Shown: piece after piece, positions 1 through 64,000 of the stretch
How the letters are laid out: each line of letters begins with the position of its first letter
Numbering within the stretch: the first letter of the stretch is position 1
From: Flavicella sediminum
GTDB taxonomy: Bacteria; Bacteroidota; Bacteroidia; Flavobacteriales; Flavobacteriaceae
Assembly: GCF_006381105.1 (NCBI RefSeq)
Contig: NZ_VDET01000008.1
Location: forward strand, 1 to 64,000
DNA: 64,000 nucleotides
Reading direction: 5' to 3'
Position numbers and translations under genes: made by a program
Notes under the pieces: generated by a model
Told to the model about the DNA's origin: nothing
Database searches by the model: none
Seen by the model: only the letters and a program-made list of their open reading frames with translations

Positions 1-270
1 TAAAATATTTTATCTAGGTCAATTTGAATTAAGAAAACAAGAAACAGTTAATTGAAAAATTGATCAAACTTCAACTTCTATTACAGTTTGATTTGATAGG
101 TAGGTTGTACTTTTATTTTACGCTAATCTATTGCCTGTTTTCTCTTTTTAAACGGACAACTAGTTTGCTACGACTTCAGTTTCTAATTGATGTTTTTTCT
201 ATCCCTTCGTTTTAAAACAAATGAAATTTCTTTGAAATTTTAAATAGTATTTCTCACACAATAAGCTACA
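1..270. other. Non-coding left edge upstream of the first sulfatase
   Basis: This AT-rich stretch contains no convincing reading frame, RNA gene or strong hairpin. It presumably carries the promoter of the sulfatase gene at 271, but I see no clear TAnnTTTG box. It also lacks the GAACWAWWT motif found upstream of most other operons here, so the first sulfatase may be transcribed differently or belong to an operon that begins outside the window. Confidence 0.5.
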
Positions 271-1866
271 ATGAAAACACATTTTTTTACCATACTAATG
301 ATTACTTTGTTTTGCATGACTTTCTGCGAAGCTCAAAAAAAACATAAAAAACCAAATGTTATTTATATAATGACTGATGACCATGCAGCACATGCTACAG
401 GTCTTTATGGCGGACGATTGGCAGGTTTAAATCCAACACCTACTATTGATAAATTTGCTCATGAAGGAATGGTTTTTGAAAACTGTTTTGTCACAAATTC
501 TATTTGTACTCCTAGTAGAGCTTCTATTTTAACAGGACAATATAGCCAAACAAATGGTGTCTTAGATTTATGGGGAGACTTAGATGTTGACAAGCAATAT
601 TTACCGAAGGAAATGAAAAAAATGGGATATGAAACAGCTATAATCGGGAAGTGGCATTTACATAATGAACCAGTAGCTTTTGATTATTATAAGGTTTTAC
701 CTGGACAAGGGAAATATTTTGATCCTGAGTTTAGAGAAAAGGGAAAAGGAGATTGGCCAACAAATTTGGTAAAATATAAAGGACATGTTACAGATGTAGT
801 TACAAACAACGTGATCGATTGGTTTGAGAAAAGAAACGAAACGGAAAAACCGTTTTTCTTAATGTATCATTTTAAGGCACCTCATGATATGTTTCAGTTC
901 AATCCTAAATATGCTGACTATTTAGAAGATACACATATTCCAGAGCCTGAAAGTTTGTACAATCAGCCTAATTGGGGGTCAGTAGCAACACGAGGTGAAA
1001 AAGATAGCATGCTTCATAATATTGGATCTTCAATTTCAGCAAGACATCGCAATAGAAACTATGTAGATGTTTATAAAACAGGTGATAGACCCACAGAAAA
1101 GGAAGCTACAAGTGCGGCTTATCAAGAGTATTTAAAACGTTATTTACGCTGTGTTAAAGGAGTCGATGATAACTTGGGCAGATTTTTTGACTATTTGAAG
1201 AATAAAGGTTTATGGGAAAATACCATTATTATATATACTTCTGACCAAGGTATGATGCTTGGTGAACATGATATGGAAGATAAACGATGGATGTATGAAG
1301 AATCTATACATATGCCATTTATAGTTCATTATCCTAAAAAAGTAAAAGCGGGTTCTCGGTCTGATGCATTAATAAATAACACAGATTTTGCACCTACAAT
1401 TATAGACTTGGTTGGTGGTAAAGTGCCAAGTTATATGCAAGGAAAAAGCATGAAGAAAATTCTGAAAAAAGGAAAGGACAAACATTGGCGTGACTATACC
1501 TATTACCGTTATTGGATGCATATGGTGCACCATGATATTCCTGCTCATTTTGGTTTACGAAGCAAAGACTATAAATTAATTTTTTATTATGGAAGGTACC
1601 ACGACTTGAAAAAAGAAGGTTCACTAACCATGTATTGGAATGATGAAGCCCATTCAAATAAAGTACTACCCACACCTGCTGCTTGGGAATTTTATGACCT
1701 CAAAAATGATCCTAATGAAATGGTTAATGTCTATAAAAACCCAAAATATCAAGACATCATTTTAAAAATGAAAGCGCAATTAAAAGTTGAAAGACGGGAA
1801 TTAAATGAAGAAGATGCTAAATACCCATTTCTTCAAAATATTATTGAAACGCATTGGAATGATTAA
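271..1866 (+). CDS. Secreted S1-type formylglycine sulfatase
   Basis: This is a 531-residue exported sulfatase, predicted to hydrolyse sulfate esters on oligosaccharides in the periplasm or at the cell surface. A signal peptide (about residues 1-21) is followed by the metal-binding TDDH at 35-38. The sulfatase signature C-T-P-S-R lies at 79-83, where Cys79 would be converted to formylglycine. A C-terminal SDQGMMLGEHD segment is typical of the alkaline-phosphatase fold of family S1. The length is normal for the family. No maturase (FGE or anSME) is in the window, so it must be encoded elsewhere. The gene is followed by a 311-base gap, so it is probably a separate transcript from the second sulfatase. 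The exact S1 subfamily and the sulfate position cleaved cannot be read from sequence alone. Confidence 0.93.
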   Translation: MKTHFFTILMITLFCMTFCEAQKKHKKPNVIYIMTDDHAAHATGLYGGRLAGLNPTPTIDKFAHEGMVFENCFVTNSICTPSRASILTGQYSQTNGVLDLWGDLDVDKQYLPKEMKKMGYETAIIGKWHLHNEPVAFDYYKVLPGQGKYFDPEFREKGKGDWPTNLVKYKGHVTDVVTNNVIDWFEKRNETEKPFFLMYHFKAPHDMFQFNPKYADYLEDTHIPEPESLYNQPNWGSVATRGEKDSMLHNIGSSISARHRNRNYVDVYKTGDRPTEKEATSAAYQEYLKRYLRCVKGVDDNLGRFFDYLKNKGLWENTIIIYTSDQGMMLGEHDMEDKRWMYEESIHMPFIVHYPKKVKAGSRSDALINNTDFAPTIIDLVGGKVPSYMQGKSMKKILKKGKDKHWRDYTYYRYWMHMVHHDIPAHFGLRSKDYKLIFYYGRYHDLKKEGSLTMYWNDEAHSNKVLPTPAAWEFYDLKNDPNEMVNVYKNPKYQDIILKMKAQLKVERRELNEEDAKYPFLQNIIETHWND

Positions 1867-2177
1867 TATTTTGTGCGTTTATTAGTAATACTATGAATTG
1901 TTGTGAATGAATTATTTCGATTTATTTATTCTTTTATGAAGAGTGATGTGACCCGTAAATTTCTATTTTAGATAATCGGACATTTCGTGTATTGATTTTT
2001 TTTATGATAAGAAATGAAAAGTAGCTCTTTTACGGAAAATAGCTGCAATTCAATTCATTTTTCTTGTTCTTCCTTGTTTTATAAAGGGTTCGAACAATTT
2101 ATACCCCTAATATGATTATTGTATTGGTAGTCCTAAAAGAACAAATAAAGTAATTTTAACAAAAAAATATTATTCAG
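1867..2177. other. Intergenic region with operator-like site
   Basis: This 311-base gap separates the two sulfatase genes. It holds one copy of the GAACWAWWT motif at 2092 (annotated separately), 86 bases before the next start codon. I see no gene, no RNA and no strong terminator hairpin in the rest. Confidence 0.5.
2085..2117 (+). promoter_or_regulatory. Putative HTCS operator, site 1
   Basis: The site reads GGG, then GAACAATTT beginning at 2092, then CCCC 12-15 bases after the G, and a further GA 22 bases after the first G. It is nearly the same as the site at 52677 (both have GAACAATTT then CCCC and an A/T-rich stretch ending in ATGA). It lies 86 bases upstream of the second sulfatase. 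Binding by the HTCS at 31655-35731 is inferred from recurrence and position only. Confidence 0.5.
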
Positions 2178-3644
2178 ATGGTAAAAAAAATAGTACTCCT
2201 AAATAAGGAGATTAAAAGTATTCATGTTTTTTTGTTCATGTTATGCTTCTTTGTGTCAATTGTAAATCGAGCACAAAGTTCAGAAAAACCGAATATCGTA
2301 TTCATATTTGCAGATGATTTAGGTTTTGCGGATTTAGGTTTTACAGGTAGTGATTCTCATCTAACTCCGAATTTAGATAAGTTAAGGAAAGAGAGTGTTT
2401 ATTTTGACAATGCATATTCGTCGCACCCTACATGTTTGCCAAGTAGACTTTCGTTAATGACGGGTAAGTACCCTGCGCGGATTGGAGCTGTAAGTCATGG
2501 TAAATTAGGAGGAGTCGCTTCTGGTGATAATTCTTTGCCTTGGTCAGAAGTTACTATAGGACAGGCGCTTCAAAATGATGGGTATTATACAGGTCATATA
2601 GGGAAGTGGCATATTAGTAAAGGAGATAATAATCCTCATACTCGTGGGTTTGATGAAGATGTTGCTTCGAATGATTTTTGCTGCCCTGGAAATTACTTTT
2701 ATCCATATGAATCAGATAAAGAGTGGCAAAAAGAGATGTCTAAAATTCCAGATTTAGAAGATCGTAAACCAGGAGATCATTTAACAGATGCGCTTGGGGA
2801 AGAGGCTGTTAAGTTTATTTCTAAACAATCAAATAAAAAACCTTTTTTCTTGAATCTTTCGTTTTATGCTGTACACACACCTTTAGCAGCGAATAAAGAA
2901 AAAGTTAAAAAATATAAGGCACTAATAAATAAGAATACCCGCCAAAATAATGCCGTATATGCTGGACTAGTAGAACATTTAGATGATGCGGTAGGTAATG
3001 TGTTAAAAGCGTTAAAAGAGCATGGCTTCGATAAAAATACCGTTGTTATTTTTACAAGCGATAATGGAGGTGAAATTACGCATGGTATCACAGATAACTA
3101 CCCATTGCGAGCAGGAAAAGGCTCTTCTTATGAAGGGGGGATTCGAGTGCCTTTATTGGTGAAGTGGCCTGGGGTTACTAAAAAAGGAAGTGTTTGTAAA
3201 GAGCGAATAATTGGTTTTGATTACTATCCAACTTTATTAGAAATAGCAGGTGTTAAGGGAGATGCAAATCACAACAAACATGTTGATGGTTTAGATTTTA
3301 CAAGTTTACTAAAGAACCCTCATAAGAAATTAAAAAAGAGAGATCTGCATTGGTTGAAATATATTTCTTTAATCCATTTAAAATATCCGGTAGCAGATAG
3401 AAATAGATGTGTGGAAACAGTGATTAGTGGAGATTGGAAACTGATGCAGTTTTTTCAAATGCCAGATAATTATTCAGGACATTTTGAATTGTATAATTTA
3501 AAGAAAGATCCTTCTGAGACTACAAATTTAGCAAGTAAATACCCTAAGAAGGTTAAAAAATTATATAAGTCTATGAGGAATTGGGAAAAAGAAGTTGACG
3601 CCCCTGTCTATGATATGGAAAAATTTTACGGAGCTGCGCAGTAA
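2178..3644 (+). CDS. Secreted S1-type formylglycine sulfatase
   Basis: A second S1 sulfatase of 488 residues, clearly different from the first. A long N-terminal region ends in a hydrophobic signal segment (about residues 16-33). The metal-binding ADDLG is at 45-49, the signature C-L-P-S-R at 86-90 (Cys86 is the formylglycine site), and a TSDNGGEITHG segment later supplies metal ligands. This layout is typical of exo- or endo-acting sulfatases of carbohydrate loci. It is the first gene after operator-like site 1, and the beta-helix gene at 3678 follows after only 33 bases, so it probably heads operon A. Substrate position is unknown. An internal ATG would shorten the n-region of the signal peptide and cannot be excluded as the start. 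Confidence 0.93.
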   Translation: MVKKIVLLNKEIKSIHVFLFMLCFFVSIVNRAQSSEKPNIVFIFADDLGFADLGFTGSDSHLTPNLDKLRKESVYFDNAYSSHPTCLPSRLSLMTGKYPARIGAVSHGKLGGVASGDNSLPWSEVTIGQALQNDGYYTGHIGKWHISKGDNNPHTRGFDEDVASNDFCCPGNYFYPYESDKEWQKEMSKIPDLEDRKPGDHLTDALGEEAVKFISKQSNKKPFFLNLSFYAVHTPLAANKEKVKKYKALINKNTRQNNAVYAGLVEHLDDAVGNVLKALKEHGFDKNTVVIFTSDNGGEITHGITDNYPLRAGKGSSYEGGIRVPLLVKWPGVTKKGSVCKERIIGFDYYPTLLEIAGVKGDANHNKHVDGLDFTSLLKNPHKKLKKRDLHWLKYISLIHLKYPVADRNRCVETVISGDWKLMQFFQMPDNYSGHFELYNLKKDPSETTNLASKYPKKVKKLYKSMRNWEKEVDAPVYDMEKFYGAAQ

Positions 3645-3677
3645 ATAAACTCAGTTGGTCAAAAATAAAATCAATAA

Positions 3678-6107
3678 ATGATTATCAATACAAATTTTAT
3701 GAATTCAAATAGGTTTTTATTAAGAGTATTGCTGTTAACCTTTGTGTTTGTTTGTCGGTTAAATGCACAAAAGCAGGGAGTTGCTCCTAAGCAATTTGCA
3801 CATTCTTTAAAAGAATACAATGCTAAATATATTACCAATCAATTTGCACCTGTACTAAAACCGGCTAAGAAAATATATGTCTCTATTGACGGTCGTGATA
3901 CGAATAAAGGAACAAAAAACAGACCGTTTAGAACGATTGAGGCTGCTAGAAATAGTATTAGAATCTTACAATCTGAAAAAGGATTACCTAAAGGTGGTGT
4001 ACACGTAATTCTGGAGGAAGGGGTTTATCAAATTGATAAAACTATTTTTTTCAGTAAAGAAGATTCTGGAACAGAGATAGCGCCAATAGTGTATAAAGGG
4101 GTTGCTTCAAACAAAGTTGTTTTATCAGGAGGTTTAAGTATCGATACTAATGGATTTAATAAAGTAGAAGATAAAGTGCTTTTGGATCGATTAAACCCAA
4201 AAGCAAAAGGCCATGTTATTAGTGTAGATCTTTCAACAAACCCTGATATTGAAGGTTATTTTCAAGGTGATGGTCTTTATGGTCAAATCTCTATGGATGG
4301 TTTTATGTTGCAATTGGCACAGTGGCCCAATAGAGGATACAATCAAATAGGAGAGATTATTGAAAGTGGACCTACAACACGTCTGTTAAAACCAGGTGAA
4401 AAGGCAATGCCTTATTCTAGAGAAAATCCAACAGGAGGAAAATTTATTTTTAAAGAAACCTTATCTCCTTTAATTCAAAAAGAATTTGAGCGAACAGGTG
4501 ATATGCAGGCTCAAGGCTATTTTCATAATGATTGGTATTTTCAAGATGAACCTGTTGGAAAAATAAATGATGGCACTGTTCAATTATTACATCACACTAG
4601 ATATGGCATTTTAGATAAAATTAAAGAATTACCTCGTCGTGTTAGACTTTTTAATGTTTTGGCAGAGTTAGATGAACCGGGGGAATGGTATTTCGATAAA
4701 AAGGAGCAGCGTTTATATATTTGGCCTATTGATACTTTTATGCCAGGAAAATCATCATTAACAGTTATAGGAAAACAAGCAAAAGAAGGCGATAATACAG
4801 GAAGTGAATTGATAAAGTTAGAAAATACATCCTACTTGACCTTTCGTGATTTAATATTTGAAAATACAGACGATTTAGCCGTTAGTATAAATGATGGTCA
4901 GTATAATTTATTAGCGAGTTGTGTTTTTCGAAATGGAAACAGAATGGGCGTTCGAATAAATAACGGAAAATATAATGGTGTTTCAGGATGTGATTTTTAT
5001 GACTTGTACAATGCTTTTAGTATTTCTGGTGGGGATTTTAAAAATTTAGAAAACTGTTACAATTTTGCCACTAATAATGTGATTAGAAATTGTCGTTTAC
5101 GCGGTTATGGTGTTGTAGGTTTGTCTGGTGTAGGTATTTATTTTGCAAACAATCTATTACATAGTATGAATGGGGCAGTGAGTTATACTACCGTAAATTT
5201 GTTAATGGAGTATAATGAATTTTATAATATTGGTTATGAAATGGGTGACTTTAACGTGGCTTATTGTGGAGCGCAATGGTACACTATGAATAATGTGATC
5301 CGTTATAATTTTGTACATCATTTATTTGAACCAGGAGGACATCCTGTAATGGCATTTCGTAATGATGATAATGGGCAAGGGATGAAAGTTTATGGAAATG
5401 TATTTTATCGTTCAGGTAGAGGGAGTGTACAGTTTGATGGAGCCTTAAACGATTTTCAGAATAATATTACTTTAGATTGCTCGGTAATGTGGTGGACTTT
5501 AAAAAAAACAAGTACACCTGATGCAATTAGTGAACAATGGAAAGACTTAGCAAAGTTCGGAAAAGAACTTCCGCATGGTGACAAAGGCGATTACATTTAT
5601 ATTACTGAAAAATTATTAGGAAAGAAAGGTTGGGAAGAAAGCCCCTGGATTGATGAATTTCCAGAAATGAAATTGACTATGGATACTAACCCATTCTCAC
5701 AAACCTTCTGTAATGTAAACCTTAATTACACCTATAAAGTAAGAGAAGAATTTCATATACATGGAGGCTCAGGTACTGTTGAAGGTATGGAAAGTAAAGC
5801 CGTGGGAGAGTTCAGTGATCTTCCCAAAGAAGGGAGTTTTAGGTTGTCAGAGTCTATCACATTAAATGATTTTAAAGATGTTAAGTCTTTAGATTTTAAT
5901 TTCAACAGTAATTTTAAACCTATGGAAGGTTTTAAATCTATTCCATTTGATGAAATAGGACTTATTGAAAATGATTTCCGTGTAAGTTCTTTTGATAAAG
6001 TTGCTGATAGAAAAGCTATCTATAAACGTTTTGAAAATGAAGTTTCTGGACGTTATAATGCCAAGGTTGTTAATGCAAGATATCCTAAACCAAGTTATTT
6101 AAAATAG
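3678..6107 (+). CDS. Right-handed beta-helix glycoside hydrolase, GH141-like
   Basis: This 809-residue exported protein has a signal peptide ending near LNAQ. ATG codon 8 would give a more compact signal peptide and may be the true start. The segment YVSIDGRDTNKGTKNRPF opens the catalytic region and is followed by many short repeats rich in N, G and V that are typical of a parallel beta-helix. The E-L-D-E-P-G-E-W signature is shared with the genes at 6178 and 44025. The layout matches proteins classified as GH141, whose described activities are alpha-L-fucosidase and xylanase. The activity here is inferred, not proven. It lies between a sulfatase and a paralogue in operon A. The decayed gene at 9934-10670 is a deleted copy closest to this one, by clear residue identity. 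Confidence 0.75.
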   Translation: MIINTNFMNSNRFLLRVLLLTFVFVCRLNAQKQGVAPKQFAHSLKEYNAKYITNQFAPVLKPAKKIYVSIDGRDTNKGTKNRPFRTIEAARNSIRILQSEKGLPKGGVHVILEEGVYQIDKTIFFSKEDSGTEIAPIVYKGVASNKVVLSGGLSIDTNGFNKVEDKVLLDRLNPKAKGHVISVDLSTNPDIEGYFQGDGLYGQISMDGFMLQLAQWPNRGYNQIGEIIESGPTTRLLKPGEKAMPYSRENPTGGKFIFKETLSPLIQKEFERTGDMQAQGYFHNDWYFQDEPVGKINDGTVQLLHHTRYGILDKIKELPRRVRLFNVLAELDEPGEWYFDKKEQRLYIWPIDTFMPGKSSLTVIGKQAKEGDNTGSELIKLENTSYLTFRDLIFENTDDLAVSINDGQYNLLASCVFRNGNRMGVRINNGKYNGVSGCDFYDLYNAFSISGGDFKNLENCYNFATNNVIRNCRLRGYGVVGLSGVGIYFANNLLHSMNGAVSYTTVNLLMEYNEFYNIGYEMGDFNVAYCGAQWYTMNNVIRYNFVHHLFEPGGHPVMAFRNDDNGQGMKVYGNVFYRSGRGSVQFDGALNDFQNNITLDCSVMWWTLKKTSTPDAISEQWKDLAKFGKELPHGDKGDYIYITEKLLGKKGWEESPWIDEFPEMKLTMDTNPFSQTFCNVNLNYTYKVREEFHIHGGSGTVEGMESKAVGEFSDLPKEGSFRLSESITLNDFKDVKSLDFNFNSNFKPMEGFKSIPFDEIGLIENDFRVSSFDKVADRKAIYKRFENEVSGRYNAKVVNARYPKPSYLK

Positions 6108-6177
6108 TGTGAATATAAACTAAACCTCCCTTTTGTCTTATTAAATATCAGAGGGAATTAATCTTAAAATAAAAAGT

Positions 6178-9138
6178 ATGAAAAAAAATACATTAGGTAT
6201 ACATCTATTTTTGTTGTGCTTATTCTGTTTAGGAATAAACATAAAAGCACAAGAATTATATGTTTCAACTACAGGAAGTGATAGTAACGATGGGTCTAAA
6301 GAAAAGCCTTTGGCAACCCTCATAGGGGCAAGGGATAAAGCGCGAACAACAGGAGCTAAAACGATATATATACGTGGTGGGCGTTATAATTTTGATAGTA
6401 CTTGTGTGTTGGATGCTCAAGACTCAGGTGTTACTTTTACAGGGTATAATGATGAAAGGGTGATTTTTGATGGGAGTAAATTTATTAATCCTGAGGGATT
6501 TGAACTTGTTACTGACGATGTTTTATTAGCAAAATTACATAACAATGCACAAGGTAAAGTGTACTCAAAAATAATTACTGATAATGATTTGAAATCCCTT
6601 TTAAATACATCTACTGCTCAAATTTCTGTAAATGATAAAATGGCAACGTTGGCTAGATTTCCTAATATAGGTTTTGCTACCATAAATCGTAGTACTATTA
6701 CAGGGGAAGTCAAAGCAACCGAAGGAACAAATGAAGCTCCTAAAGGGGCAGAGTTTAAGCTTTATGAAACTATGGATGCACCCAAATGGAATGCCGAAAT
6801 AGGTAGATTAAAAAAAATGAAAATAAAAGGCTATATCTCTGCAGATTGGTTAAGAGAAGAACACGAAGTAAGCTCTGTAAGTACATCTGGTAGTATTAGA
6901 CTACGTGATGGTGCTAAATATGGAATGCTAGAAGGAGGTGCCCATGTTAATCGTTTGTTTTTTTATAATCTTTTATGTGAATTAGATGAACCTGGAGAGT
7001 GGTTTTATGATCCAACAGACTCTCGTTTATATTTATGGCCAAGATCTGAAATAACTAAAGATTCAAGTGTTGGAGTTTGGGCGGGACCTCAGTGTTTTGA
7101 AATAAATGATGGGCAGAATATTCAAATTAAAAAAATGACTATCCAAAATGTTGGAAAAGGAGTTAATGGTCAAGGAGCCATAAATGTTAAGGGGTTTAGT
7201 AAAAATGTTTTGATTGCTGGAGTTACATTTAGGTATATAGCACAACCTTTAACAGGATTTAATATTTATTACGACGTGAGAGATAGTAAAGTTTTGAGCT
7301 GTGATTTTTATGATATGCCAGGTAATAGATTGTATGGAGGTAAGGTAACTTCTACAGCTATTGAACATGGGAATAATAGTGTAGAGAATTGTCATTTTAC
7401 ACAGGTATATTCAAAAGACTATTACGGAGGTGTTGGTGCTATAAATGGAGCAGGTAATATTTTTAAAAATAATTTATTTCATAATATAAATGGACAACCA
7501 GTTAATCACTCTGGGGTAGATCATGTTATAGAACTTAATGAAGCTTTTAATGTAGGTATTGAAGAAGGTGATGGAGGTGTTTTCTATACTGGGGCTGACA
7601 TGTGGTCTTTCGGAAATGTAATACGTCATAACTTTGTACATCATATTATGAGTGTGCCTAAATTATTAGGAAGAGCCGCTTTTTTTTCTGATGATTTTGA
7701 TGCAGGAGAAGAGGTTTCTGAAAACGTTGTTTATAAAGGTGGTTGGGAATCTTTAAAAATGAATAAAGGCGGAGGACATGATATTGTTCGGAATGTCATC
7801 TTAGAATGTTACAGAGGTATCCGAAATGGAAATAGTAATTCATCACACTATACTAAAGCATTTAATTATTTAGCTACAGATCCTTTGTCTAATGCTAAAG
7901 AAAACTATATTGGAAGAATGCTTAAAGCTATTGGAACTTCTGGTTGGGAAACTACGGTTACAGCAGATAACTGGACAGATAAGATTGAAGATTTTTGGTT
8001 GCAGAGATACCCTAAGTTTAAAGAAATGATAATGGCATACAAAGCCAATAAGAATTTTAGACCCTATGCATCTCACTACGATGACAACATGTTTTACGGG
8101 AATCATACAAATATTTTAGGAGGCTCTGTAGAAACAAAAAATGGAAATCAAAATATCGATTTATCAATATTTGAAAATCCTAGCGTATTAAATTTTAAAT
8201 TTAGAGAGCCTCGTCCGTCTTATGCCCCAAAAATTCCTTTTGGAAATATAGGGTTGTATATTGATAATTACCGTTGTGCAGTGCCTAGTAAAGATACATA
8301 TCGCCAAAAAGTAAAAGAACGATTTAGCGGTCAGCCTTCTCATGATAGCAGTGCTTCTTATGACTATAAAACGATTAACGAAAGATTGTATTACAATTCA
8401 GGAGAAATGATTTTCAAACTTACACCTTGTATGGGGGTAATTGAAGAAACAGGTGATGATAGTTTTACAATAACAGCAATTAGCGAAACCTGTATAGATA
8501 AGTCAAACGGACAGATACAAATTTCTGCTAAAAACCAAGGGAATTATGAAGCTGTTTTGAATGGAGGCAGTGCGATCACTTTTACTAATGAATGGGCCAT
8601 TGCTAATTTAGCACCAGGAGCTTTTGATTTGTGTATTACAAATACAGCTACTAGCAAGGAACAATGTTTTAGTTTGGTTGTTGATGCTGGCGGTGTGGTA
8701 GCGGGAAAAACCTCAAGCAAAAGAGGAGTTGTAGAGGTAGCTATTTCTAAGGGAACTGCCCCATATGAGGTATTGGTAAATGGAGAACAGGTCATGCAAA
8801 CGCACTCTTCAAATTTTGAAGTTTCTGCCAATCAAGGAGATTTAGTGGAGGTGAAAACAAGTGTGGTTTGTGAAGGAGGACTTTCTCAAATAGTTTCAGA
8901 TTTTTTCGATGTTTTTCCAAATCCTTCTCAAGGGCAATTTGAAATCGCCATGGGAACATCTTTAACAGAAGTTTATGTTTCTGTTTATAATGTTTACGGA
9001 AAACAAGTGTCGTCAAAAATGTATAGTGTAGATGAAGGCCGTATTCAGTTAGATATCCAGTCACAGCCAAATGGCGTTTACTTTGCGACAATTAATTTAA
9101 AAGAAGAGTTTAAAACATTAAAAATCATCAAAAAATAA
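6178..9138 (+). CDS. Secreted beta-helix enzyme with type IX sorting domain, GH141-like
   Basis: A 986-residue protein: signal peptide to about residue 24 (ending IKAQ), then a beta-helix region opening with LYVSTTGSDSNDGS and containing the shared E-L-D-E-P-G-E-W signature. A segment near 765-840 resembles SprB-type repeats (C-x-x-x-x-N-G-x-I). The C-terminal 75 residues, from DVFPNPSQG at about 910, form a type A sorting domain of the type IX secretion system. The enzyme is therefore expected to be surface-attached or released, unlike its 809-residue paralogue. The stop codon overlaps the next start as TAATG, which suggests translational coupling with the lipoprotein at 9138. Family assignment to GH141 rests on its similarity in layout to the neighbouring paralogue. 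Confidence 0.75.
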   Translation: MKKNTLGIHLFLLCLFCLGINIKAQELYVSTTGSDSNDGSKEKPLATLIGARDKARTTGAKTIYIRGGRYNFDSTCVLDAQDSGVTFTGYNDERVIFDGSKFINPEGFELVTDDVLLAKLHNNAQGKVYSKIITDNDLKSLLNTSTAQISVNDKMATLARFPNIGFATINRSTITGEVKATEGTNEAPKGAEFKLYETMDAPKWNAEIGRLKKMKIKGYISADWLREEHEVSSVSTSGSIRLRDGAKYGMLEGGAHVNRLFFYNLLCELDEPGEWFYDPTDSRLYLWPRSEITKDSSVGVWAGPQCFEINDGQNIQIKKMTIQNVGKGVNGQGAINVKGFSKNVLIAGVTFRYIAQPLTGFNIYYDVRDSKVLSCDFYDMPGNRLYGGKVTSTAIEHGNNSVENCHFTQVYSKDYYGGVGAINGAGNIFKNNLFHNINGQPVNHSGVDHVIELNEAFNVGIEEGDGGVFYTGADMWSFGNVIRHNFVHHIMSVPKLLGRAAFFSDDFDAGEEVSENVVYKGGWESLKMNKGGGHDIVRNVILECYRGIRNGNSNSSHYTKAFNYLATDPLSNAKENYIGRMLKAIGTSGWETTVTADNWTDKIEDFWLQRYPKFKEMIMAYKANKNFRPYASHYDDNMFYGNHTNILGGSVETKNGNQNIDLSIFENPSVLNFKFREPRPSYAPKIPFGNIGLYIDNYRCAVPSKDTYRQKVKERFSGQPSHDSSASYDYKTINERLYYNSGEMIFKLTPCMGVIEETGDDSFTITAISETCIDKSNGQIQISAKNQGNYEAVLNGGSAITFTNEWAIANLAPGAFDLCITNTATSKEQCFSLVVDAGGVVAGKTSSKRGVVEVAISKGTAPYEVLVNGEQVMQTHSSNFEVSANQGDLVEVKTSVVCEGGLSQIVSDFFDVFPNPSQGQFEIAMGTSLTEVYVSVYNVYGKQVSSKMYSVDEGRIQLDIQSQPNGVYFATINLKEEFKTLKIIKK

Positions 9139-9869
9139 TGAAAAAATATATAATATTTTCAATTGTATGTATAGGACTATTACTTTCATGTAGTGGTGAA
9201 GGAGATGACCCCATTGTAGATCCAGACCCAGGTAATGGAGGAGGAGGTGGAGTAGAAGCGAACAAAGCTCCTTCTATTCCAGTATTAAGTGATCCGACCA
9301 ATAATAAATTATGTATTGATAATAATTTAGTATTTGATTGGGCTGCTTCAACAGATCCAGAAGGAGATGCTGTTAAGTATGCGTTAGAGGTTTCAAAAAA
9401 TATGGAATTCACTCAAATTACGCATTTATTTACCAATTTAACCAGTCTTAGTAAAACAGTTTTGTTAGACCGGTCACAGGCTTATTATTGGCGCGTAAAA
9501 TCGACAGATAGCAAAAATAAATCAAGTGATTTTTCAACTGTTTATCAGTTTTATACAGAAGGTTATGGGGTTGAGAATCACTTACCGTTTTCACCAAGTT
9601 TAGTTTTACCATCCTTGTCAGCGACAGTAGAATCTGATGGCTTAGAGTTGATTTGGGGAGCAACAGATGTAGATGGAGACGCCTTAAGTTTTGATATTTA
9701 TATGGATGTAACAAACAGTCCAACTACAGCAATCGCAACAAATCACAGTTCCAAAACATTCCTAGTTAATGGTTTGGCTTCAGGCACTACTTATTATTGG
9801 AAAGTGGTAGCCAAAGATGGAAAAGGAGGCGTTTCAAAAGGAGAGGTCTGGAGTTTTACTACAGATTAA
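9138..9869 (+). CDS. Surface lipoprotein with two fibronectin-type III-like domains
   Basis: A 243-residue lipoprotein with lipobox L-L-S-C at about residues 15-18, then an acidic glycine-rich linker (DPIVDPDPGNGGGGG) of the type that sends Bacteroidota lipoproteins to the outer surface. Two Ig/Fn3-like repeats follow, each carrying D-P-E-G-D-A or D-V-D-G-D-A and a Y-Y-W-(R/K)-V motif. The same repeat type occurs in the 615-residue lipoprotein at 16753. Its start overlaps the stop of the secreted beta-helix gene, so the two are probably made together. A role as a scaffold or glycan-binding partner of that enzyme is inferred. No catalytic motif is visible. Confidence 0.7.
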   Translation: MKKYIIFSIVCIGLLLSCSGEGDDPIVDPDPGNGGGGGVEANKAPSIPVLSDPTNNKLCIDNNLVFDWAASTDPEGDAVKYALEVSKNMEFTQITHLFTNLTSLSKTVLLDRSQAYYWRVKSTDSKNKSSDFSTVYQFYTEGYGVENHLPFSPSLVLPSLSATVESDGLELIWGATDVDGDALSFDIYMDVTNSPTTAIATNHSSKTFLVNGLASGTTYYWKVVAKDGKGGVSKGEVWSFTTD

Positions 9870-9933
9870 AACAGAGTTAGAAGTTTTTTATGTTCACTTC
9901 AAAGTTTTAAAACTAATTATAAATAGAAAAAAG

Positions 9934-10670
9934 ATGAAATTATTTACAAATGTTTTTCTCGGTGGGATGTTACTCTTCTTACTTGGGACTGTAAATATAT
10001 CAGCTCAAAAAAATATAGCACAATTAAATGATAAACCTCATTTTAATGAAGCGTATAGCAATATTTATACTGTAAATCTATTGGCTCAATGGCCAAATCG
10101 TAGCTATAATCATATTGATAAAATTGTTAAGGAAGGCCCCACAACACGTTGGTTAAAACCAGGAGAAAAATCTATGCCCTATTCGGTAGAAAATCCTATC
10201 GGTGGTAAATTTATTTTCAAAGAAGATTTGTCGCCTAAAGTTTTAAGTGGATTTATACGAACAGGAGATATTCGTGCGCAAGGCTATTTTTCATAATGAT
10301 TGGTGTTTTCAAGATGAATCTGTAGGTAAAATAGTTGACGAGACAGTTCAATTATTTCACTACACCCGTTATGGTATTGTGGCAAAAATTGAAAGTGTTC
10401 CGAGTTGTGTTAGACTTTTTTATGTTTTAGCAGAATTAGAAGAGCCGGGAGAATGGTATTTCGATAAAAGATGAACCTTTATATGTTTGTCTAATTGAAG
10501 GTGTTAAAACAATTCCTTTTGATAAAATAGGGTTAAAGAAAGATTCTTTTAGAGTAACTGTTCCTAATAAAGAAACATACCGAAGCAATGTTTACAATTA
10601 TGTTAAAAACGACAAAGGTGGGCGATACAATGCTCAATTAGTAAATGGTAGATATCCAAAACCAAGTTGT
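9934..10670 (+). pseudogene. Decayed, internally deleted copy of a GH141-like beta-helix gene
   Basis: A signal peptide (MKLFTNVFLGG...NISAQ) is followed by short pieces that match the 809-residue protein at 3678. Residues about 212-345 of that protein are represented, as is its C-terminus from about 750 (IPFDKIGL ... RYPKPS). The stretches equivalent to about 45-211 and 350-749 are missing. Two frameshifts break the remainder. At 10287-10291 the run has five T where the intact paralogue has four, which gives an early TAA. Near 10465 two bases are lost, which gives a TGA at 10472. No functional enzyme can be made. It sits between an intact lipoprotein and an intact DUF1080 gene, so decay is local. 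Confidence 0.85.
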
Positions 10671-10752
10671 TTTTATTTTTTAATAAAAACAAGAATATAT
10701 TATGATTTTAATCACATTAAAAAATAGAATTTAAATTAAAAATAATTGATAA

Positions 10753-12171
10753 ATGAGATATTTAAAAACATACCGAATTAAGCTTTTTTTCTTCTGTTTA
10801 GTTAGCTTTAAGATGTCTGTAGCTCAAGAAGAAAGCTACAGTTATGTTCCTTTGGATAATATGGGTTTTTTTGATGACCCAGGAAGAAACTGGCAGATTA
10901 CTTCAAACTTTATTTCAGATTTCTCTAAGCCTTGGGATATAAATAAACTAGATAAAGGTAGTGGCGTTCTTGTAAATAATTTAACTAAAAAGCATCGGTC
11001 TCATCTAGTCACTAAAAAAGAATTTGGTGATATTTATTTGGAACTAGAATTTATGATGGATAAAGGATCAAATTCAGGTGTTTATTTACAAGGAAGATAT
11101 GAGATCCAGTTGTTAGATAGTTGGCGAAAAGTAGATCCTACTTTTGCGGATTGTGGAGGAGTTTATCAACGTTGGAATACAAAGGCGGAAGTAAAAGGTT
11201 TTGAAGGAGTAGCTCCCATAGAAAATGCGACGCGTGCTCCTGGATTGTGGCAACAGCTTCGTATTCGTTTTCGCGCTCCTCGTTTTAATTCCGATGGGAA
11301 AAAAATAGCCAATGCTCGTTTTGAAGAAGTTTACCTTAATGGTATTTTAATTCAGCAGCAAGTCGAAGTTTCAGGGCCAACAAGAGCTGCAATGTTTTAT
11401 GATGAAATGGCAACGGGTCCCTTAATGATTCAAGGAGATCATGGTAAGCTTGCAATTCGTAATATAAAATACAGCCATAGTAAGTTTAAAGTACCAAAAA
11501 ATACTATTAATAAGGAGTTGGTTGTAATAAAACCGGATAGCAAACCCTACTTATTGAGAAGTTTTCTTGATTATAAAGGAGAAAAGTTAAACTACGTTGT
11601 CTCCATGGGTACAACGGAAGGTGTTCATTATTCTTATGATGTTTCTCAAGGTGCTTTGTTGCAAGTTTGGAGAGGTCGTTTTATGGATGTGACAGATATG
11701 TGGCATCGTCGAGGTATAGCACAATTAGCGCAACCTTTGGGAAGTGTGATCCCATTCTTTAAAGGGCCTTCACTTGCTAGTTTATCAAATATGGAATCAA
11801 GATGGTCGGAAGAAGTTAATTTTGAGGATATGGAAGATAGGAGTTATTTACTCGATAAAAATGGAACTCCTACTTTTAAATATAAGTTAAAAGATGTTAA
11901 TGTAAGTGATAAAATAGAGTTAGAATACGGTGGAAGATCCTTAAAAAGAAATTTGAAAATAGAAAATCCTCCTGCTAATTTGTATTGTAGGGTAGTTTCT
12001 GCAAAAGAATTAGAGCTTGTGCGTAAAAACTTATACCGTGTAAACGGTATTTATTATGTACAATTGAATAAAAATTCTAATCCGATTATTAGAAAAACAG
12101 CAACAGGAAAAGAGATGCTTTTATCTCTTGAAAAGCACGAGAAATCATTCACTTATTCCATTATTTGGTAA
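10753..12171 (+). CDS. DUF1080 (3-keto-disaccharide hydrolase-type) secreted protein
   Basis: A 472-residue protein with a signal peptide to about residue 24 (ending SVAQ). Residues about 60-245 form a DUF1080 domain, a concanavalin-like fold: a segment with GVLVNNLTKKHRSHLVTKKEFGD, then SNSGVYLQGRYEIQLLDSW and GPLMIQGDHGKLAIRNIKY. The C-terminal 220 residues are a second region without a recognised signature. DUF1080 proteins are known as 3-keto-disaccharide hydrolases and as putative glycan-binding proteins in PULs. It lies 17 bases before a dehydrogenase-like protein with cytochrome c, so the two are probably co-translated. An oxidation-then-cleavage role is an inference from this pairing. 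Confidence 0.72.
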   Translation: MRYLKTYRIKLFFFCLVSFKMSVAQEESYSYVPLDNMGFFDDPGRNWQITSNFISDFSKPWDINKLDKGSGVLVNNLTKKHRSHLVTKKEFGDIYLELEFMMDKGSNSGVYLQGRYEIQLLDSWRKVDPTFADCGGVYQRWNTKAEVKGFEGVAPIENATRAPGLWQQLRIRFRAPRFNSDGKKIANARFEEVYLNGILIQQQVEVSGPTRAAMFYDEMATGPLMIQGDHGKLAIRNIKYSHSKFKVPKNTINKELVVIKPDSKPYLLRSFLDYKGEKLNYVVSMGTTEGVHYSYDVSQGALLQVWRGRFMDVTDMWHRRGIAQLAQPLGSVIPFFKGPSLASLSNMESRWSEEVNFEDMEDRSYLLDKNGTPTFKYKLKDVNVSDKIELEYGGRSLKRNLKIENPPANLYCRVVSAKELELVRKNLYRVNGIYYVQLNKNSNPIIRKTATGKEMLLSLEKHEKSFTYSIIW

Positions 12172-12188
12172 TATAAAAACTTAATTTA

Positions 12189-14102
12189 ATGATTAAATTC
12201 AAGAATATGTCTTATAGGAAAATTAAAATTTTAGGGGTATTTATGTTCATAATTTTAACTGTATTTGTTGGACAAGCTCAAGAAAAAAAAGAACTTCAGG
12301 TTGATCCAACAGAGGCTGATTATTATAAAATAAATACCATTCCCATTCCTGAAGGAATGATGTTGGGTATTGGTGGAATGGCTATGTTACCAAATGATAA
12401 GTTAGCAATAAGTACGCGTCGAGGTGAAATCTGGACAATTTCTAATCCATACATGAAATTTGGACAAAAACCTAGTTTTAAACTTTTTGCAAAAGGACTG
12501 CATGAGCCATTAGGTTTGGCATATCGTAATGGAGCACTTTATACAGCCCAGCGTCCTGAGTTAACCAGGTTGAAAGATTTGGATGGCGATGGAATAGCAG
12601 ATGAATATAAAACGGTTTATCCATTTCATCTTTCAGGAAATTATCATGAGTATGCTTATGGTCCGGTCTTCGATAAAGATGGTAATATGACAGTTACACT
12701 TAATTTAGCATGGCATAAAGGTATGCAGAGTTTGGTGAAATGGCGTGGTTGGATGTTGAAAATAACAGAAGAAGGAAAAAGTGAACCCTATGCTACTGGT
12801 TTACGCTCTCCCGCTGCCTTTGGTCTTAATAAAGAGGGAGATATTTTTTATGCTGAAAATCAAGGTAGATGGATTGGTTCTGGTTATATAACAGCCTTGG
12901 AAAAAGGAGATTTTGCTAGCCACCCAGCGGGTTTAAAATGGTCAAGTGAGCCTGAATCTACCGTTAAATTAAAAGTAGATGATATTCCTGATACAGGTAA
13001 GCCTCAGTTTGAAGTAGCAAAAAACATTGCGGGTATAAAAACGCCATCTGTTTGGATTCCGCATGGGTATATGGGGGTTTCAACTTCAGGTATGTTGTTA
13101 GATGATCGTGGAGATTTTGGCCCTTTTAAGGATCAAATTTTTGTAGGTGACCAGGGAAGAAGTTTAATAAATAGAGTATTCCTTGAAAAAGTGAAAGGGG
13201 TATATCAAGGGGCTGTATTTTCATTTGTCAAAGGTTTTTCTTCAGGAGTGTTTCGTATGTGTTGGGGATCTGATTCAAGTATGTTTGTAGGTATGACCGC
13301 TAGAGGTTGGGGGGCCACTGGAGGTGAAATTTATGGATTACAACGATTAGTTTGGAACGGTAAAGTTCCATTTGAAATAAAAGCAATGCGAGCAATGTCC
13401 GATGGTTTTGAACTTGAATTCACAAAACCGGTAGATAAGAACTCTGCTTCGAGCATTGAGTCATATCACTTTAATACATTTACTTATAAATACCATAACA
13501 CCTACGGTAGTCCTGTTATAAATAGGGGAGATTGTAATGTTAAGGCAATTAAAATTTCTGATGATGGAATTAAAGTACGTGTAGCCCTTGATAATTTGAA
13601 GGAGGGATATATACATGAAGTTTCTGTAAAAGGAATTCGTTCAGCGCATGAAAAACATCCAATTCTTCATCCTGTTGGTTACTATACATTAAATAAAATA
13701 CCGGAGGGGAATAAAATGGAGGCTAAGTTTTTTCAAGAGGAAAATAAAAAAAAGTATCTAGATATACTTGAGAAGAAAGAAAAGAAAAGGAAAGTGAAAT
13801 TAGCATCTAAAACCAATAAAAAGAAAAGTTCAAACCTTAAGAATATAATAACTCTTGAACAAGTTCGTCCACTGTTAATAAAGCATACATGTATAGCATG
13901 TCATGCTACAGATAAAAAGCAAGTTGGGCCATCATTTAAAGAAATTGCCAAGCGTGGATATTCTGCAGATAAAATGGCAAAGTTAATTTATGAACCTCAG
14001 CCCGAAAATTGGGCGGACTATGCAACTCCAATGCCCCCAATGAGTCATGTTCCTAAAGCGGATATTTATAAAATTGTAAAATATATAAAATCTTTGCAAT
14101 AA
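12189..14102 (+). CDS. Glucose/sorbosone dehydrogenase-like propeller fused to cytochrome c
   Basis: A 637-residue exported protein with a signal peptide ending near GQAQ (about residue 31). Residues about 45-400 look like a six-bladed propeller of the PQQ-dependent sugar dehydrogenase type (GLAYRNGALYTAQRPELTRL, PYATGLRSPAAFGLN, VWIPHGYMGVSTSG). An Fn3-like segment and a lysine-rich linker follow (residues about 505-545). The C-terminus is a monohaem cytochrome c with C-x-x-C-H at 568-572 and a methionine-rich PMPPM segment as probable axial ligand. Such proteins pass electrons from an oxidised substrate to the respiratory chain in the periplasm. Substrate and cofactor are unknown. The 17-base spacing after the DUF1080 gene suggests shared function. 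Confidence 0.75.
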   Translation: MIKFKNMSYRKIKILGVFMFIILTVFVGQAQEKKELQVDPTEADYYKINTIPIPEGMMLGIGGMAMLPNDKLAISTRRGEIWTISNPYMKFGQKPSFKLFAKGLHEPLGLAYRNGALYTAQRPELTRLKDLDGDGIADEYKTVYPFHLSGNYHEYAYGPVFDKDGNMTVTLNLAWHKGMQSLVKWRGWMLKITEEGKSEPYATGLRSPAAFGLNKEGDIFYAENQGRWIGSGYITALEKGDFASHPAGLKWSSEPESTVKLKVDDIPDTGKPQFEVAKNIAGIKTPSVWIPHGYMGVSTSGMLLDDRGDFGPFKDQIFVGDQGRSLINRVFLEKVKGVYQGAVFSFVKGFSSGVFRMCWGSDSSMFVGMTARGWGATGGEIYGLQRLVWNGKVPFEIKAMRAMSDGFELEFTKPVDKNSASSIESYHFNTFTYKYHNTYGSPVINRGDCNVKAIKISDDGIKVRVALDNLKEGYIHEVSVKGIRSAHEKHPILHPVGYYTLNKIPEGNKMEAKFFQEENKKKYLDILEKKEKKRKVKLASKTNKKKSSNLKNIITLEQVRPLLIKHTCIACHATDKKQVGPSFKEIAKRGYSADKMAKLIYEPQPENWADYATPMPPMSHVPKADIYKIVKYIKSLQ

Positions 14103-14164
14103 CGTTTAATAGAGAATCTATAATTGTCATAAAAATATAATAAATCAATAATTAATTATAAAAG

Positions 14165-15652
14165 ATGAACTTAAAAACAATTAAAAAAGGTGTGCTAAAT
14201 ACTCTTTTATTAAGTATGTTGGTGGCATGTAATGAGACTGATTTAAATAAGAACTTAGTAAAAAAAAAGAATGAATATATAAGGGGAAATACTTTAGCCG
14301 AATTACAGCATGATTTTGTAAACACCAGATACCAAGCGTATTTTCATTATAATATGTGTACGTTTAAAAATTTACACTCAGACGAGTATGAAGGAAGATC
14401 AAGAGGAACAGAACCTGCTACTATGTTCTCTCCAACCGGTTTAAATATTGGTAACTGGGTAAAAGCTGTAAAAGTAGCTCGTATGGAAGGAGGTTGGTTA
14501 ACTACAAAACATCACGGAGGGTTTTGTTTATGGGATAGCTAATTTACAGATTATGATGTAAATTCATCGGGAGACAAAACAGATATAGTTCGTGAGTTTA
14601 CAACCAAATTTAGAAAGGCTGGCTTAAAAGTAGGTTTGTATTATTCTATTTTAGATTATCATCATAGTGTTGAAAACGGAAAAACTTCAGCCAAAGATGT
14701 GCAATTTTTAAAAAATCAAATAACAGAGCTTTTAACCAATTATGGTAAAATTGATTATATCAATTTTGATGGATGGAGTTCATGGCCAACTACTCCAAAT
14801 TTTGATGACGTTGCGTATGGTGAAATTTTGGGCTTGGTGAAAAAATTACAGCCAGAATGTTTGATTATTTCACATACTTATGAATCTAATTTGTCTCATG
14901 CTGAAGTACCTTTTGCAGAAGCTGCAGGTAGAAATTATCCGTATCATCCAGATTATTTACGTCCAACAGCTGCTTCTGATTTTTTACAGCGCGGATGGTG
15001 GTGGGATAATACTGATGAAATGAAAGTTAGAAAAAGTGTGGATTATATTCTAGGAAAATTAAATAGTTATAATTCTCATAATTCGGTATATATTCTTAAT
15101 ATTTCTCCTAATATAGCGGGTGATATTGATACTGATGTTTTTGTTCGATTAAAAGAAGTGGCTGATGTTTGGAAAAAACCAGCGGATATTCCTATGGGAA
15201 ATAATTGGGGTTATCAATACAACACTCAGGAAAATTTAGCATTTATGAAATCTTGTGAGCAATCAAGTATGAATAAGTTTGTTCGAGACAAAAGAGCGTA
15301 CCCAAGAGCAGAAATTGTTGTTGATGGTGTTACTGAAGGGAATGCGATGATGAAACAAACTTCTTGGACCCTTTTAGAAAATAATCCTTGGTGGCGTGTT
15401 GATTTAGGAGAGGTTTATACAGTAAATGAGATAATTATTTACAATCGTACCGATGGTATTGAGGTAAATCAGTTAAAAGATTTTACTGTTTCATTGCATG
15501 ATGCTGTAGGAAATATAGTTTGGAAATCGGTTCAAAATCAAGTTCCAATTCCTTCAGTTAAAATTCCAGTGAGTAATAAGAAGGGGCGCTTTGTGAAAAT
15601 TCAATTGAATGGTAAAGGTTCTTTGACTTTAGCTGAAGTTATTGTGAAATAA
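14165..15652 (+). pseudogene. GH29 alpha-L-fucosidase lipoprotein gene broken by one stop codon
   Basis: The reading frame from 14165 continues to 15652 with only one stop, TAA at 14540-14542, directly after CLWDS. The next residues, FTDYDVNSSGDKTD, continue the GH29 fold in the same frame. In the related gene at 42869 the equivalent stretch is W-P-S-K-Y-T-E-Y-D, so the lost codon was probably a lysine AAA. Upstream are a lipobox (L-V-A-C) and a KHHGG motif (usually KHHDG). Downstream are I-N-F-D-G-W with the putative nucleophile and a C-terminal F5/8-type domain from about 15300. As written the product is 125 residues and inactive. An ATG at 14636 would give a fragment without a signal peptide. 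A sequencing error would restore the gene. Confidence 0.85.
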
Positions 15653-15668
15653 AAAATCCAGTTAAATT

Positions 15669-15721
15669 AAAAAAAATGACTAAGTCTTGATGTAATGATC
15701 TAGACTTAGTCATTTTTTTTG
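15669..15721 (+). terminator. Rho-independent terminator of operon A
   Basis: A perfect stem of about 18 pairs (AAAAAAAATGACTAAGTC at 15669-15686 with its complement at 15703-15720) encloses a 16-base loop and ends in a run of eight T. It lies 17 bases after the broken GH29 gene. Confidence 0.85.
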
Positions 15722-15779
15722 TTTAAATATCTAATTGCAATAAATTCAATATAGAATCGTTTAAAAGCCTTTTAAAACA

Positions 15780-15825
15780 GGGGGTTGAACAAAATGAAGC
15801 CTAAATAAGAACATTTTGAGAGCCC
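15780..15825 (+). promoter_or_regulatory. Putative HTCS operator, site 2, with tandem half-sites
   Basis: GGGGG then TTGAACAAAATGAAGCC (GAAC at 15787) is followed by a second copy GAACATTTTGAGAGCC beginning at 15809, exactly 22 bases further on. This is the clearest direct repeat of the six sites and fits an AraC-type regulator contacting the same face of the helix two turns apart. It lies 126 bases before ATG 15913. Confidence 0.55.
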
Positions 15826-15912
15826 TTTTGTCTTTATAATATGTCCAAATTTGAAGAATACTTATTTCTAATGAATAAGTGTTATTTAATTAAAAACTTA
15901 ATATTATTAATT

Positions 15913-16312
15913 ATGAGAAAAAGATTACAAACTTCAGTTTTTGTTGTGGGGGCATTATTAACAGTTCAAATGTCCTTTGGGCAATCAGTTGCTGTGCCAT
16001 TGTCTAACGCTACAGGTGGTGCAGGTAATTATCCAACGTCAAGAAATGATCCTAATTATGTGATCAATGATGCTTTTGCTTACGACTTAAACAGTCTTGC
16101 TGACACTTATCCTGATACCGATGCATCAGGAACAGATAATTATTTTATCTCAGATAATACAGCTGCCTATAATTGGTGGAAATGTGACATCGCTATTCCT
16201 TCTGGAAAAACCTTAAAATATTTAGAGTTGTATACAAGGAAAGGTATTGTCATAAATAGTAGAACCTACTAATAGATATTTTGACTTAAAAATAACGTTG
16301 CATGATGGTTAA
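15913..16312 (+). pseudogene. Truncated, frameshifted secreted F5/8-type C domain protein
   Basis: ATG 15913 gives a good signal peptide (MRKRLQTSVFVVGALLTVQM, cleavage near SFGQ). An in-frame ATG at 15841 would add 24 residues and is less likely. The product reads as a discoidin-like domain (AYNWWKCDIAIPSGKTLKYLELYTRK) and stops at 16270-16272. In the +1 frame the domain continues as TNRYFDLKITLHDG at 16268-16309, before another stop at 16310. The phrase LHDG is the usual F5/8 continuation; compare DFTVSLHDAVGN in the broken GH29 protein. The gene is therefore frameshifted near 16267 and also lost its 3-prime part. An intact version would be a secreted carbohydrate-binding protein. Confidence 0.7.
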
Positions 16313-16752
16313 ATAAAAGAAGCTAATTGTTTTCGTATATGAAATTTACTAAGGGTATTATAAAAATTAAGTTTGAGTAAATTATTAATGGAACTTGAGA
16401 GGTAGTTTTGAATTATTACTTGTTAAAACAATTGAAAACACTAGGGTTGTGTTTTTTTTGAACAAATTTTCATCCAAATAGGAATATATGTTATCCTTGA
16501 TAACCATAAAAGTTGGCATCTTTGAATAATTGAAAAAAGAAATCAAGTTAAGACTATTATTAAACTAGCCTTAATAAGAAGTTTACTTTCGTCAAAACAA
16601 TAATTAATATTAACTAAACTAAAACTGATTTGAAACAAAACCAATGTTATTACACGGTGAGTGTATTGAAAAAAAATAAAGTAAACCCTTTTGGGAGATA
16701 TTTAATACTTCCATAATATTTATTAACCAATTTATTTAAATACTAAAAAAAT
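16313..16752. other. Leader region of the SusC/SusD operon
   Basis: This stretch of 440 bases has no coding frame I can support. It contains operator-like site 3 at 16454-16490 and is AT-rich throughout. It probably holds the promoter and a long untranslated leader for the lipoprotein and SusC/D genes. I cannot identify a convincing -7 box. Confidence 0.4.
16454..16490 (+). promoter_or_regulatory. Putative HTCS operator, site 3
   Basis: GAACAAATTTTCATCC begins at 16460, and a partial second half-site GAATATATG begins 22 bases later at 16482. The upstream GGG of other sites is replaced by a T run. The site lies 293 bases before the lipoprotein start at 16753, the longest distance of the six, so it is less certain. 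Confidence 0.38.
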
Positions 16753-18600
16753 ATGAAATACATCAATAAGTTCTTCTTGTTATTTGTGGTTTTCATGCCC
16801 TTAATAGCATGTGATGAAGATGATGCATTTGTTGATAAAAAACCAAATGTTACTTTGCTTTCACCTGTTGATAAAACAAGTGGAGTGGATATTGCGCCTG
16901 CATTTGAATGGCAAGGGGTAGACCCAAGTGGAGATGATTTAACCTACGATTTTTATTTAGGTCTAGATAGCACGAAATTATATTTAGAAGCAAAAGATTT
17001 AACTGAAACAAACTATAAGCTTTTGGATTATAAACTTCGAAAAGATGGCGAGTTTTATTGGAAAGTTGTCGCTAAAAATGGTTTTGAAAAAGGAGAAAGT
17101 GCTATTTGGCGTTTTATGTCAATTCCTGCTCCAGCAGCACCTAGTTTGCTAATGCCAGAAACGAATGATTTTGTTCGTGAGAGTTTGGTGTTGGAATGGG
17201 AAGCTGTGCCAGCTGCTGAGGGAGAAACGATTAGTTATAACGTTTTTTTAGATAAAGATGAAAATCCAAAGGAACTTGCAGGTAAAGTAGATGACGGAAG
17301 TACTTCTTTAACTATAGATGCTTCAAAGCTTGATGTTGGCTCTGTTTATTATTGGAGAGTAGATGCTACTGATTTGATTAATAGCTCAGCTAGTGAAGTT
17401 CGTTCTTTCAAAAAATTAAATACAGGAGCTCCTGACGAGCCTATTCTTGTAACTCCCTTAGATAAAACAGGTGTCCCATCAGGTGTAGTGTTAGATTGGA
17501 CGGATGTAACAGATCCAGAAGGTGATGCTGTTAGTTATGAGTTGTATATGGATAAGAGTATTTCTCCAACAACTTTAGTCAATACTTCTAACGCTAGTGA
17601 GTTTACAACGACTAATTTAGATGTTAATTCGGCGTACTATTGGTATGTCGTAGCAAAAGATCCTGCAGGAAATACGACTAAATCTGAAACCTTTGGATTT
17701 TCTGTGACGGGTGCAGGTGTTGGATTTCCTGAAATTCATGATTTTACAGTACAAAACGTTTTGTCCTTAGATGAATCGTTGGTATGGGATGCTGCATCTG
17801 GTGCTGCTTCTTATGACGTATATGTGGGTACCTCAAATCCTCCGAAAAATAAAGTGGCTAGTGATATTTCGGATACAGAATTTCAAATTAAAAATGCTGA
17901 TATACCTAGCGATTTGACAAATGTAAAAACCTATTATGCTCTTGTTGTAGCGAAAGATGGTACTGGGAGAGAAACAAATTCCTTTCCTGTGTCATTTACA
18001 CCGCAAATGACTGGAACTATGATTGATGTTCGGGGTGCAAAGACAACAACTTATCCATGGGTACGAGTGGGAACTCAAATATGGTTAACTCAAAATTTAA
18101 GAGCTAAGAACTTAGTTAATGGGGATGCTATGGATAGGATAGATAATGGAGTAAAACCTGGAAATGATCAATTAGGTTATGATCAACACCCAATATTAGA
18201 CATAAAAACACATGGTTTGGCTTATAGTTGGTGGTGTATTAATTCTTCATCAGTTATTCCTGAAGGGTGGCATGTAGTAACTGAGGCAGAGCTTAAAGCT
18301 TTGAGAAGTTATGTAGGTGAAAGCTCTCCTGTAAGTGTTTTAGGTGATTTTCATGGCGGTACGAATCTTTATGGAATAAACTTTAATACATCTGGGTGGA
18401 GATACAATAATGGTACTACAAATAATGATTTTAGTGCAGGTTTTAGAATAGCATTAGAACCTGCAAATTGCATTAATTGGTTAAATACTAATTCTTCTAA
18501 TGTGCGAGTATTCAATCTTAAAGGAGAAGCAAAAGTATATGATTTTGGAGGTTATGCGACAAATATGATGTTTGGATTAAGACTCATTAAAGATGAATAG
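16753..18600 (+). CDS. Surface lipoprotein with Fn3-like repeats and a C-terminal FISUMP domain
   Basis: A 615-residue lipoprotein (lipobox L-I-A-C at about residues 17-20) just upstream of two SusC/SusD pairs. Residues about 30-410 contain four Ig/Fn3-like repeats with Y-Y-W-(R/K)-V or DPSGD/DPEGD motifs, like the 243-residue lipoprotein at 9138. Residues about 415-615 match the Fibrobacter succinogenes major paralogous (FISUMP) domain: WVRVGTQIWLTQNLRA, then IPEGWHVVTEAELKAL, GTNLYGINFNTSGWRYNNG and a final FGLRLIKD. FISUMP domains are C-type-lectin-related and are seen in surface proteins. The context suggests a surface glycan-binding protein serving the SusC/D complex. That role is inferred; no ligand-binding residues are identified. 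Confidence 0.75.
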   Translation: MKYINKFFLLFVVFMPLIACDEDDAFVDKKPNVTLLSPVDKTSGVDIAPAFEWQGVDPSGDDLTYDFYLGLDSTKLYLEAKDLTETNYKLLDYKLRKDGEFYWKVVAKNGFEKGESAIWRFMSIPAPAAPSLLMPETNDFVRESLVLEWEAVPAAEGETISYNVFLDKDENPKELAGKVDDGSTSLTIDASKLDVGSVYYWRVDATDLINSSASEVRSFKKLNTGAPDEPILVTPLDKTGVPSGVVLDWTDVTDPEGDAVSYELYMDKSISPTTLVNTSNASEFTTTNLDVNSAYYWYVVAKDPAGNTTKSETFGFSVTGAGVGFPEIHDFTVQNVLSLDESLVWDAASGAASYDVYVGTSNPPKNKVASDISDTEFQIKNADIPSDLTNVKTYYALVVAKDGTGRETNSFPVSFTPQMTGTMIDVRGAKTTTYPWVRVGTQIWLTQNLRAKNLVNGDAMDRIDNGVKPGNDQLGYDQHPILDIKTHGLAYSWWCINSSSVIPEGWHVVTEAELKALRSYVGESSPVSVLGDFHGGTNLYGINFNTSGWRYNNGTTNNDFSAGFRIALEPANCINWLNTNSSNVRVFNLKGEAKVYDFGGYATNMMFGLRLIKDE

Positions 18601-18642
18601 TACAATGAAATTTATTTTAAAATTAATAACTAATTATATAAT

Positions 18643-21600
18643 ATGAAATATAAAATAGCATTTTTCTTTAGTTGCTTTATTCTTTTGAGCCAGACCATAA
18701 GTGCTCAGAGTATTAAAGTAACAGGAAAAGTAACCGACGAAAATGGTATACCATTATTTGGAGCTAATATTATAAGTACCGATTCAAGTAATAGTGTAAA
18801 TGGTACTAACGCTGATTTTGATGGGAATTATAGCATAATAGTAGCGCCAAATAGTAAATTAGAAATTACATATATAGGATATGTAGCTCAGACAATTATT
18901 GTTAAAAACCAAAGAATTGTAAATGTATCTTTACTACCAGATCAAGAAACTTTGGAAGAGATTGTAGTGGTAGGCTATACCAAAACAAAAAAGGCCAATA
19001 TAATTGGTGCTGTTGCAACGGTAAAAGGTGCTGATTTAATGGAAACCGGGGTTACAAATATCTCCCAAGCCATTCAAGATCGACTACCTGGTGTTTATAC
19101 TGAAGTTCCATCAGGACAACCTGGAGCAGATGATGCAAAAATTACCATTCGTGGAGTCTCTACTTTTAATGGGGATAATTCACCGTTAATTTTGATAGAT
19201 GGTGTGGAAGCTGCAGGTGGGTTTTCTCAGTTAGATCCGGGTGAAATTGCAAGTATGTCTGTATTAAAAGATGCTGCATCTACTGCTGTTTATGGTAATC
19301 GAGGAGCAAATGGTGTTATTATTATTACAACGAACCGTGGAAAAGAAGGACCTGCTAAAATAACTGTAGGTGGTGGTGTTACTGCTAAGTTTATGTCAGA
19401 TACACCAAATAAACTGTCCTCATATGATGTATTGATGTTAGGACAAGAAGCTATAAAAAACTCAGGAGCTTATAATGGATTAAGGCCACAAAGTTATATC
19501 AATGAGTTTTTAAACCCTAATAGAGATCAAGAACTTTATCCAGATGTTGATTGGTATGATACTTTGATTAAAGACATTGGATGGGAACATAATACTCGAA
19601 TTAATGTGTCAGGAGGAACAAGTTTTGTGAAATATTTCAGTTCTTTTAGTGTTAATCACGTGGGTGATATATTAAAAAAAGAAAATTTTGGAAATGGTTA
19701 TTATGATCCTTCATTTTCTTATGATAAAATGAACTTTAGAACTAATTTGGATTTTAATCTTACAAAAACTACCCAGTTAACAGTAGATATTTCTGGACGG
19801 TCTGAAACTAGAAAATCCCCAAATACCGATGTAGGGAGAAATGATTTTGGTAATTTGTTTAAATTTTTAGACGAAGCAACTTCTTATTCTTATCCTATAT
19901 ATTATTCGAAGGAGTTTGTGGAAGCACATCCGGACCCATACTCACCATACTCACCTAGTATACGTTACTCGGGAGCTGATGGAGAAGCACCATACCAATC
20001 AAATCCATATACTAAGTTAAACTATTCGGGAATGAGAAAAAATAGGAAAGACGTTGTTGATATAAGGGTTGGAGTTACACAAAATTTAGATATAGTTACT
20101 GAGGGGTTAAGTTTTTCAGGTAAATTTAATTACAGCACAGCTTTTGATTATCAAAAAATAGAGAAATTAAATGCTCAAATATGGTATTTTGATGTGCTAG
20201 AAAATGAGTGGAGACCACAATCTAAGCAAAATTATAATGAATCAGAACCAATTTTTCATTCTTCAGGAGGTGAAAATTACAATGGAAGTTTACGAAATAC
20301 CTATTATGAAGGTAAACTAAACTACAGTCGTGGGTTTGATGGTCATAATGTTGCTGCTACTGCGGTTTTTAATAGAACGGAACGTAATGTTGGCGCAGGA
20401 GTTTTACCTTCTTATAGCGAAGATTGGGCAGGTGTTTTGAATTACGATTATAGAGGAAAGTACTTAGCCAAACTTACTGGTGGATACAACGGATCTGAGA
20501 AGTTTGCGCCAGGAAAACGTTTTGGTTTTTTTCCAGGATTTGCAGTTGGTTGGAATATTGCTAAAGAAAGCTTTGTACAAGATAAGTTACCATGGTTGAA
20601 TACTTTTAAAGTACGTTACAATTATGGTACTTCAGGTACAGAAAATGCTGCTAGATTTTTATATTTAGGAGGGTACTCTAGTAAAGGTGGATCTATTGTA
20701 AACTATAATTTTGGGCTTCCAGCTGGTGGAGATGTATCTAGATGGGCAGAAACAAAAATAGCTAATCCAAATGCAACATGGGAAACAGCCACTAAGCAAA
20801 ATTTAGGGTTTGATATAGGGCTGTTTAATTATGATCTTACTTTTGGTGTAAACCTATATAAAGAGCACAGAACAGGTATTTTTGTTAATACGCCAGTGCC
20901 ATCTTATTTTAATCCAAGTTTTGGTACTTTAAGTGGGGGGAAAATAACTCTTCCAAAAGTTAACTTAGGTGAAGTTAAAAATCATGGATTTGAGATTGAA
21001 ACCAATTATAAACATACTCTAAGAGGCGGTTTACATTATTCATTTGGTGGTAGTGTAACAGTGGCTGATAGTAGAGTAATATATCAAGGGGATAGAGTTG
21101 GAACCCCAGATTATCAAAAAAATGAAGGGAAACCTATTGGTTGGTTAAGTGGATATCAAAGTAACGGATATATTAATAGCTTTGAAGAGGCTATTAATTC
21201 TCCTGAAGTACCGAATGGGAATAGACCAGGAATATATTCTTATGCTGATTTTAACGGAGATGGTAGGATAAATACTAACGATAGAATTCCTTTAGATGGA
21301 ACGAGTCAACCAGAGTTAATTTATGCTTTCAATGGAAGTTTAAATTATAGAGGCTTTAATTTTAGTGCACGATTTTTTGGTAAAAAAGGAGTGACTTATA
21401 ACCAAAATAACTTATTCCCTAATTTTAATAGTACCTTATTAGAGGCTAAATCAGTTCATTTAGACACTTGGAGTCCAGAAAATCAAAACGCTACTTTTCC
21501 GGCCTTTGGTCATATTGATAGTTCACAAGGATATCAAGCAAAAAGTAATGCGACTACTATTAACTCGTCTTATCTAAAGTTACAAAGTATCACTCTAGGA

Positions 21601-21795
21601 TACAGCCTTGAATCTGACTTTTTAACCAAAGTTCTAAGGATTCAAAGAATGAAATTTAATATTTCAGGATATAATTTGTATACGTGGACAAAAGTACCTT
21701 TTGGGGATCCAGAAGGAGGAAATGGGATTTCAGGTGGCTTTGGGCAATACCCTTTGGTTAAACGATTTATTTTTGGGGTGAGCATTGATTTTTAA
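18643..21795 (+). CDS. susC: SusC-like TonB-dependent outer-membrane transporter
   Basis: A 1050-residue SusC-type importer. A signal peptide (about 1-21) is followed by a carboxypeptidase-regulatory-like beta-sandwich domain (about 26-110: VTGKVTDENGIPLFGANI), then a plug domain beginning near EEIVVVGY at about 106. The SusC-typical phrases IRGVSTFNGDNSPLILIDGV and LKDAASTAVYGNRGANGVII follow, and then a large beta-barrel to a terminal aromatic residue (SIDF). It imports oligosaccharides with energy from TonB. The SusD partner starts 12 bases downstream. It is the first of two tandem SusC/SusD pairs and is of normal length. Sugar specificity cannot be read from sequence. Confidence 0.95.
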   Translation: MKYKIAFFFSCFILLSQTISAQSIKVTGKVTDENGIPLFGANIISTDSSNSVNGTNADFDGNYSIIVAPNSKLEITYIGYVAQTIIVKNQRIVNVSLLPDQETLEEIVVVGYTKTKKANIIGAVATVKGADLMETGVTNISQAIQDRLPGVYTEVPSGQPGADDAKITIRGVSTFNGDNSPLILIDGVEAAGGFSQLDPGEIASMSVLKDAASTAVYGNRGANGVIIITTNRGKEGPAKITVGGGVTAKFMSDTPNKLSSYDVLMLGQEAIKNSGAYNGLRPQSYINEFLNPNRDQELYPDVDWYDTLIKDIGWEHNTRINVSGGTSFVKYFSSFSVNHVGDILKKENFGNGYYDPSFSYDKMNFRTNLDFNLTKTTQLTVDISGRSETRKSPNTDVGRNDFGNLFKFLDEATSYSYPIYYSKEFVEAHPDPYSPYSPSIRYSGADGEAPYQSNPYTKLNYSGMRKNRKDVVDIRVGVTQNLDIVTEGLSFSGKFNYSTAFDYQKIEKLNAQIWYFDVLENEWRPQSKQNYNESEPIFHSSGGENYNGSLRNTYYEGKLNYSRGFDGHNVAATAVFNRTERNVGAGVLPSYSEDWAGVLNYDYRGKYLAKLTGGYNGSEKFAPGKRFGFFPGFAVGWNIAKESFVQDKLPWLNTFKVRYNYGTSGTENAARFLYLGGYSSKGGSIVNYNFGLPAGGDVSRWAETKIANPNATWETATKQNLGFDIGLFNYDLTFGVNLYKEHRTGIFVNTPVPSYFNPSFGTLSGGKITLPKVNLGEVKNHGFEIETNYKHTLRGGLHYSFGGSVTVADSRVIYQGDRVGTPDYQKNEGKPIGWLSGYQSNGYINSFEEAINSPEVPNGNRPGIYSYADFNGDGRINTNDRIPLDGTSQPELIYAFNGSLNYRGFNFSARFFGKKGVTYNQNNLFPNFNSTLLEAKSVHLDTWSPENQNATFPAFGHIDSSQGYQAKSNATTINSSYLKLQSITLGYSLESDFLTKVLRIQRMKFNISGYNLYTWTKVPFGDPEGGNGISGGFGQYPLVKRFIFGVSIDF

Positions 21796-21807
21796 AAAAC
21801 AAATATT

Positions 21808-23592
21808 ATGATAAAAAACAGATATATAATTATTTTTATTTCAGCCTTATTTTTTATGAGCTGTGAAGATTATTTGGATAAGCAAGATCCGGATGATAGT
21901 TTTGCTACCGAAGATGAGGTGTGGCAAGATAAGAACAAGATAAATAGTATGGCCTTTAGGTTATATGACACTACGGAATGGATGTTTGAAACTCGGCATA
22001 ATTGGGGAGGAAGACAGGATGCTGGTTTCGCTAAAAATTATGCAAATACTATGGTGTTTTCTGGGGAGGTTATCTATAATAGGCATTTGGGCGTAGAAGA
22101 TGCTGTTAAAAAAGGAGATTATTTCACTGCTATAAATACTTCTTATGCTAATCCTGATTTTCATGATGTGTGGTATGATTGTTGGGAAGCTATTTATGTA
22201 GCTAATAGTATTTTGGATAGAATAGATGAGGTTCCGTCTACCGTTTTCACAGACGATGAAAGGAATCAAGTAAAGGGAGAAGCTTTATTGTTTAGAGCTT
22301 TGTCATATCATGAGTTATCAAAACGTTGGGGAGCTTTACCTTACTTAAAAGAAAAAATTCTTCCAGACACTGACTTAAATTTACCTAGACCTACATTTTT
22401 AGAAGAAACAAATGCTATCGTATCAGATATAGATGCTGCTATAGCAGTGTTTCCTGAGGTAAGTTATTTAAATCATCCCCAGAATATGGGGCGTATGGGG
22501 GTAGTAGCAGCTATGGCTTTGAAATCAAGAGTATTAACGATAGCAGCGAGTCCTAACTATACCCCAAATAACCAAAAGGTTAAAGAATTATGGGAACGTG
22601 CAGCAAATGCTGCTTGGGAGGTGATTCAATTGTCACAAACATCAGATAAAGTAGGCTTGTATCAAGGAGAATACAATCATATATTCCATACAGAGCCAGG
22701 AACTATTGAGGGTTTATGGCCTAGGTACTCAACTCCAATAAGTCCAAGCAGTGATGCATTTACTTTTTCGTTTGCATGGAAGTTTATTGGAGGCTATGCA
22801 GGTTACGGACCATCTCAAGAGTTAGTCGATAAGTTTGAAACGGCTGATGGCTTTCGTATATCGGAAGCGGGATCAACGTATAATGACCAAAACCCGTATG
22901 AAAATAGAGATCCGCGTTTCTATTTAGATATTTTATATCATGATGCGCCATGGGCTAAGACTACTGAAGCTGATAAAATGGATTTAAGAACAGAACCATT
23001 GGGTGTCGACAGAGATAAACCTAACACGTCGGAATTTGGAAATTCGTCAACAGGATATTTAATTAGAAAACAAATGCCCAACAAATTTAACAAAAAATCG
23101 TATAATAATGCAAAGTATATTAACGCTCCGTATATACGAATGGCAGAAATGTATTTAAATTATGCTGAAGCAGTAAATGAAGCCTTTGAAAATCCTAATG
23201 CAACGGCAGAGGGAGCTTCATTAACAGCTGTTCAAGCAATCAATGTTATTCGTAATCGTGTGGGACATGTAGATGTACGTGCAGAATACGCTTCTGATTA
23301 TTTGACATTTCAAAAAACTATTAGAAATGAATTTGCGGTTGAGTTATGTTTTGAATATCATTCATGGTTTGATATGTTGCGATGGAGGACAGCAAAAGAG
23401 GAGTTAAATGGTCGTGTTTTCCATGGCGTTTATATTATAGATGATGCTTCACAACCTATGGGAGTTCGTTTTGAGAAGTTTCCTATCAATCAAAATAGAA
23501 TATTTGAAGATAGAAACTATAGGTATCCAATAAAAGAGAGTGATTTGCAAACTTTTGAAATACCAAATTTAACTCAAAATCCAGGTTGGTAA
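21808..23592 (+). CDS. susD: SusD-like glycan-binding lipoprotein
   Basis: A 594-residue lipoprotein with lipobox F-M-S-C near residue 18. Typical SusD features are an N-terminal DYLDKQDP segment, TPR-type helices (EALLFRALSYHELSKRWGALPY), the RMAEMYLNYAEAVNEA helix, FELCFEYHSWFDMLRW-like helix and a C-terminal QNPGW. It caps the SusC barrel encoded 12 bases upstream and binds the glycan at the cell surface. Aromatic residues such as the several W in the middle of the protein are candidates for sugar stacking, but which ones act cannot be told here. It is the SusD of the first pair. Confidence 0.95.
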   Translation: MIKNRYIIIFISALFFMSCEDYLDKQDPDDSFATEDEVWQDKNKINSMAFRLYDTTEWMFETRHNWGGRQDAGFAKNYANTMVFSGEVIYNRHLGVEDAVKKGDYFTAINTSYANPDFHDVWYDCWEAIYVANSILDRIDEVPSTVFTDDERNQVKGEALLFRALSYHELSKRWGALPYLKEKILPDTDLNLPRPTFLEETNAIVSDIDAAIAVFPEVSYLNHPQNMGRMGVVAAMALKSRVLTIAASPNYTPNNQKVKELWERAANAAWEVIQLSQTSDKVGLYQGEYNHIFHTEPGTIEGLWPRYSTPISPSSDAFTFSFAWKFIGGYAGYGPSQELVDKFETADGFRISEAGSTYNDQNPYENRDPRFYLDILYHDAPWAKTTEADKMDLRTEPLGVDRDKPNTSEFGNSSTGYLIRKQMPNKFNKKSYNNAKYINAPYIRMAEMYLNYAEAVNEAFENPNATAEGASLTAVQAINVIRNRVGHVDVRAEYASDYLTFQKTIRNEFAVELCFEYHSWFDMLRWRTAKEELNGRVFHGVYIIDDASQPMGVRFEKFPINQNRIFEDRNYRYPIKESDLQTFEIPNLTQNPGW

Positions 23593-23617
23593 TATATTAA
23601 TAACTAATGATTTTAAA

Positions 23618-26602
23618 ATGATAAAGACGAAAACATTATATCTAGTACTAGTAGCCATTTGCTTTATGATGCCTTTTGCAATGAATGCACAGGATGTTAA
23701 AGTTTTAAATGAGGTCACGGCAACTATTACAAATAGATCAGGTGATACATTAAAAGAGGTATTGGTGTTGGCATCTAAGGCAAAAAATTCTGCCGTTACC
23801 GATGCAAACGGAATATTTACGATTAAAACTCAAAATAAGGATATTCTTATTATTTCTAGTTTAGGCTATGAAAATGCAGTCGTATTTTTAAACGAAGGAC
23901 AATTAGAAAATGAAACCATTGTTTTAGAGGAATGGGGAGTTATTAAGGCTGATAAGAACATCAATATTTCCTTAAGAAGCTTGCCTTTTGAAAGAATAAC
24001 GGGTTCTGTAGAACGTATAACTGGCGACGAGTTAAATGATTTTCCAACTGCTTCTGTTCATGAAGCCTTAGCAGGAAGAGTGTCGGGACTTTCTACATCT
24101 TATGGAAGTGGGGCAACAGTAACTGAGAGTTTCGGAAATAATATTCGAAACCAAGGAGGTGAACAAATCTATGTAGATGGAGTACCAACAGGAGAAATTG
24201 TATTAACTCCAGGAGAAGTTGAAGATGTTATTATTGCTAAAGATTATGGCTCTAGTTTTATGTATGGAACATTGGGGGCTACTGGTGCTATTATCGTAAA
24301 TTCCAAGCATGGATTACCTGGAGGAAAAACGATTAAATTTAAATCTAGGTCGGGAGTTCGAACTCCAACATTTAAGGCCGATATGATGAATGCACAAGAT
24401 TATGCAACAAATTATAATAAAGCGTTACTTAATGATGGATTTGAGGCTATTTACTCGCAGAATGATATAAATGATTATGCTACAGGAAAGAATGATGTTA
24501 AAAATCCAAACAATAATTATTATGAAGATTTTGTAAATGGAATAGCTAATTATAGCCATATTACTGGTGACTTTTCTGGAGGTAATGAAAGTGTACAATA
24601 TTTTTCACATCTTGGTTACTATACTACTAAAGGTGTAGAAAGCGTAGGAGAAGGAAGGAATTTATCTCGTTTAAGATTGAATAATAATGTTCAAATTAAA
24701 TTTAATGAATCAGGTCATGTAAATATTGGAATAGGTGGTAGTTTTAGCAAGAGAAATGAACCTACCATTAGCGCTGATGCTGTTTACAATACGATGTATA
24801 GTTATCCTGCAAATGCATTGCCATATAAAATAAATGATTCTATTTATGGTAGAACAGCCGAGTATGGAACCAATTTATTTACTCGTTTAGGAGATAATGC
24901 ACCTATAATTGAAGATACTCGTAGAGATGGTTTTGTACGTATTGGATTGGATTTAGATTTGAGTGGTTTAACAAAAGGACTGTCTTTTAATAGTTTGATT
25001 GGGGTTTATACATTTAATGTAATTTCTCAATCTAGAAACTATTCCGATAATATGGCAGAGCCTGTATATTCGTTAAATGAAGATGGTTCATATACGACAA
25101 CCTATAGAAATTATAGTCGTGGAAACCAAAGTGCAAAATGGAGTAAATCGGGTGATCGAGTTGATAGAACACAGTTTGTAAATGCTAATTTGCATTATGA
25201 TCGTGATTTTTCAGAAGATCATAAACTTATTGCAGATTTTGTTTTTTCTAATCAAAAAATAACGGGAAGTAATCTAGATCAAAATACAATTTTCAGAAAT
25301 ATAGGGCTTACAGCAAATTATCTGTTCAAAAACAAATATGTTTTAGAAGGGAAACTGTTGAATTCACCAATACGTCAGTTGTCACAAGATGAGAGAGGTA
25401 AGATTAATTATGATGGAGGTGCTGCTTGGTTGTTACATAAGGAAGATTTTTTAAGGGATGCTACTTGGTTAAATTTCCTGAAATTAAGAGCTAATTTTGG
25501 AGTGCAATCTAGACCAGTAAGCCAATTTTTTATATCTGAGAATCTATATGGAGGTAGTGGTGCAGGTAGTTTTGGTACTCGAAATGAATCGACGGGTGCT
25601 GGTGGGTCAAATAGAATATTTACGGCTTCAAATTTGGTAACTCCTAAACAGGAATATCTTAGTATTGGTAGTGATTTTCAAATGTTCAATGCTAAAGTGA
25701 ATGGACAATTAAATTATTTTAATATTCGTAATTATGACCAAATAATTGTTCCTACAAATTTATACGCACTTGTTCCAACTAGTTATATGGAGTTAGAAAA
25801 TTATGAAGATTCTAGATTGCGAGGTATGGATGCTAGTATTTCTTATAAAAACCAAATAGGTGATTTGAAGTATAAATTAGGACTAAATGCTACGTATAGC
25901 TTAAGTTACAATACATTATCAAATTCTGTAGTGTATCCAGAGGCTGAAGCACAAAGAAATGCCATGGGGAATAATGGTGGACGTATAATTGGTTTAAAAT
26001 CATTAGGTGTTTTTCAAAACGAAGCTGAAATTGAAAATGCTCTTCCGCAAATGTTTGGAGAAGTGAAGCCTGGAGATATTCGTTATAGTGATTACAACAA
26101 AGATGGAGTTATTGATGAAAAAGATTATCATGAAATTGGGAATTCGTCACGTGTTTCATACGGTGTAAACTATTTTATGAGTTATAAAAATTGGAGTTTA
26201 AGTATTCATGGAGATGGTGTTTTAGGAGGTAGTTATGTTGAATCTTTAAATTGGAATACTGGAACCAATAATTATACAAATTCTTTAAAGAAAAGTTGGC
26301 CAGTTAGCAATTCTTTACCTAGACTTACGACTTTAGATAATACGAATAACTATAGAAATTCTTCATTTTGGTTGGAAGATGCAGGATATTTTAACCTTAG
26401 AAGTGCTATGATTTCATATGCATTGCCTCAGGCAATTTTGAACGATATAGGCGTTGAGGGATTCAGATTCTCTGCTTCAGGGAAAAATCTTTTTATTATC
26501 TCCTCAAATAATGATGATAGATATATGCCTAGTAGAAACAAAGGATACTCGCAACACCCAATATTAAAAGGGTTTGAGCTAGGTATAGAAGTTTCATTTT
26601 AA
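23618..26602 (+). CDS. susC: Second, divergent SusC-like TonB-dependent transporter
   Basis: A 994-residue SusC family protein that differs strongly from the first. The signal peptide ends near MNAQ (about 25). The carboxypeptidase-like domain is less typical (ATITNRSGDTLKEVLVLASK). The plug lacks the usual EEIVVVGY start and has instead SLPFERITGSVERITGDEL. The plug continues with VHEALAGRVSGLSTSYG, EQIYVDGVPTGEIVLTPGEVEDVIIAKDYGSSFMYG. The barrel ends in ELGIEVSF. It sits between the first SusD and a second SusD, and it is 25 bases after the former. It probably takes a different oligosaccharide or size range. The divergence may also reflect an unusual plug-loop arrangement. Confidence 0.9.
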   Translation: MIKTKTLYLVLVAICFMMPFAMNAQDVKVLNEVTATITNRSGDTLKEVLVLASKAKNSAVTDANGIFTIKTQNKDILIISSLGYENAVVFLNEGQLENETIVLEEWGVIKADKNINISLRSLPFERITGSVERITGDELNDFPTASVHEALAGRVSGLSTSYGSGATVTESFGNNIRNQGGEQIYVDGVPTGEIVLTPGEVEDVIIAKDYGSSFMYGTLGATGAIIVNSKHGLPGGKTIKFKSRSGVRTPTFKADMMNAQDYATNYNKALLNDGFEAIYSQNDINDYATGKNDVKNPNNNYYEDFVNGIANYSHITGDFSGGNESVQYFSHLGYYTTKGVESVGEGRNLSRLRLNNNVQIKFNESGHVNIGIGGSFSKRNEPTISADAVYNTMYSYPANALPYKINDSIYGRTAEYGTNLFTRLGDNAPIIEDTRRDGFVRIGLDLDLSGLTKGLSFNSLIGVYTFNVISQSRNYSDNMAEPVYSLNEDGSYTTTYRNYSRGNQSAKWSKSGDRVDRTQFVNANLHYDRDFSEDHKLIADFVFSNQKITGSNLDQNTIFRNIGLTANYLFKNKYVLEGKLLNSPIRQLSQDERGKINYDGGAAWLLHKEDFLRDATWLNFLKLRANFGVQSRPVSQFFISENLYGGSGAGSFGTRNESTGAGGSNRIFTASNLVTPKQEYLSIGSDFQMFNAKVNGQLNYFNIRNYDQIIVPTNLYALVPTSYMELENYEDSRLRGMDASISYKNQIGDLKYKLGLNATYSLSYNTLSNSVVYPEAEAQRNAMGNNGGRIIGLKSLGVFQNEAEIENALPQMFGEVKPGDIRYSDYNKDGVIDEKDYHEIGNSSRVSYGVNYFMSYKNWSLSIHGDGVLGGSYVESLNWNTGTNNYTNSLKKSWPVSNSLPRLTTLDNTNNYRNSSFWLEDAGYFNLRSAMISYALPQAILNDIGVEGFRFSASGKNLFIISSNNDDRYMPSRNKGYSQHPILKGFELGIEVSF

Positions 26603-26615
26603 TTAAAAAATTTAG

Positions 26616-28325
26616 ATGATGAAAAAAATTAGAACACTTTTTATAATTGTAATGTCAGTTTTTGCTAGTTCTTGTACCGATGAGTTTACTCAAATAGTAC
26701 CGACTAGTGATTTGTTAGAAGACGAGGTCTTTAATGATGTTAGGCGGGTAAGTACATTTTTAAACCCTGCTTATTCTGGGGTAAATAGTACGCCATGGAT
26801 TTCATTAGAGTATTATACCAATAATGCTGTTAATGTTACAGGAGCAGAAAGAGCAGCTGTTTCCGGAGCTACTGCAGAGGCTTCACCAGTAAGTGGTCAA
26901 TGGAGTACTGCGATGAATAATATTTTTAAGATCAATGAATATTTTAAGTCTGGCTTTAATATTACATACGATGCGTTTAGTGAAGAATATAGTACTGGTT
27001 TAATGAAAAGAATGAAAGGAGAGGCTTTTGGATTAAGAGCTTATTACAAGTGGTTGTTACTTAAAAATTTCTCGGGCCCATCAGCTACAGACGGTGCCAT
27101 GCTAGGTTTTCCTATTATTGATAATTTGTTAACGAAAGAAGAAACAAATTCTATAGCTAGAAGTACGTATCTAGAATGCTATGAAAATATTCAAAAAGAT
27201 TTGGATAGCGCTTATAAATATATTGAGATTATGCGTTATGCTGAAGATGGAGATGTTGATGGTGTTAGGCAAACTAGTAGAATATCTAGAGAAGTAATTT
27301 TGGCACTGAAAGCGAGAATGGCATTGTTTGCAGCAAGCCCGGCTTATGCGCAAATTTCTTGGCAAGAAGCTGCGGAAACGGCCTATGAGTCTATTGAAGC
27401 TATAGATGGTGGTGTTTTGACAGATTTAGAGGCTTTTGGAGATTTTAATAACACAGAGAATAGAGATCATTTGTGGAGAAGAAGTTTTAGTCAAAATGGT
27501 AATTTAGAAAAAGAGAATTATCCTCCGTCTATGTTTGGACAAGGAATAGCGAATCCAAGTCAGAATTTAGTCGATGCTTTTCCAGATAGCAAAGGTTATC
27601 CTATCAATCACCCTAATTCAATTTATAACGGCGTAAATCCATATCAAAATAGAGACAGTCGTTTTGAGCGTTTTGTCTTCCATAACGGTTTAAATGATTA
27701 TAGAAATGCATATCTTGAGGTTTTTTCAGGAGGGAAAGATGCAAATGGAGGTCTTAGAAAACGTGCTACACGAACTGGGTATTACATGAAAAAATATTTA
27801 AGTTCAAATATCAACTTAGATAGTGATCAAACATCTGATGCGAATACAGATTATAAAGTTTATGCAGTGTTTTCTCGTGCTGGATTGTATTTAGATTTTG
27901 CTGAAGCAGCAATTGAAGCCTATGGAGTCAATGGAAAATCTATTGCAATGGCTTTTTCTGCGAAAGATGCTTTAATTAAAATTCGTAGCAGTAGACCAGG
28001 TACAGGTTTGACAAACGACGAATATATAGACAAAGCTGATGATTTTTTAAACACTTATAGAGATCTAGTACGAAACGAACGTCGAATTGAATTTGCTTTT
28101 GAAGGAGAATATTTTTATGATGTAAGACGCTGGAAATTGCCGATTGATGAGTTGAATACTCCTGTTACAGGTATTAAAGTCAATAAAGTTGCTGAAGATA
28201 CATTTACGTATGAATCTAAAGAGGTAGAAGCAAGGAATTTTACAGAGCGTATGTACTATAATCCTATTCCCAGAAATGAAGTATTAGTGTCAAAAGCTTT
28301 GATTCAAAATGCAGGATGGAAATAA
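26616..28325 (+). CDS. susD: Second SusD-like lipoprotein (SusD/RagB family)
   Basis: A 569-residue lipoprotein with lipobox A-S-S-C (about residue 20), partner of the divergent SusC 13 bases upstream. SusD family features are FTQIVPTSDLLEDEVFNDV at the N-terminus, the helix GEAFGLRAYYKWLLLKNFSGP, the helix RAGLYLDFAEAAIEA, then RDLVRNERRIEFAFEGEYFYDVRRWK and a terminal QNAGWK. It is likely to bind glycan at the cell surface and close the barrel. It differs clearly from the first SusD, consistent with a second pair acting on another ligand. Confidence 0.93.
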   Translation: MMKKIRTLFIIVMSVFASSCTDEFTQIVPTSDLLEDEVFNDVRRVSTFLNPAYSGVNSTPWISLEYYTNNAVNVTGAERAAVSGATAEASPVSGQWSTAMNNIFKINEYFKSGFNITYDAFSEEYSTGLMKRMKGEAFGLRAYYKWLLLKNFSGPSATDGAMLGFPIIDNLLTKEETNSIARSTYLECYENIQKDLDSAYKYIEIMRYAEDGDVDGVRQTSRISREVILALKARMALFAASPAYAQISWQEAAETAYESIEAIDGGVLTDLEAFGDFNNTENRDHLWRRSFSQNGNLEKENYPPSMFGQGIANPSQNLVDAFPDSKGYPINHPNSIYNGVNPYQNRDSRFERFVFHNGLNDYRNAYLEVFSGGKDANGGLRKRATRTGYYMKKYLSSNINLDSDQTSDANTDYKVYAVFSRAGLYLDFAEAAIEAYGVNGKSIAMAFSAKDALIKIRSSRPGTGLTNDEYIDKADDFLNTYRDLVRNERRIEFAFEGEYFYDVRRWKLPIDELNTPVTGIKVNKVAEDTFTYESKEVEARNFTERMYYNPIPRNEVLVSKALIQNAGWK

Positions 28326-28355
28326 TAAATAAGTTAGATTTTAAAATAAAATAAA

Positions 28356-29279
28356 ATGATGAATTATAAAAAATATTTATTGATTTTACCGCTGTTGATT
28401 CTTGCAATAGCTTGCGATCCATATGAAGACTACCTTGTTGATACAGCAGGTTATAAAACAGTTTATTTTCCGTATCAAAAATTAGAACGTTCAGCGGTTT
28501 CTGGGGAAGGCTTAGAAATTCAATTAGGTGTCTTCTTGGGAGGAGTTAGAGATAATGATAAGAATGAGGAAGTAACTTATGAAGTAGATGAATCTTTATT
28601 AGTTGATACTGGGTATACGTTGTTACCTAGTGACTATTATACACTTGGTGATAACTCTAAAATAACCATAGAAAAAGGAGAGTATTTAGGGTTGTTGTCT
28701 GTAAAGTTTGATTCTTTAAAATTGGCAAGTGATACAGATTTAAAGGATTTTAACTATGCGTTGCCTTTAAAGTTGCTAACGTCTTCTACTGATTCTATTT
28801 TAGAAGGTAAAGAACATGCTGTTTTTCCTATTAAATTAATGAATACTTATGAAGGTAATTTTTATCAAGTAGGAAGTTTGAAAGAGTTTTTTACAGTAAC
28901 GAAGGTATTGGATACGGCTTATGTATATGGTAACTATGATGATTTAACTTCTGATATCAATATTCGTACTTTAAGTTCAGATATGATGAATACAGTTACT
29001 ATAGATGGAGTAGCAAATCGTGGTGGAGATAATTATTCAATGCAATTACGTGTTAATCCGCAAGACAATTCTGTTGAGATTCTATCAGTTGCTTCTTCTG
29101 ATTATCAAGTAGTAGCTAATGGAGAAAGTACTTGGGATCCTGTAAAACGAATATTTAATTTAAAATACAAATATAGCTTTGGTGACAAAAATTTTGAAGT
29201 TCAAGAATCTTTAACATTCAGAAATAGAATTAGAGATGGAATTAATGAATGGAGATGGGAAGGGTTTTCAGGTAATTAA
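28356..29279 (+). CDS. DUF1735-type surface glycan-binding lipoprotein
   Basis: A 307-residue lipoprotein with lipobox A-I-A-C at about residues 17-20. Residues about 25-165 look like a DUF1735 domain (KTVYFPYQKLERSAVSGEGL, LLPSDYYTLGDNSKITIEKG), common in accessory proteins of SusC/D loci. A C-terminal part of about 130 residues resembles DUF4361 (YEGNFYQVG ... NEWRWEGFSGN). It is the last gene of operon B, 30 bases after the second SusD and before the terminator at 29340. This position is typical of surface glycan-binding proteins. Binding is inferred from context. Confidence 0.72.
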   Translation: MMNYKKYLLILPLLILAIACDPYEDYLVDTAGYKTVYFPYQKLERSAVSGEGLEIQLGVFLGGVRDNDKNEEVTYEVDESLLVDTGYTLLPSDYYTLGDNSKITIEKGEYLGLLSVKFDSLKLASDTDLKDFNYALPLKLLTSSTDSILEGKEHAVFPIKLMNTYEGNFYQVGSLKEFFTVTKVLDTAYVYGNYDDLTSDINIRTLSSDMMNTVTIDGVANRGGDNYSMQLRVNPQDNSVEILSVASSDYQVVANGESTWDPVKRIFNLKYKYSFGDKNFEVQESLTFRNRIRDGINEWRWEGFSGN

Positions 29280-29339
29280 TTTACTAAAATAAGAACAAGT
29301 AATATTAATATTTAAGTCTTTATTGTGTTTGGTTGAATG

Positions 29340-29368
29340 AAAGACTGTCTGAAAAGGCAGTCTTTTTT
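29340..29368 (+). terminator. Rho-independent terminator of the SusC/D operon
   Basis: AAGACTGTC at 29341-29349 pairs with GGCAGTCTT at 29355-29363 (one G-T pair) around a TGAAAA-type loop, followed by a T run to 29368. It lies 61 bases after the DUF1735 gene. Confidence 0.85.
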
Positions 29369-29568
29369 AGATTTTTAATCTTTCCTTTTTTAGGATTTAT
29401 TACTACTTGAAAAAGAGTGGACACTGGGGTTTTAATTTTTTTGTTATTAATCTTAAAGTCTTGAAAGTTGAATCCAAGTATAAGTAAGACTCGTAAATTC
29501 AGTTTTACACGTAAATAAAATATGGGCTTAGGAGCTCAAAATCAGTTATTCCTATAAATAATATAATC

Positions 29569-31530
29569 ATGAGACAAGTATTTATAATAGCGGTGCTATT
29601 TGTGGTATCTAACATATGTGCACAAAAAAATAATTTTATTAAAGGAGGGCAGTTTAAAGATTTAATTCTGCCTATGCCCATTATAAATGGTCTAGAGTCT
29701 CAAGGACTTTGGGGAAATGTAAATGTGATACCTCGAGATAAAGATAATGGTATAGAAGATAATGAATGATGTTACTGGGGAGGTAACCCAATACGCGGTA
29801 AGGACGGGAATTATCATATAGCGATTTGTCGTTGGAAAGAAAATAAAGGACATCACGGCTGGTTTGAGTCGGAAGTCGCACATTGTTCTGCTGCGAATCC
29901 TTTAGGTCCTTATAAGATTACTAAGACGATTGTAAAGAAAGGCCATAATCCTGAAGTAATGAAGATTACAGAAGATGGTGGTTTTGTACTGCATGTATCG
30001 GACAATAGCGTTTATAAATCTGATAAAATGCAAGGGCCATGGGAGCGTATCGGAAGGATGACAATGGATGCGAGAGGTTTTAAAGATAGCAATCGTTTTG
30101 GTTCTAATTTGACTTCAGAGTATCGACCAGATGGTAGTATTATTGTCATGAAGAAAGATGGTGATATTACGCTTTCTGAAAAACAAATATTAGGTCCCTA
30201 TAAAATGATGTCTATCAATAATTATACACGCTCTACAGGGTATCCTGAAGATCCAGTGATATGGCGCAGCAGGCATCAATACCATGCTATTTATAATCAT
30301 GCACAAGATCGAAAAAGTGGTTATATGCGTTCTATTGACGGAATACATTGGAAAAATGAAGAAGGTTTGCCTTATGACGCTTCTACTACTTACTATACGG
30401 ATGGAACTCAGAATACCTGGTATAAATTTGAACGACCAAAAGTTATACAAGATGAATTGGGAAGAGCTACTCATCTTTCTTTGGCGGTAATGGATGTAGC
30501 AAAAAGCAAAGAAAAGCCCAATGATAATCATAGTTCAAAAAATATGATTATGCCATTAAATTTGGAAAAAATAATTACGATTATTGAAGCTAAGCAAGTA
30601 AACAATAATACAAAAAAGATAAAAATTAAGATGGAAGCAGAGGTAGATTTTGATCCCCAAAATGATCTTGATATTCAATCTTTACGCTTTGGGTCTGATC
30701 AATTGGTTAATTACGGGGGAGGTAGTAAAGCGATAAAAACAGAAAAGAGCGGTAACGATCTTATTGTTACATTTAAGGGAGATTTAGGACTGAATCACCG
30801 TGATTTTGATTTAAAACTTTTAGGTAAAAACAAACGAGGAGCGTTGATTTATGGATATGCAGTGTTACCTATGCGTTCAATAAAAGAAGCATCATGTATA
30901 ATATTACCCATTTCGGTTGAGAAAAATAATAGGCTAACAAGTTTGCATAGTCGCATTGAAAACGCAGGGCTCACTAGGTCTAAGCCATGCAGGGTAGAGT
31001 TGCGCGAATACAGTGCAACTGGGTTAAAGGTATTGGATGTGTTAAACATAGCTTCAATGGATCCTTATCAAAGTAAATCCATAGATTTTAAAGTTGAAAA
31101 AAGAAAAGATTGTGCATATGAAATGGTGATTCTAGGAGATTATAATTATGATGAATATTGGAGAAAACAGGATGATACTTCAAATGCTGTGAAATACACT
31201 GGCAGCTGGGAGCGAAAGAACGCGCCTTTAGCTTTTCTTAATTCCGAAATGGTTAGTACGACATTGGGTGATGCCGTTACGTTTTCTTTTAAAGGAACTC
31301 GTGTGAAAGTGTTTGGACAGTTAGGACGACAATTTGGCTCTTTTAAAGTGTATATGGATGGAGAGTATATAGAAACTATACGTTGTAACTACGCGCCAGT
31401 ATCTCAATCACCAATTTATCAAAGTGATGTGTTAATAAATAAGAAGCATGTTTTAAAATTGGTGAAAACTGAAACCGAGTATAATGGTCAGGTAACGATA
31501 GATGCTTTTGCAGTAGAATTACCGAAATAA
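29569..31530 (+). pseudogene. Secreted five-bladed-propeller (GH43-like) gene with one in-frame TGA
   Basis: One open frame runs from ATG 29569 to 31530 except for TGA at 29767-29769. Upstream are a signal peptide (ending ICAQ) and GLWGNVNVIPRDKDNGIEDNE. After the TGA the same frame reads CYWGGNPIRGKDGNYHIAIC, then GHHGWFESEVAH and the rest of the propeller, so no bases are lost. TGA to TGG would restore a tryptophan in the expected place. An intact protein would have about 653 residues: a propeller (to about residue 330), a middle domain, and a C-terminal jelly-roll-like domain from about residue 540 (FKGTRVKVFGQLGRQFGSFKVY). Restart at ATG 29959 would give 523 residues without signal peptide. 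The class resembles clan GH-J/F hydrolases; the precise family is not recognised. Confidence 0.82.
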
Positions 31531-31560
31531 CGATTCGTACTAAAATAAGTTTCCTTTTTA

Positions 31561-31619
31561 GGAAAGGAAAAAAAACAAAGCTATTGGTATAAAACCTTCA
31601 GATTTGATACCAATAGCTT
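31561..31619 (-). terminator. Terminator of the HTCS gene
   Basis: A perfect 13-pair stem, AAGCTATTGGTAT at 31578-31590 with ATACCAATAGCTT at 31607-31619. On the minus strand the stem is followed by a T-rich tract (complement of 31561-31577, TTTGTTTTTTTTCC). It lies between two convergent genes, so it may also reduce read-through from the plus strand, although the plus side lacks a T run. Confidence 0.75.
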
Positions 31620-31654
31620 AAAGTTAAATAAACAAAAAAACTCAATGAGGTGTT

Positions 31655-34600
31655 TTATTTTTCACTTTGTTCGTTGAATTTTTTCGCAAAACTAGAAGGA
31701 GACATACCGTAAATTTGTTTAAAACATTTACTAAAGTATTTTGGATCGTTAAATCCAGTCATTATGCAAATTTCCGAAATTAATAAGCCTGAATTTTGTT
31801 CTATTATTTGTGCTGCTCTTTTTAGTCTGTAATTTCTTATAAATTCATTGGAAGACATGCCCGTTAATTGTGTTAGTTTTCGGTAAAGAACAGAGTGACT
31901 CATATTCATTTCTTTTTTAAATGTATGAGCGGTAAAATCTGGGTCGTTAAAATGTTGGTCTAAAACTTCATAGGCTTTAAGTACAAAAACGTCATCAATA
32001 GAATCTAAATTTGTGTTTTCGGGAATAAAATCAAGTTTGGTTTTAGATTTTTCTGATATTTTTTTATTAGTTTCAATAATGTTTGTGATTTTAGATTCTA
32101 AGATGGCATAACTAAAAGGTTTTTTTATGTAATCGACCGCTCCAATATTTAAACCGTTCATTTTAAATTCATCGGATGACCATGCACTTAAGAATAGAAA
32201 AGGAATATGGTTGGTGTCTTCATTCTTTTTAACTTCTTTACAAAACTCTACTCCGTCCATTATGGGCATAAAAGTATCGCTTAAAATTAAGTCAGGAATA
32301 TGTTTTTTAGCCATGTCAAGTCCTTCTTTACCATTAGAAGCCTCTATTACTCGAAATTTCTGAGACAGGGATTGTATAACATAAGAACGAATATCAAAAT
32401 CGTCTTCTACGACTAATATTTTTGGAGTACTTTTATTATGGGTTTTAATCGTATTTGTCGTTTTCGTATTTTCTTCTTTATCTATCGTTATTGGCTCTAA
32501 AGGAGGGCGCTCTACTATTTCATTTCTAATGTTTTCCGAATTGTAAAAATCTTTTTTAATAGGAAGTGTCAATGAGAATGTCGACCCTTTGTTTATTTGA
32601 CTCTCAACATTAATTAAACCTTTGTGTAATTTTGTCAATCTATTCACATAGTCTAGGCCAATTCCTGCACCATTTGGATTTAATGATTTTGCTGAGGTTA
32701 CTTGATAGAAGCCTTCAAAAATTTTGGATAATTTGTCTTCGGGGATTCCTATGCCGCTATCTTTAATATTTATAACAACCTTTTCTTTTGTATCGTCGTA
32801 ATAACTTAAAATTATAGAAATGCTTCCTTCTTTTAAAGTGAATTTAAAAGCATTTGAGAGTAGATTGTAAATTATTTTTTCAATTTTATCTTCGTCAACC
32901 CAGCCCATCATTACTTCTTCTTCCTTTATAAATTTAAAGGTGATATTATGTTGTATGGCAAATTCGTGAAAAACGGTCGTTGTTTCTTCAATGCATTTCA
33001 CAAGGTTTTGATTTGAAACTTGTAAGCTTAAGGTATCTCCTTCAATTTTACTAATGTCTAATATTTGATCTACTAAGCGTAGCAATCTGAAAACGTTTTT
33101 ATTGATTAATTTTAATAAATGATAGTCGTAATTGTCTTTTTCCTTGTTGTTGTTAATTAGTTGGGAAACGGGGTCTGAAATTAAAGTTAGAGGCGTTCTT
33201 AATTCATGAGAAATATAGGTAAAGAAACGAATTCTCATTTGGTTAAAATCTTCCTCATTTTTCAGTTTTAAACGTTGTAATTCATTCTCGTTTTTCTGTT
33301 TGGTACTTATAATCGTGTATTTGTTGTAGTAATAAAGTACGAGAACAAAAAGAAGTAACATTAATAATTTGAACCACCAAGTAGCGTAGAATGGAGGTGC
33401 AATACTGATGTTTAACGATTTTATTTGATCTTCAGAATTGCTATTGTATAATTTTACTTTGAACGTGTAATTTCCGTGGTTTAAATTAGTAAATCCAATT
33501 GACCTATTAGTTCCTAAATTAGCCCAATGATCCATATATCCTTCTAAGATATAAGTATATTTGTTATGACCTTCATTGTTAAAGTCTAAAGCAGCATATT
33601 CTATAGAAAAATCGTTTTGATTAGCCTGAAGTTTTAATTGGGTTGTATTATTTAAACTTTTATTTATAGGAGAATCTGCTTTGTTGATATCAATAATTTG
33701 ATTGTCAATTTTTAAATTTGAAAAAACGATATCGGTAGGTTCAGGGATTTTATTTAGACTTTTAGGGTTAAAAACAACCAAACCTTCAGAACCTCCAAAT
33801 CCTAAGGTGTTATCAGGTAAAACTACACTAGCTTTTGGTTGAAATTGACTAGATGGTAATTTATGGGATATTATAGAATTGTCAAATGTTTTGGCCGTTT
33901 TATTGAATTTCACCAATCCTTTAAAAGTGCTAACCCAAAAAATGTCTCCTTGCGGTATTAAACTAGAAACAAAATTATTAACCAATCCATCTTCTTGTGT
34001 GTAAAATGTGTATGTTTTGGTATTGGCTTGTAAATAGCCCATTCCTTTTCCTTGCGAACAAAACCAAATAATATTTTCATCATCATCTATATGTACCTCT
34101 GTAATGGGAGTAGAAATTAGGGTATTAGAATAGAAGTATTCGAACATTTCTGTATTGGGATTAAAAATAGAAACTCCTCCCATGGTTGCAATTACAAAGT
34201 TGCCGTTTTTTGCGAGTTTAATATCTCTTACTTCTATATTTCCAAAGTTTGTAAAGCTGTCATCTTTAGGATTGTATCGATTCAATCCTTTTTGTGTACC
34301 AATCCATAAATTATTGTGCTCATCTTCCATAAAAGCATAAATTTTATCATCATTTATACTGTGTGAATTCCCTGGTTTATGTTTGTATTGTTTAAAACTA
34401 GCCTTCTTTTTATCTAACAAATTAAGACCTCCTGAGTAGGTTCCAAACCACATACGTCCTTTGTAATCTTCAATAATTGTTGTGACAGTATTGAAACTTA
34501 GAGAATTGTTGTTTTGTTGTTGATGAGTGTATGAATTATAGGTTTTTGTTTTGGGATTGTATACGCTAATTCCTCCTAATGTACCAAACCATAGCTGCTC

Positions 34601-35731
34601 ATTACTATCTAAATAGACACTTCTTACTCTGCTTTCAATAATACTATTGGAATCATGTGTTTGATGCTTGATTACTTTAAAGTCACGTTTTTTAGAGGTA
34701 TTATAACCGACACCAGTTCCATAAGTACCAATCCATAAAATACCATCTCTATCTTCATAAACAGTGTACAGCGCATTTGTAGCAATACTTTGCCTGTGAT
34801 TAGAATTGTAGAGGTAATTTGTGAATGTATTATTTTTTGTGTTTATTTTTGAGAGTCCTCCTCCATTTGTAGCTACCCAAATACCATCTTCTTTTGTCTG
34901 AAAAATGTCATAAATTTCATTGTGTTGAAGTAAGCTGTTTTTTGTGTTGTAATTTATAAAATGCTCACCAAAATAGGGCAAATATGAAATGCCACCAAGG
35001 GCCGTTCCTACCCATAAATCACCATTTGCACTTACGGAAAGTGCTTTTATTGTATTTCCAGAAAGTGTATTGGGTATAGCTGTTTTATGAAAATAATTTA
35101 CAAACTGTTTGTTTTTTTTATTGAAATGATTCAATCCATTTTCTGTGCCAATCCAAAGTTCATCTTTGTAGCTAGCTAACGAAATGACTTCTGAGTTTGA
35201 CAGTGAATTAACTTTACTAGAATTATACCTGTAATGTTCTATGATCCCTTCTTTTTTATGATATAATATCAAGCCTTCTGACGTTCCTAGCCAAATTTGT
35301 GAATTATCTTCTTCTTCAATGCAATTTATTCGAATATTTAGACTGAAATTTGGGAATAATTTGTGATGTGTAACCTGTTCATTGATAGGGTTGTAAGATT
35401 TTATACCGTTATCAGTTCCAATCCATAAAATACTATCATTGTCCTCATATAGATCAAAAACTATGTTGCCAGTTGGTATTTTTAATTGATGATTTCTAGT
35501 ATTTATAACTTTAATATCATAGCTGTCATATCGGTTCAGTCCATCATCAGTACCAAACCATAAAAAGCCCGATTTGTCCTTTAAAATTGTATTTACCGTG
35601 TTTTGTGATAAACCGTCCGCAGTAGTAATTGTATTGAAATCAAATTCCGATTGATCTTCTATATATTGTGCACTAGCTATAGTGATATGAAAAAAAGAGA
35701 AAAGTAAAAACTTTAATGAGTTGTGGAGCAT
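31655..35731 (-). CDS. Hybrid two-component system sensor/regulator (HTCS)
   Basis: A 1358-residue one-protein two-component system. After a signal peptide (about 1-22), residues about 25-690 form periplasmic propellers of Reg_prop repeats (for example GFLWFGTDDGLNRYD, ILWIGTDNGIKSYNP). A Y_Y_Y domain lies at about 700-775 and a single transmembrane helix at about 780-802. The histidine kinase HisKA motif F-x-x-x-x-S-H-E-L-R-T-P has His842, followed by ATPase motifs NLLSNAFKFT, DSGIGIPEDK and GAGIGL. The receiver has Asp1152 in ILSDTFMPIMDG, and the C-terminal AraC-type HTH covers about 1265-1355. Such proteins bind an oligosaccharide in the periplasm and activate PUL genes directly. It is the only regulator in the window, and the six GAACWAWWT sites are candidate targets. 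Confidence 0.96.
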   Translation of the reverse strand: MLHNSLKFLLFSFFHITIASAQYIEDQSEFDFNTITTADGLSQNTVNTILKDKSGFLWFGTDDGLNRYDSYDIKVINTRNHQLKIPTGNIVFDLYEDNDSILWIGTDNGIKSYNPINEQVTHHKLFPNFSLNIRINCIEEEDNSQIWLGTSEGLILYHKKEGIIEHYRYNSSKVNSLSNSEVISLASYKDELWIGTENGLNHFNKKNKQFVNYFHKTAIPNTLSGNTIKALSVSANGDLWVGTALGGISYLPYFGEHFINYNTKNSLLQHNEIYDIFQTKEDGIWVATNGGGLSKINTKNNTFTNYLYNSNHRQSIATNALYTVYEDRDGILWIGTYGTGVGYNTSKKRDFKVIKHQTHDSNSIIESRVRSVYLDSNEQLWFGTLGGISVYNPKTKTYNSYTHQQQNNNSLSFNTVTTIIEDYKGRMWFGTYSGGLNLLDKKKASFKQYKHKPGNSHSINDDKIYAFMEDEHNNLWIGTQKGLNRYNPKDDSFTNFGNIEVRDIKLAKNGNFVIATMGGVSIFNPNTEMFEYFYSNTLISTPITEVHIDDDENIIWFCSQGKGMGYLQANTKTYTFYTQEDGLVNNFVSSLIPQGDIFWVSTFKGLVKFNKTAKTFDNSIISHKLPSSQFQPKASVVLPDNTLGFGGSEGLVVFNPKSLNKIPEPTDIVFSNLKIDNQIIDINKADSPINKSLNNTTQLKLQANQNDFSIEYAALDFNNEGHNKYTYILEGYMDHWANLGTNRSIGFTNLNHGNYTFKVKLYNSNSEDQIKSLNISIAPPFYATWWFKLLMLLLFVLVLYYYNKYTIISTKQKNENELQRLKLKNEEDFNQMRIRFFTYISHELRTPLTLISDPVSQLINNNKEKDNYDYHLLKLINKNVFRLLRLVDQILDISKIEGDTLSLQVSNQNLVKCIEETTTVFHEFAIQHNITFKFIKEEEVMMGWVDEDKIEKIIYNLLSNAFKFTLKEGSISIILSYYDDTKEKVVINIKDSGIGIPEDKLSKIFEGFYQVTSAKSLNPNGAGIGLDYVNRLTKLHKGLINVESQINKGSTFSLTLPIKKDFYNSENIRNEIVERPPLEPITIDKEENTKTTNTIKTHNKSTPKILVVEDDFDIRSYVIQSLSQKFRVIEASNGKEGLDMAKKHIPDLILSDTFMPIMDGVEFCKEVKKNEDTNHIPFLFLSAWSSDEFKMNGLNIGAVDYIKKPFSYAILESKITNIIETNKKISEKSKTKLDFIPENTNLDSIDDVFVLKAYEVLDQHFNDPDFTAHTFKKEMNMSHSVLYRKLTQLTGMSSNEFIRNYRLKRAAQIIEQNSGLLISEICIMTGFNDPKYFSKCFKQIYGMSPSSFAKKFNEQSEK

Positions 35732-36321
35732 TTTAAAGAATGAATTATGCTTGCTTGCTAACAGTAGGTTTTAAAAATAGAGTGATAAATTCACTGATAT
35801 TTCAGCTACTGTTTAGATTAATAAAATTTGTTTGATTCCGATAAGTGAATAGAATATAAAGATACAATTTAATATTAATTTAATAAAAAAAAGAAATTGG
35901 TTTTATGAAAGACTACTTTAGGATATTGTCGTGAATTGATCTAATTAACTTAACTACAATTGTATGTTTCTATGATTTAATTTTACAAAAAAAAGTTGCT
36001 GTAAACACTATTCCACTAGGCTTTGAGTGGTAATTATGTGAAGTGAAATAGAATAAGAAATACTGAGGTTTGCTTAGCGTTCATTCTTGTATCTGTGGTG
36101 CATGTGTACTCTCCAAAGCTGCTTTTTGAACAAAATAGACACCAATTAAAGTATTGTGTCTACCTCTATTGTTCGATTTATCAGGTAATTTGATATTGGA
36201 GTAAATAGGTTGTTTTCTATAAACGATTTACAAATGCCATTCGTGAAAAAATAGGTGAGATAGTTCTGCTGGAATAGTTTATTTTTTCAAATATTAATTT
36301 AATAAAGGTTTCCGTTTAAGT
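35732..36321. other. Divergent promoter region between HTCS and the GH3 operon
   Basis: These 590 bases contain no gene I can support. The only structured element is operator-like site 4 at 36123-36162, on the GH3 side. The HTCS side, within 150 bases of its start, has no copy of the motif, so the regulator gene may not control itself. Confidence 0.5.
36123..36162 (+). promoter_or_regulatory. Putative HTCS operator, site 4, overlapping an inverted repeat
   Basis: TTTGAACAAAATAGACACC has its GAAC at 36128. TAGACAC at 36136-36142 pairs with GTGTCTA at 36156-36162 around 13 bases, so an inverted repeat overlaps the second half-site. The site lies 194 bases before the GH3 start. Confidence 0.42.
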
Positions 36322-38805
36322 ATGAGAATTTATACGTTTTTTAGCTATTTACTAATTGGTTTGTTTCCGCTGTTAATTGGAGCACAAGTTGTTTCTAACA
36401 AAGTTGTTAATAAAGTAAACCCCAAGAGAATTTATCATCGTAAATGGATAGATTTCAATAAAAATGGAATCAAAGATGTCTATGAAGATCCATTACAATC
36501 TGTTGAGAGAAGAATAGAGAATCTTTTATCTCAAATGAATTTAGACGAGAAAAGTTGTCAAATGGCAACTATATATGGTTATGGTAGGGTTTTAAAAGAT
36601 GAATTACCAACACCAAATTGGAAAAATGAAATTTGGAAGGATGGAATTGGAAATATGGATGAACAGCTTAATAATTTAGCATATCATCCAAAGTCGGCAA
36701 CAGACAAGGCTTGGCCTCCTTCAAATCATTTAAAAGCATTGAATGAAATTCAGAAGTTTTTTATTGAACAAACACGTTTAGGGATTCCAGTAGATTTTTC
36801 AAATGAAGGTATTCGAGGTTTGTGTCATGAAAAATCTACCAGTTTTCCTGCACAGATAGGAGTGGGGTCAACATGGAATAAAAAATTAGTAAGTCAGATT
36901 GGTCAAATTACAGGTAGAGAAGCAAAACTGTTAGGGTATACCAATGTATATGCACCTATTTTAGATATCGCACGTGATCCAAGATGGGGTAGAACGGTAG
37001 AGTGTTATGGTGAAGATCCTTATTTGGTTGGAGAATTAGGGTACAATATGGTGAAATCTATACAGGAGGAAAATGTAGTGTCTACTCCAAAACATTTTGC
37101 TATTTACAGTGCTCCAAAGGGAGGTAGAGATGGTGACGCTCGAACGGATCCGCATATAACAGAAAGAGAGCTGTTTTCATTATACCTTTATCCTTTTAAA
37201 AGGGCTGTAAAAGATGCAGGAGCTATGGGAATTATGAGTTCTTATAATGATTATAATGGTGTGCCAGTCTCTTCTTCTAGTTATTTTTTAGAAGATATTT
37301 TACGAGATACATGGGGTTTTAAAGGGTATGTAGTTTCCGATAGTCGTGCAGTAGAATTTATAGCCGATAAACATCATGTTGCTAAAGATCGTAAAGACGC
37401 GGTACTAAAAGCAGTGAATGGCGGACTTAATATCAGAACCGATTTTACAATGCCAGAAGATTATATTTTACCTGTTCGAGAGTTGGTAAAAGAAGGTTCT
37501 TTAAGTGTGGAAGTTGTAGATAGTCGTGTACGTGATATATTAAGAGTAAAGTTTTGGCAAGGCCTTTTTGATGCGCCTTATAGAATAGATTTTAAGACAG
37601 CTGATAAAACGGTTGCAAATGATTCTTTTCAAAAAGTGTCCTATCAAGCTTCTTTGGAATCTATTGTTTTGTTGAAAAATGAAAACAATATGTTGCCTTT
37701 AGATTTAAATAATTATAAATCCGTTTTAGTAACGGGCCCAAATGCAAAAGCAACGAATCATTCGGTAAGTCGTTATGGCCCCTCTAATATTGATGTCATT
37801 TCTGTTTATGAAGGAATTAAAGAAAAATTCACAGATAAGGTAGAAATTAAGTACACAAAGGGTTGTGATTTTTTTGATGCCAATTGGCCAGAAAATGAAC
37901 TTATGAATATAGCGCCAACACAATCAGATCAAGAAGAGATTGATAAAGCCGTGGAAATAGCTAAAACAGTTGGATTGGCTATTGTAGTTGTTGGTGATGA
38001 CGAAGAGACAGTAGGAGAGTCTCGATCAAGGACTTCTTTAAACTTACCTGGAAATCAACAGCGCTTAGTTGAAGCAATTTACAATACAGGTACACCTGTT
38101 GTTGTTGTATTGATTAATGGTAGGCCGCTTTCTATAAATTGGATTGATAAATATGTGCCTGCCGTTGTAGAAGGTTGGTTTCAAGGTAAATTTGGAGGCG
38201 CAGCTATTGCTGATGTGTTATTAGGAACTTATAATCCTGGTGGTAAGCTGCCTGTGTCATTTCCTAAAACGGTAGGACAAATACCTATGAATTTTCCAAC
38301 CAAACCTGGGGCTCAGGCCAATCAACCTTCAGGAGGACCAAACGGTTTTGGTAAAACACGTGTGGGAGGATTTCTTTATCCTTTTGGCTATGGTTTGAGC
38401 TATACAAAATTTGAGTATCGAAATTTAAAAGTAGTTTCTAAAATAAATTCAGGGAAAGGGAATATGCTTGTTACGGTAGACGTTACAAATACAGGTAAAG
38501 TTAAAGGGGATGATGTGGTACAGCTGTATTTTTCCGATATGCAATCTTCTATCACCGTTTACGAAAAACAACTAAGAGGTTTTGAACGAATATCCTTAGA
38601 ACCTAATGAAACAAAAACGGTGAAATTTCATTTAAAACCAGAAGATTTAGCATTGTATAATCAAAATATGGATTTTGTTTTGGAGGCAGGTGATTTTGAA
38701 ATTATGATCGGTAGTTCTTCTGAAGATATAAAATTAAAGCAAAAAATACATGTAAAAGATGCGGTGTTATTGAGTAAACAAATAAAAATGTCTGCATCTA
38801 AATAA
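36322..38805 (+). CDS. Secreted GH3 beta-glycosidase (beta-glucosidase/xylosidase type)
   Basis: An 827-residue exported enzyme. The signal peptide (about 1-21) is followed by DFNKNGIKDVYEDP (residues 44-57), an EF-hand-like start that recurs in this GH3 subgroup. The (beta/alpha)8 domain contains KHFA at 257-260 and GYVVSDSRAVE, where Asp340 is the predicted nucleophile (usual context SDW; here SDS). The second domain holds LAIVVVGDDEETVGESRSR, and the last 120 residues, from about 700, form a fibronectin III-like domain. It is the first gene of operon D. GH3 exo-enzymes remove terminal beta-glucose, xylose or N-acetylhexosamine. Which sugar is cut here is not clear. Confidence 0.92.
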   Translation: MRIYTFFSYLLIGLFPLLIGAQVVSNKVVNKVNPKRIYHRKWIDFNKNGIKDVYEDPLQSVERRIENLLSQMNLDEKSCQMATIYGYGRVLKDELPTPNWKNEIWKDGIGNMDEQLNNLAYHPKSATDKAWPPSNHLKALNEIQKFFIEQTRLGIPVDFSNEGIRGLCHEKSTSFPAQIGVGSTWNKKLVSQIGQITGREAKLLGYTNVYAPILDIARDPRWGRTVECYGEDPYLVGELGYNMVKSIQEENVVSTPKHFAIYSAPKGGRDGDARTDPHITERELFSLYLYPFKRAVKDAGAMGIMSSYNDYNGVPVSSSSYFLEDILRDTWGFKGYVVSDSRAVEFIADKHHVAKDRKDAVLKAVNGGLNIRTDFTMPEDYILPVRELVKEGSLSVEVVDSRVRDILRVKFWQGLFDAPYRIDFKTADKTVANDSFQKVSYQASLESIVLLKNENNMLPLDLNNYKSVLVTGPNAKATNHSVSRYGPSNIDVISVYEGIKEKFTDKVEIKYTKGCDFFDANWPENELMNIAPTQSDQEEIDKAVEIAKTVGLAIVVVGDDEETVGESRSRTSLNLPGNQQRLVEAIYNTGTPVVVVLINGRPLSINWIDKYVPAVVEGWFQGKFGGAAIADVLLGTYNPGGKLPVSFPKTVGQIPMNFPTKPGAQANQPSGGPNGFGKTRVGGFLYPFGYGLSYTKFEYRNLKVVSKINSGKGNMLVTVDVTNTGKVKGDDVVQLYFSDMQSSITVYEKQLRGFERISLEPNETKTVKFHLKPEDLALYNQNMDFVLEAGDFEIMIGSSSEDIKLKQKIHVKDAVLLSKQIKMSASK

Positions 38806-38847
38806 CCCGAAAATCATAAATTATTATACATAAAACAGAGAATAAAA

Positions 38848-40311
38848 ATGAAAAAAATAGTTGTTATTATAGTGCTTGTCTTGTTTTCATTGAAAGGAGA
38901 AGCTCAAAAAAAATATGAAGCTAACTGGGAGTCCATCGACAGCAGGCCTATCCCTTCTTGGTACACGGATGCTAAATTTGGAATCTTTGTTCATTGGGGA
39001 CCCTATTCTGTGCCGGCATTTTCAAAAGTAGGTGCTTATTCAGAGTGGTATTGGGAGAATTTAGTAAATTCAAAAAGAGTTAAAAACGGATATAATGAAA
39101 CAAACGAGTTTCATAATCGTGTTTATGGAGAAAAATTTACCTATCCAGATTTTGTGCCAATGTTTACTGCAGATTTGTTTGATGCAAATCAATGGGCAGC
39201 TATTTTTAAACAATCAGGGGCAAAATATGTAGTACTAACCTCAAAACATCATGATGGCTATACGCTGTGGCCTAGTAAAGAATCTGATAAATCTTGGGGG
39301 CGTCCTTGGAGTTCTACAAATTCTGGACCTGGAAGAGATCTTGTTGGTGAGTTGACTACTGCAGTAAGAAAAACCGATTTAAAAATGGGACTTTATTATT
39401 CGTTATATGAATGGTACAACCCTTTGTATACAAGCGATGTGGATTTGTTTGTAGACAAACATATGATTCCCCAATTTAAAGATTTAGTTACTAATTACGC
39501 ACCTTCTTTAATTTTTACGGATGGAGAATGGGACTATCCGCATACAACATGGAGGTCAACCGAATTATTATCATGGTTGTATAACGATTCTCCTAGTAAA
39601 GATGACGTGGTTATTAACGACCGCTGGGGAAAAGAAACAAGACATCATCATGGTGGTTATTATACTACTGAATATGGCTCAGGAATGCCAAACGCAGATG
39701 TGCCTTGGGAAGAAAATAGAGGAATGGCACATTCTTTTGGCTTTAGCAAAACCGAAAATTTAAAAGATTATAATTCAACACAACAATTGGTTTACATGTT
39801 GGTAGATATTGTTAGTAGAGGGGGGAATTTTTTATTAGATGTTGGCCCTACAGCCGACGGGAGAATTCCAGTGATTATGCAAGAGCGTTTAGTTGAAATG
39901 GGTGACTGGTTGAAAGTAAATGGAGAGGCCATTTATGGAACTACTTTATCAGATAAAACTTGTCAATGGACCAAAGGAAAAGTTAGAGATGCGCAACGTG
40001 GAAGGTACAAGGTGAAATATGACGTGATGAAATTAACTGTGAATCCTGATAAAGGTTATGCCACGAAAGAAGTTTTCTTTACGAAGAAAGAAAATATTTT
40101 ATATGGTATCTGTCCGGTTTATCCGAAAAATCAATTAGTGATAAAAGACGTGAGCCTTAAGTTGGGGGCTAAAATTGAATTATTGGGTTATCCTAAAAAA
40201 CTAAAATGGAAACGAAAAGGGAAGGATGTTGTGATTGAAGTTCCTGCCTTAACACCTTCTGAAGCTCCTTGTAACCATGCATGGACGTTTAAATTAAGTG
40301 GCGTAAAATAA
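38848..40311 (+). CDS. Secreted GH29 alpha-L-fucosidase
   Basis: A 487-residue exported hydrolase with a signal peptide to about residue 20. GH29 motifs are KFGIFVHWGPYSVPAF at 43-58, TSKHHDGYTLWP at 131-142 and LIFTDGEW at 221-228, with Asp225 as predicted nucleophile. The C-terminal 110 residues are a beta-sandwich. It releases alpha-linked L-fucose from a glycan, probably in the periplasm. It is closely related in layout to the GH29 gene at 59017 (both begin with K-Y-x-A-N-W-E-S). It lies 42 bases after GH3 and so is very probably in one transcript. The acid/base is not assigned with confidence. Confidence 0.92.
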   Translation: MKKIVVIIVLVLFSLKGEAQKKYEANWESIDSRPIPSWYTDAKFGIFVHWGPYSVPAFSKVGAYSEWYWENLVNSKRVKNGYNETNEFHNRVYGEKFTYPDFVPMFTADLFDANQWAAIFKQSGAKYVVLTSKHHDGYTLWPSKESDKSWGRPWSSTNSGPGRDLVGELTTAVRKTDLKMGLYYSLYEWYNPLYTSDVDLFVDKHMIPQFKDLVTNYAPSLIFTDGEWDYPHTTWRSTELLSWLYNDSPSKDDVVINDRWGKETRHHHGGYYTTEYGSGMPNADVPWEENRGMAHSFGFSKTENLKDYNSTQQLVYMLVDIVSRGGNFLLDVGPTADGRIPVIMQERLVEMGDWLKVNGEAIYGTTLSDKTCQWTKGKVRDAQRGRYKVKYDVMKLTVNPDKGYATKEVFFTKKENILYGICPVYPKNQLVIKDVSLKLGAKIELLGYPKKLKWKRKGKDVVIEVPALTPSEAPCNHAWTFKLSGVK

Positions 40312-40350
40312 TTATAGTATATACAGCCCTCCGATTTGTTTTAATAGTAG

Positions 40351-40394
40351 GCACCTCTTTTTTAGCTTTTATTTAGTAGTTTTTAAGAGGTGTC
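40351..40394 (+). terminator. Possible attenuator or weak terminator hairpin
   Basis: GGCACCTCTT near 40350-40359 pairs with AAGAGGTGTC at 40385-40394 (one G-T pair) across a 25-base loop. No strong T run follows, so it may slow transcription between the GH29 gene and the beta-helix gene rather than stop it. Confidence 0.35.
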
Positions 40395-40468
40395 ATTATT
40401 TTAAAAGGAGTCTATCAAGTAGTTAATTCGGAAGTAAAACACAACTAATTGAAAAACGAAGTATTCTA

Positions 40469-42820
40469 ATGATCCCTATTATTCAATTTAAGAAAGCTTA
40501 CTTATTGGTTTTAATAAGTGTTTTATTGTGCACACAATGCAAAAAATCAGTAATTGATCAGCAGGTTTTTTATGTATCAAAACAAGGAAATGATGCTTGG
40601 TCAGGAACTTTGTCTAAACCGAACGCAAACAGGACTGATGGTCCTTTTTTAACGATAGCCAAAGCTTCTCAAAACTTAAAAGAAGGTGGGGTTTGTTTTA
40701 TTAAAGAAGGCCTTTATAGAGAAACATTAAAGCCTTTGAAATCAGGTAATTCATTGAATAAAATTGTGTATTGTAATTTTAAGAATGAAAAAGTAATTAT
40801 TACAGGTACAGATGTATTGCCTGATAAATGGAGTAAAGATAAAGAACATATTTATAAAATTCCTTTTGAAAAAAAATCTAAGGAGGTGATGATTTATGCA
40901 GAGGGTAATTTGGCACCCGAAGCGAGTTGGCCTAATAGTTCTGGTGATTTACTAAACCCTAATTATGGAAAAGTTAATGGAGGGACGTATCATTCTATGC
41001 TGGCAAAAGACTTACCTAATCAAGGAAATTTAAAAGGAGCGGTCCTATATGGCTATTTTGGAAAGGAATGGGCCTTACAAACTTTGAAAATTTCTAAGTA
41101 TGATTCCAAAACAAAAACACTATCATTTCCAGAACCAAAAAGACGTATTGGATATTACGGTGGGACTGATAAGTGGATGAAAAATTATGGGCCAAGAAAC
41201 GGAAATCGATATTATATAAAAGGCCACTATAATTTGTTGGATGCAAATAAGGAGTGGTATTTAAATGAGAAAACAAATATGCTTTATATGTTTTCCGATA
41301 GTAAGGTTTCTCTTGCAAAGCAAAATATATCCGTTAAATCAAGAGATTATGCTATTGATTTATCTAAGGTTTCCTATATAGATATTACAGGAATTCAAAT
41401 TTTTGGAGGGGGTATAAAGTCGGATAGTGAAACTACTTTTTGTACAATTAAAAATATAAAAGGCTTTTATGTAGATCCTGGTGTTTTAATTTCAGGAGAA
41501 CAAAACGAAGTGAATGGTTGTGAATTTGCCTATAGTAAAAAAGGCATCCTAAACGTGGAGGGAAAAAGCAATCGTATTATCAATAATTATATACATGATG
41601 GAAATTACACAGGTGATTGGGGAGAAATAGTAAATACCAAAGGTTCTGGTCATTTAATAAGTCATAATACGGTAAGTCGTTCTGGTGGTGGTTGTATAGG
41701 TCCTGGCGGACGCAATATGCGATTTCAGTACAATACAGTGAAAGATGCTGGTTTAATTCGTCATGATATTGGAGGTTTTTATATCGCGAATAATGATGGG
41801 GGAGGAACAGTCATAGCACATAATCGGGTACAAAATGTTTATGGAATTGGAATTTATTTAGACAATAGTACTAGTAATTATAATATTCATCATAATGTGG
41901 TTTGGAACTGTGGTTGGCAGTATGTATTGTCTAGTCCGCCCCCTGCCTTTTTAGATATTGGTGCTTATGATGCTATTCGATTGAATACGCCAAGTAATTT
42001 CAATTTGGTGTATAATAATACCACTTTTGGCAAAGCTAGCTTAGGGTATTGGGGAAGAAATTTTAAGCGAGATATGTATGGAGATTATGTTCTCAATAAT
42101 ATTTTTTCTGGTTCTTATCGTGTAACAGAATCTGCTATTACGGGGCCTAATTTGTTTAAAAATGTATCAGCCGAATTTAGAAATTCAGAGCAGGCAAAAT
42201 TTGAGTTAAAAAGTAATTCTCCGGCTATAGACAAGGCTTATGAATTGGAGAATATCAATAAGGACTTTGTAGGAGATAGAGCAGATTTTGGCGCTTATGA
42301 ATATGGAAAGGAAGTTTGGAAATCAGGACATGATTTTACGATTTCACCCAAACCTCAATTTACAGAGTTTAAAACCGATTTTATGAATTTGATTCAGAAC
42401 AATGGTTTTGAAGATGGAATTAAAGAGTGGAATACAACCAATTTAAAGTCTGTTAAAATAATAAATGAAGACTCTTGGGGTGTTGAAACAGCAGATGCCA
42501 GAATGCAGTCGCATGCAGTAAGTTTATTGGATACTGGATTAGAAATTAGTCAAACGGTATCTGATTTAAAGTCCAACAAACGTTATTCATTATCAGCTTG
42601 GATAAAAACAAAAAAACAAGGTGTTGGAGAATTAAGTATTCAATTTGGGGAATTTAAAAAGAGTGTTAAGATCGAAAAAACAGATGGTTGGGAGTTTCTG
42701 AAATTTGATTTTGAGGCGGGAAAAGAAGTTGAATTAGCAACAGTTAGGATTAAAAATATTGGAGAAGTGGGGAGCGAAATATATTGTGATGATATTGGAT
42801 TGATACAAAGACTCAATTAA
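40469..42820 (+). CDS. Beta-helix lipoprotein with C-terminal carbohydrate-binding domain
   Basis: A 783-residue lipoprotein (lipobox C-T-Q-C at about residues 21-24). It opens with FYVSKQGNDAWSGTLSKP, a common start in beta-helix glycosidases, followed by a right-handed beta-helix with repeats such as NRIINNYIHDGNYTGDWGEI and HNRVQNVYGIGIYLDN. The last 150 residues, from about LIQNNGFEDGIKEWNTTN, form a jelly-roll domain of the CBM4/9-like type. The E-L-D-E-P-G-E-W motif of the other beta-helix genes is replaced by KEWYLNEKTNMLYMF, so it belongs to a different subfamily. No CAZy family is assigned. A surface or periplasmic role on a sulfated or fucosylated chain is inferred from its neighbours. 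Confidence 0.72.
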   Translation: MIPIIQFKKAYLLVLISVLLCTQCKKSVIDQQVFYVSKQGNDAWSGTLSKPNANRTDGPFLTIAKASQNLKEGGVCFIKEGLYRETLKPLKSGNSLNKIVYCNFKNEKVIITGTDVLPDKWSKDKEHIYKIPFEKKSKEVMIYAEGNLAPEASWPNSSGDLLNPNYGKVNGGTYHSMLAKDLPNQGNLKGAVLYGYFGKEWALQTLKISKYDSKTKTLSFPEPKRRIGYYGGTDKWMKNYGPRNGNRYYIKGHYNLLDANKEWYLNEKTNMLYMFSDSKVSLAKQNISVKSRDYAIDLSKVSYIDITGIQIFGGGIKSDSETTFCTIKNIKGFYVDPGVLISGEQNEVNGCEFAYSKKGILNVEGKSNRIINNYIHDGNYTGDWGEIVNTKGSGHLISHNTVSRSGGGCIGPGGRNMRFQYNTVKDAGLIRHDIGGFYIANNDGGGTVIAHNRVQNVYGIGIYLDNSTSNYNIHHNVVWNCGWQYVLSSPPPAFLDIGAYDAIRLNTPSNFNLVYNNTTFGKASLGYWGRNFKRDMYGDYVLNNIFSGSYRVTESAITGPNLFKNVSAEFRNSEQAKFELKSNSPAIDKAYELENINKDFVGDRADFGAYEYGKEVWKSGHDFTISPKPQFTEFKTDFMNLIQNNGFEDGIKEWNTTNLKSVKIINEDSWGVETADARMQSHAVSLLDTGLEISQTVSDLKSNKRYSLSAWIKTKKQGVGELSIQFGEFKKSVKIEKTDGWEFLKFDFEAGKEVELATVRIKNIGEVGSEIYCDDIGLIQRLN

Positions 42821-42868
42821 TTGTTCTCTATTTAAAAACAATAATAAGCATTCTAAATAAGGAATTAA

Positions 42869-43996
42869 ATGGATTTGTTGAAAATGGTTAAAAACAGAAA
42901 GTATACTCTTTTTATTTTAGGAATAGTTTTGAGCTGTATAGCTAGTTCCTGTATTTCTGAAATTGCTCCGTCAATTGCAAAAAATGAAGAGAGTATTTAC
43001 AAACAAAGACTTTCCAAAGAAAAATTAGAAGCTTGGCAGAATCTTAAATATGGGATGTTTATTCATTTTGGTATGAGTACTTTTTTAGGAGAAGAATTGC
43101 CTGATGGTAAGGCACCAATTGACACTTATGCACCAACAGATCTAGACGTTTCGCAATGGGTACAAGTCGCAAAAAATGCGGGAATGAAGTATGCCGTATT
43201 AACTGCAAAACACGTTGCAGGACATTGTCTTTGGCCTTCTAAGTATACAGAATACGATATAGAAAACAATAAAGATAATACAGATGTAGTTGGTGAATTT
43301 GTAAAAGAATGTCGTAAACAAGGTATTGCTCCAGGTATTTATTATTGCGCTTGGGATAATCATCATGATTTTTTTAGTTTAATGCCAGACAAAAGTGAAA
43401 ATTATTCTGGAGCTTCAATTACACCATCAGAAAAAGATCTTAATTTATCACCTCCTCCATATACAACGTCATTATATCAAAATTTTATGACGGCACAAAT
43501 AGATGAATTGTTAGAGAATTATGGGCCCTTAGTTCAGTTTTGGATAGATATTCCAATTATTCTAGGGAATGGTTATCGGGAGTATATTTATAAGCATATT
43601 ACAGATAAGTACCCAGATATGTTGGTGATCATGAATCATGGTAAAAAACAAAAAGATGGTAAATTGATTTTTTTGGAAGACAAAGCCTGGCCTAGTGATG
43701 CGCTTACTTTAGAAAGATATTATTCAGAGAAACCTTATAATCCTATATGGACCATAAAGGGAAAGAAAATATATTTTCCTGCAGAATCAAACCTTCCGAT
43801 AGGTAATGAATGGTTTTGGGAAGACGATGATAAAGTGAAACCTATGAAGGATTTAGTGAGAATTTTCAATGGAAATTTAGATAATAAAGTAAATTTCCTT
43901 TTAAATGTTCCGCCAGATAGATCAGGACAAATTCCTGAAAAGTGGATACAACCCTTAATGGAATTGAGAAATAAAATGGGAGATAAATTAAAGTAG
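42869..43996 (+). CDS. GH29-like lipoprotein with altered active-site histidine motif
   Basis: A 375-residue lipoprotein with a hydrophobic N-terminus and Cys at residue 23 or 28. The GH29 barrel is recognised by KYGMFIHFGMSTF at 60-72 and by QFWIDIP, where Asp227 fits the nucleophile. The usual KHHDG motif is KHVAGHC at 114-120: the first histidine is kept, the second is Val and the Asp is Ala. It lacks the C-terminal sandwich of the longer GH29 proteins. It may be a fucosidase with changed specificity, a GH29-like enzyme for another sugar, or an inactive binding protein. It lies 48 bases after the beta-helix lipoprotein and 28 before the next one. Confidence 0.75.
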   Translation: MDLLKMVKNRKYTLFILGIVLSCIASSCISEIAPSIAKNEESIYKQRLSKEKLEAWQNLKYGMFIHFGMSTFLGEELPDGKAPIDTYAPTDLDVSQWVQVAKNAGMKYAVLTAKHVAGHCLWPSKYTEYDIENNKDNTDVVGEFVKECRKQGIAPGIYYCAWDNHHDFFSLMPDKSENYSGASITPSEKDLNLSPPPYTTSLYQNFMTAQIDELLENYGPLVQFWIDIPIILGNGYREYIYKHITDKYPDMLVIMNHGKKQKDGKLIFLEDKAWPSDALTLERYYSEKPYNPIWTIKGKKIYFPAESNLPIGNEWFWEDDDKVKPMKDLVRIFNGNLDNKVNFLLNVPPDRSGQIPEKWIQPLMELRNKMGDKLK

Positions 43997-44024
43997 TAAC
44001 AAAAGAATTCTAAAAAATAATCGA

Positions 44025-46256
44025 ATGAGAATAAGCATACTAAATTTTTTTATTGTTTTGATACTTTTGACAAGTTGTTCAGAAGATAAAAAAGAATTTT
44101 ACGTTTCTTTAACAGGGAATGATAAGAACCCCGGAACTAAAACAAAGCCCGTAGCCACCTTTTTAGCAGCCCGAAATTTAATAAGAGATTTTAAAAGTAA
44201 GAATGAAATTCCCGAAAAGGGAATTACGGTTTGGGTTTCTGAAGGAGAATATGCACAGCAAAAAACATTTTCTTTAAATAAATTAGATTCTGGTGAACCA
44301 AATGCAACCATAACTTGGCGTGCCGTTCCTGGAGAAAATGTAAGTCTTATTGGTGGGGTGTCTATTTCTGCTAATGAATTTTCAAGGGTAAGAAATGAAA
44401 ATATTATAAAACGATTTAACGAAGGAGTCTCTAAACATATACTCCAAATGAATCTAAAAAAAATAGGGGTCTTTAATTTAGGAAAACATACCCAATATGG
44501 TCATGCTATTTCAGTTACAGAAGCGCCCCTAGAACTCTTTGTGAATAATGAACCCATGACTTTAGCAAGGTATCCTAATGAGGGGTATATTTCGATAGGG
44601 AAAACATTAGATAATGGGTCAAGACCACGAGAAGGAGATTACTCTGAAAGAGGGGCCATTTTTGAATATACAGATGCTCGTCATGAAAAATGGGCGCAAC
44701 AGAAAGATGTATGGTTTCAGGGAACATTTTATAATGGTTATGCAGATGACAAAATTCTTGTAGAAAAAATAGATACTAATAATAAACAGGTTAAGCTTGC
44801 CACACCACATATGTATAGTGTTAGAGGTGGTAGGGATTATACACACTATAAAGCTTTAAATATATTAGAAGAATTGGATGAGCCAGGAGAGTGGTATGTT
44901 GACAGAGAAACGAGTGTTTTATATCTATGGCCAGAATCCGATATTTCAAAAGCAAAAATAGCAGTATCCATTCTTGAAGAACCTATAGTAGCCTTAGAAA
45001 ATGTGAATAATATTGTTTTTAGAGATTTTACGGTAGAAGTAGGACGAGGTATTGGAATTTATATAGAAGGAGGGGATCGTAATTTAGTAGCAGGTTGTAC
45101 TGTGCGTAATGTAGGAACTAGCGGAATTTTTATGGGCCAAGGAGCTCAACAAACATTTCCTCATATTACCCATGATGATTATGAAGGCGTACCTATTTCT
45201 AGAAAAATAGGGAATTTACAAGGACATATTTATAAAAATACAACCTGGAACCGAAAAGCAGGTACAAATCATAAAATACTAAGTTGTGATGTTTATAATA
45301 CCGGTAGTGGAGGAATCTATTTAAGTGGTGGTGATAAAAAAACATTAAGCCCTGGGAATAATAGTGTAGAGAATTGTAAAGTACATGATTACAATAGAAG
45401 AAATAAGTTTTTATGGTCAGGAATAAATATTGATGGGGTGGCTAATAAAATTAGACACTGCGAAATTTATAATTCTGATTTTCAAGCTATATATGCGCAT
45501 GGAAACGAGCATGTTTACGAATACAACCACATTCACCATGTTACTCAACATTCAGACGATGTGTCGGTCTGGTATTTAGGAAGAGATCCTAGTGATAGAG
45601 GCAATATAATTCGATATAATTATTTTCATGATTGCGGAAATAAAAACCGAATGAACATGGGAATATATTGTGATGACTCTACTACAGATGTGACTGTTTT
45701 TGGAAATGTGTTTTATAATATGCAAACTGCCCATGGTGTGTTGTATAGCAATACAGGTTGGGACTTAACCATGAAAAATAATATTATCATCAATCCACAC
45801 TCATACTCAGTAGTGTTAAGTCCACATTATTATACATGGTATAAGGGGAGAGCACCAATTGTATTTGGAAAGGGAAAGTTGTTTGAACAACGTTTATTTA
45901 AAGATTTAGATATTTTAAAACCACCTTACAGCACAAAGTATCCAGAATTGCATAATTATATGGATGTGCTCGAAGAAGGTGTTGAATGGGAAGGTATGCA
46001 TTCTAAAAGAAATGTGTTTTCGACAAATGTAATTATCGGAGGAAAGGAGAATCCTATTCAAATTCGAGGAGGAAAGTATGGTGTTTTTGAAAATGTAAAC
46101 AATTACCAAACAAATGAGGATCCTGGATTTGTTGATTTTAAGACTCATAACTTTATGCTTCAAAAGAATTCTGATGTATATAAAAAACTACCAAGTTTTA
46201 AGCCCGTTCCTTTTGATAAAATGGGATTGTATGTTGATGAGTTTAGAAATTTTTAA
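44025..46256 (+). CDS. Beta-helix lipoprotein, GH141-like
   Basis: A 743-residue lipoprotein (lipobox L-T-S-C at about residues 15-18). It opens with FYVSLTGNDKNPGTKTKPVATFLAARNLI, the same plan as the genes at 3678 and 6178, and has the E-L-D-E-P-G-E-W-Y signature and the LYLWPES segment. Right-handed beta-helix repeats follow (HKILSCDVYNTGSGGIYLSGG, NIIRYNYFHDCGNK). The C-terminal end, PVPFDKMGLYVDEFRNF, is the same type of tail as IPFDEIGL in the 809-residue protein. GH141 is the closest family I recognise, with fucosidase or xylanase activities described. Operon D member, 28 bases after the GH29-like gene. Confidence 0.72.
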   Translation: MRISILNFFIVLILLTSCSEDKKEFYVSLTGNDKNPGTKTKPVATFLAARNLIRDFKSKNEIPEKGITVWVSEGEYAQQKTFSLNKLDSGEPNATITWRAVPGENVSLIGGVSISANEFSRVRNENIIKRFNEGVSKHILQMNLKKIGVFNLGKHTQYGHAISVTEAPLELFVNNEPMTLARYPNEGYISIGKTLDNGSRPREGDYSERGAIFEYTDARHEKWAQQKDVWFQGTFYNGYADDKILVEKIDTNNKQVKLATPHMYSVRGGRDYTHYKALNILEELDEPGEWYVDRETSVLYLWPESDISKAKIAVSILEEPIVALENVNNIVFRDFTVEVGRGIGIYIEGGDRNLVAGCTVRNVGTSGIFMGQGAQQTFPHITHDDYEGVPISRKIGNLQGHIYKNTTWNRKAGTNHKILSCDVYNTGSGGIYLSGGDKKTLSPGNNSVENCKVHDYNRRNKFLWSGINIDGVANKIRHCEIYNSDFQAIYAHGNEHVYEYNHIHHVTQHSDDVSVWYLGRDPSDRGNIIRYNYFHDCGNKNRMNMGIYCDDSTTDVTVFGNVFYNMQTAHGVLYSNTGWDLTMKNNIIINPHSYSVVLSPHYYTWYKGRAPIVFGKGKLFEQRLFKDLDILKPPYSTKYPELHNYMDVLEEGVEWEGMHSKRNVFSTNVIIGGKENPIQIRGGKYGVFENVNNYQTNEDPGFVDFKTHNFMLQKNSDVYKKLPSFKPVPFDKMGLYVDEFRNF

Positions 46257-46331
46257 AAAGAATAATATGATAACGTTTTGTATTTAACAATATGAAATTT
46301 ATAAAATATTAATATTAAAAAATAAGAAGAT

Positions 46332-47213
46332 ATGAATACTAAAGATGGAATTGTAAAAGAAAATTTGTGCCCTGCTAATCTTGCTTTTTATAAAAAAAAC
46401 GGATACTTAATTGCACCTCAACTTTTTTCTAATGATTTTATTCAAGAATTGAAAGAAGAGACTAATGCTATTTTTTCTGGTAAACGAGGTAAAGTAGAAG
46501 GTGTAATTAATTTGGAGCCCAATTTATCCGAAAAAGAGATTTTAAGTAGATATGCAGCAATACATTTTCCTCATAAAATATCTCCAATAATGAAGCAAGG
46601 GGCTTCCGATACTAAAATTGCCAATTTACTTTCGAAGCTAGTGAGTCCAAACGTGAAATGCCTACAGACCATGTTGTTTGTTAAGGGACCAGGTAAAAAA
46701 GGACAAGCATGGCATCAAGATGAATTTTTCATTCCAACTAGAGACCGTTCGTTAACAGGAGTTTGGATGGCACTTGAAAATGCAGATATCGAAAATGGAT
46801 GTCTTTGGGTGATTCCCGGTTCACATAAAGACGGAATCATAAAAGAGCGTATCGCAAATACAAACGATCAGTTCGCTGACCTTGAGACTCTAGATACTAA
46901 ACCCTATACTGAAAAAGATTTTCAACCCGTTCCAGTCAAAAGTGGAGATGTTATAATTTTCGATGGTTATTTACTACACATGTCTCTTGGAAATATGTCA
47001 AAAGACAGGTTTAGAAGAGCTTTGGTAGGTCATTACTGTAGTGCAGAATCGATGTTGCCCTGGGATCAAGACGGAAGACAGTCTCCAACACAGGATTTTA
47101 GGGATATTTTTATGGTTAGTGGTGTAGACCCTTATGCATACAAAGGAGTCGAAGATTTATCTAAACCTTTTGTGCGCCCAGATGTACTCGATTTCAAAAA
47201 GAAAAAGTCGTGA
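46332..47213 (+). CDS. Phytanoyl-CoA dioxygenase-like Fe(II)/2-oxoglutarate enzyme
   Basis: A 293-residue cytoplasmic protein (no signal peptide). The PhyH fold is shown by the iron facial triad W-H-Q-D at 127-130 (His128, Asp130) with distal His216 in L-L-H-M-S-L-G, and a following Arg-rich segment (DRFRRAL, 225-231) that would bind 2-oxoglutarate. GSHKDG at 163-168 is a typical family phrase. Such enzymes hydroxylate or demethylate small molecules. In carbohydrate loci they are often found next to TIM-barrel isomerases, as here (23 bases upstream of one). Possible roles are O-demethylation or deoxygenation of a modified sugar; the real substrate is not known. Confidence 0.8.
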   Translation: MNTKDGIVKENLCPANLAFYKKNGYLIAPQLFSNDFIQELKEETNAIFSGKRGKVEGVINLEPNLSEKEILSRYAAIHFPHKISPIMKQGASDTKIANLLSKLVSPNVKCLQTMLFVKGPGKKGQAWHQDEFFIPTRDRSLTGVWMALENADIENGCLWVIPGSHKDGIIKERIANTNDQFADLETLDTKPYTEKDFQPVPVKSGDVIIFDGYLLHMSLGNMSKDRFRRALVGHYCSAESMLPWDQDGRQSPTQDFRDIFMVSGVDPYAYKGVEDLSKPFVRPDVLDFKKKKS

Positions 47214-47236
47214 AATTCACCTAATAATCAACATAT

Positions 47237-48049
47237 ATGAAAATTAAGTTTTTTTGTCCCTATTGGGGGTCAGAACATTTAGGATATAATTTATTTTTAA
47301 ATAAAATTAAAAAAGCTGGCTACGATGGTGTCGAAATTATTCTACCGTACGATGCAAGTGAAAAGAAAATTATAAAAACAATAGCCAAAGACTTGGGCTT
47401 AGAAATTATAGCTTTATGGGGCGGTGTTATCGATGGGGATTTTGAGACTTCGCTACTCACTTATGAGAGGCATTTAAGAAATGCATGTTCTATTGATCCT
47501 TTATTTGTAAACATTCAAACCGGTAAGGATTATTATTCTTATGAACAGAATATGCAATTTTTAAATCTAGCAGCTAAAATCAGTAAAGAGACTAATACAA
47601 AAATAATACATGAAACTCATAGAGGGAAGTTCAGTTTTACCGCACAAACAACATCGATCTATTTAGAAAACAATCCATGGATTAAGATTACTGCAGATTT
47701 TTCCCATTGGTGTAATGTTTCCGAGTCTCTGTTAGAGGATCAGTTAGAAAATTTAGTTTTACCTATTGAAAGATCAGAGCACATTCATGCACGTGTAGGA
47801 TTTAGCGAGGGACCTCAAATTCCTGACCCTAGAGATCCAGAATGGAAAGAGGCCTTGGATATTCACATGAATTGGTGGGATCAAATTATTGACTTAAGAC
47901 GTAAGGAAGGTCATGACTATATGTCCATTTCACCAGAGTTCGGGCCTTTTCCTTACATGACGAAACTACCTTACTGCGGTTTGCCAATTACTTCTCAGTG
48001 GGAAGTAAATTTATTTATGAAAGACCTTCTGAAAAAACGTTACAGTTAA
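47237..48049 (+). CDS. Sugar phosphate isomerase/epimerase-like TIM-barrel protein
   Basis: A 270-residue cytoplasmic protein of the AP-endonuclease 2/xylose isomerase-like TIM-barrel type. Putative metal ligands are Glu in IIHETHRG, Asp in ITADFSHW, His in HIHARVGF and Glu in SPEFGPF. The order and spacing fit enzymes that epimerise, isomerise or cleave sugars and keto-sugars. It is the last gene of operon D, 23 bases after the dioxygenase-like gene. Related TIM-barrel proteins work with oxidoreductases and DUF1080 proteins in 3-keto-sugar pathways. Whether this one does is an inference. Confidence 0.78.
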   Translation: MKIKFFCPYWGSEHLGYNLFLNKIKKAGYDGVEIILPYDASEKKIIKTIAKDLGLEIIALWGGVIDGDFETSLLTYERHLRNACSIDPLFVNIQTGKDYYSYEQNMQFLNLAAKISKETNTKIIHETHRGKFSFTAQTTSIYLENNPWIKITADFSHWCNVSESLLEDQLENLVLPIERSEHIHARVGFSEGPQIPDPRDPEWKEALDIHMNWWDQIIDLRRKEGHDYMSISPEFGPFPYMTKLPYCGLPITSQWEVNLFMKDLLKKRYS

Positions 48050-48681
48050 TTGTATATTTTATTATTGTAATTAAAAAGTTATTAATTTAGTCCTATATGG
48101 TTAAATTATGGAGTGGAAGAGATGAAATTGCTATATTGGACAGATCATTGATTTCTATCTTAGATTAAACTATTGTGGTGGGTAATTAAATACTTATTTT
48201 AAAGTGAAAAAATACGATAAATTATAAATGTCTAAATCTCTTTGAGACCTTTTATCTATTAAAAAAAAGACTAATTTGAAAAGAATATTTATCAGAATTA
48301 AAAGATATATCAAATTATTGGTGTTGATATTAAATCATACAGCATAGCATAAAAAGGCTGAATTTTTTTGACATTGTAATATTTGTAATTATGAAAAATC
48401 TGTCACTTCAAACACCTTGATTGATAGGGGGAAAACAATCATATAGTTATTATAACTGTATTTTCAAGTAAAATAAAGTATTATAATTTATATCGAAGCT
48501 GATTAATAGTTATGTCTAATTTTGAAGTCATTAGAAAACAGGCCCTCAAAATCGGGATATATCTTTCAAAAAAAAATGTTCGTCTTTTACAACATTCGTA
48601 ATTATACTCGTTTTTTCAATATTTAAATTAATGCAGCTCAATATTTATGCATATTGAATAAAATATGAACAAAAAAGAGAA

Positions 48682-48712
48682 GGGATTGAACTATTTACAA
48701 CCGCTTTGAAAT
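48682..48712 (+). promoter_or_regulatory. Putative HTCS operator, site 5
   Basis: GGGATTGAACTATTTACAACC has GAAC at 48688 and CC 13-14 bases later. It directly abuts and partly overlaps the -33 element of the promoter at 48705, as expected for an activator. The gene start is 147 bases downstream of the GAAC. Confidence 0.48.
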
Positions 48713-48732
48713 GAATAGTTATGCTAATTTTG
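48705..48732 (+). promoter_or_regulatory. Bacteroidota-type promoter
   Basis: TTTG at 48705-48708 and TAATTTTG at 48725-48732 fit the TTTG / TAnnTTTG consensus with a 16-base spacer. The predicted transcript starts near 48740, leaving a leader of about 95 bases before ATG 48835. Confidence 0.45.
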
Positions 48733-48834
48733 AAAATATCTTTATGAAGAATTATATAAAAATGAATACAAAATTCTGTTTTCTAATTTTATTGGAATCT
48801 TCGAAAATTATATTAACCAATTTAAATCATTATT

Positions 48835-49632
48835 ATGAAATTAAAATTATTTTCGCTGTTCGTAGCAACTAGTTTGTTATCAAGTATTGAAGCTAGTGCT
48901 CAAATTTCTTATTTTATCGACTTTGGAAATGCCACTGTTGAAACAAGTTATATATCAGTTACAGATGATACAGACTATACTGTAGATGCTCTTGGATATG
49001 GTTGGCAATCTGGTGATGTAGGACATACGAATGCTACAGACAATGGAATTGCAAATGGACAAACTGATTTAACACGTGACTTTTGTGCAGGAGGTCCTTA
49101 TGGTATTTACTACCACGATGTCGAGCTTGATACTTACCAAGTAACAATGTATTTTTTAGACGTTGTAGATCGAAAAATAGGTCTTAATACTAGGCCAAAT
49201 GGTGTACAGGCAGAACAATTTACCGATTACGAAATCCCTGCTAACACTCTAAAGACTAAAGTTTTTACAGTTAATACAGGTACTAATCCACAAATGCTAT
49301 TTGGTTTTTTTAACAGAGCAGGAGATGGAGGACAATGGCTTTGTAACGGTATTGATATTGTACCTACCTCTACTTTATCTATTGAACAAGCGGTTGAAAA
49401 AGGATTTATGATGTATGATGTATTCGGAAAGCAAGAATTTAAAGTAAAGTTACCTTCTGGTAAAGGTACTTTAACTCTTTTTGATATTACAGGAAGAGTC
49501 GCTTTAACTGCTGATTTAAATACAGTAGACAATACAATTGATACTTCTTCTCTGGCATCAGCTATTTATGTTGCTAAAGTGGTTTCTGAAAAAGGACTTG
49601 TTACTAATAGAAAAGTTGCTTTAAGACAATAA
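48835..49632 (+). CDS. Type IX-secreted protein with putative carbohydrate-binding domain
   Basis: A 265-residue protein with a signal peptide (about 1-22, ending ASAQ). It has a central beta-sandwich (residues about 24-175, ISYFIDFGNATVETSY ... QWLCNGIDIVP) similar in style to malectin-like or lyase-associated binding modules. A type IX secretion sorting domain covers the last 80 residues (MMYDVFGKQEF ... NRKVALRQ). It is expected to be exported to the surface or medium. No catalytic residues are evident, so a carbohydrate-binding role is likely. It is first in operon E and has a strong promoter-operator region, which suggests high expression. The exact fold is not recognised. Confidence 0.65.
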   Translation: MKLKLFSLFVATSLLSSIEASAQISYFIDFGNATVETSYISVTDDTDYTVDALGYGWQSGDVGHTNATDNGIANGQTDLTRDFCAGGPYGIYYHDVELDTYQVTMYFLDVVDRKIGLNTRPNGVQAEQFTDYEIPANTLKTKVFTVNTGTNPQMLFGFFNRAGDGGQWLCNGIDIVPTSTLSIEQAVEKGFMMYDVFGKQEFKVKLPSGKGTLTLFDITGRVALTADLNTVDNTIDTSSLASAIYVAKVVSEKGLVTNRKVALRQ

Positions 49633-49642
49633 AATAAATAAA

Positions 49643-49670
49643 TATAATAGACAAAATGGTGTCTATTATA
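49643..49670 (+). promoter_or_regulatory. Perfect hairpin between the binding protein and propeller genes
   Basis: TATAATAGACA at 49643-49653 is perfectly complementary to TGTCTATTATA at 49660-49670, around the loop AAATGG. No T run follows, so it is more likely an mRNA-stability or processing element that sets unequal expression of the two genes than a true terminator. Confidence 0.45.
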
Positions 49671-49698
49671 TCTAAAAACCTAAATCAGTGTTATTTAT

Positions 49699-51453
49699 AT
49701 GAAAAATAGTAAAAAAAATAGAACTAAATATACTTCAATAGCTAGAAAGGAATCAAGTATAATGATATTAATTCTAACCCTTTTTTGTTGTCATAATTCT
49801 TTTGCTCAAAAAGGCAATGATCCAGCAAAAATGTCTTTTAAAGGTTTTATATGGCCTAATCATACACCTGGAGAATCCCCATTTGAGCAGTCTGATGATT
49901 TTAAAACACTATATTTTACAGGAAAAAATAGCGATTATTATGTTGGAGACACATTTTTTCCTACATGGGCTTCTAACGGCAATCTTTATTCTCCTTTTGC
50001 AGATGGTACTACAGATGGCGCAACTAGTTATTCTGCAGACCCAACTTCTTCAACAGGAAATGTTGTGATGATAGGAGATGATCCTCAATATTTAGAGATT
50101 AAGAATACTGCACGTCCTCAAAAGGCAAAAGCCTTTCCTTATGGTGGCCGCTACCCTGGTGGCAGCTTGGTTCATAATGGGATCTGGTATTATGGTACTT
50201 ATTTGTTGGGGGTAACAAAAACAACTGTGGATGATGGTTACAGCTTTGGCTGGCCTATTTTAGGACCTATGCCAGGTTTTAGAACCTCTAAAGATTATGG
50301 AAAAACATGGACACCATCTCCTTTATCTCCTGAAAAACCACTCTTTCCAGAGCCTAAAGAAATATTTGATCCCGTAAAAATGGGAGCACCCCATTTTGTT
50401 GATTTTGGAAAAAATATGGAACATTCTCCAGATGGTAAAGCCTATATGGTAGGTATGGGAGCTGAAGAAAATGACCCAATGCCTCGATTTGCTAATTTAA
50501 GTTGGATAGCTGCAGATCAAGTGTATTTAACTAGGGTTACGCCATCTATTGAAACTATTAATGATATAAAAGCTTATGAGTTTTTTGCTGGGCATGACGC
50601 TAACGGGAAACCTAAATGGACAAATAATTTTGATGAAATTAAACCTTTGATAGAATGGAATAATCATATGGGATGTGTAACCATGACTTACAATGCGCCA
50701 CTAAAAAAATACTTTATGTGCGTTACAGATGGCTGGAGATCTCGTTCAAACATGGACTCTTATATATTAGAATCCGATGCTATCACTGGCCCATGGAAAA
50801 TGGTTACCTACATGAAAGAATTTGGTACTCAAGGCTATTTTTTAAATTTCCCATCTAAGTTTATTAGTGATGATGGTAAAACGATGTGGCTTAGTTATTC
50901 TGGAAATTATGGAGCACATAGGAAATTGCCTCGTAACCCACCACATGGAAGATATGGCATGGGGTTATATGAAGTGAAATTATTAGGAGATGAGAAGCAA
51001 CAATTTGAAGCTACACAAGCGTGGGAAGATTCAAAAAACATTGCTGGAAAAGCAACAATTACTGCTAGTTCTACATTAAAAAACACCTCAACAAGTACGT
51101 TAAATAATGGTAAAGTTTGTCAACATAAAAATAACATTACTGATCATTGGATATCTAATGAAGAAGAAGAAGCTTGGATAAAACTTAGTTGGGATAAACC
51201 TCAAATTATAAATGCGGTTAGGTTATTTAATTGTGAAAATAAAGAAGATTTAGAAAAATTTGGTAAGATACTGTTAAGCAATGGTCGAGAAATCCCTATC
51301 AGATGTCCGCTTCCTAATTCAGAATTAGATGGATTAGATATTTTTTGGGGAAGAAAGGAAAAGGTAGATTGGATTAAGATTATTTTTGATCGCAGTAAAC
51401 CTAAATCAGCCAGTTTTAGCCTTTCGGAAATAGCTGTTTTTAACGCTGAATAG
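49699..51453 (+). CDS. Secreted propeller-type putative glycoside hydrolase with C-terminal sandwich domain
   Basis: A 584-residue protein. A hydrophobic signal segment lies at about residues 20-36 (ending NSFAQ) after a basic leader of about 18 residues, and an internal ATG near residue 22 could be the real start. Residues about 40-430 show propeller-type repeats (VGDTFFPTWASNGNLYSPF, GYSFGWPILGPMPGFRTSKDYGKTW, SRSNMDSYILESDAITGPWKMV), similar to DUF4185/sialidase-like proteins and possibly GH43-clan enzymes. Residues about 440-584 form a galactose-binding-like domain. I do not recognise a CAZy family. It is the second gene of operon E, after the small hairpin at 49643, and the terminator at 51559 follows. 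Confidence 0.62.
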   Translation: MKNSKKNRTKYTSIARKESSIMILILTLFCCHNSFAQKGNDPAKMSFKGFIWPNHTPGESPFEQSDDFKTLYFTGKNSDYYVGDTFFPTWASNGNLYSPFADGTTDGATSYSADPTSSTGNVVMIGDDPQYLEIKNTARPQKAKAFPYGGRYPGGSLVHNGIWYYGTYLLGVTKTTVDDGYSFGWPILGPMPGFRTSKDYGKTWTPSPLSPEKPLFPEPKEIFDPVKMGAPHFVDFGKNMEHSPDGKAYMVGMGAEENDPMPRFANLSWIAADQVYLTRVTPSIETINDIKAYEFFAGHDANGKPKWTNNFDEIKPLIEWNNHMGCVTMTYNAPLKKYFMCVTDGWRSRSNMDSYILESDAITGPWKMVTYMKEFGTQGYFLNFPSKFISDDGKTMWLSYSGNYGAHRKLPRNPPHGRYGMGLYEVKLLGDEKQQFEATQAWEDSKNIAGKATITASSTLKNTSTSTLNNGKVCQHKNNITDHWISNEEEEAWIKLSWDKPQIINAVRLFNCENKEDLEKFGKILLSNGREIPIRCPLPNSELDGLDIFWGRKEKVDWIKIIFDRSKPKSASFSLSEIAVFNAE

Positions 51454-51558
51454 AAATTTCAATACTCTAATCGCATTATTTATGAGTGGTTTGTACAGGG
51501 TGTCTTAAATAAAGGTACTTGAGAAACAGCAGCCAACTGAAAAGTATAATTATACTAT

Positions 51559-51594
51559 AAAAGGATCAGAATTTTAAAAATTCTGATCCTTTTT
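51559..51594 (+). terminator. Rho-independent terminator of operon E
   Basis: AAAAGGATCAGAATTTT at 51559-51575 is followed almost immediately by its perfect complement at 51577-51593 and T residues. It is GC-poor but long and lies 106 bases after the propeller gene. Confidence 0.8.
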
Positions 51595-51648
51595 GTGTTT
51601 TTAGTTATGCTATCACAACAACAGACTTTATCTCTTAGTGTATATAGT

Positions 51649-51912
51649 TCAATTTATCATTTCCATATCTGCAATGATATCTTGCTGAAAGTTCTTTATA
51701 AACTCCAGTTCTTCAATTCGTTCCTTTAATTTTTTAATTTGGTCTAGTTTGCTCATACCTGTGTTTTGTTGTTGCAAAGTACAGTGATTTTTTAACCAAT
51801 AGGAACAGTAGATCTAGAAATATTAAATTTTTTGGTTGCTAAGTTAACCGAGGTCTGTCCATTTAGAATTTGGTCAATGACGAATAATTTGTACTGAAAA
51901 GTAAATTTTTCC
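51649..51912 (-). pseudogene. Degenerate IS3-family transposase OrfA remnant
   Basis: On the minus strand, bases about 51912 to 51795 read KFTFQYKLFVID, then LNGQTSVNLATKKFNISRST. This is the helix-turn-helix start of an IS3/IS150-type OrfA and ends at a stop. A separate minus-strand frame at 51756-51649 reads MSKLDQIKKLKERIEELEF and ends in 16 more residues, a leucine-zipper-like coiled coil that normally follows the helix-turn-helix. The two pieces are in different frames, and no OrfB or clear terminal inverted repeats are seen. It is a decayed insertion-sequence scar lying next to the esterase remnant. Confidence 0.62.
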
Positions 51913-51996
51913 TAGTTCTTTTTTTGACAGGGTTGATTTTGTTTTGTGTCCAAAGTATTGCTAAAAGTGTTTAATTTTTAGTCAACCTATTTTTAG

Positions 51997-52419
51997 GAAA
52001 TTTCAGCAGGAGGTCAATTAGCATCAACGCTTGTTGTTAGAGGCTACGATGAGACTCGTCCCAATTTTAAAATTTTAATGGTTCCTGTAATTTCTATGAT
52101 TGAGAATTATAAACATCAAGGATCTTGTAATCAATTATTAGGTAAAAAACCATCAAAACAGGCTATGCACTACTACTCAAATAGCTTGCATGTGTCTTCT
52201 AAAACACCGAAATCTTTTGTAATTGCAAACAATGATGATAGAGTAGTATCCTCTTTAAATGCAATGAATTACGTAGCGGCATTAAGGAGAAATAACGTGT
52301 TTTCAGAGTTTCATCTTTTTCCGAAAGGAGGGCATGTAGGATTGTTATATAGTACACATCCGTATAAAAATCAAGCTCTAGGTTTACGCAAAAAATGGAT
52401 GAATACCTATGTTAAATAA
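51997..52419 (+). pseudogene. C-terminal remnant of an alpha/beta-hydrolase esterase
   Basis: The open frame begins after a stop at 51994 and reads EISAGGQLASTLVVRGY, which contains the S-A-G-G nucleophile elbow of acetyl-xylan-type esterases. The C-terminal half follows: IANNDDRVVSSLNAMNYVAAL (acid region) and HLFPKGGHVGLLYS (catalytic His). The N-terminal half, including a start codon and signal peptide, is missing. The IS3 remnant lies just upstream, so insertion followed by deletion is the likely cause. An ATG at 52078 would give only 113 residues without the nucleophile. An intact copy would deacetylate a polysaccharide. Confidence 0.72.
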
Positions 52420-52459
52420 AATCAAAAAAACAACTAGGAATCGAGTTTTTCTATAAAAT

Positions 52460-52498
52460 AAAAGTCTTCTAAAAGTAATTTTTTTAGAAGACTTTTTT
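52460..52498 (+). terminator. Rho-independent terminator after the esterase remnant
   Basis: AAAAGTCTTCTAAAA at 52460-52474 pairs with TTTTAGAAGACTTTT from 52482 around a short loop, followed by T residues to 52498. It probably belonged to the lost esterase operon. Confidence 0.8.
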
Positions 52499-52671
52499 AT
52501 GCCTATTGTTTTTCTGATGTTAGAATTCTTAATTTTTTGACTAAAACGGGATAAGCATCATCATTTTTTAATTTAATAGAGTTTCTTTTTCTTAGTACCT
52601 GAAGAGATATTTAGCAGATTTATACTTACTTATTTTTAACGAAAATAGGTTAGGAATTGTTGTTTTTACAA

Positions 52672-52702
52672 GGGGTGAACAATTTGTCCCCATAAAATGA
52701 AA
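52672..52702 (+). promoter_or_regulatory. Putative HTCS operator, site 6
   Basis: GGGGTGAACAATTTGTCCCC begins at 52672 with GAAC at 52677. It is nearly identical to site 1. The surrounding GGGG and CCCC also form a small inverted repeat. It lies 77 bases before ATG 52754, or 119 before the possible start at 52796. Confidence 0.52.
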
Positions 52703-52753
52703 GCTGTGACGACGCCACTTGTCTTTAGATGAGGTAGTTTTAACTTTTTAAAA

Positions 52754-55700
52754 ATGAACATCCAGTTCGTTAAGAAGTATGAAAAACATTTGAATATGAA
52801 AGTACAAGCTTGGTCTGAAAAAGTAATGATCCCAACTTACGATGTTGGCGCTGCAGAAAAAAATCCAATATTTTTAGAAAAAAGAATTTATCAAGGTAGT
52901 AGTGGAAAGGTCTATCCTTTTCCTGTTGTAGAAAAAATAAGTGACACGAAAGTCGATAAAGAATGGCTTGCTTGTTATCTTGAGAACGATTTTGTTAAAA
53001 TAATGATTCTGCCAGAATTGGGAGGTCGTGTTCAGATGGCATATGATAAAATTAAAAAACGTCATTTTGTATATTATAATGAGGTTATAAAACCTGCACT
53101 TGTGGGGTTAACAGGACCATGGATTTCAGGAGGAATAGAGTTTAACTGGCCGCAACATCATCGCCCTAGTACATATAGTCCTGTAGATTTTAGTATAGAG
53201 GAACATGCCGACGGAAGTAAAACTGTTTGGTGTAATGAAATTGAGCGTATGTCTAGAACCAAAGGGATGGCAGGTTTTCGATTGTATCCAGACAAAGCTT
53301 ATTTAGAAATTAACGCCAAATTATACAATAGAACATCGCAACCGCAAACCTTTTTATGGTGGGCAAATCCAGCAGTTGCTGTTAATGATGAATACCAATC
53401 TGTTTTTCCTCCAGATGTAAATGCAGTTTTCGATCATGGAAAACGAGATGTTTCGGAGTTTCCAATAGCAAAAGGAACCTATTATAAGTTTGATTATTCA
53501 CCAGGGACCGATATTTCAAGGTATAAGAATATTCCAGTGCCTACATCTTATATGGCTATAAAATCTGATTATAATTTTGTGGGTGGTTTTGAACACGATT
53601 CTAATGGAGGATTGTTGCACGTAGCTAATCACCATATATCACCAGGTAAAAAGCAATGGACATGGGGAGACGGTGATTTTGGGAAGGCGTGGGATAGAAA
53701 TTTAACCGATAAAAACGGACCATATATAGAATTAATGTGTGGTGTATATACGGACAATCAACCCGATTTTTCTTGGTTAATGCCTTATGAACAAAAAGCT
53801 TTTACACAATATTTTATGCCTTACCAAGATATTGGTCTTGTGAAGAACGCATCAAAAGACGCTATGTTAAATGTCGAGTTTGTTGATGATAAATTGAGAA
53901 TAAAAGCATATGCAACAGGCGTATACCCTAATACTACTATCAAAATAACAAATCAAGAAAAAGTTGTTTCAGAAGAACAATTCGGATTTAAACCAGGGAT
54001 CAGTTATACGAATGAGATTGAGATAGATGAAAAATTAAAGCAATCTGATTATGAAGTAGCACTTGTTTCAGAAGCAGGAACGGTATTAATAGATTGGAAA
54101 GTAGCTGAAGAAAATAATAGGGAAATACCAGAAGCAGCAAAGGCAGCAAAGGATCCTCAAGATATTGAAACGAATGAAGAACTGTATTTAAATGGTCAGC
54201 ATTTAGAACAGTATAGGCATGCGACTTATAGTCCTATTCCTTATTATGAAGAAGCTTTAAAAAGAGATCCGAAAGATATACGTTGTAATAACGCATTAGG
54301 ATTGTTACTGTTGAGAAATGGTGATTTTGAAAAAGCAGAAGCACACTTTTTAAAAGCGCATAAGAGACAACTCGAACGCAATCCGAATCCATATGATGGA
54401 GAGCCATTGTTTAATTTAGGGCTAGCTTTGCGTTACCAAGGAAAAACAGATGAAGCTTATGATGCTTTTTATAAATCAGTTTGGAGTGCTGCGTTCATGG
54501 ATGCAGGTTATTTTCAGGTTGCTTTAATTGATGTTAAAAGAGGGAATTGGGAATCAGCTCTGGATACGACTGATAGGTCCTTAATTCGCAATTGGCACAA
54601 TCATAAAGCAAGGCATTTAAAAGCAATAGTTTTAAGGAATTTAGGGAAAATAACAGAGGCTAAAATCTTAATTGAAGAATCTATTGCAATTGATCAATTT
54701 AATTACGGAATGTATTTTGAAAAATTTCTTTTAGGAGATGTAAATGCAAAAGATACTTTAACATCTTTAAGTAGAGGTGATATTCAAAATTTCATTGAAA
54801 TATCATTAGATTATGCAGATGCTGGTTTGTACCAAGAAGCTGTTGAACTTATTGATTTAGGAATCAATTTACAAAAATCGGTATATCCTATGGCGCAGTA
54901 TTTTAAAGCCAATTTCTTAATGCTATTGGGAAATAGTACCGCCGCTAAATTAGTCATTCGTCAAGCAGAAAATTGTAAATCTGATTATTGTTTTCCTAAT
55001 AGATTAGAGGCCATATCGGCTTTAAATAACGCAATAGAATTACTACCTAATTGTTCTAAAGCTCCTTATTATTTAGGAAATCTATATTACAATTCAAAAC
55101 GTTATGAAGATGCCATTAGTTGTTGGGAATTTTCGGTTTCGAATGATGCAAGTTTTGCAACTGTGCATAGAAATTTAGCCTTGGCTTATTTTAATAAATC
55201 TTCAAATGTTGAAAAAGCTAAAGAATCAATGGAAACTGCTTTTGCTTTAGATAAAGAGGATGCACGAGTTTTTATGGAATTAGATCAGTTTTATAAAAAG
55301 CAGAATAAGTCAACAGCGTTTAGAATGTCGTTTTATAAAGAAAATAAAAAGTTAATTGCTAAACGTGATGATTTGTATATTGAATGGGTATATCTAAATA
55401 TTTTAGAACAAAATTTCGAAGATGCATATACACTTATAAGCGAAAGGGTTTTTCATCCATGGGAAGGTGGAGAAGGAAAAGTAACTACAGCTTATGTAAC
55501 AGCATTATTGGGACTCGCACAAATAGCTTTTAAAGATGAAAACTATGATGAAGCGGTTCGTTTCTTGGAAGCTTCAAAATTATTTCCACACAATTTAGGA
55601 GAAGGAAAATTAGACGGAGCACAAGAAAATGAAATAGATTACTGGCTCGGTTGTGCTTATAATAAATTAGGAGATGATCAGAAAGCTCTTCAATTTTGGG

Positions 55701-56095
55701 GTAAGGCTTCTGAAGGATTAAGTGATCCGGCAATTGCTTGGTTTTATAATGATCAACAACCAGATACTATTTATTATCAAGGATTGGCATTACTAAAATT
55801 AGGTAGAGATGAGGAAGCAAATACCCGGTTTGAAAAGCTTATTAACTTTGGGGAAACTCATTTAAATGATTCTATTAGAGTTGACTATTTCGCAGTTTCA
55901 TTACCTGATTTAATGGTGTGGGAAGAAGACTTAAACCAAAAAAATAAAGTGCATTGCTATTACATGATGGGACTTGGCTATAAAGGTAAAAACGACGAAA
56001 AAGCTGACGAATGTTTCGAGGCTCTTTTTAGGCTTGAGCAACATCATTTAGGTGGGATACGTAATAAAAGTAATGAATTACAGGTGATTAGGTAG
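52754..56095 (+). CDS. Cytoplasmic DUF5107 and TPR-repeat protein
   Basis: A 1113-residue protein without signal peptide. Residues about 17-440 match DUF5107 in style: WSEKVMIPTYDVGAAEKNP, ISGGIEFNWPQHHRPSTY, FLWWANPAVAVNDEYQSVFPP. This fold is related to galactose mutarotase-like sandwiches. The rest, from about 480, is a long array of TPR helices (for example NNALGLLLLRNGDFEKAEAHF, YWLGCAYNKLGDDQKALQFW). ATG 52796 (MKVQAWSEK) is a likely better start than 52754, because DUF5107 proteins usually begin there. It is first in operon F behind site 6. It may process or bind intracellular oligosaccharides, but I cannot assign an activity. Confidence 0.78.
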   Translation: MNIQFVKKYEKHLNMKVQAWSEKVMIPTYDVGAAEKNPIFLEKRIYQGSSGKVYPFPVVEKISDTKVDKEWLACYLENDFVKIMILPELGGRVQMAYDKIKKRHFVYYNEVIKPALVGLTGPWISGGIEFNWPQHHRPSTYSPVDFSIEEHADGSKTVWCNEIERMSRTKGMAGFRLYPDKAYLEINAKLYNRTSQPQTFLWWANPAVAVNDEYQSVFPPDVNAVFDHGKRDVSEFPIAKGTYYKFDYSPGTDISRYKNIPVPTSYMAIKSDYNFVGGFEHDSNGGLLHVANHHISPGKKQWTWGDGDFGKAWDRNLTDKNGPYIELMCGVYTDNQPDFSWLMPYEQKAFTQYFMPYQDIGLVKNASKDAMLNVEFVDDKLRIKAYATGVYPNTTIKITNQEKVVSEEQFGFKPGISYTNEIEIDEKLKQSDYEVALVSEAGTVLIDWKVAEENNREIPEAAKAAKDPQDIETNEELYLNGQHLEQYRHATYSPIPYYEEALKRDPKDIRCNNALGLLLLRNGDFEKAEAHFLKAHKRQLERNPNPYDGEPLFNLGLALRYQGKTDEAYDAFYKSVWSAAFMDAGYFQVALIDVKRGNWESALDTTDRSLIRNWHNHKARHLKAIVLRNLGKITEAKILIEESIAIDQFNYGMYFEKFLLGDVNAKDTLTSLSRGDIQNFIEISLDYADAGLYQEAVELIDLGINLQKSVYPMAQYFKANFLMLLGNSTAAKLVIRQAENCKSDYCFPNRLEAISALNNAIELLPNCSKAPYYLGNLYYNSKRYEDAISCWEFSVSNDASFATVHRNLALAYFNKSSNVEKAKESMETAFALDKEDARVFMELDQFYKKQNKSTAFRMSFYKENKKLIAKRDDLYIEWVYLNILEQNFEDAYTLISERVFHPWEGGEGKVTTAYVTALLGLAQIAFKDENYDEAVRFLEASKLFPHNLGEGKLDGAQENEIDYWLGCAYNKLGDDQKALQFWGKASEGLSDPAIAWFYNDQQPDTIYYQGLALLKLGRDEEANTRFEKLINFGETHLNDSIRVDYFAVSLPDLMVWEEDLNQKNKVHCYYMMGLGYKGKNDEKADECFEALFRLEQHHLGGIRNKSNELQVIR

Positions 56096-56133
56096 TTCCT
56101 AAACTAAAGTTTAAAGATTTAAAACAAAAAAAT

Positions 56134-57342
56134 ATGTCGTATTTAAAAATTGGGCTAAAAGTATCATTTATAGTTTTATTTAGTTTTGTTCTGTTTAGCT
56201 GCCAAACTAGTATGTCAAATAAATTTAATTTAGAAAAAACGCTTGTAAAAACAGAAGCACAATTAAATTATCAATGCGAAGTAGTTGATAAATTCAATAA
56301 GAATGAACTATTACCTAGGTCGATTGATAAAAATGAGGTAGTTATGGTACCGTCAAATGATTGGACGAGTGGTTTTTTTCCTGGAGAATTGTGGATGATG
56401 TTTGAGTTAACAGGTGATGCTAAATGGAAAGAAAGAGCGATTAAATATACTGAATACCTAGAAAATGAACAATTTAATGAAAGTACACATGATGTTGGAT
56501 TTATGATGTATTGTAGTTATGGAAATGGGTATCAAATTACGGGCAATCAGAAGTACAAAGCGATTCTTATACAAACAGCTAAGTCTTTAGCTAGCCGCTA
56601 TAACTCTAAAGTAAAAAGTATACGTTCTTGGGATCATAGTGAAGATTTGTATACATTTCCCGTAATTATAGACAATATGATGAATATGGAACTGTTGCTT
56701 TGGGCAAGTAAAGAAACAGGCGATCCTTATTATAAAAATATTGCGATAAATCATACAAATACAACGCTAAAAAACCATTTTAGATCTGATAATTCTTCGT
56801 ATCACGTTGTAGATTATTCATCTGAAACAGGTGAGGTTATAAAAAAAGTAACCAACCAAGGATATGCTGATGAAACAGCTTGGGCTCGTGGTCAAGCATG
56901 GGGTTTATACGGTTTTACAGTTATGTTTAGAGCGACTAAAGATGAAGCTTATTTAGATCAGGCAGAACGTATTGCTGAATTTATATTAACACATAAAAAT
57001 ATGCCAGAGGATAAAATACCTTATTGGGATTTTGATGCTCCAAAATTACCAAATGAACCTAGAGATGCTTCTGCAGCTGCTATTATAGCATCAGGTTTGT
57101 TAGAGCTTGGAGGTTATTCGAAGAATGGAAAAGAGTATTTAGATGCTGCAAACACTATTTTGAAGTCCTTATCAAGTAAGGATTATCTAAATAAAAAAGG
57201 AACAGCATTTGGCTTTTTATTAGCTCACTCTACGGGTAATTGGCCTAGAAATTCGGAAATTGATGAGCCAATTGTTTACGCAGATTATTATTATTTAGAA
57301 GCGTTAAATAGAAAGAAAAGACTAAATGCTATGTTGTATTAA
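56134..57342 (+). CDS. GH88 unsaturated glucuronyl hydrolase lipoprotein
   Basis: A 402-residue lipoprotein (lipobox L-F-S-C, Cys23) of the alpha6/alpha6-barrel GH88 type. The two conserved aspartates appear at Asp120 (HDVGFMMYCSYGNGY) and Asp180 (IIDNMMNMELL), 60 residues apart as in the family. YADETAWARGQAWGLYGF is the family signature near residues 246-263. It hydrates the unsaturated uronic acid left by a polysaccharide lyase and releases it from the oligosaccharide. It therefore implies a lyase in this pathway, for which the beta-helix gene at 57353 and the BNR-4 gene at 60514 are the candidates. The spacing from DUF5107 is 38 bases. Confidence 0.92.
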   Translation: MSYLKIGLKVSFIVLFSFVLFSCQTSMSNKFNLEKTLVKTEAQLNYQCEVVDKFNKNELLPRSIDKNEVVMVPSNDWTSGFFPGELWMMFELTGDAKWKERAIKYTEYLENEQFNESTHDVGFMMYCSYGNGYQITGNQKYKAILIQTAKSLASRYNSKVKSIRSWDHSEDLYTFPVIIDNMMNMELLLWASKETGDPYYKNIAINHTNTTLKNHFRSDNSSYHVVDYSSETGEVIKKVTNQGYADETAWARGQAWGLYGFTVMFRATKDEAYLDQAERIAEFILTHKNMPEDKIPYWDFDAPKLPNEPRDASAAAIIASGLLELGGYSKNGKEYLDAANTILKSLSSKDYLNKKGTAFGFLLAHSTGNWPRNSEIDEPIVYADYYYLEALNRKKRLNAMLY

Positions 57343-57352
57343 ATAATTACTA

Positions 57353-58975
57353 ATGAAAAATAAAACTTTAAATAGTATGTTTAAAAAGAGCATTTTTGTT
57401 ATTGCTACTTTGTTAGTGTTGCCTGTGGTTGGACAAAAAATTCCTAAAGGTGCATGGCAGTCTTCCAAAGTTTACTACAAAAAAGAGAAGTTAGCGTACG
57501 TGTCAGATAAGAAAGGGAATAGGATTCCTGACTTTAGTTATTCTGGTTATAAAAATAGTGAGATTCTAATTCCTAATATTCCTGTTGTTTATTCAATAAA
57601 ACCTATTGCAGGAGACAATACAAAACATATTCAAGCCGCAATTGATAAGGTAGGTGCCATGCCACTAGATAAAAATGGATCTAGAGGAGCCTTGGTATTA
57701 AAAGCAGGGAATTATGATGTACATGGTACCTTGTTTTTAAAGTACAGTGGTATTGTTCTTAGAGGTGAAGGAGATGGAGTTGATACTTCTAAAAACACAG
57801 TCATTAAGGCAATTGGAAATACACCAGAAAATAGAACAATACTAATAGCTGGAGGTAATAAAAATCATGAATTAGATGATGATTGGGTTTGGGGGACACG
57901 TAGTTATATAACTAGTGATTTTGTTCCGGTAGGTGCTCATACATTTGAAGTTGATAATCCTTCAATTTATGAAGTAGGTGATAATATAATTATCAATCAT
58001 CCTTGTACTAAAAAATGGATCGATGCTAATAATGGTGGGGTAGAAAATGATAAAACCAAATTTTGGCATGAAGGAGAACTGCCTATTCTTTATAATCGAT
58101 ACATAAAAAAAATTGAAGGCAATACAATTACAATTGACGCACCTGTTTTTAATCATTTAGATAAAAAGTTAGCGCAAAGTTTTATTTATAAATACAATAG
58201 AAAAGGCTTGTTAACAAATATTGGTATTGAAAAATTAAGGATTGATATTCAAACTTTAGGAAGAACAGATATAAAAAATCATGCAGAAAACGCGATTGTT
58301 CTGCGTCAAATAGAAGATTCATGGGTTAGAGATTGTACAACATTGCATTTTTGGAAATCAGGAATTTTGACACAAACAGCTTTCAGAATTTCTGTAATAA
58401 ACAGCAAAGCGTTGGAACCTTATGGAGTTGTTACAGGAGGACAGCGTTATAATTTTAATGCTTCTACCTTTTCTCAACAAATATTGTTTTATCAATGTAA
58501 AGCCTCAGACGCTCGTCATGGTTATGTGTCAAACGGTAGGTCTTCGGTTTCTGGTATAGCAGTTGTGGAAAGCACTTGTTTAAGATCTTATACTGCAAGT
58601 GAAGGTCACCAAAAATGGAGTCAAGGCATGTTGTTTGATAATTTAACAGAAGCAGAAACTAGAGTTGAGACTGAAGGAGGAAACCGTGTTATGGGTTTCT
58701 ATAATAGAGGAAATTGGGCTAATGGTCATGGCTGGTCAGCAGCTCATTCTGTATTGTGGAATTGTAATGCAAATGGAAAAGTAATTACTTTACAAAAACC
58801 CCCTACAGCTCAAAATTATGCTATTGGTTGTTTTGGTAAGGTTTCAGGAAATGGTCCTTTTGAAGGTCCAACAGGATTTATTGAAGGAACTAATAAAAAA
58901 GGTCTGTATCCTCAGTCTTTATTCAAGGCTCAATTTAAAGATCGTACGCATCAAGAATTTAAAGTACTTCCATAG
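57353..58975 (+). CDS. Secreted pectate-lyase-superfamily beta-helix protein
   Basis: A 540-residue exported protein. The first hydrophobic segment ends near VVGQ (about residue 28), and ATG codon 9 may be the real start. The segment IAGDNTKHIQAAIDKVGAM, then GALVLKAGNYDVHGTLFLKYSGIVLRGEGDGVD, is the typical start of the pectate-lyase/polygalacturonase beta-helix superfamily. The middle contains NAIVLRQIEDSWVRDCTTLHFWKSGI and a histidine-rich GHQKWSQGMLFDNL segment. Lyase or hydrolase activity cannot be decided. It lies 10 bases after GH88, so a lyase supplying it with unsaturated products is a reasonable inference. Confidence 0.7.
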   Translation: MKNKTLNSMFKKSIFVIATLLVLPVVGQKIPKGAWQSSKVYYKKEKLAYVSDKKGNRIPDFSYSGYKNSEILIPNIPVVYSIKPIAGDNTKHIQAAIDKVGAMPLDKNGSRGALVLKAGNYDVHGTLFLKYSGIVLRGEGDGVDTSKNTVIKAIGNTPENRTILIAGGNKNHELDDDWVWGTRSYITSDFVPVGAHTFEVDNPSIYEVGDNIIINHPCTKKWIDANNGGVENDKTKFWHEGELPILYNRYIKKIEGNTITIDAPVFNHLDKKLAQSFIYKYNRKGLLTNIGIEKLRIDIQTLGRTDIKNHAENAIVLRQIEDSWVRDCTTLHFWKSGILTQTAFRISVINSKALEPYGVVTGGQRYNFNASTFSQQILFYQCKASDARHGYVSNGRSSVSGIAVVESTCLRSYTASEGHQKWSQGMLFDNLTEAETRVETEGGNRVMGFYNRGNWANGHGWSAAHSVLWNCNANGKVITLQKPPTAQNYAIGCFGKVSGNGPFEGPTGFIEGTNKKGLYPQSLFKAQFKDRTHQEFKVLP

Positions 58976-59016
58976 CAATTATAATTAGACTAAAAGAAAT
59001 AAACTAAATATTTAGT

Positions 59017-60507
59017 ATGAAAAAAATAGTGATTACAACGATTGTCATTTTAACTCAGTTGGTGCTAAAAGCACAGCAGCCACAGTATAAGGCTAATTGG
59101 GAATCTTTGTCTAAACATACAAGTGCACCAGAATGGTTGGTGGATGCGAAATTAGGAATATATTTTCATTGGGGGCCTTACAGTGTCCCCGCCTACAGCA
59201 ATGAGTGGTACGCTTGGTATTTGTATAAATCAGATAACAACCATGTCATTCAACATCATAAAAAAACATATGGAGATCCTAAAGAATTTAATTATCACGA
59301 TTTTATTCCCAAGTTTACGGCAGAACATTTTGACGCCAAAAACTGGGCTAAATTGTTTAAAAATGCAGGAGCGCGCTTTGCAGGGCCTGTAGCACAGCAT
59401 CATGACGGTTTTGCAATGTGGGACAGTAAAGTTAATCCATGGAATTCAAAAGATAAAGGTCCAAAAAAAGATATTACAGGAGCTCTATTGTCTGAATTAA
59501 AAAAAGAAGGATTAAAAACGATTACTACTTTTCATCATGCTAGAAATTTGCAACGAAATGCTGATAATCCAGAAGAATGGGAAGGTTTTACAAGTCATTT
59601 TGCCTACAATCCAAAATATGTAACATCTACTACAGATCCTGAGTTAAGAAAATTGTATGGAAACATGCCGGCTGATGAATTTCATGAGTATTGGTATGCC
59701 CAATTAAAAGAAGTTATTGATCAATATTCTCCAGATATTATTTGGTTTGATTCATGGTTAAATATGATACCAGAAGAACATCGAACTGCATTTGCTGCCT
59801 ATTATTTAAATGAAGCAAAGAAAAAAAATCAAGAAGTTGCTATTGTTTCTAAACAAAATGATTTGCCTAGAAATTTAAGTATTTTGGATATTGAACAAGG
59901 AGGGAAAAAGGATGTTTCAGAATCTGTTTGGATGACTGATATAACTATAAGTATGGGGTCTTGGTGTTTTACAGAGAATTTAAAATACAAGTCGGCAGGT
60001 TTAGTACTTCGTAATATGATTGATGTTTGGAGTAAAAATGGGATTGTATTATTAAATCTTTCGCCACGAAAAGATGGAGTTATTCCTCAAGAACAACGAG
60101 AGGTTGTGTTAGAAGTTGGGGCCTGGTTGAAAAAATATGGAGAGGCAGTTTACAATACACGGCCATATCAAATTTATGGGTTTGGTAGAGCTAAAGAGTC
60201 TGATGGTCATTTTGGCGGTCAGTCTGCCGTCAACGAATACAATGCAAGCGATATTCGTTTCACTAGATCTAAAGATAAGAAAACGGTTTATGTATTCTTT
60301 TTAGGAAAGCCTAAAGCAGGTGATGTTATTGGGTTAAGAGCTCTTGGTCCACATCGTTATCCTTTATATTCTAAATTAAAACGAGTAACGTTATTGGGCA
60401 GTCAAGTGGAGGCCAAATTTAAAGTCGATTCAGACAATGTTTTTCTGACGATTCCTGATGCCGAGATGAATGATTTGACGACTGTTTTTAAGTTTGAACT
60501 AGAGTAA
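59017..60507 (+). CDS. Secreted GH29 alpha-L-fucosidase
   Basis: A 496-residue exported enzyme (signal peptide to about residue 19). GH29 motifs are KLGIYFHWGPYSVPAY at 45-60, QHHDGFAMWDSK at 127-138 and IIWFDSWLN with the predicted nucleophile Asp245. The C-terminal sandwich domain runs from about 395. It is similar in layout to the gene at 38848 but has a different loop after HHDG, so it may act on another linkage. It lies 41 bases after the beta-helix gene and 6 bases before the BNR-4 gene, so the three are one transcript. Confidence 0.92.
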   Translation: MKKIVITTIVILTQLVLKAQQPQYKANWESLSKHTSAPEWLVDAKLGIYFHWGPYSVPAYSNEWYAWYLYKSDNNHVIQHHKKTYGDPKEFNYHDFIPKFTAEHFDAKNWAKLFKNAGARFAGPVAQHHDGFAMWDSKVNPWNSKDKGPKKDITGALLSELKKEGLKTITTFHHARNLQRNADNPEEWEGFTSHFAYNPKYVTSTTDPELRKLYGNMPADEFHEYWYAQLKEVIDQYSPDIIWFDSWLNMIPEEHRTAFAAYYLNEAKKKNQEVAIVSKQNDLPRNLSILDIEQGGKKDVSESVWMTDITISMGSWCFTENLKYKSAGLVLRNMIDVWSKNGIVLLNLSPRKDGVIPQEQREVVLEVGAWLKKYGEAVYNTRPYQIYGFGRAKESDGHFGGQSAVNEYNASDIRFTRSKDKKTVYVFFLGKPKAGDVIGLRALGPHRYPLYSKLKRVTLLGSQVEAKFKVDSDNVFLTIPDAEMNDLTTVFKFELE

Positions 60508-60513
60508 AAATTT

Positions 60514-61869
60514 ATGAAAATTCAAATTTTAAAAAGGCCTATTCTTGTTTTATTGGGATTTTTTTTCTTTTTACTTAATTCTTGTAAAACGGAAAGTGAT
60601 TCTAGGTATAAAATAAAAAAAGAAGTTGTAAAAACTTTTACAGAGGATGGTGCTTGGTGTTGGTTTTCTGATCCTAGAGCTATTTATGTACATGGTGATT
60701 TAAAAGGAATTCAAACAGGTTGGGTAAAATCAAACGGTTCAATAGAAACAGGTTTTTTAGACCTAAATGGTGTTATTAAAAAGCAAGTTTTAGCAGAGGA
60801 ATTAGATAAAGATGATCATGCTAATCCTAGTTTTGTGGAACTATCTAATGGTAACACTGCGGTATTTTATACCAAGCATTTTGATAATATCGTACGGTAT
60901 CATTCTAGAGAAATGAAACCAAACGCTAGTACAGATACTTTGTTTAGTAATCTAGTTAGAATAGATCCCTTCGATGTTTTAGAATTAGAAAAATTCCCTT
61001 TAAACAGAACCACATATGCCAATCCGTTTGTTTTAAAAGAAGAGGAAGGTGCCTTGTTTTGCTTTGGAAGATGGACTGGATTTAAGCCAAATATGATGTG
61101 GTCATTTGACAATGGAGAAACTTTTTCAAAATCTAGAGTACTTATCACAAATTACCCTTTCGATCCAGAAAATAGACCTTATGTAAAATATTATTCAGAT
61201 GGAAAGTCTAAAATACACATGGTATTTACCGATGGGCACCCAAGAAATGAACCTCTTAACTCTGTTTATTACGCCTATTATGAAAAGGGTGCTTTTTGGA
61301 GAGTAGACGGCTCTAAAATATGTACGATAGAGAATTTACCGTTTGAACCTAAGGATGCCTCTGTTGTTTATAAAGCAGATGAAAATAATGGACGGAGTTG
61401 GGTTTATGATGTAGCCTCAGATATTAGTGGAAATCCTATAATAGCATACGCTAGGTATCCCAATGAGGAAAATCATATATATCAGTATGCCAAATACGAT
61501 GGAAACGAATGGTTAGATGTTACAATTTGTAATTCTGGTAAATGGTTTGGGAATACACCTGAAAATCAAAGAGAGTTAGAGCCGCATTATTCAGGAGGAA
61601 TGACAATAAACCCTTTTAATACAAATGTAATTTATACTTCGGAGACCATTTTTGGAGTTTTTGAAATTGTTCGCTACAAGTTTAACAAACAGGGAGCTAT
61701 TGTGAAAAGAGAACTAATTACAAATAATTCAAAAAAAGACAATGTTCGACCATTTATCCCTAGAAATTATAAGAAAGGCGATCCTGAAGTTGTACTGTGG
61801 ATGGAAAATGACAACTATATTCATTATACAAATTATAAATCAGCAATAAAGTTTTATAGGTACCAATAG
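60514..61869 (+). CDS. BNR-4 propeller lipoprotein, PL24/PL25 lyase-like
   Basis: A 451-residue lipoprotein (lipobox L-N-S-C, Cys24). It shows the BNR-4 propeller family plan: GAWCWFSDPRAIYVHGD at 46-62, DKDDHANPSFVEL at 98-110 and HSGGMTINP-type strands later. His102 and His122 are 20 residues apart, and Tyr168 and Arg186 follow, matching in order and approximate spacing the histidine, tyrosine and arginine residues I recall as catalytic in PL25 ulvan lyases. It may therefore be a uronate lyase feeding the GH88 gene upstream. The substrate need not be ulvan. BNR-4 proteins with other functions exist, so the activity is a prediction. Confidence 0.62.
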   Translation: MKIQILKRPILVLLGFFFFLLNSCKTESDSRYKIKKEVVKTFTEDGAWCWFSDPRAIYVHGDLKGIQTGWVKSNGSIETGFLDLNGVIKKQVLAEELDKDDHANPSFVELSNGNTAVFYTKHFDNIVRYHSREMKPNASTDTLFSNLVRIDPFDVLELEKFPLNRTTYANPFVLKEEEGALFCFGRWTGFKPNMMWSFDNGETFSKSRVLITNYPFDPENRPYVKYYSDGKSKIHMVFTDGHPRNEPLNSVYYAYYEKGAFWRVDGSKICTIENLPFEPKDASVVYKADENNGRSWVYDVASDISGNPIIAYARYPNEENHIYQYAKYDGNEWLDVTICNSGKWFGNTPENQRELEPHYSGGMTINPFNTNVIYTSETIFGVFEIVRYKFNKQGAIVKRELITNNSKKDNVRPFIPRNYKKGDPEVVLWMENDNYIHYTNYKSAIKFYRYQ

Positions 61870-61927
61870 TTAGCCCTTTTAATTAAGTGAAAGAATCGAA
61901 TTTGAAAAACATTAAAATAAATAGAAT

Positions 61928-63322
61928 ATGATAAAATTAGAAAAACTCAATTTAAAATATATATTGATGATTTCCACGATTTCAGCACTAGGAGGTTTGC
62001 TTTTTGGTTATGATTGGGTGGTTATTGGAGGCGCTAAACCATTTTACGAACGTTATTTTAATATTTCAGACATTCCAGCTTTACAAGGGTGGGCAATGGG
62101 AAGTGCTTTAATCGGTTGTATTTTTGGAGCTATGGTTGCTGGAAAGATTACTGAACGTTTCGGTCGAAAAAAACCTTTAGGGTTAGCAGCTTTATTATTT
62201 TTAGTATCGGCTGGTGGTACTGGTTGGTTTAATGATTTTGATTTGTTTATTGTTTTTAGAATAATTGGAGGTTTTGGTATTGGCTTGGCTTCTACTATTT
62301 CTCCTTTATACATTGCTGAAGTTGCTCCATCAAATTATAGGGGGCGTTTGGTATCTCTTAATCAATTGGCTATTGTAATAGGAATATTGGCTGCGCAAGT
62401 AATTAATTTTTTAATTGCAGATCCAGTTACAGAAGGTATGTCTACTATCGAAATGGTAAACTCTTGGAATGGTCAAACAGGATGGAGATGGATGTTTTGG
62501 GCAGAATTAGTGCCAGCTACTTTGTTTTTTGTACTTATTTTTTGTATTCCTGAAAGTCCACGTTGGTTGTCTAGTAACAATCAAGTAGAAGCTTCAAAAA
62601 AAATATTAGCAATTATTGGAGGTAATGATTATGCAGAAAAGGTGCAAAATCAAATAGGGTTAGCTTTAAAGGATACGGTAGAAAAAGTAAGTTTAAAAAA
62701 GTTGTTTACGGGTAAAAATCGAAAACTTGTTTTTATAGGGATAATCTTAGCATTTATTCAACAATGGTGTGGTATTAATGTGGTATTTAATTATGCTGAA
62801 GAAATTTTTGCCAATGCTGGTTATGGAGTTAGTGATGCGTTGTTTAATATTATTTTAACAGGTGTCGTTAATTTAGTATTTACCTTATTGGCCATGCAGG
62901 TTATAGATAAATGGGGAAGAAAAAAACTATGGCTTTTAGGATCTTTAGGTTTAATGATACTGTATATTTTGATAGGTTTGTTTTACTTTTTCGAATTGAA
63001 AGGTTTTGTACTTGTAGTGTTGGTTGTAATAGCGATTGCAATTTATGCACTAACCTTAGCTCCTGTGTTTTGGGTTTTGGTATCTGAGATTTTTCCAAAC
63101 AGAATACGAGGCGCAGCACTTTCGTTAACAACTACAGCTTTATGGATAGCATGTTTTATGTTAACCTACAGTTTTCCTTCCTTAAATAATATTCTTGGAG
63201 CCTTTGGTACGTTTTGGGTGTATAGTGGAATTTGCTTAGTGAGTTTTCTTTATGTGAAATTTAAAATACCAGAGACTAAGAATAAAACCTTGGAAGAATT
63301 AGAAGATATTTTTGATAAATAA
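61928..63322 (+). CDS. MFS sugar porter (sugar/H+ symporter)
   Basis: A 464-residue inner-membrane protein with twelve predicted helices. Sugar-porter signatures are GLLFGYDWVVIGGAKPF, ERFGRKK, PSNYRGRLVSLNQLAIVIG, PESPRWL, QQWCGINVVFNYAEEIF, DKWGRKKL and PETKNKTLEELED. It imports a monosaccharide with protons, most similar in type to xylose/arabinose/fucose-like symporters. It lies 58 bases after the BNR-4 gene and is probably in operon F. A TonB-independent inner-membrane uptake step for the released monosaccharide is its natural place. Confidence 0.93.
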   Translation: MIKLEKLNLKYILMISTISALGGLLFGYDWVVIGGAKPFYERYFNISDIPALQGWAMGSALIGCIFGAMVAGKITERFGRKKPLGLAALLFLVSAGGTGWFNDFDLFIVFRIIGGFGIGLASTISPLYIAEVAPSNYRGRLVSLNQLAIVIGILAAQVINFLIADPVTEGMSTIEMVNSWNGQTGWRWMFWAELVPATLFFVLIFCIPESPRWLSSNNQVEASKKILAIIGGNDYAEKVQNQIGLALKDTVEKVSLKKLFTGKNRKLVFIGIILAFIQQWCGINVVFNYAEEIFANAGYGVSDALFNIILTGVVNLVFTLLAMQVIDKWGRKKLWLLGSLGLMILYILIGLFYFFELKGFVLVVLVVIAIAIYALTLAPVFWVLVSEIFPNRIRGAALSLTTTALWIACFMLTYSFPSLNNILGAFGTFWVYSGICLVSFLYVKFKIPETKNKTLEELEDIFDK

Positions 63323-63607
63323 TATTACATACTAGTAAAATAACAATGCATATAAAAAATCTATAACTACCTGTTGGGTATGTGCGAATATTTTGTACTT
63401 ATGGGAACTTGTTGTTTTATAAAATGTGATATGTTACTGAAAAATTTATATAATAAAATCAATTAGTCAGTTAAAAGCGGATATCAAAAAGAGAACCACG
63501 AAAATAACAATATGGTAAGCATAGCTTCTTTGTCTAAAGTAGACGAATTACTTACAGGACAAATAAAATTTATTGTTTAAGTTTACGCTGTTTTTAAAAA
63601 ATATAAC

Positions 63608-64000
63608 ATGAGTCAAAATTTTAATATTCCCGTAGAAAAAAGTTACAATGCAAAAGACACTCGTTATGATAAAATGAGTTATCGTAGGTGTGGTCATAGT
63701 GGACTGCTATTACCTGCACTTTCGTTAGGACTTTGGCACAACTTCAGTTTTACAGATGATTTTGAAAATGCGAGAGACATTTTGCAAACGGCCTTTGATC
63801 ATGGAATTACTCATTTCGATTTAGCTAATAATTATGGACCTCCGTATGGTGGTGCAGAAGCTAATTTTGGGAAAATATTTGAAAAAGATTTCAAAGCCTA
63901 TAGAGATGAATTGATTATTTCAACAAAAGCAGGCTATGATATGTGGCCGGGACCTTATGGGAATTTTGGATCCAAAAAATATTTAATTTCTAGTTTAGAT
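63608..64000 (+). CDS. Aldo/keto reductase, YghZ-type, cut by the window end
   Basis: The first 131 residues of an aldo/keto reductase, open to the window edge. The phrases YRRCGHSGLLLPALSLGLWHN, ITHFDLANNYGPPYGGAE and ISTKAGYDMWPGPYGNFG are characteristic of the L-glyceraldehyde 3-phosphate reductase (YghZ/GpR) group. The catalytic Tyr lies in NNYGPPYG and the Lys in STKAG. Possible roles are reduction of lactaldehyde or glyceraldehyde from fucose or rhamnose catabolism. It is 285 bases after the porter gene. The start ATG 63608 is the first good one. Confidence 0.9.
   Translation, partial: MSQNFNIPVEKSYNAKDTRYDKMSYRRCGHSGLLLPALSLGLWHNFSFTDDFENARDILQTAFDHGITHFDLANNYGPPYGGAEANFGKIFEKDFKAYRDELIISTKAGYDMWPGPYGNFGSKKYLISSLD

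Follow-up and report, generated by a model that had tools for sequence, protein, structure and literature searches.

The locus raises the question of which regulator, if any, acts through a short sequence word that recurs ahead of its operons. The window, i.e., the whole stretch of 64,000 nucleotides analysed here, comprises the opening 64 kb of contig C76 in a genome of 4.58 Mb. By Pfam, it contains sulfatases, alpha-L-fucosidase-family genes, beta-helix/GH141-like, GH3, and GH88-like genes, two SusC/SusD-type pairs, and one HTCS. Based on this gene content, the cluster is probably a locus for a fucan-type sulfated polysaccharide. The HTCS gene (31655-35731, minus strand) encodes 1358 aa with a Reg_prop propeller, Y_Y_Y, HisKA, HATPase_c, a receiver, and an AraC-type HTH (Pfam), and its product is the presumed regulator. 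Orthologues that are 55-78% identical were found in five of 396 other genomes searched (E<=1e-250) of the family that holds the window genome, Mariniflexile, and Flavivirga, which we take to be the Flavobacteriaceae. These five genomes are G326, G023, G251, G173, and G006, and 65-80 kb round each locus were compared.

The earlier note listed six sites, and all six are present where it placed them (2092, 15787, 16460, 36128, 48688, and 52677). They share GAAC, an A at base 6, a T at base 9, and a C at base 15. The statistics of this short word depend on how strictly it is written. The loosest pattern, GAACNANNTN5C, occurs 10 times in the window against 6.52 expected, and at least 10 matches were obtained in 14 of 100 shuffles, which is not significant. 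GAACWAWWTN5C occurs 8 times against 2.34 expected, a count reached in 0/100 shuffles. Six of these eight matches are intergenic and on the plus strand (the noted sites), and the other two are on the minus strand within genes. Genome-wide, the bare word has 126 matches versus 133 for a backwards control, i.e., it stands at background, and the expectation that it would be limited to the PUL was not borne out. The GGG said to lie ahead of the site was over-read: it stands before three of the six box 1s in the window (boxes are defined below) and before 1/20 in relatives, and precedes 8/137 intergenic plus-strand GAAC words across all six regions.

The short word covers just one half of the element, namely box 1 (GAACAAWWT...C). 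This is followed by a looser box 2 at +21/+22 and, about 57-59 bases past the start of box 1, by a -7 box that resembles the TAnnTTTG of Bacteroidetes; the second box and the promoter spacing were absent from the earlier note. The spacing between boxes is +21 or +22 in 26 aligned operators, which agrees with the direct-repeat form given for HTCS operators in passages of PMC3878776. The repeat is clear at 15787, 48667, G023 13234, and G251 23232, the last two being nearly perfect tandem repeats, and degenerate at 2092 and 52677. Offset self-similarity on the six window sites alone did not reveal the repeat, which emerged from the comparison of relatives.

All six window elements, which we refer to as operators 1-6, are on the plus strand. 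Operator 1 (2092-2158) has box 1 at 2092-2107, a degenerate box 2 at 2114 (+22), and the -7 box TAATTTTA at 2151-2158. It precedes sulfatase 2178, and its counterpart at G326 4497 precedes the orthologue of that sulfatase. Operator 2 (15787-15853) has box 1 at 15787-15802, box 2 GAACATTTTGAGAGCC at 15809-15824 (+22), and the -7 box CAAATTTG at 15846-15853. The gene behind it starts at 15913 by homology, the ORF start at 15841 not being the true one, and related elements lie ahead of orthologues at G326 23616 and G023 13234. Operator 3 (16460-16524; box 1 16460-16475, box 2 16481-16496 at +21, -7 box CATCTTTG 16517-16524) precedes the operon with SusC/SusD pairs (16753 on). Operator 4 (36128-36193; box 1 36128-36143, box 2 36149-36164 at +21) precedes the GH3 operon at 36322 and has a variant -7 box, TAATTTGA, at 36186-36193. 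Operator 5 (48667-48732), before 48835, has box 1 at 48667-48682, box 2 at 48688-48703 (+21), and the -7 box TAATTTTG at 48725-48732. The site first noted at 48688 is thus not a first box, but the downstream half of an operator whose box 1 is at 48667. From this start the -7 box falls at +58, as in the other operators, and the same start was chosen by a matrix trained without the window's own genome. Operator 6 (52677-52742) has box 1 at 52677-52692, a degenerate box 2 at 52699 (+22), and the -7 box TAGTTTTA at 52735-52742. It precedes the operon at 52754, and its counterpart in G326 (C47:105232) precedes a copy of that operon with a first gene 80% identical. The six operators occupy 6/11 window gaps of more than 100 bp that precede plus-strand ORFs. 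The five such gaps without an operator, and the weak box 2 of operators 1 and 6, count against reading the elements as operators.

The distance to the -7 box is nearly fixed. Over 29 sites, a set that holds three low-scoring sites as well as 48667, picked with its -7 box in mind, the mean match to the -7 box peaks at +58 (3.69 of 6, shuffle mean 1.98), with 3.17 at +57 and 2.97 at +59; a smaller excess of 2.79 at +49 counts against the operator reading. Among GAAC-pattern sites, a -7 box (at least 5/6 matches) lies at +57 to +59 in 12/18 intergenic sites versus 0/17 sites within genes (Fisher 3e-5), and each of the remaining 19 offset bins holds 0 or 1 of the 18 intergenic sites. This test used 48688 as first noted, and that site fails in it. 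Of the six intergenic sites that fail, four (those before GH3 genes in three genomes, plus G326 1133) match 4/6 of the -7 box; the GH3 sites among them read TA-n-TTTG or close to it, one base shorter. The -7 box of the GH3 operon in the window, TAATTTGA, has this shortened form, as do most of its counterparts in five genomes. A promoter class of F. psychrophilum, TAnnTTGY, is one base shorter as well, according to passages of PMC9723704. Simple gapped patterns of GAAC plus TAnnTTTR were tried as a definition of the element and rejected as unspecific (36 matches in the own genome versus 53 in the backwards control).

A near-constant distance to the -7 box is also what would be seen if the element were a part of the promoter itself or of a leader RNA, with no dedicated regulator. 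We consider this highly improbable. The element lies upstream of the predicted transcription start, and Rfam gave 0 matches across the window at gathering score, both of which argue against this reading. Passages of PMC7366714 describe the ordinary promoters of this group by the -7 box, the -33 region being weak or undetected, and not by tandem boxes of 40 bp.

The element is conserved together with the HTCS. All five genomes with an orthologous HTCS carry it, ahead of the same GH3 and SusC operons. The sites in these relatives were located by a pattern search and by a matrix whose 15 seed sites included six window sites. Matrix matches of 15 or more in relatives all fall between genes on the plus strand, upstream of an ORF of that strand. 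Operator 4 has the strongest footprint: in an ungapped alignment of six genomes at the GH3 operon, identity is 0.71 in box 1, 0.65 in box 2, and 0.77 in the -7 box, with flanks at background identity (0.30 both upstream and downstream). For operator 3, at the SusC operon, the footprint across six genomes is 0.74 in box 1 and 0.54 in box 2, with flanks of 0.35 and 0.34; the -7 box reaches only 0.45 because its offset varies between sites. The three named loci are L051 (Mariniflexile sp. AS56), which is one and the same locus as G326, and two that were outside the training set, L052 (Flavivirga rizhaonensis) and L053 (F. amylovorans). In these two, the element stands to the divergent side of the HTCS gene, with scores of 32.0 and 28.3. 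Conservation before orthologous genes does not extend to every orthologous operon: in G173 and G006, for example, the relatives of 52754 have no matrix hit of 6 or more immediately upstream. We also found no minus-strand site ahead of the HTCS gene in the window that would suggest autoregulation; in G251 and G023 the matrix scan gave weak sites on that strand.

A matrix trained on 14 sites from four other genomes, without the own genome, scores 16 or more in the window at exactly the six known operators. In 200 shuffles the mean was 0.255 hits of 16 or more, with a maximum of 3. The test is not fully independent, since window seeds had helped to find the sites in relatives. When the matrix was run over 377 kb of the own genome, taken mainly from the surroundings of HTCS genes and in two cases from those of model hits, the operators ranked 1, 3, 5, 6, 7, and 11; the reversed-sequence control in the same 377 kb reached 27.1, 20.3, 18.4, and 16.5, which counts against the operator reading. 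A profile model, R1, was built from 26 of the 29 sites, leaving out the three low-scoring ones (G326 20660, G251 15440, and G173 3337). In the own genome (best 150 of 10,971 candidates scored), the six window sites, which were in the R1 training set, are the sole matches with E<0.01, and the next is at 0.026. On the question of equal density in unrelated DNA, which the earlier note had raised as a refutation, the bare word fails; the full element of two boxes and a -7 box does not. At E<=1e-3, the six orthologue-bearing genomes gave 30 R1 hits, 26 of them training sites and four new; the 10 genomes without a close orthologue gave none at that threshold, their best being 0.00125 (best 150 candidates per genome in both cases). 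A second model, R2, had no sites of the own genome or of G326 in its training set. Its own-genome hits were 36128 (7.9e-8), a remote site before a GH97 gene (0.0057), and 16460 (0.128); four of the six window sites were missed at E<=1, which counts against the operator reading. In G326, it reported 4/6 of that genome's training-set sites at E<=1. Operator 4 at 36128 is the top own-genome match of both models (best 150 candidates scored for R1). A chance likeness of short AT-rich words would account for the loosest form being no commoner than in shuffles and for the bare word standing at genome background. Given the cross-genus footprint with flanks at background, the promoter spacing, and the shuffle test, we regard chance as exceedingly improbable.

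The earlier note read the sites as an operator of the locus HTCS, and the comparison supports this reading. On sequence grounds, the six elements are very probably activator operators of the HTCS at 31655-35731, because of the tandem 21/22-bp repeat, the near-fixed place relative to the promoter, the co-conservation with the orthologous HTCS, and the similar sites next to related HTCS genes. Once activated, the HTCS would place two AraC-type domains in tandem, one on each box, 21-22 bp (two helical turns) apart and on one face of the DNA. With the -7 box set at -12 to -5, following passages of PMC9723704, and lying at +57 to +59 from box 1, box 2 would span roughly -49 to -34 and box 1 roughly -70 to -55, which would bring the proximal domain over the -33 region. 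Transcription starts are predicted near 2163, 15858, 16529, 36198, 48737, and 52747, and counted from these the proximal site would cover the -35/-33 region at a fixed phase. This is the usual place of a class-II activator, and the proximal domain could recruit sigma-A RNA polymerase from there, in keeping with how AraC proteins and class-II activators generally work. Binding by this HTCS would presumably be controlled by phosphorylation and lead to activation, with a fucan oligosaccharide as the likely inducer.

The elements might instead serve a different regulator, for example a second HTCS, a Crp-like protein, or an AraC protein encoded at some other locus. At least 13 further HTCS-like genes are present in the genome, and similar sites adjoin three of them, so cross-binding is possible. 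Still, we think another regulator rather unlikely. The operators cluster round this HTCS in six genomes with the recognition helices kept alongside, the asymmetric tandem 21/22-bp form suits HTCS operators (passages of PMC3878776), and no DNA-binding regulator domain besides that of the HTCS was found in the Pfam-scanned window ORFs of at least 100 aa.

The preferred regulator, the locus HTCS, can be compared with its relatives at the recognition helices. MSHSxLYRKL and FNDPKYFSKCF are kept in 6/6 HTCS orthologues and differ in the own-genome paralogues compared. The own genome has 13 other HTCS matches at E<=1e-100, and all 13 regions were scanned with the matrix. Sites of 16 or more were found in three of them (L122, L131, and L133), and among the 10 regions in which the helix was read, NDxKYF occurs only in these three, an association drawn post hoc from a small sample. 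L125 (SDPKYF) has a weak site (10.9), and the other nine HTCS regions, three of them without a helix read, have nothing above 10.5. L112 and L116 (NDxKYF) and L138 of genome G001 (SDLKYF) also fit the pattern; the scores of these three loci, and of L134 and L135, are not independent because the loci were fetched for a model hit there. We tentatively propose, as a possibility that falls somewhat short of even, that Flavobacteriaceae HTCSs with a second recognition helix of [N/S]DxKYF share one operator grammar, that the helix predicts operators genome-wide, and that GH97-like genes keep the operator when moving between the PUL and remote places. In this same tentative proposal, the grammar would consist of tandem boxes spaced by 21-22 bp, which begin with an (A/G)AnCAAT-like word and end C-rich, and of a -7 box at +57 to +59; the 5' word would be the main difference.

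The suggestion that the operator could be used to find further members of the regulon holds up, with one plausible new member. A remote element in the own genome (C12:1840927; L134:4931) was reported by R1 (E 0.061) and R2 (E 0.0057), and is followed by a GH97 gene, a sulfatase 58% identical to that of 2178, and a melibiase-like gene. The remote GH97 shares 65-66% identity with genes that the element immediately precedes in the G023 and G251 loci. The training sets of R2 and of the matrix include these two GH97 promoters, and the remote hit therefore reflects conservation of orthologous promoters and is no blind prediction. In G006, the GH97 orthologue (68%) is in the locus behind another gene, with no element of its own seen. 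No HTCS match at E<=1e-100 was found near the remote GH97 operon on C12, where the contig ends 8 kb on. The GH97-sulfatase operon is a plausible further member of the regulon.

Elements away from the main locus were also found at G173 C63:25749 (E 0.0046) and G023 C1:65961 (E 0.0028), each before a gene about 61% identical to 6178. An element at G251 C1:300313 (L114 at about 7314; E 1.3e-6) lies before ECF-sigma-like, FecR-like, and SusC-like genes, whose functions, except for the SusC match, were read by eye from the sequence. It perhaps links an HTCS to an ECF cascade. Another new R1 hit, G023 32780, adjoins another HTCS, and a tandem element on the minus strand at G251 C1:4485963-4486029 (L115 9964-10030; E 1.1e-4) has no clear same-strand gene downstream. 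New hits at an ECF-sigma set, at another HTCS, and without a clear target count against the operator reading. Behind the G251 4485963 element lies a gene related to the sugar transporter at 61928 in the window.

The element is of a known kind, as direct-repeat operators averaging 21 bp were predicted for 16 Bacteroides HTCSs (Ravcheev et al., 2013; PMC3878776, in passages of that paper). As in those passages, there is a two-site direct repeat upstream of PUL operons with a linked HTCS, and related HTCSs have related motifs. The sequence, the family (Flavobacteriaceae), and the substrate are different here, and box 2 is often degenerate. The near-fixed distance to the -7 box shown here is not given in the passages of PMC3878776. 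HTCS proteins of B. thetaiotaomicron with a receiver and an AraC domain bind susC promoters under the control of phosphorylation, as demonstrated by gel shift in passages of PMC11253607; the protein here is of the same type, and its binding is predicted from sequence. The TAnnTTTG -7 box of Bacteroidetes sigma-A promoters (passages of PMC7366714 and PMC9723704) follows most operators here, with box 2 sitting in the place of the -33 region and the TA-n-TTTG form of the GH3 operon one base shorter. Among the papers listed from a largely open-access literature, we recognised no description of an HTCS operator in a Flavobacteriaceae fucan locus. The earlier note's "undescribed" stands for this sequence in the papers searched, but not for the kind of site; this set of sites appears to be new. 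The result is a precise, testable map of predicted operators and promoters for the regulon of a fucan-type PUL in Flavobacteriaceae, and one candidate member lies on a different contig. It suggests how the HTCS may be positioned with respect to RNA polymerase, on which the passages of the HTCS papers are silent. If the link between helix and operator word is true, orphan PUL operons could be assigned to regulators from sequence.

Within the window, an alpha-L-fucosidase-family gene is interrupted at 14165-15652. Its two ORFs (14165-14542 and 14636-15652) are in one frame and jointly align over 495 aa (83%) with one intact G326 gene, so an in-frame stop splits the gene. At 9934-10667 are pieces of a beta-helix family gene. 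The alignments to G326_8655 cover residues 3-53, 208-335, and 756-813 only, and most of the gene is therefore missing. The gene behind operator 2 (15913-16272) is short, with homology to residues 1-121 of a 292-aa G326 protein, and the operator is intact. An isolated 113-aa piece of a peptidase S9 domain at 52078-52419 is probably a gene remnant.
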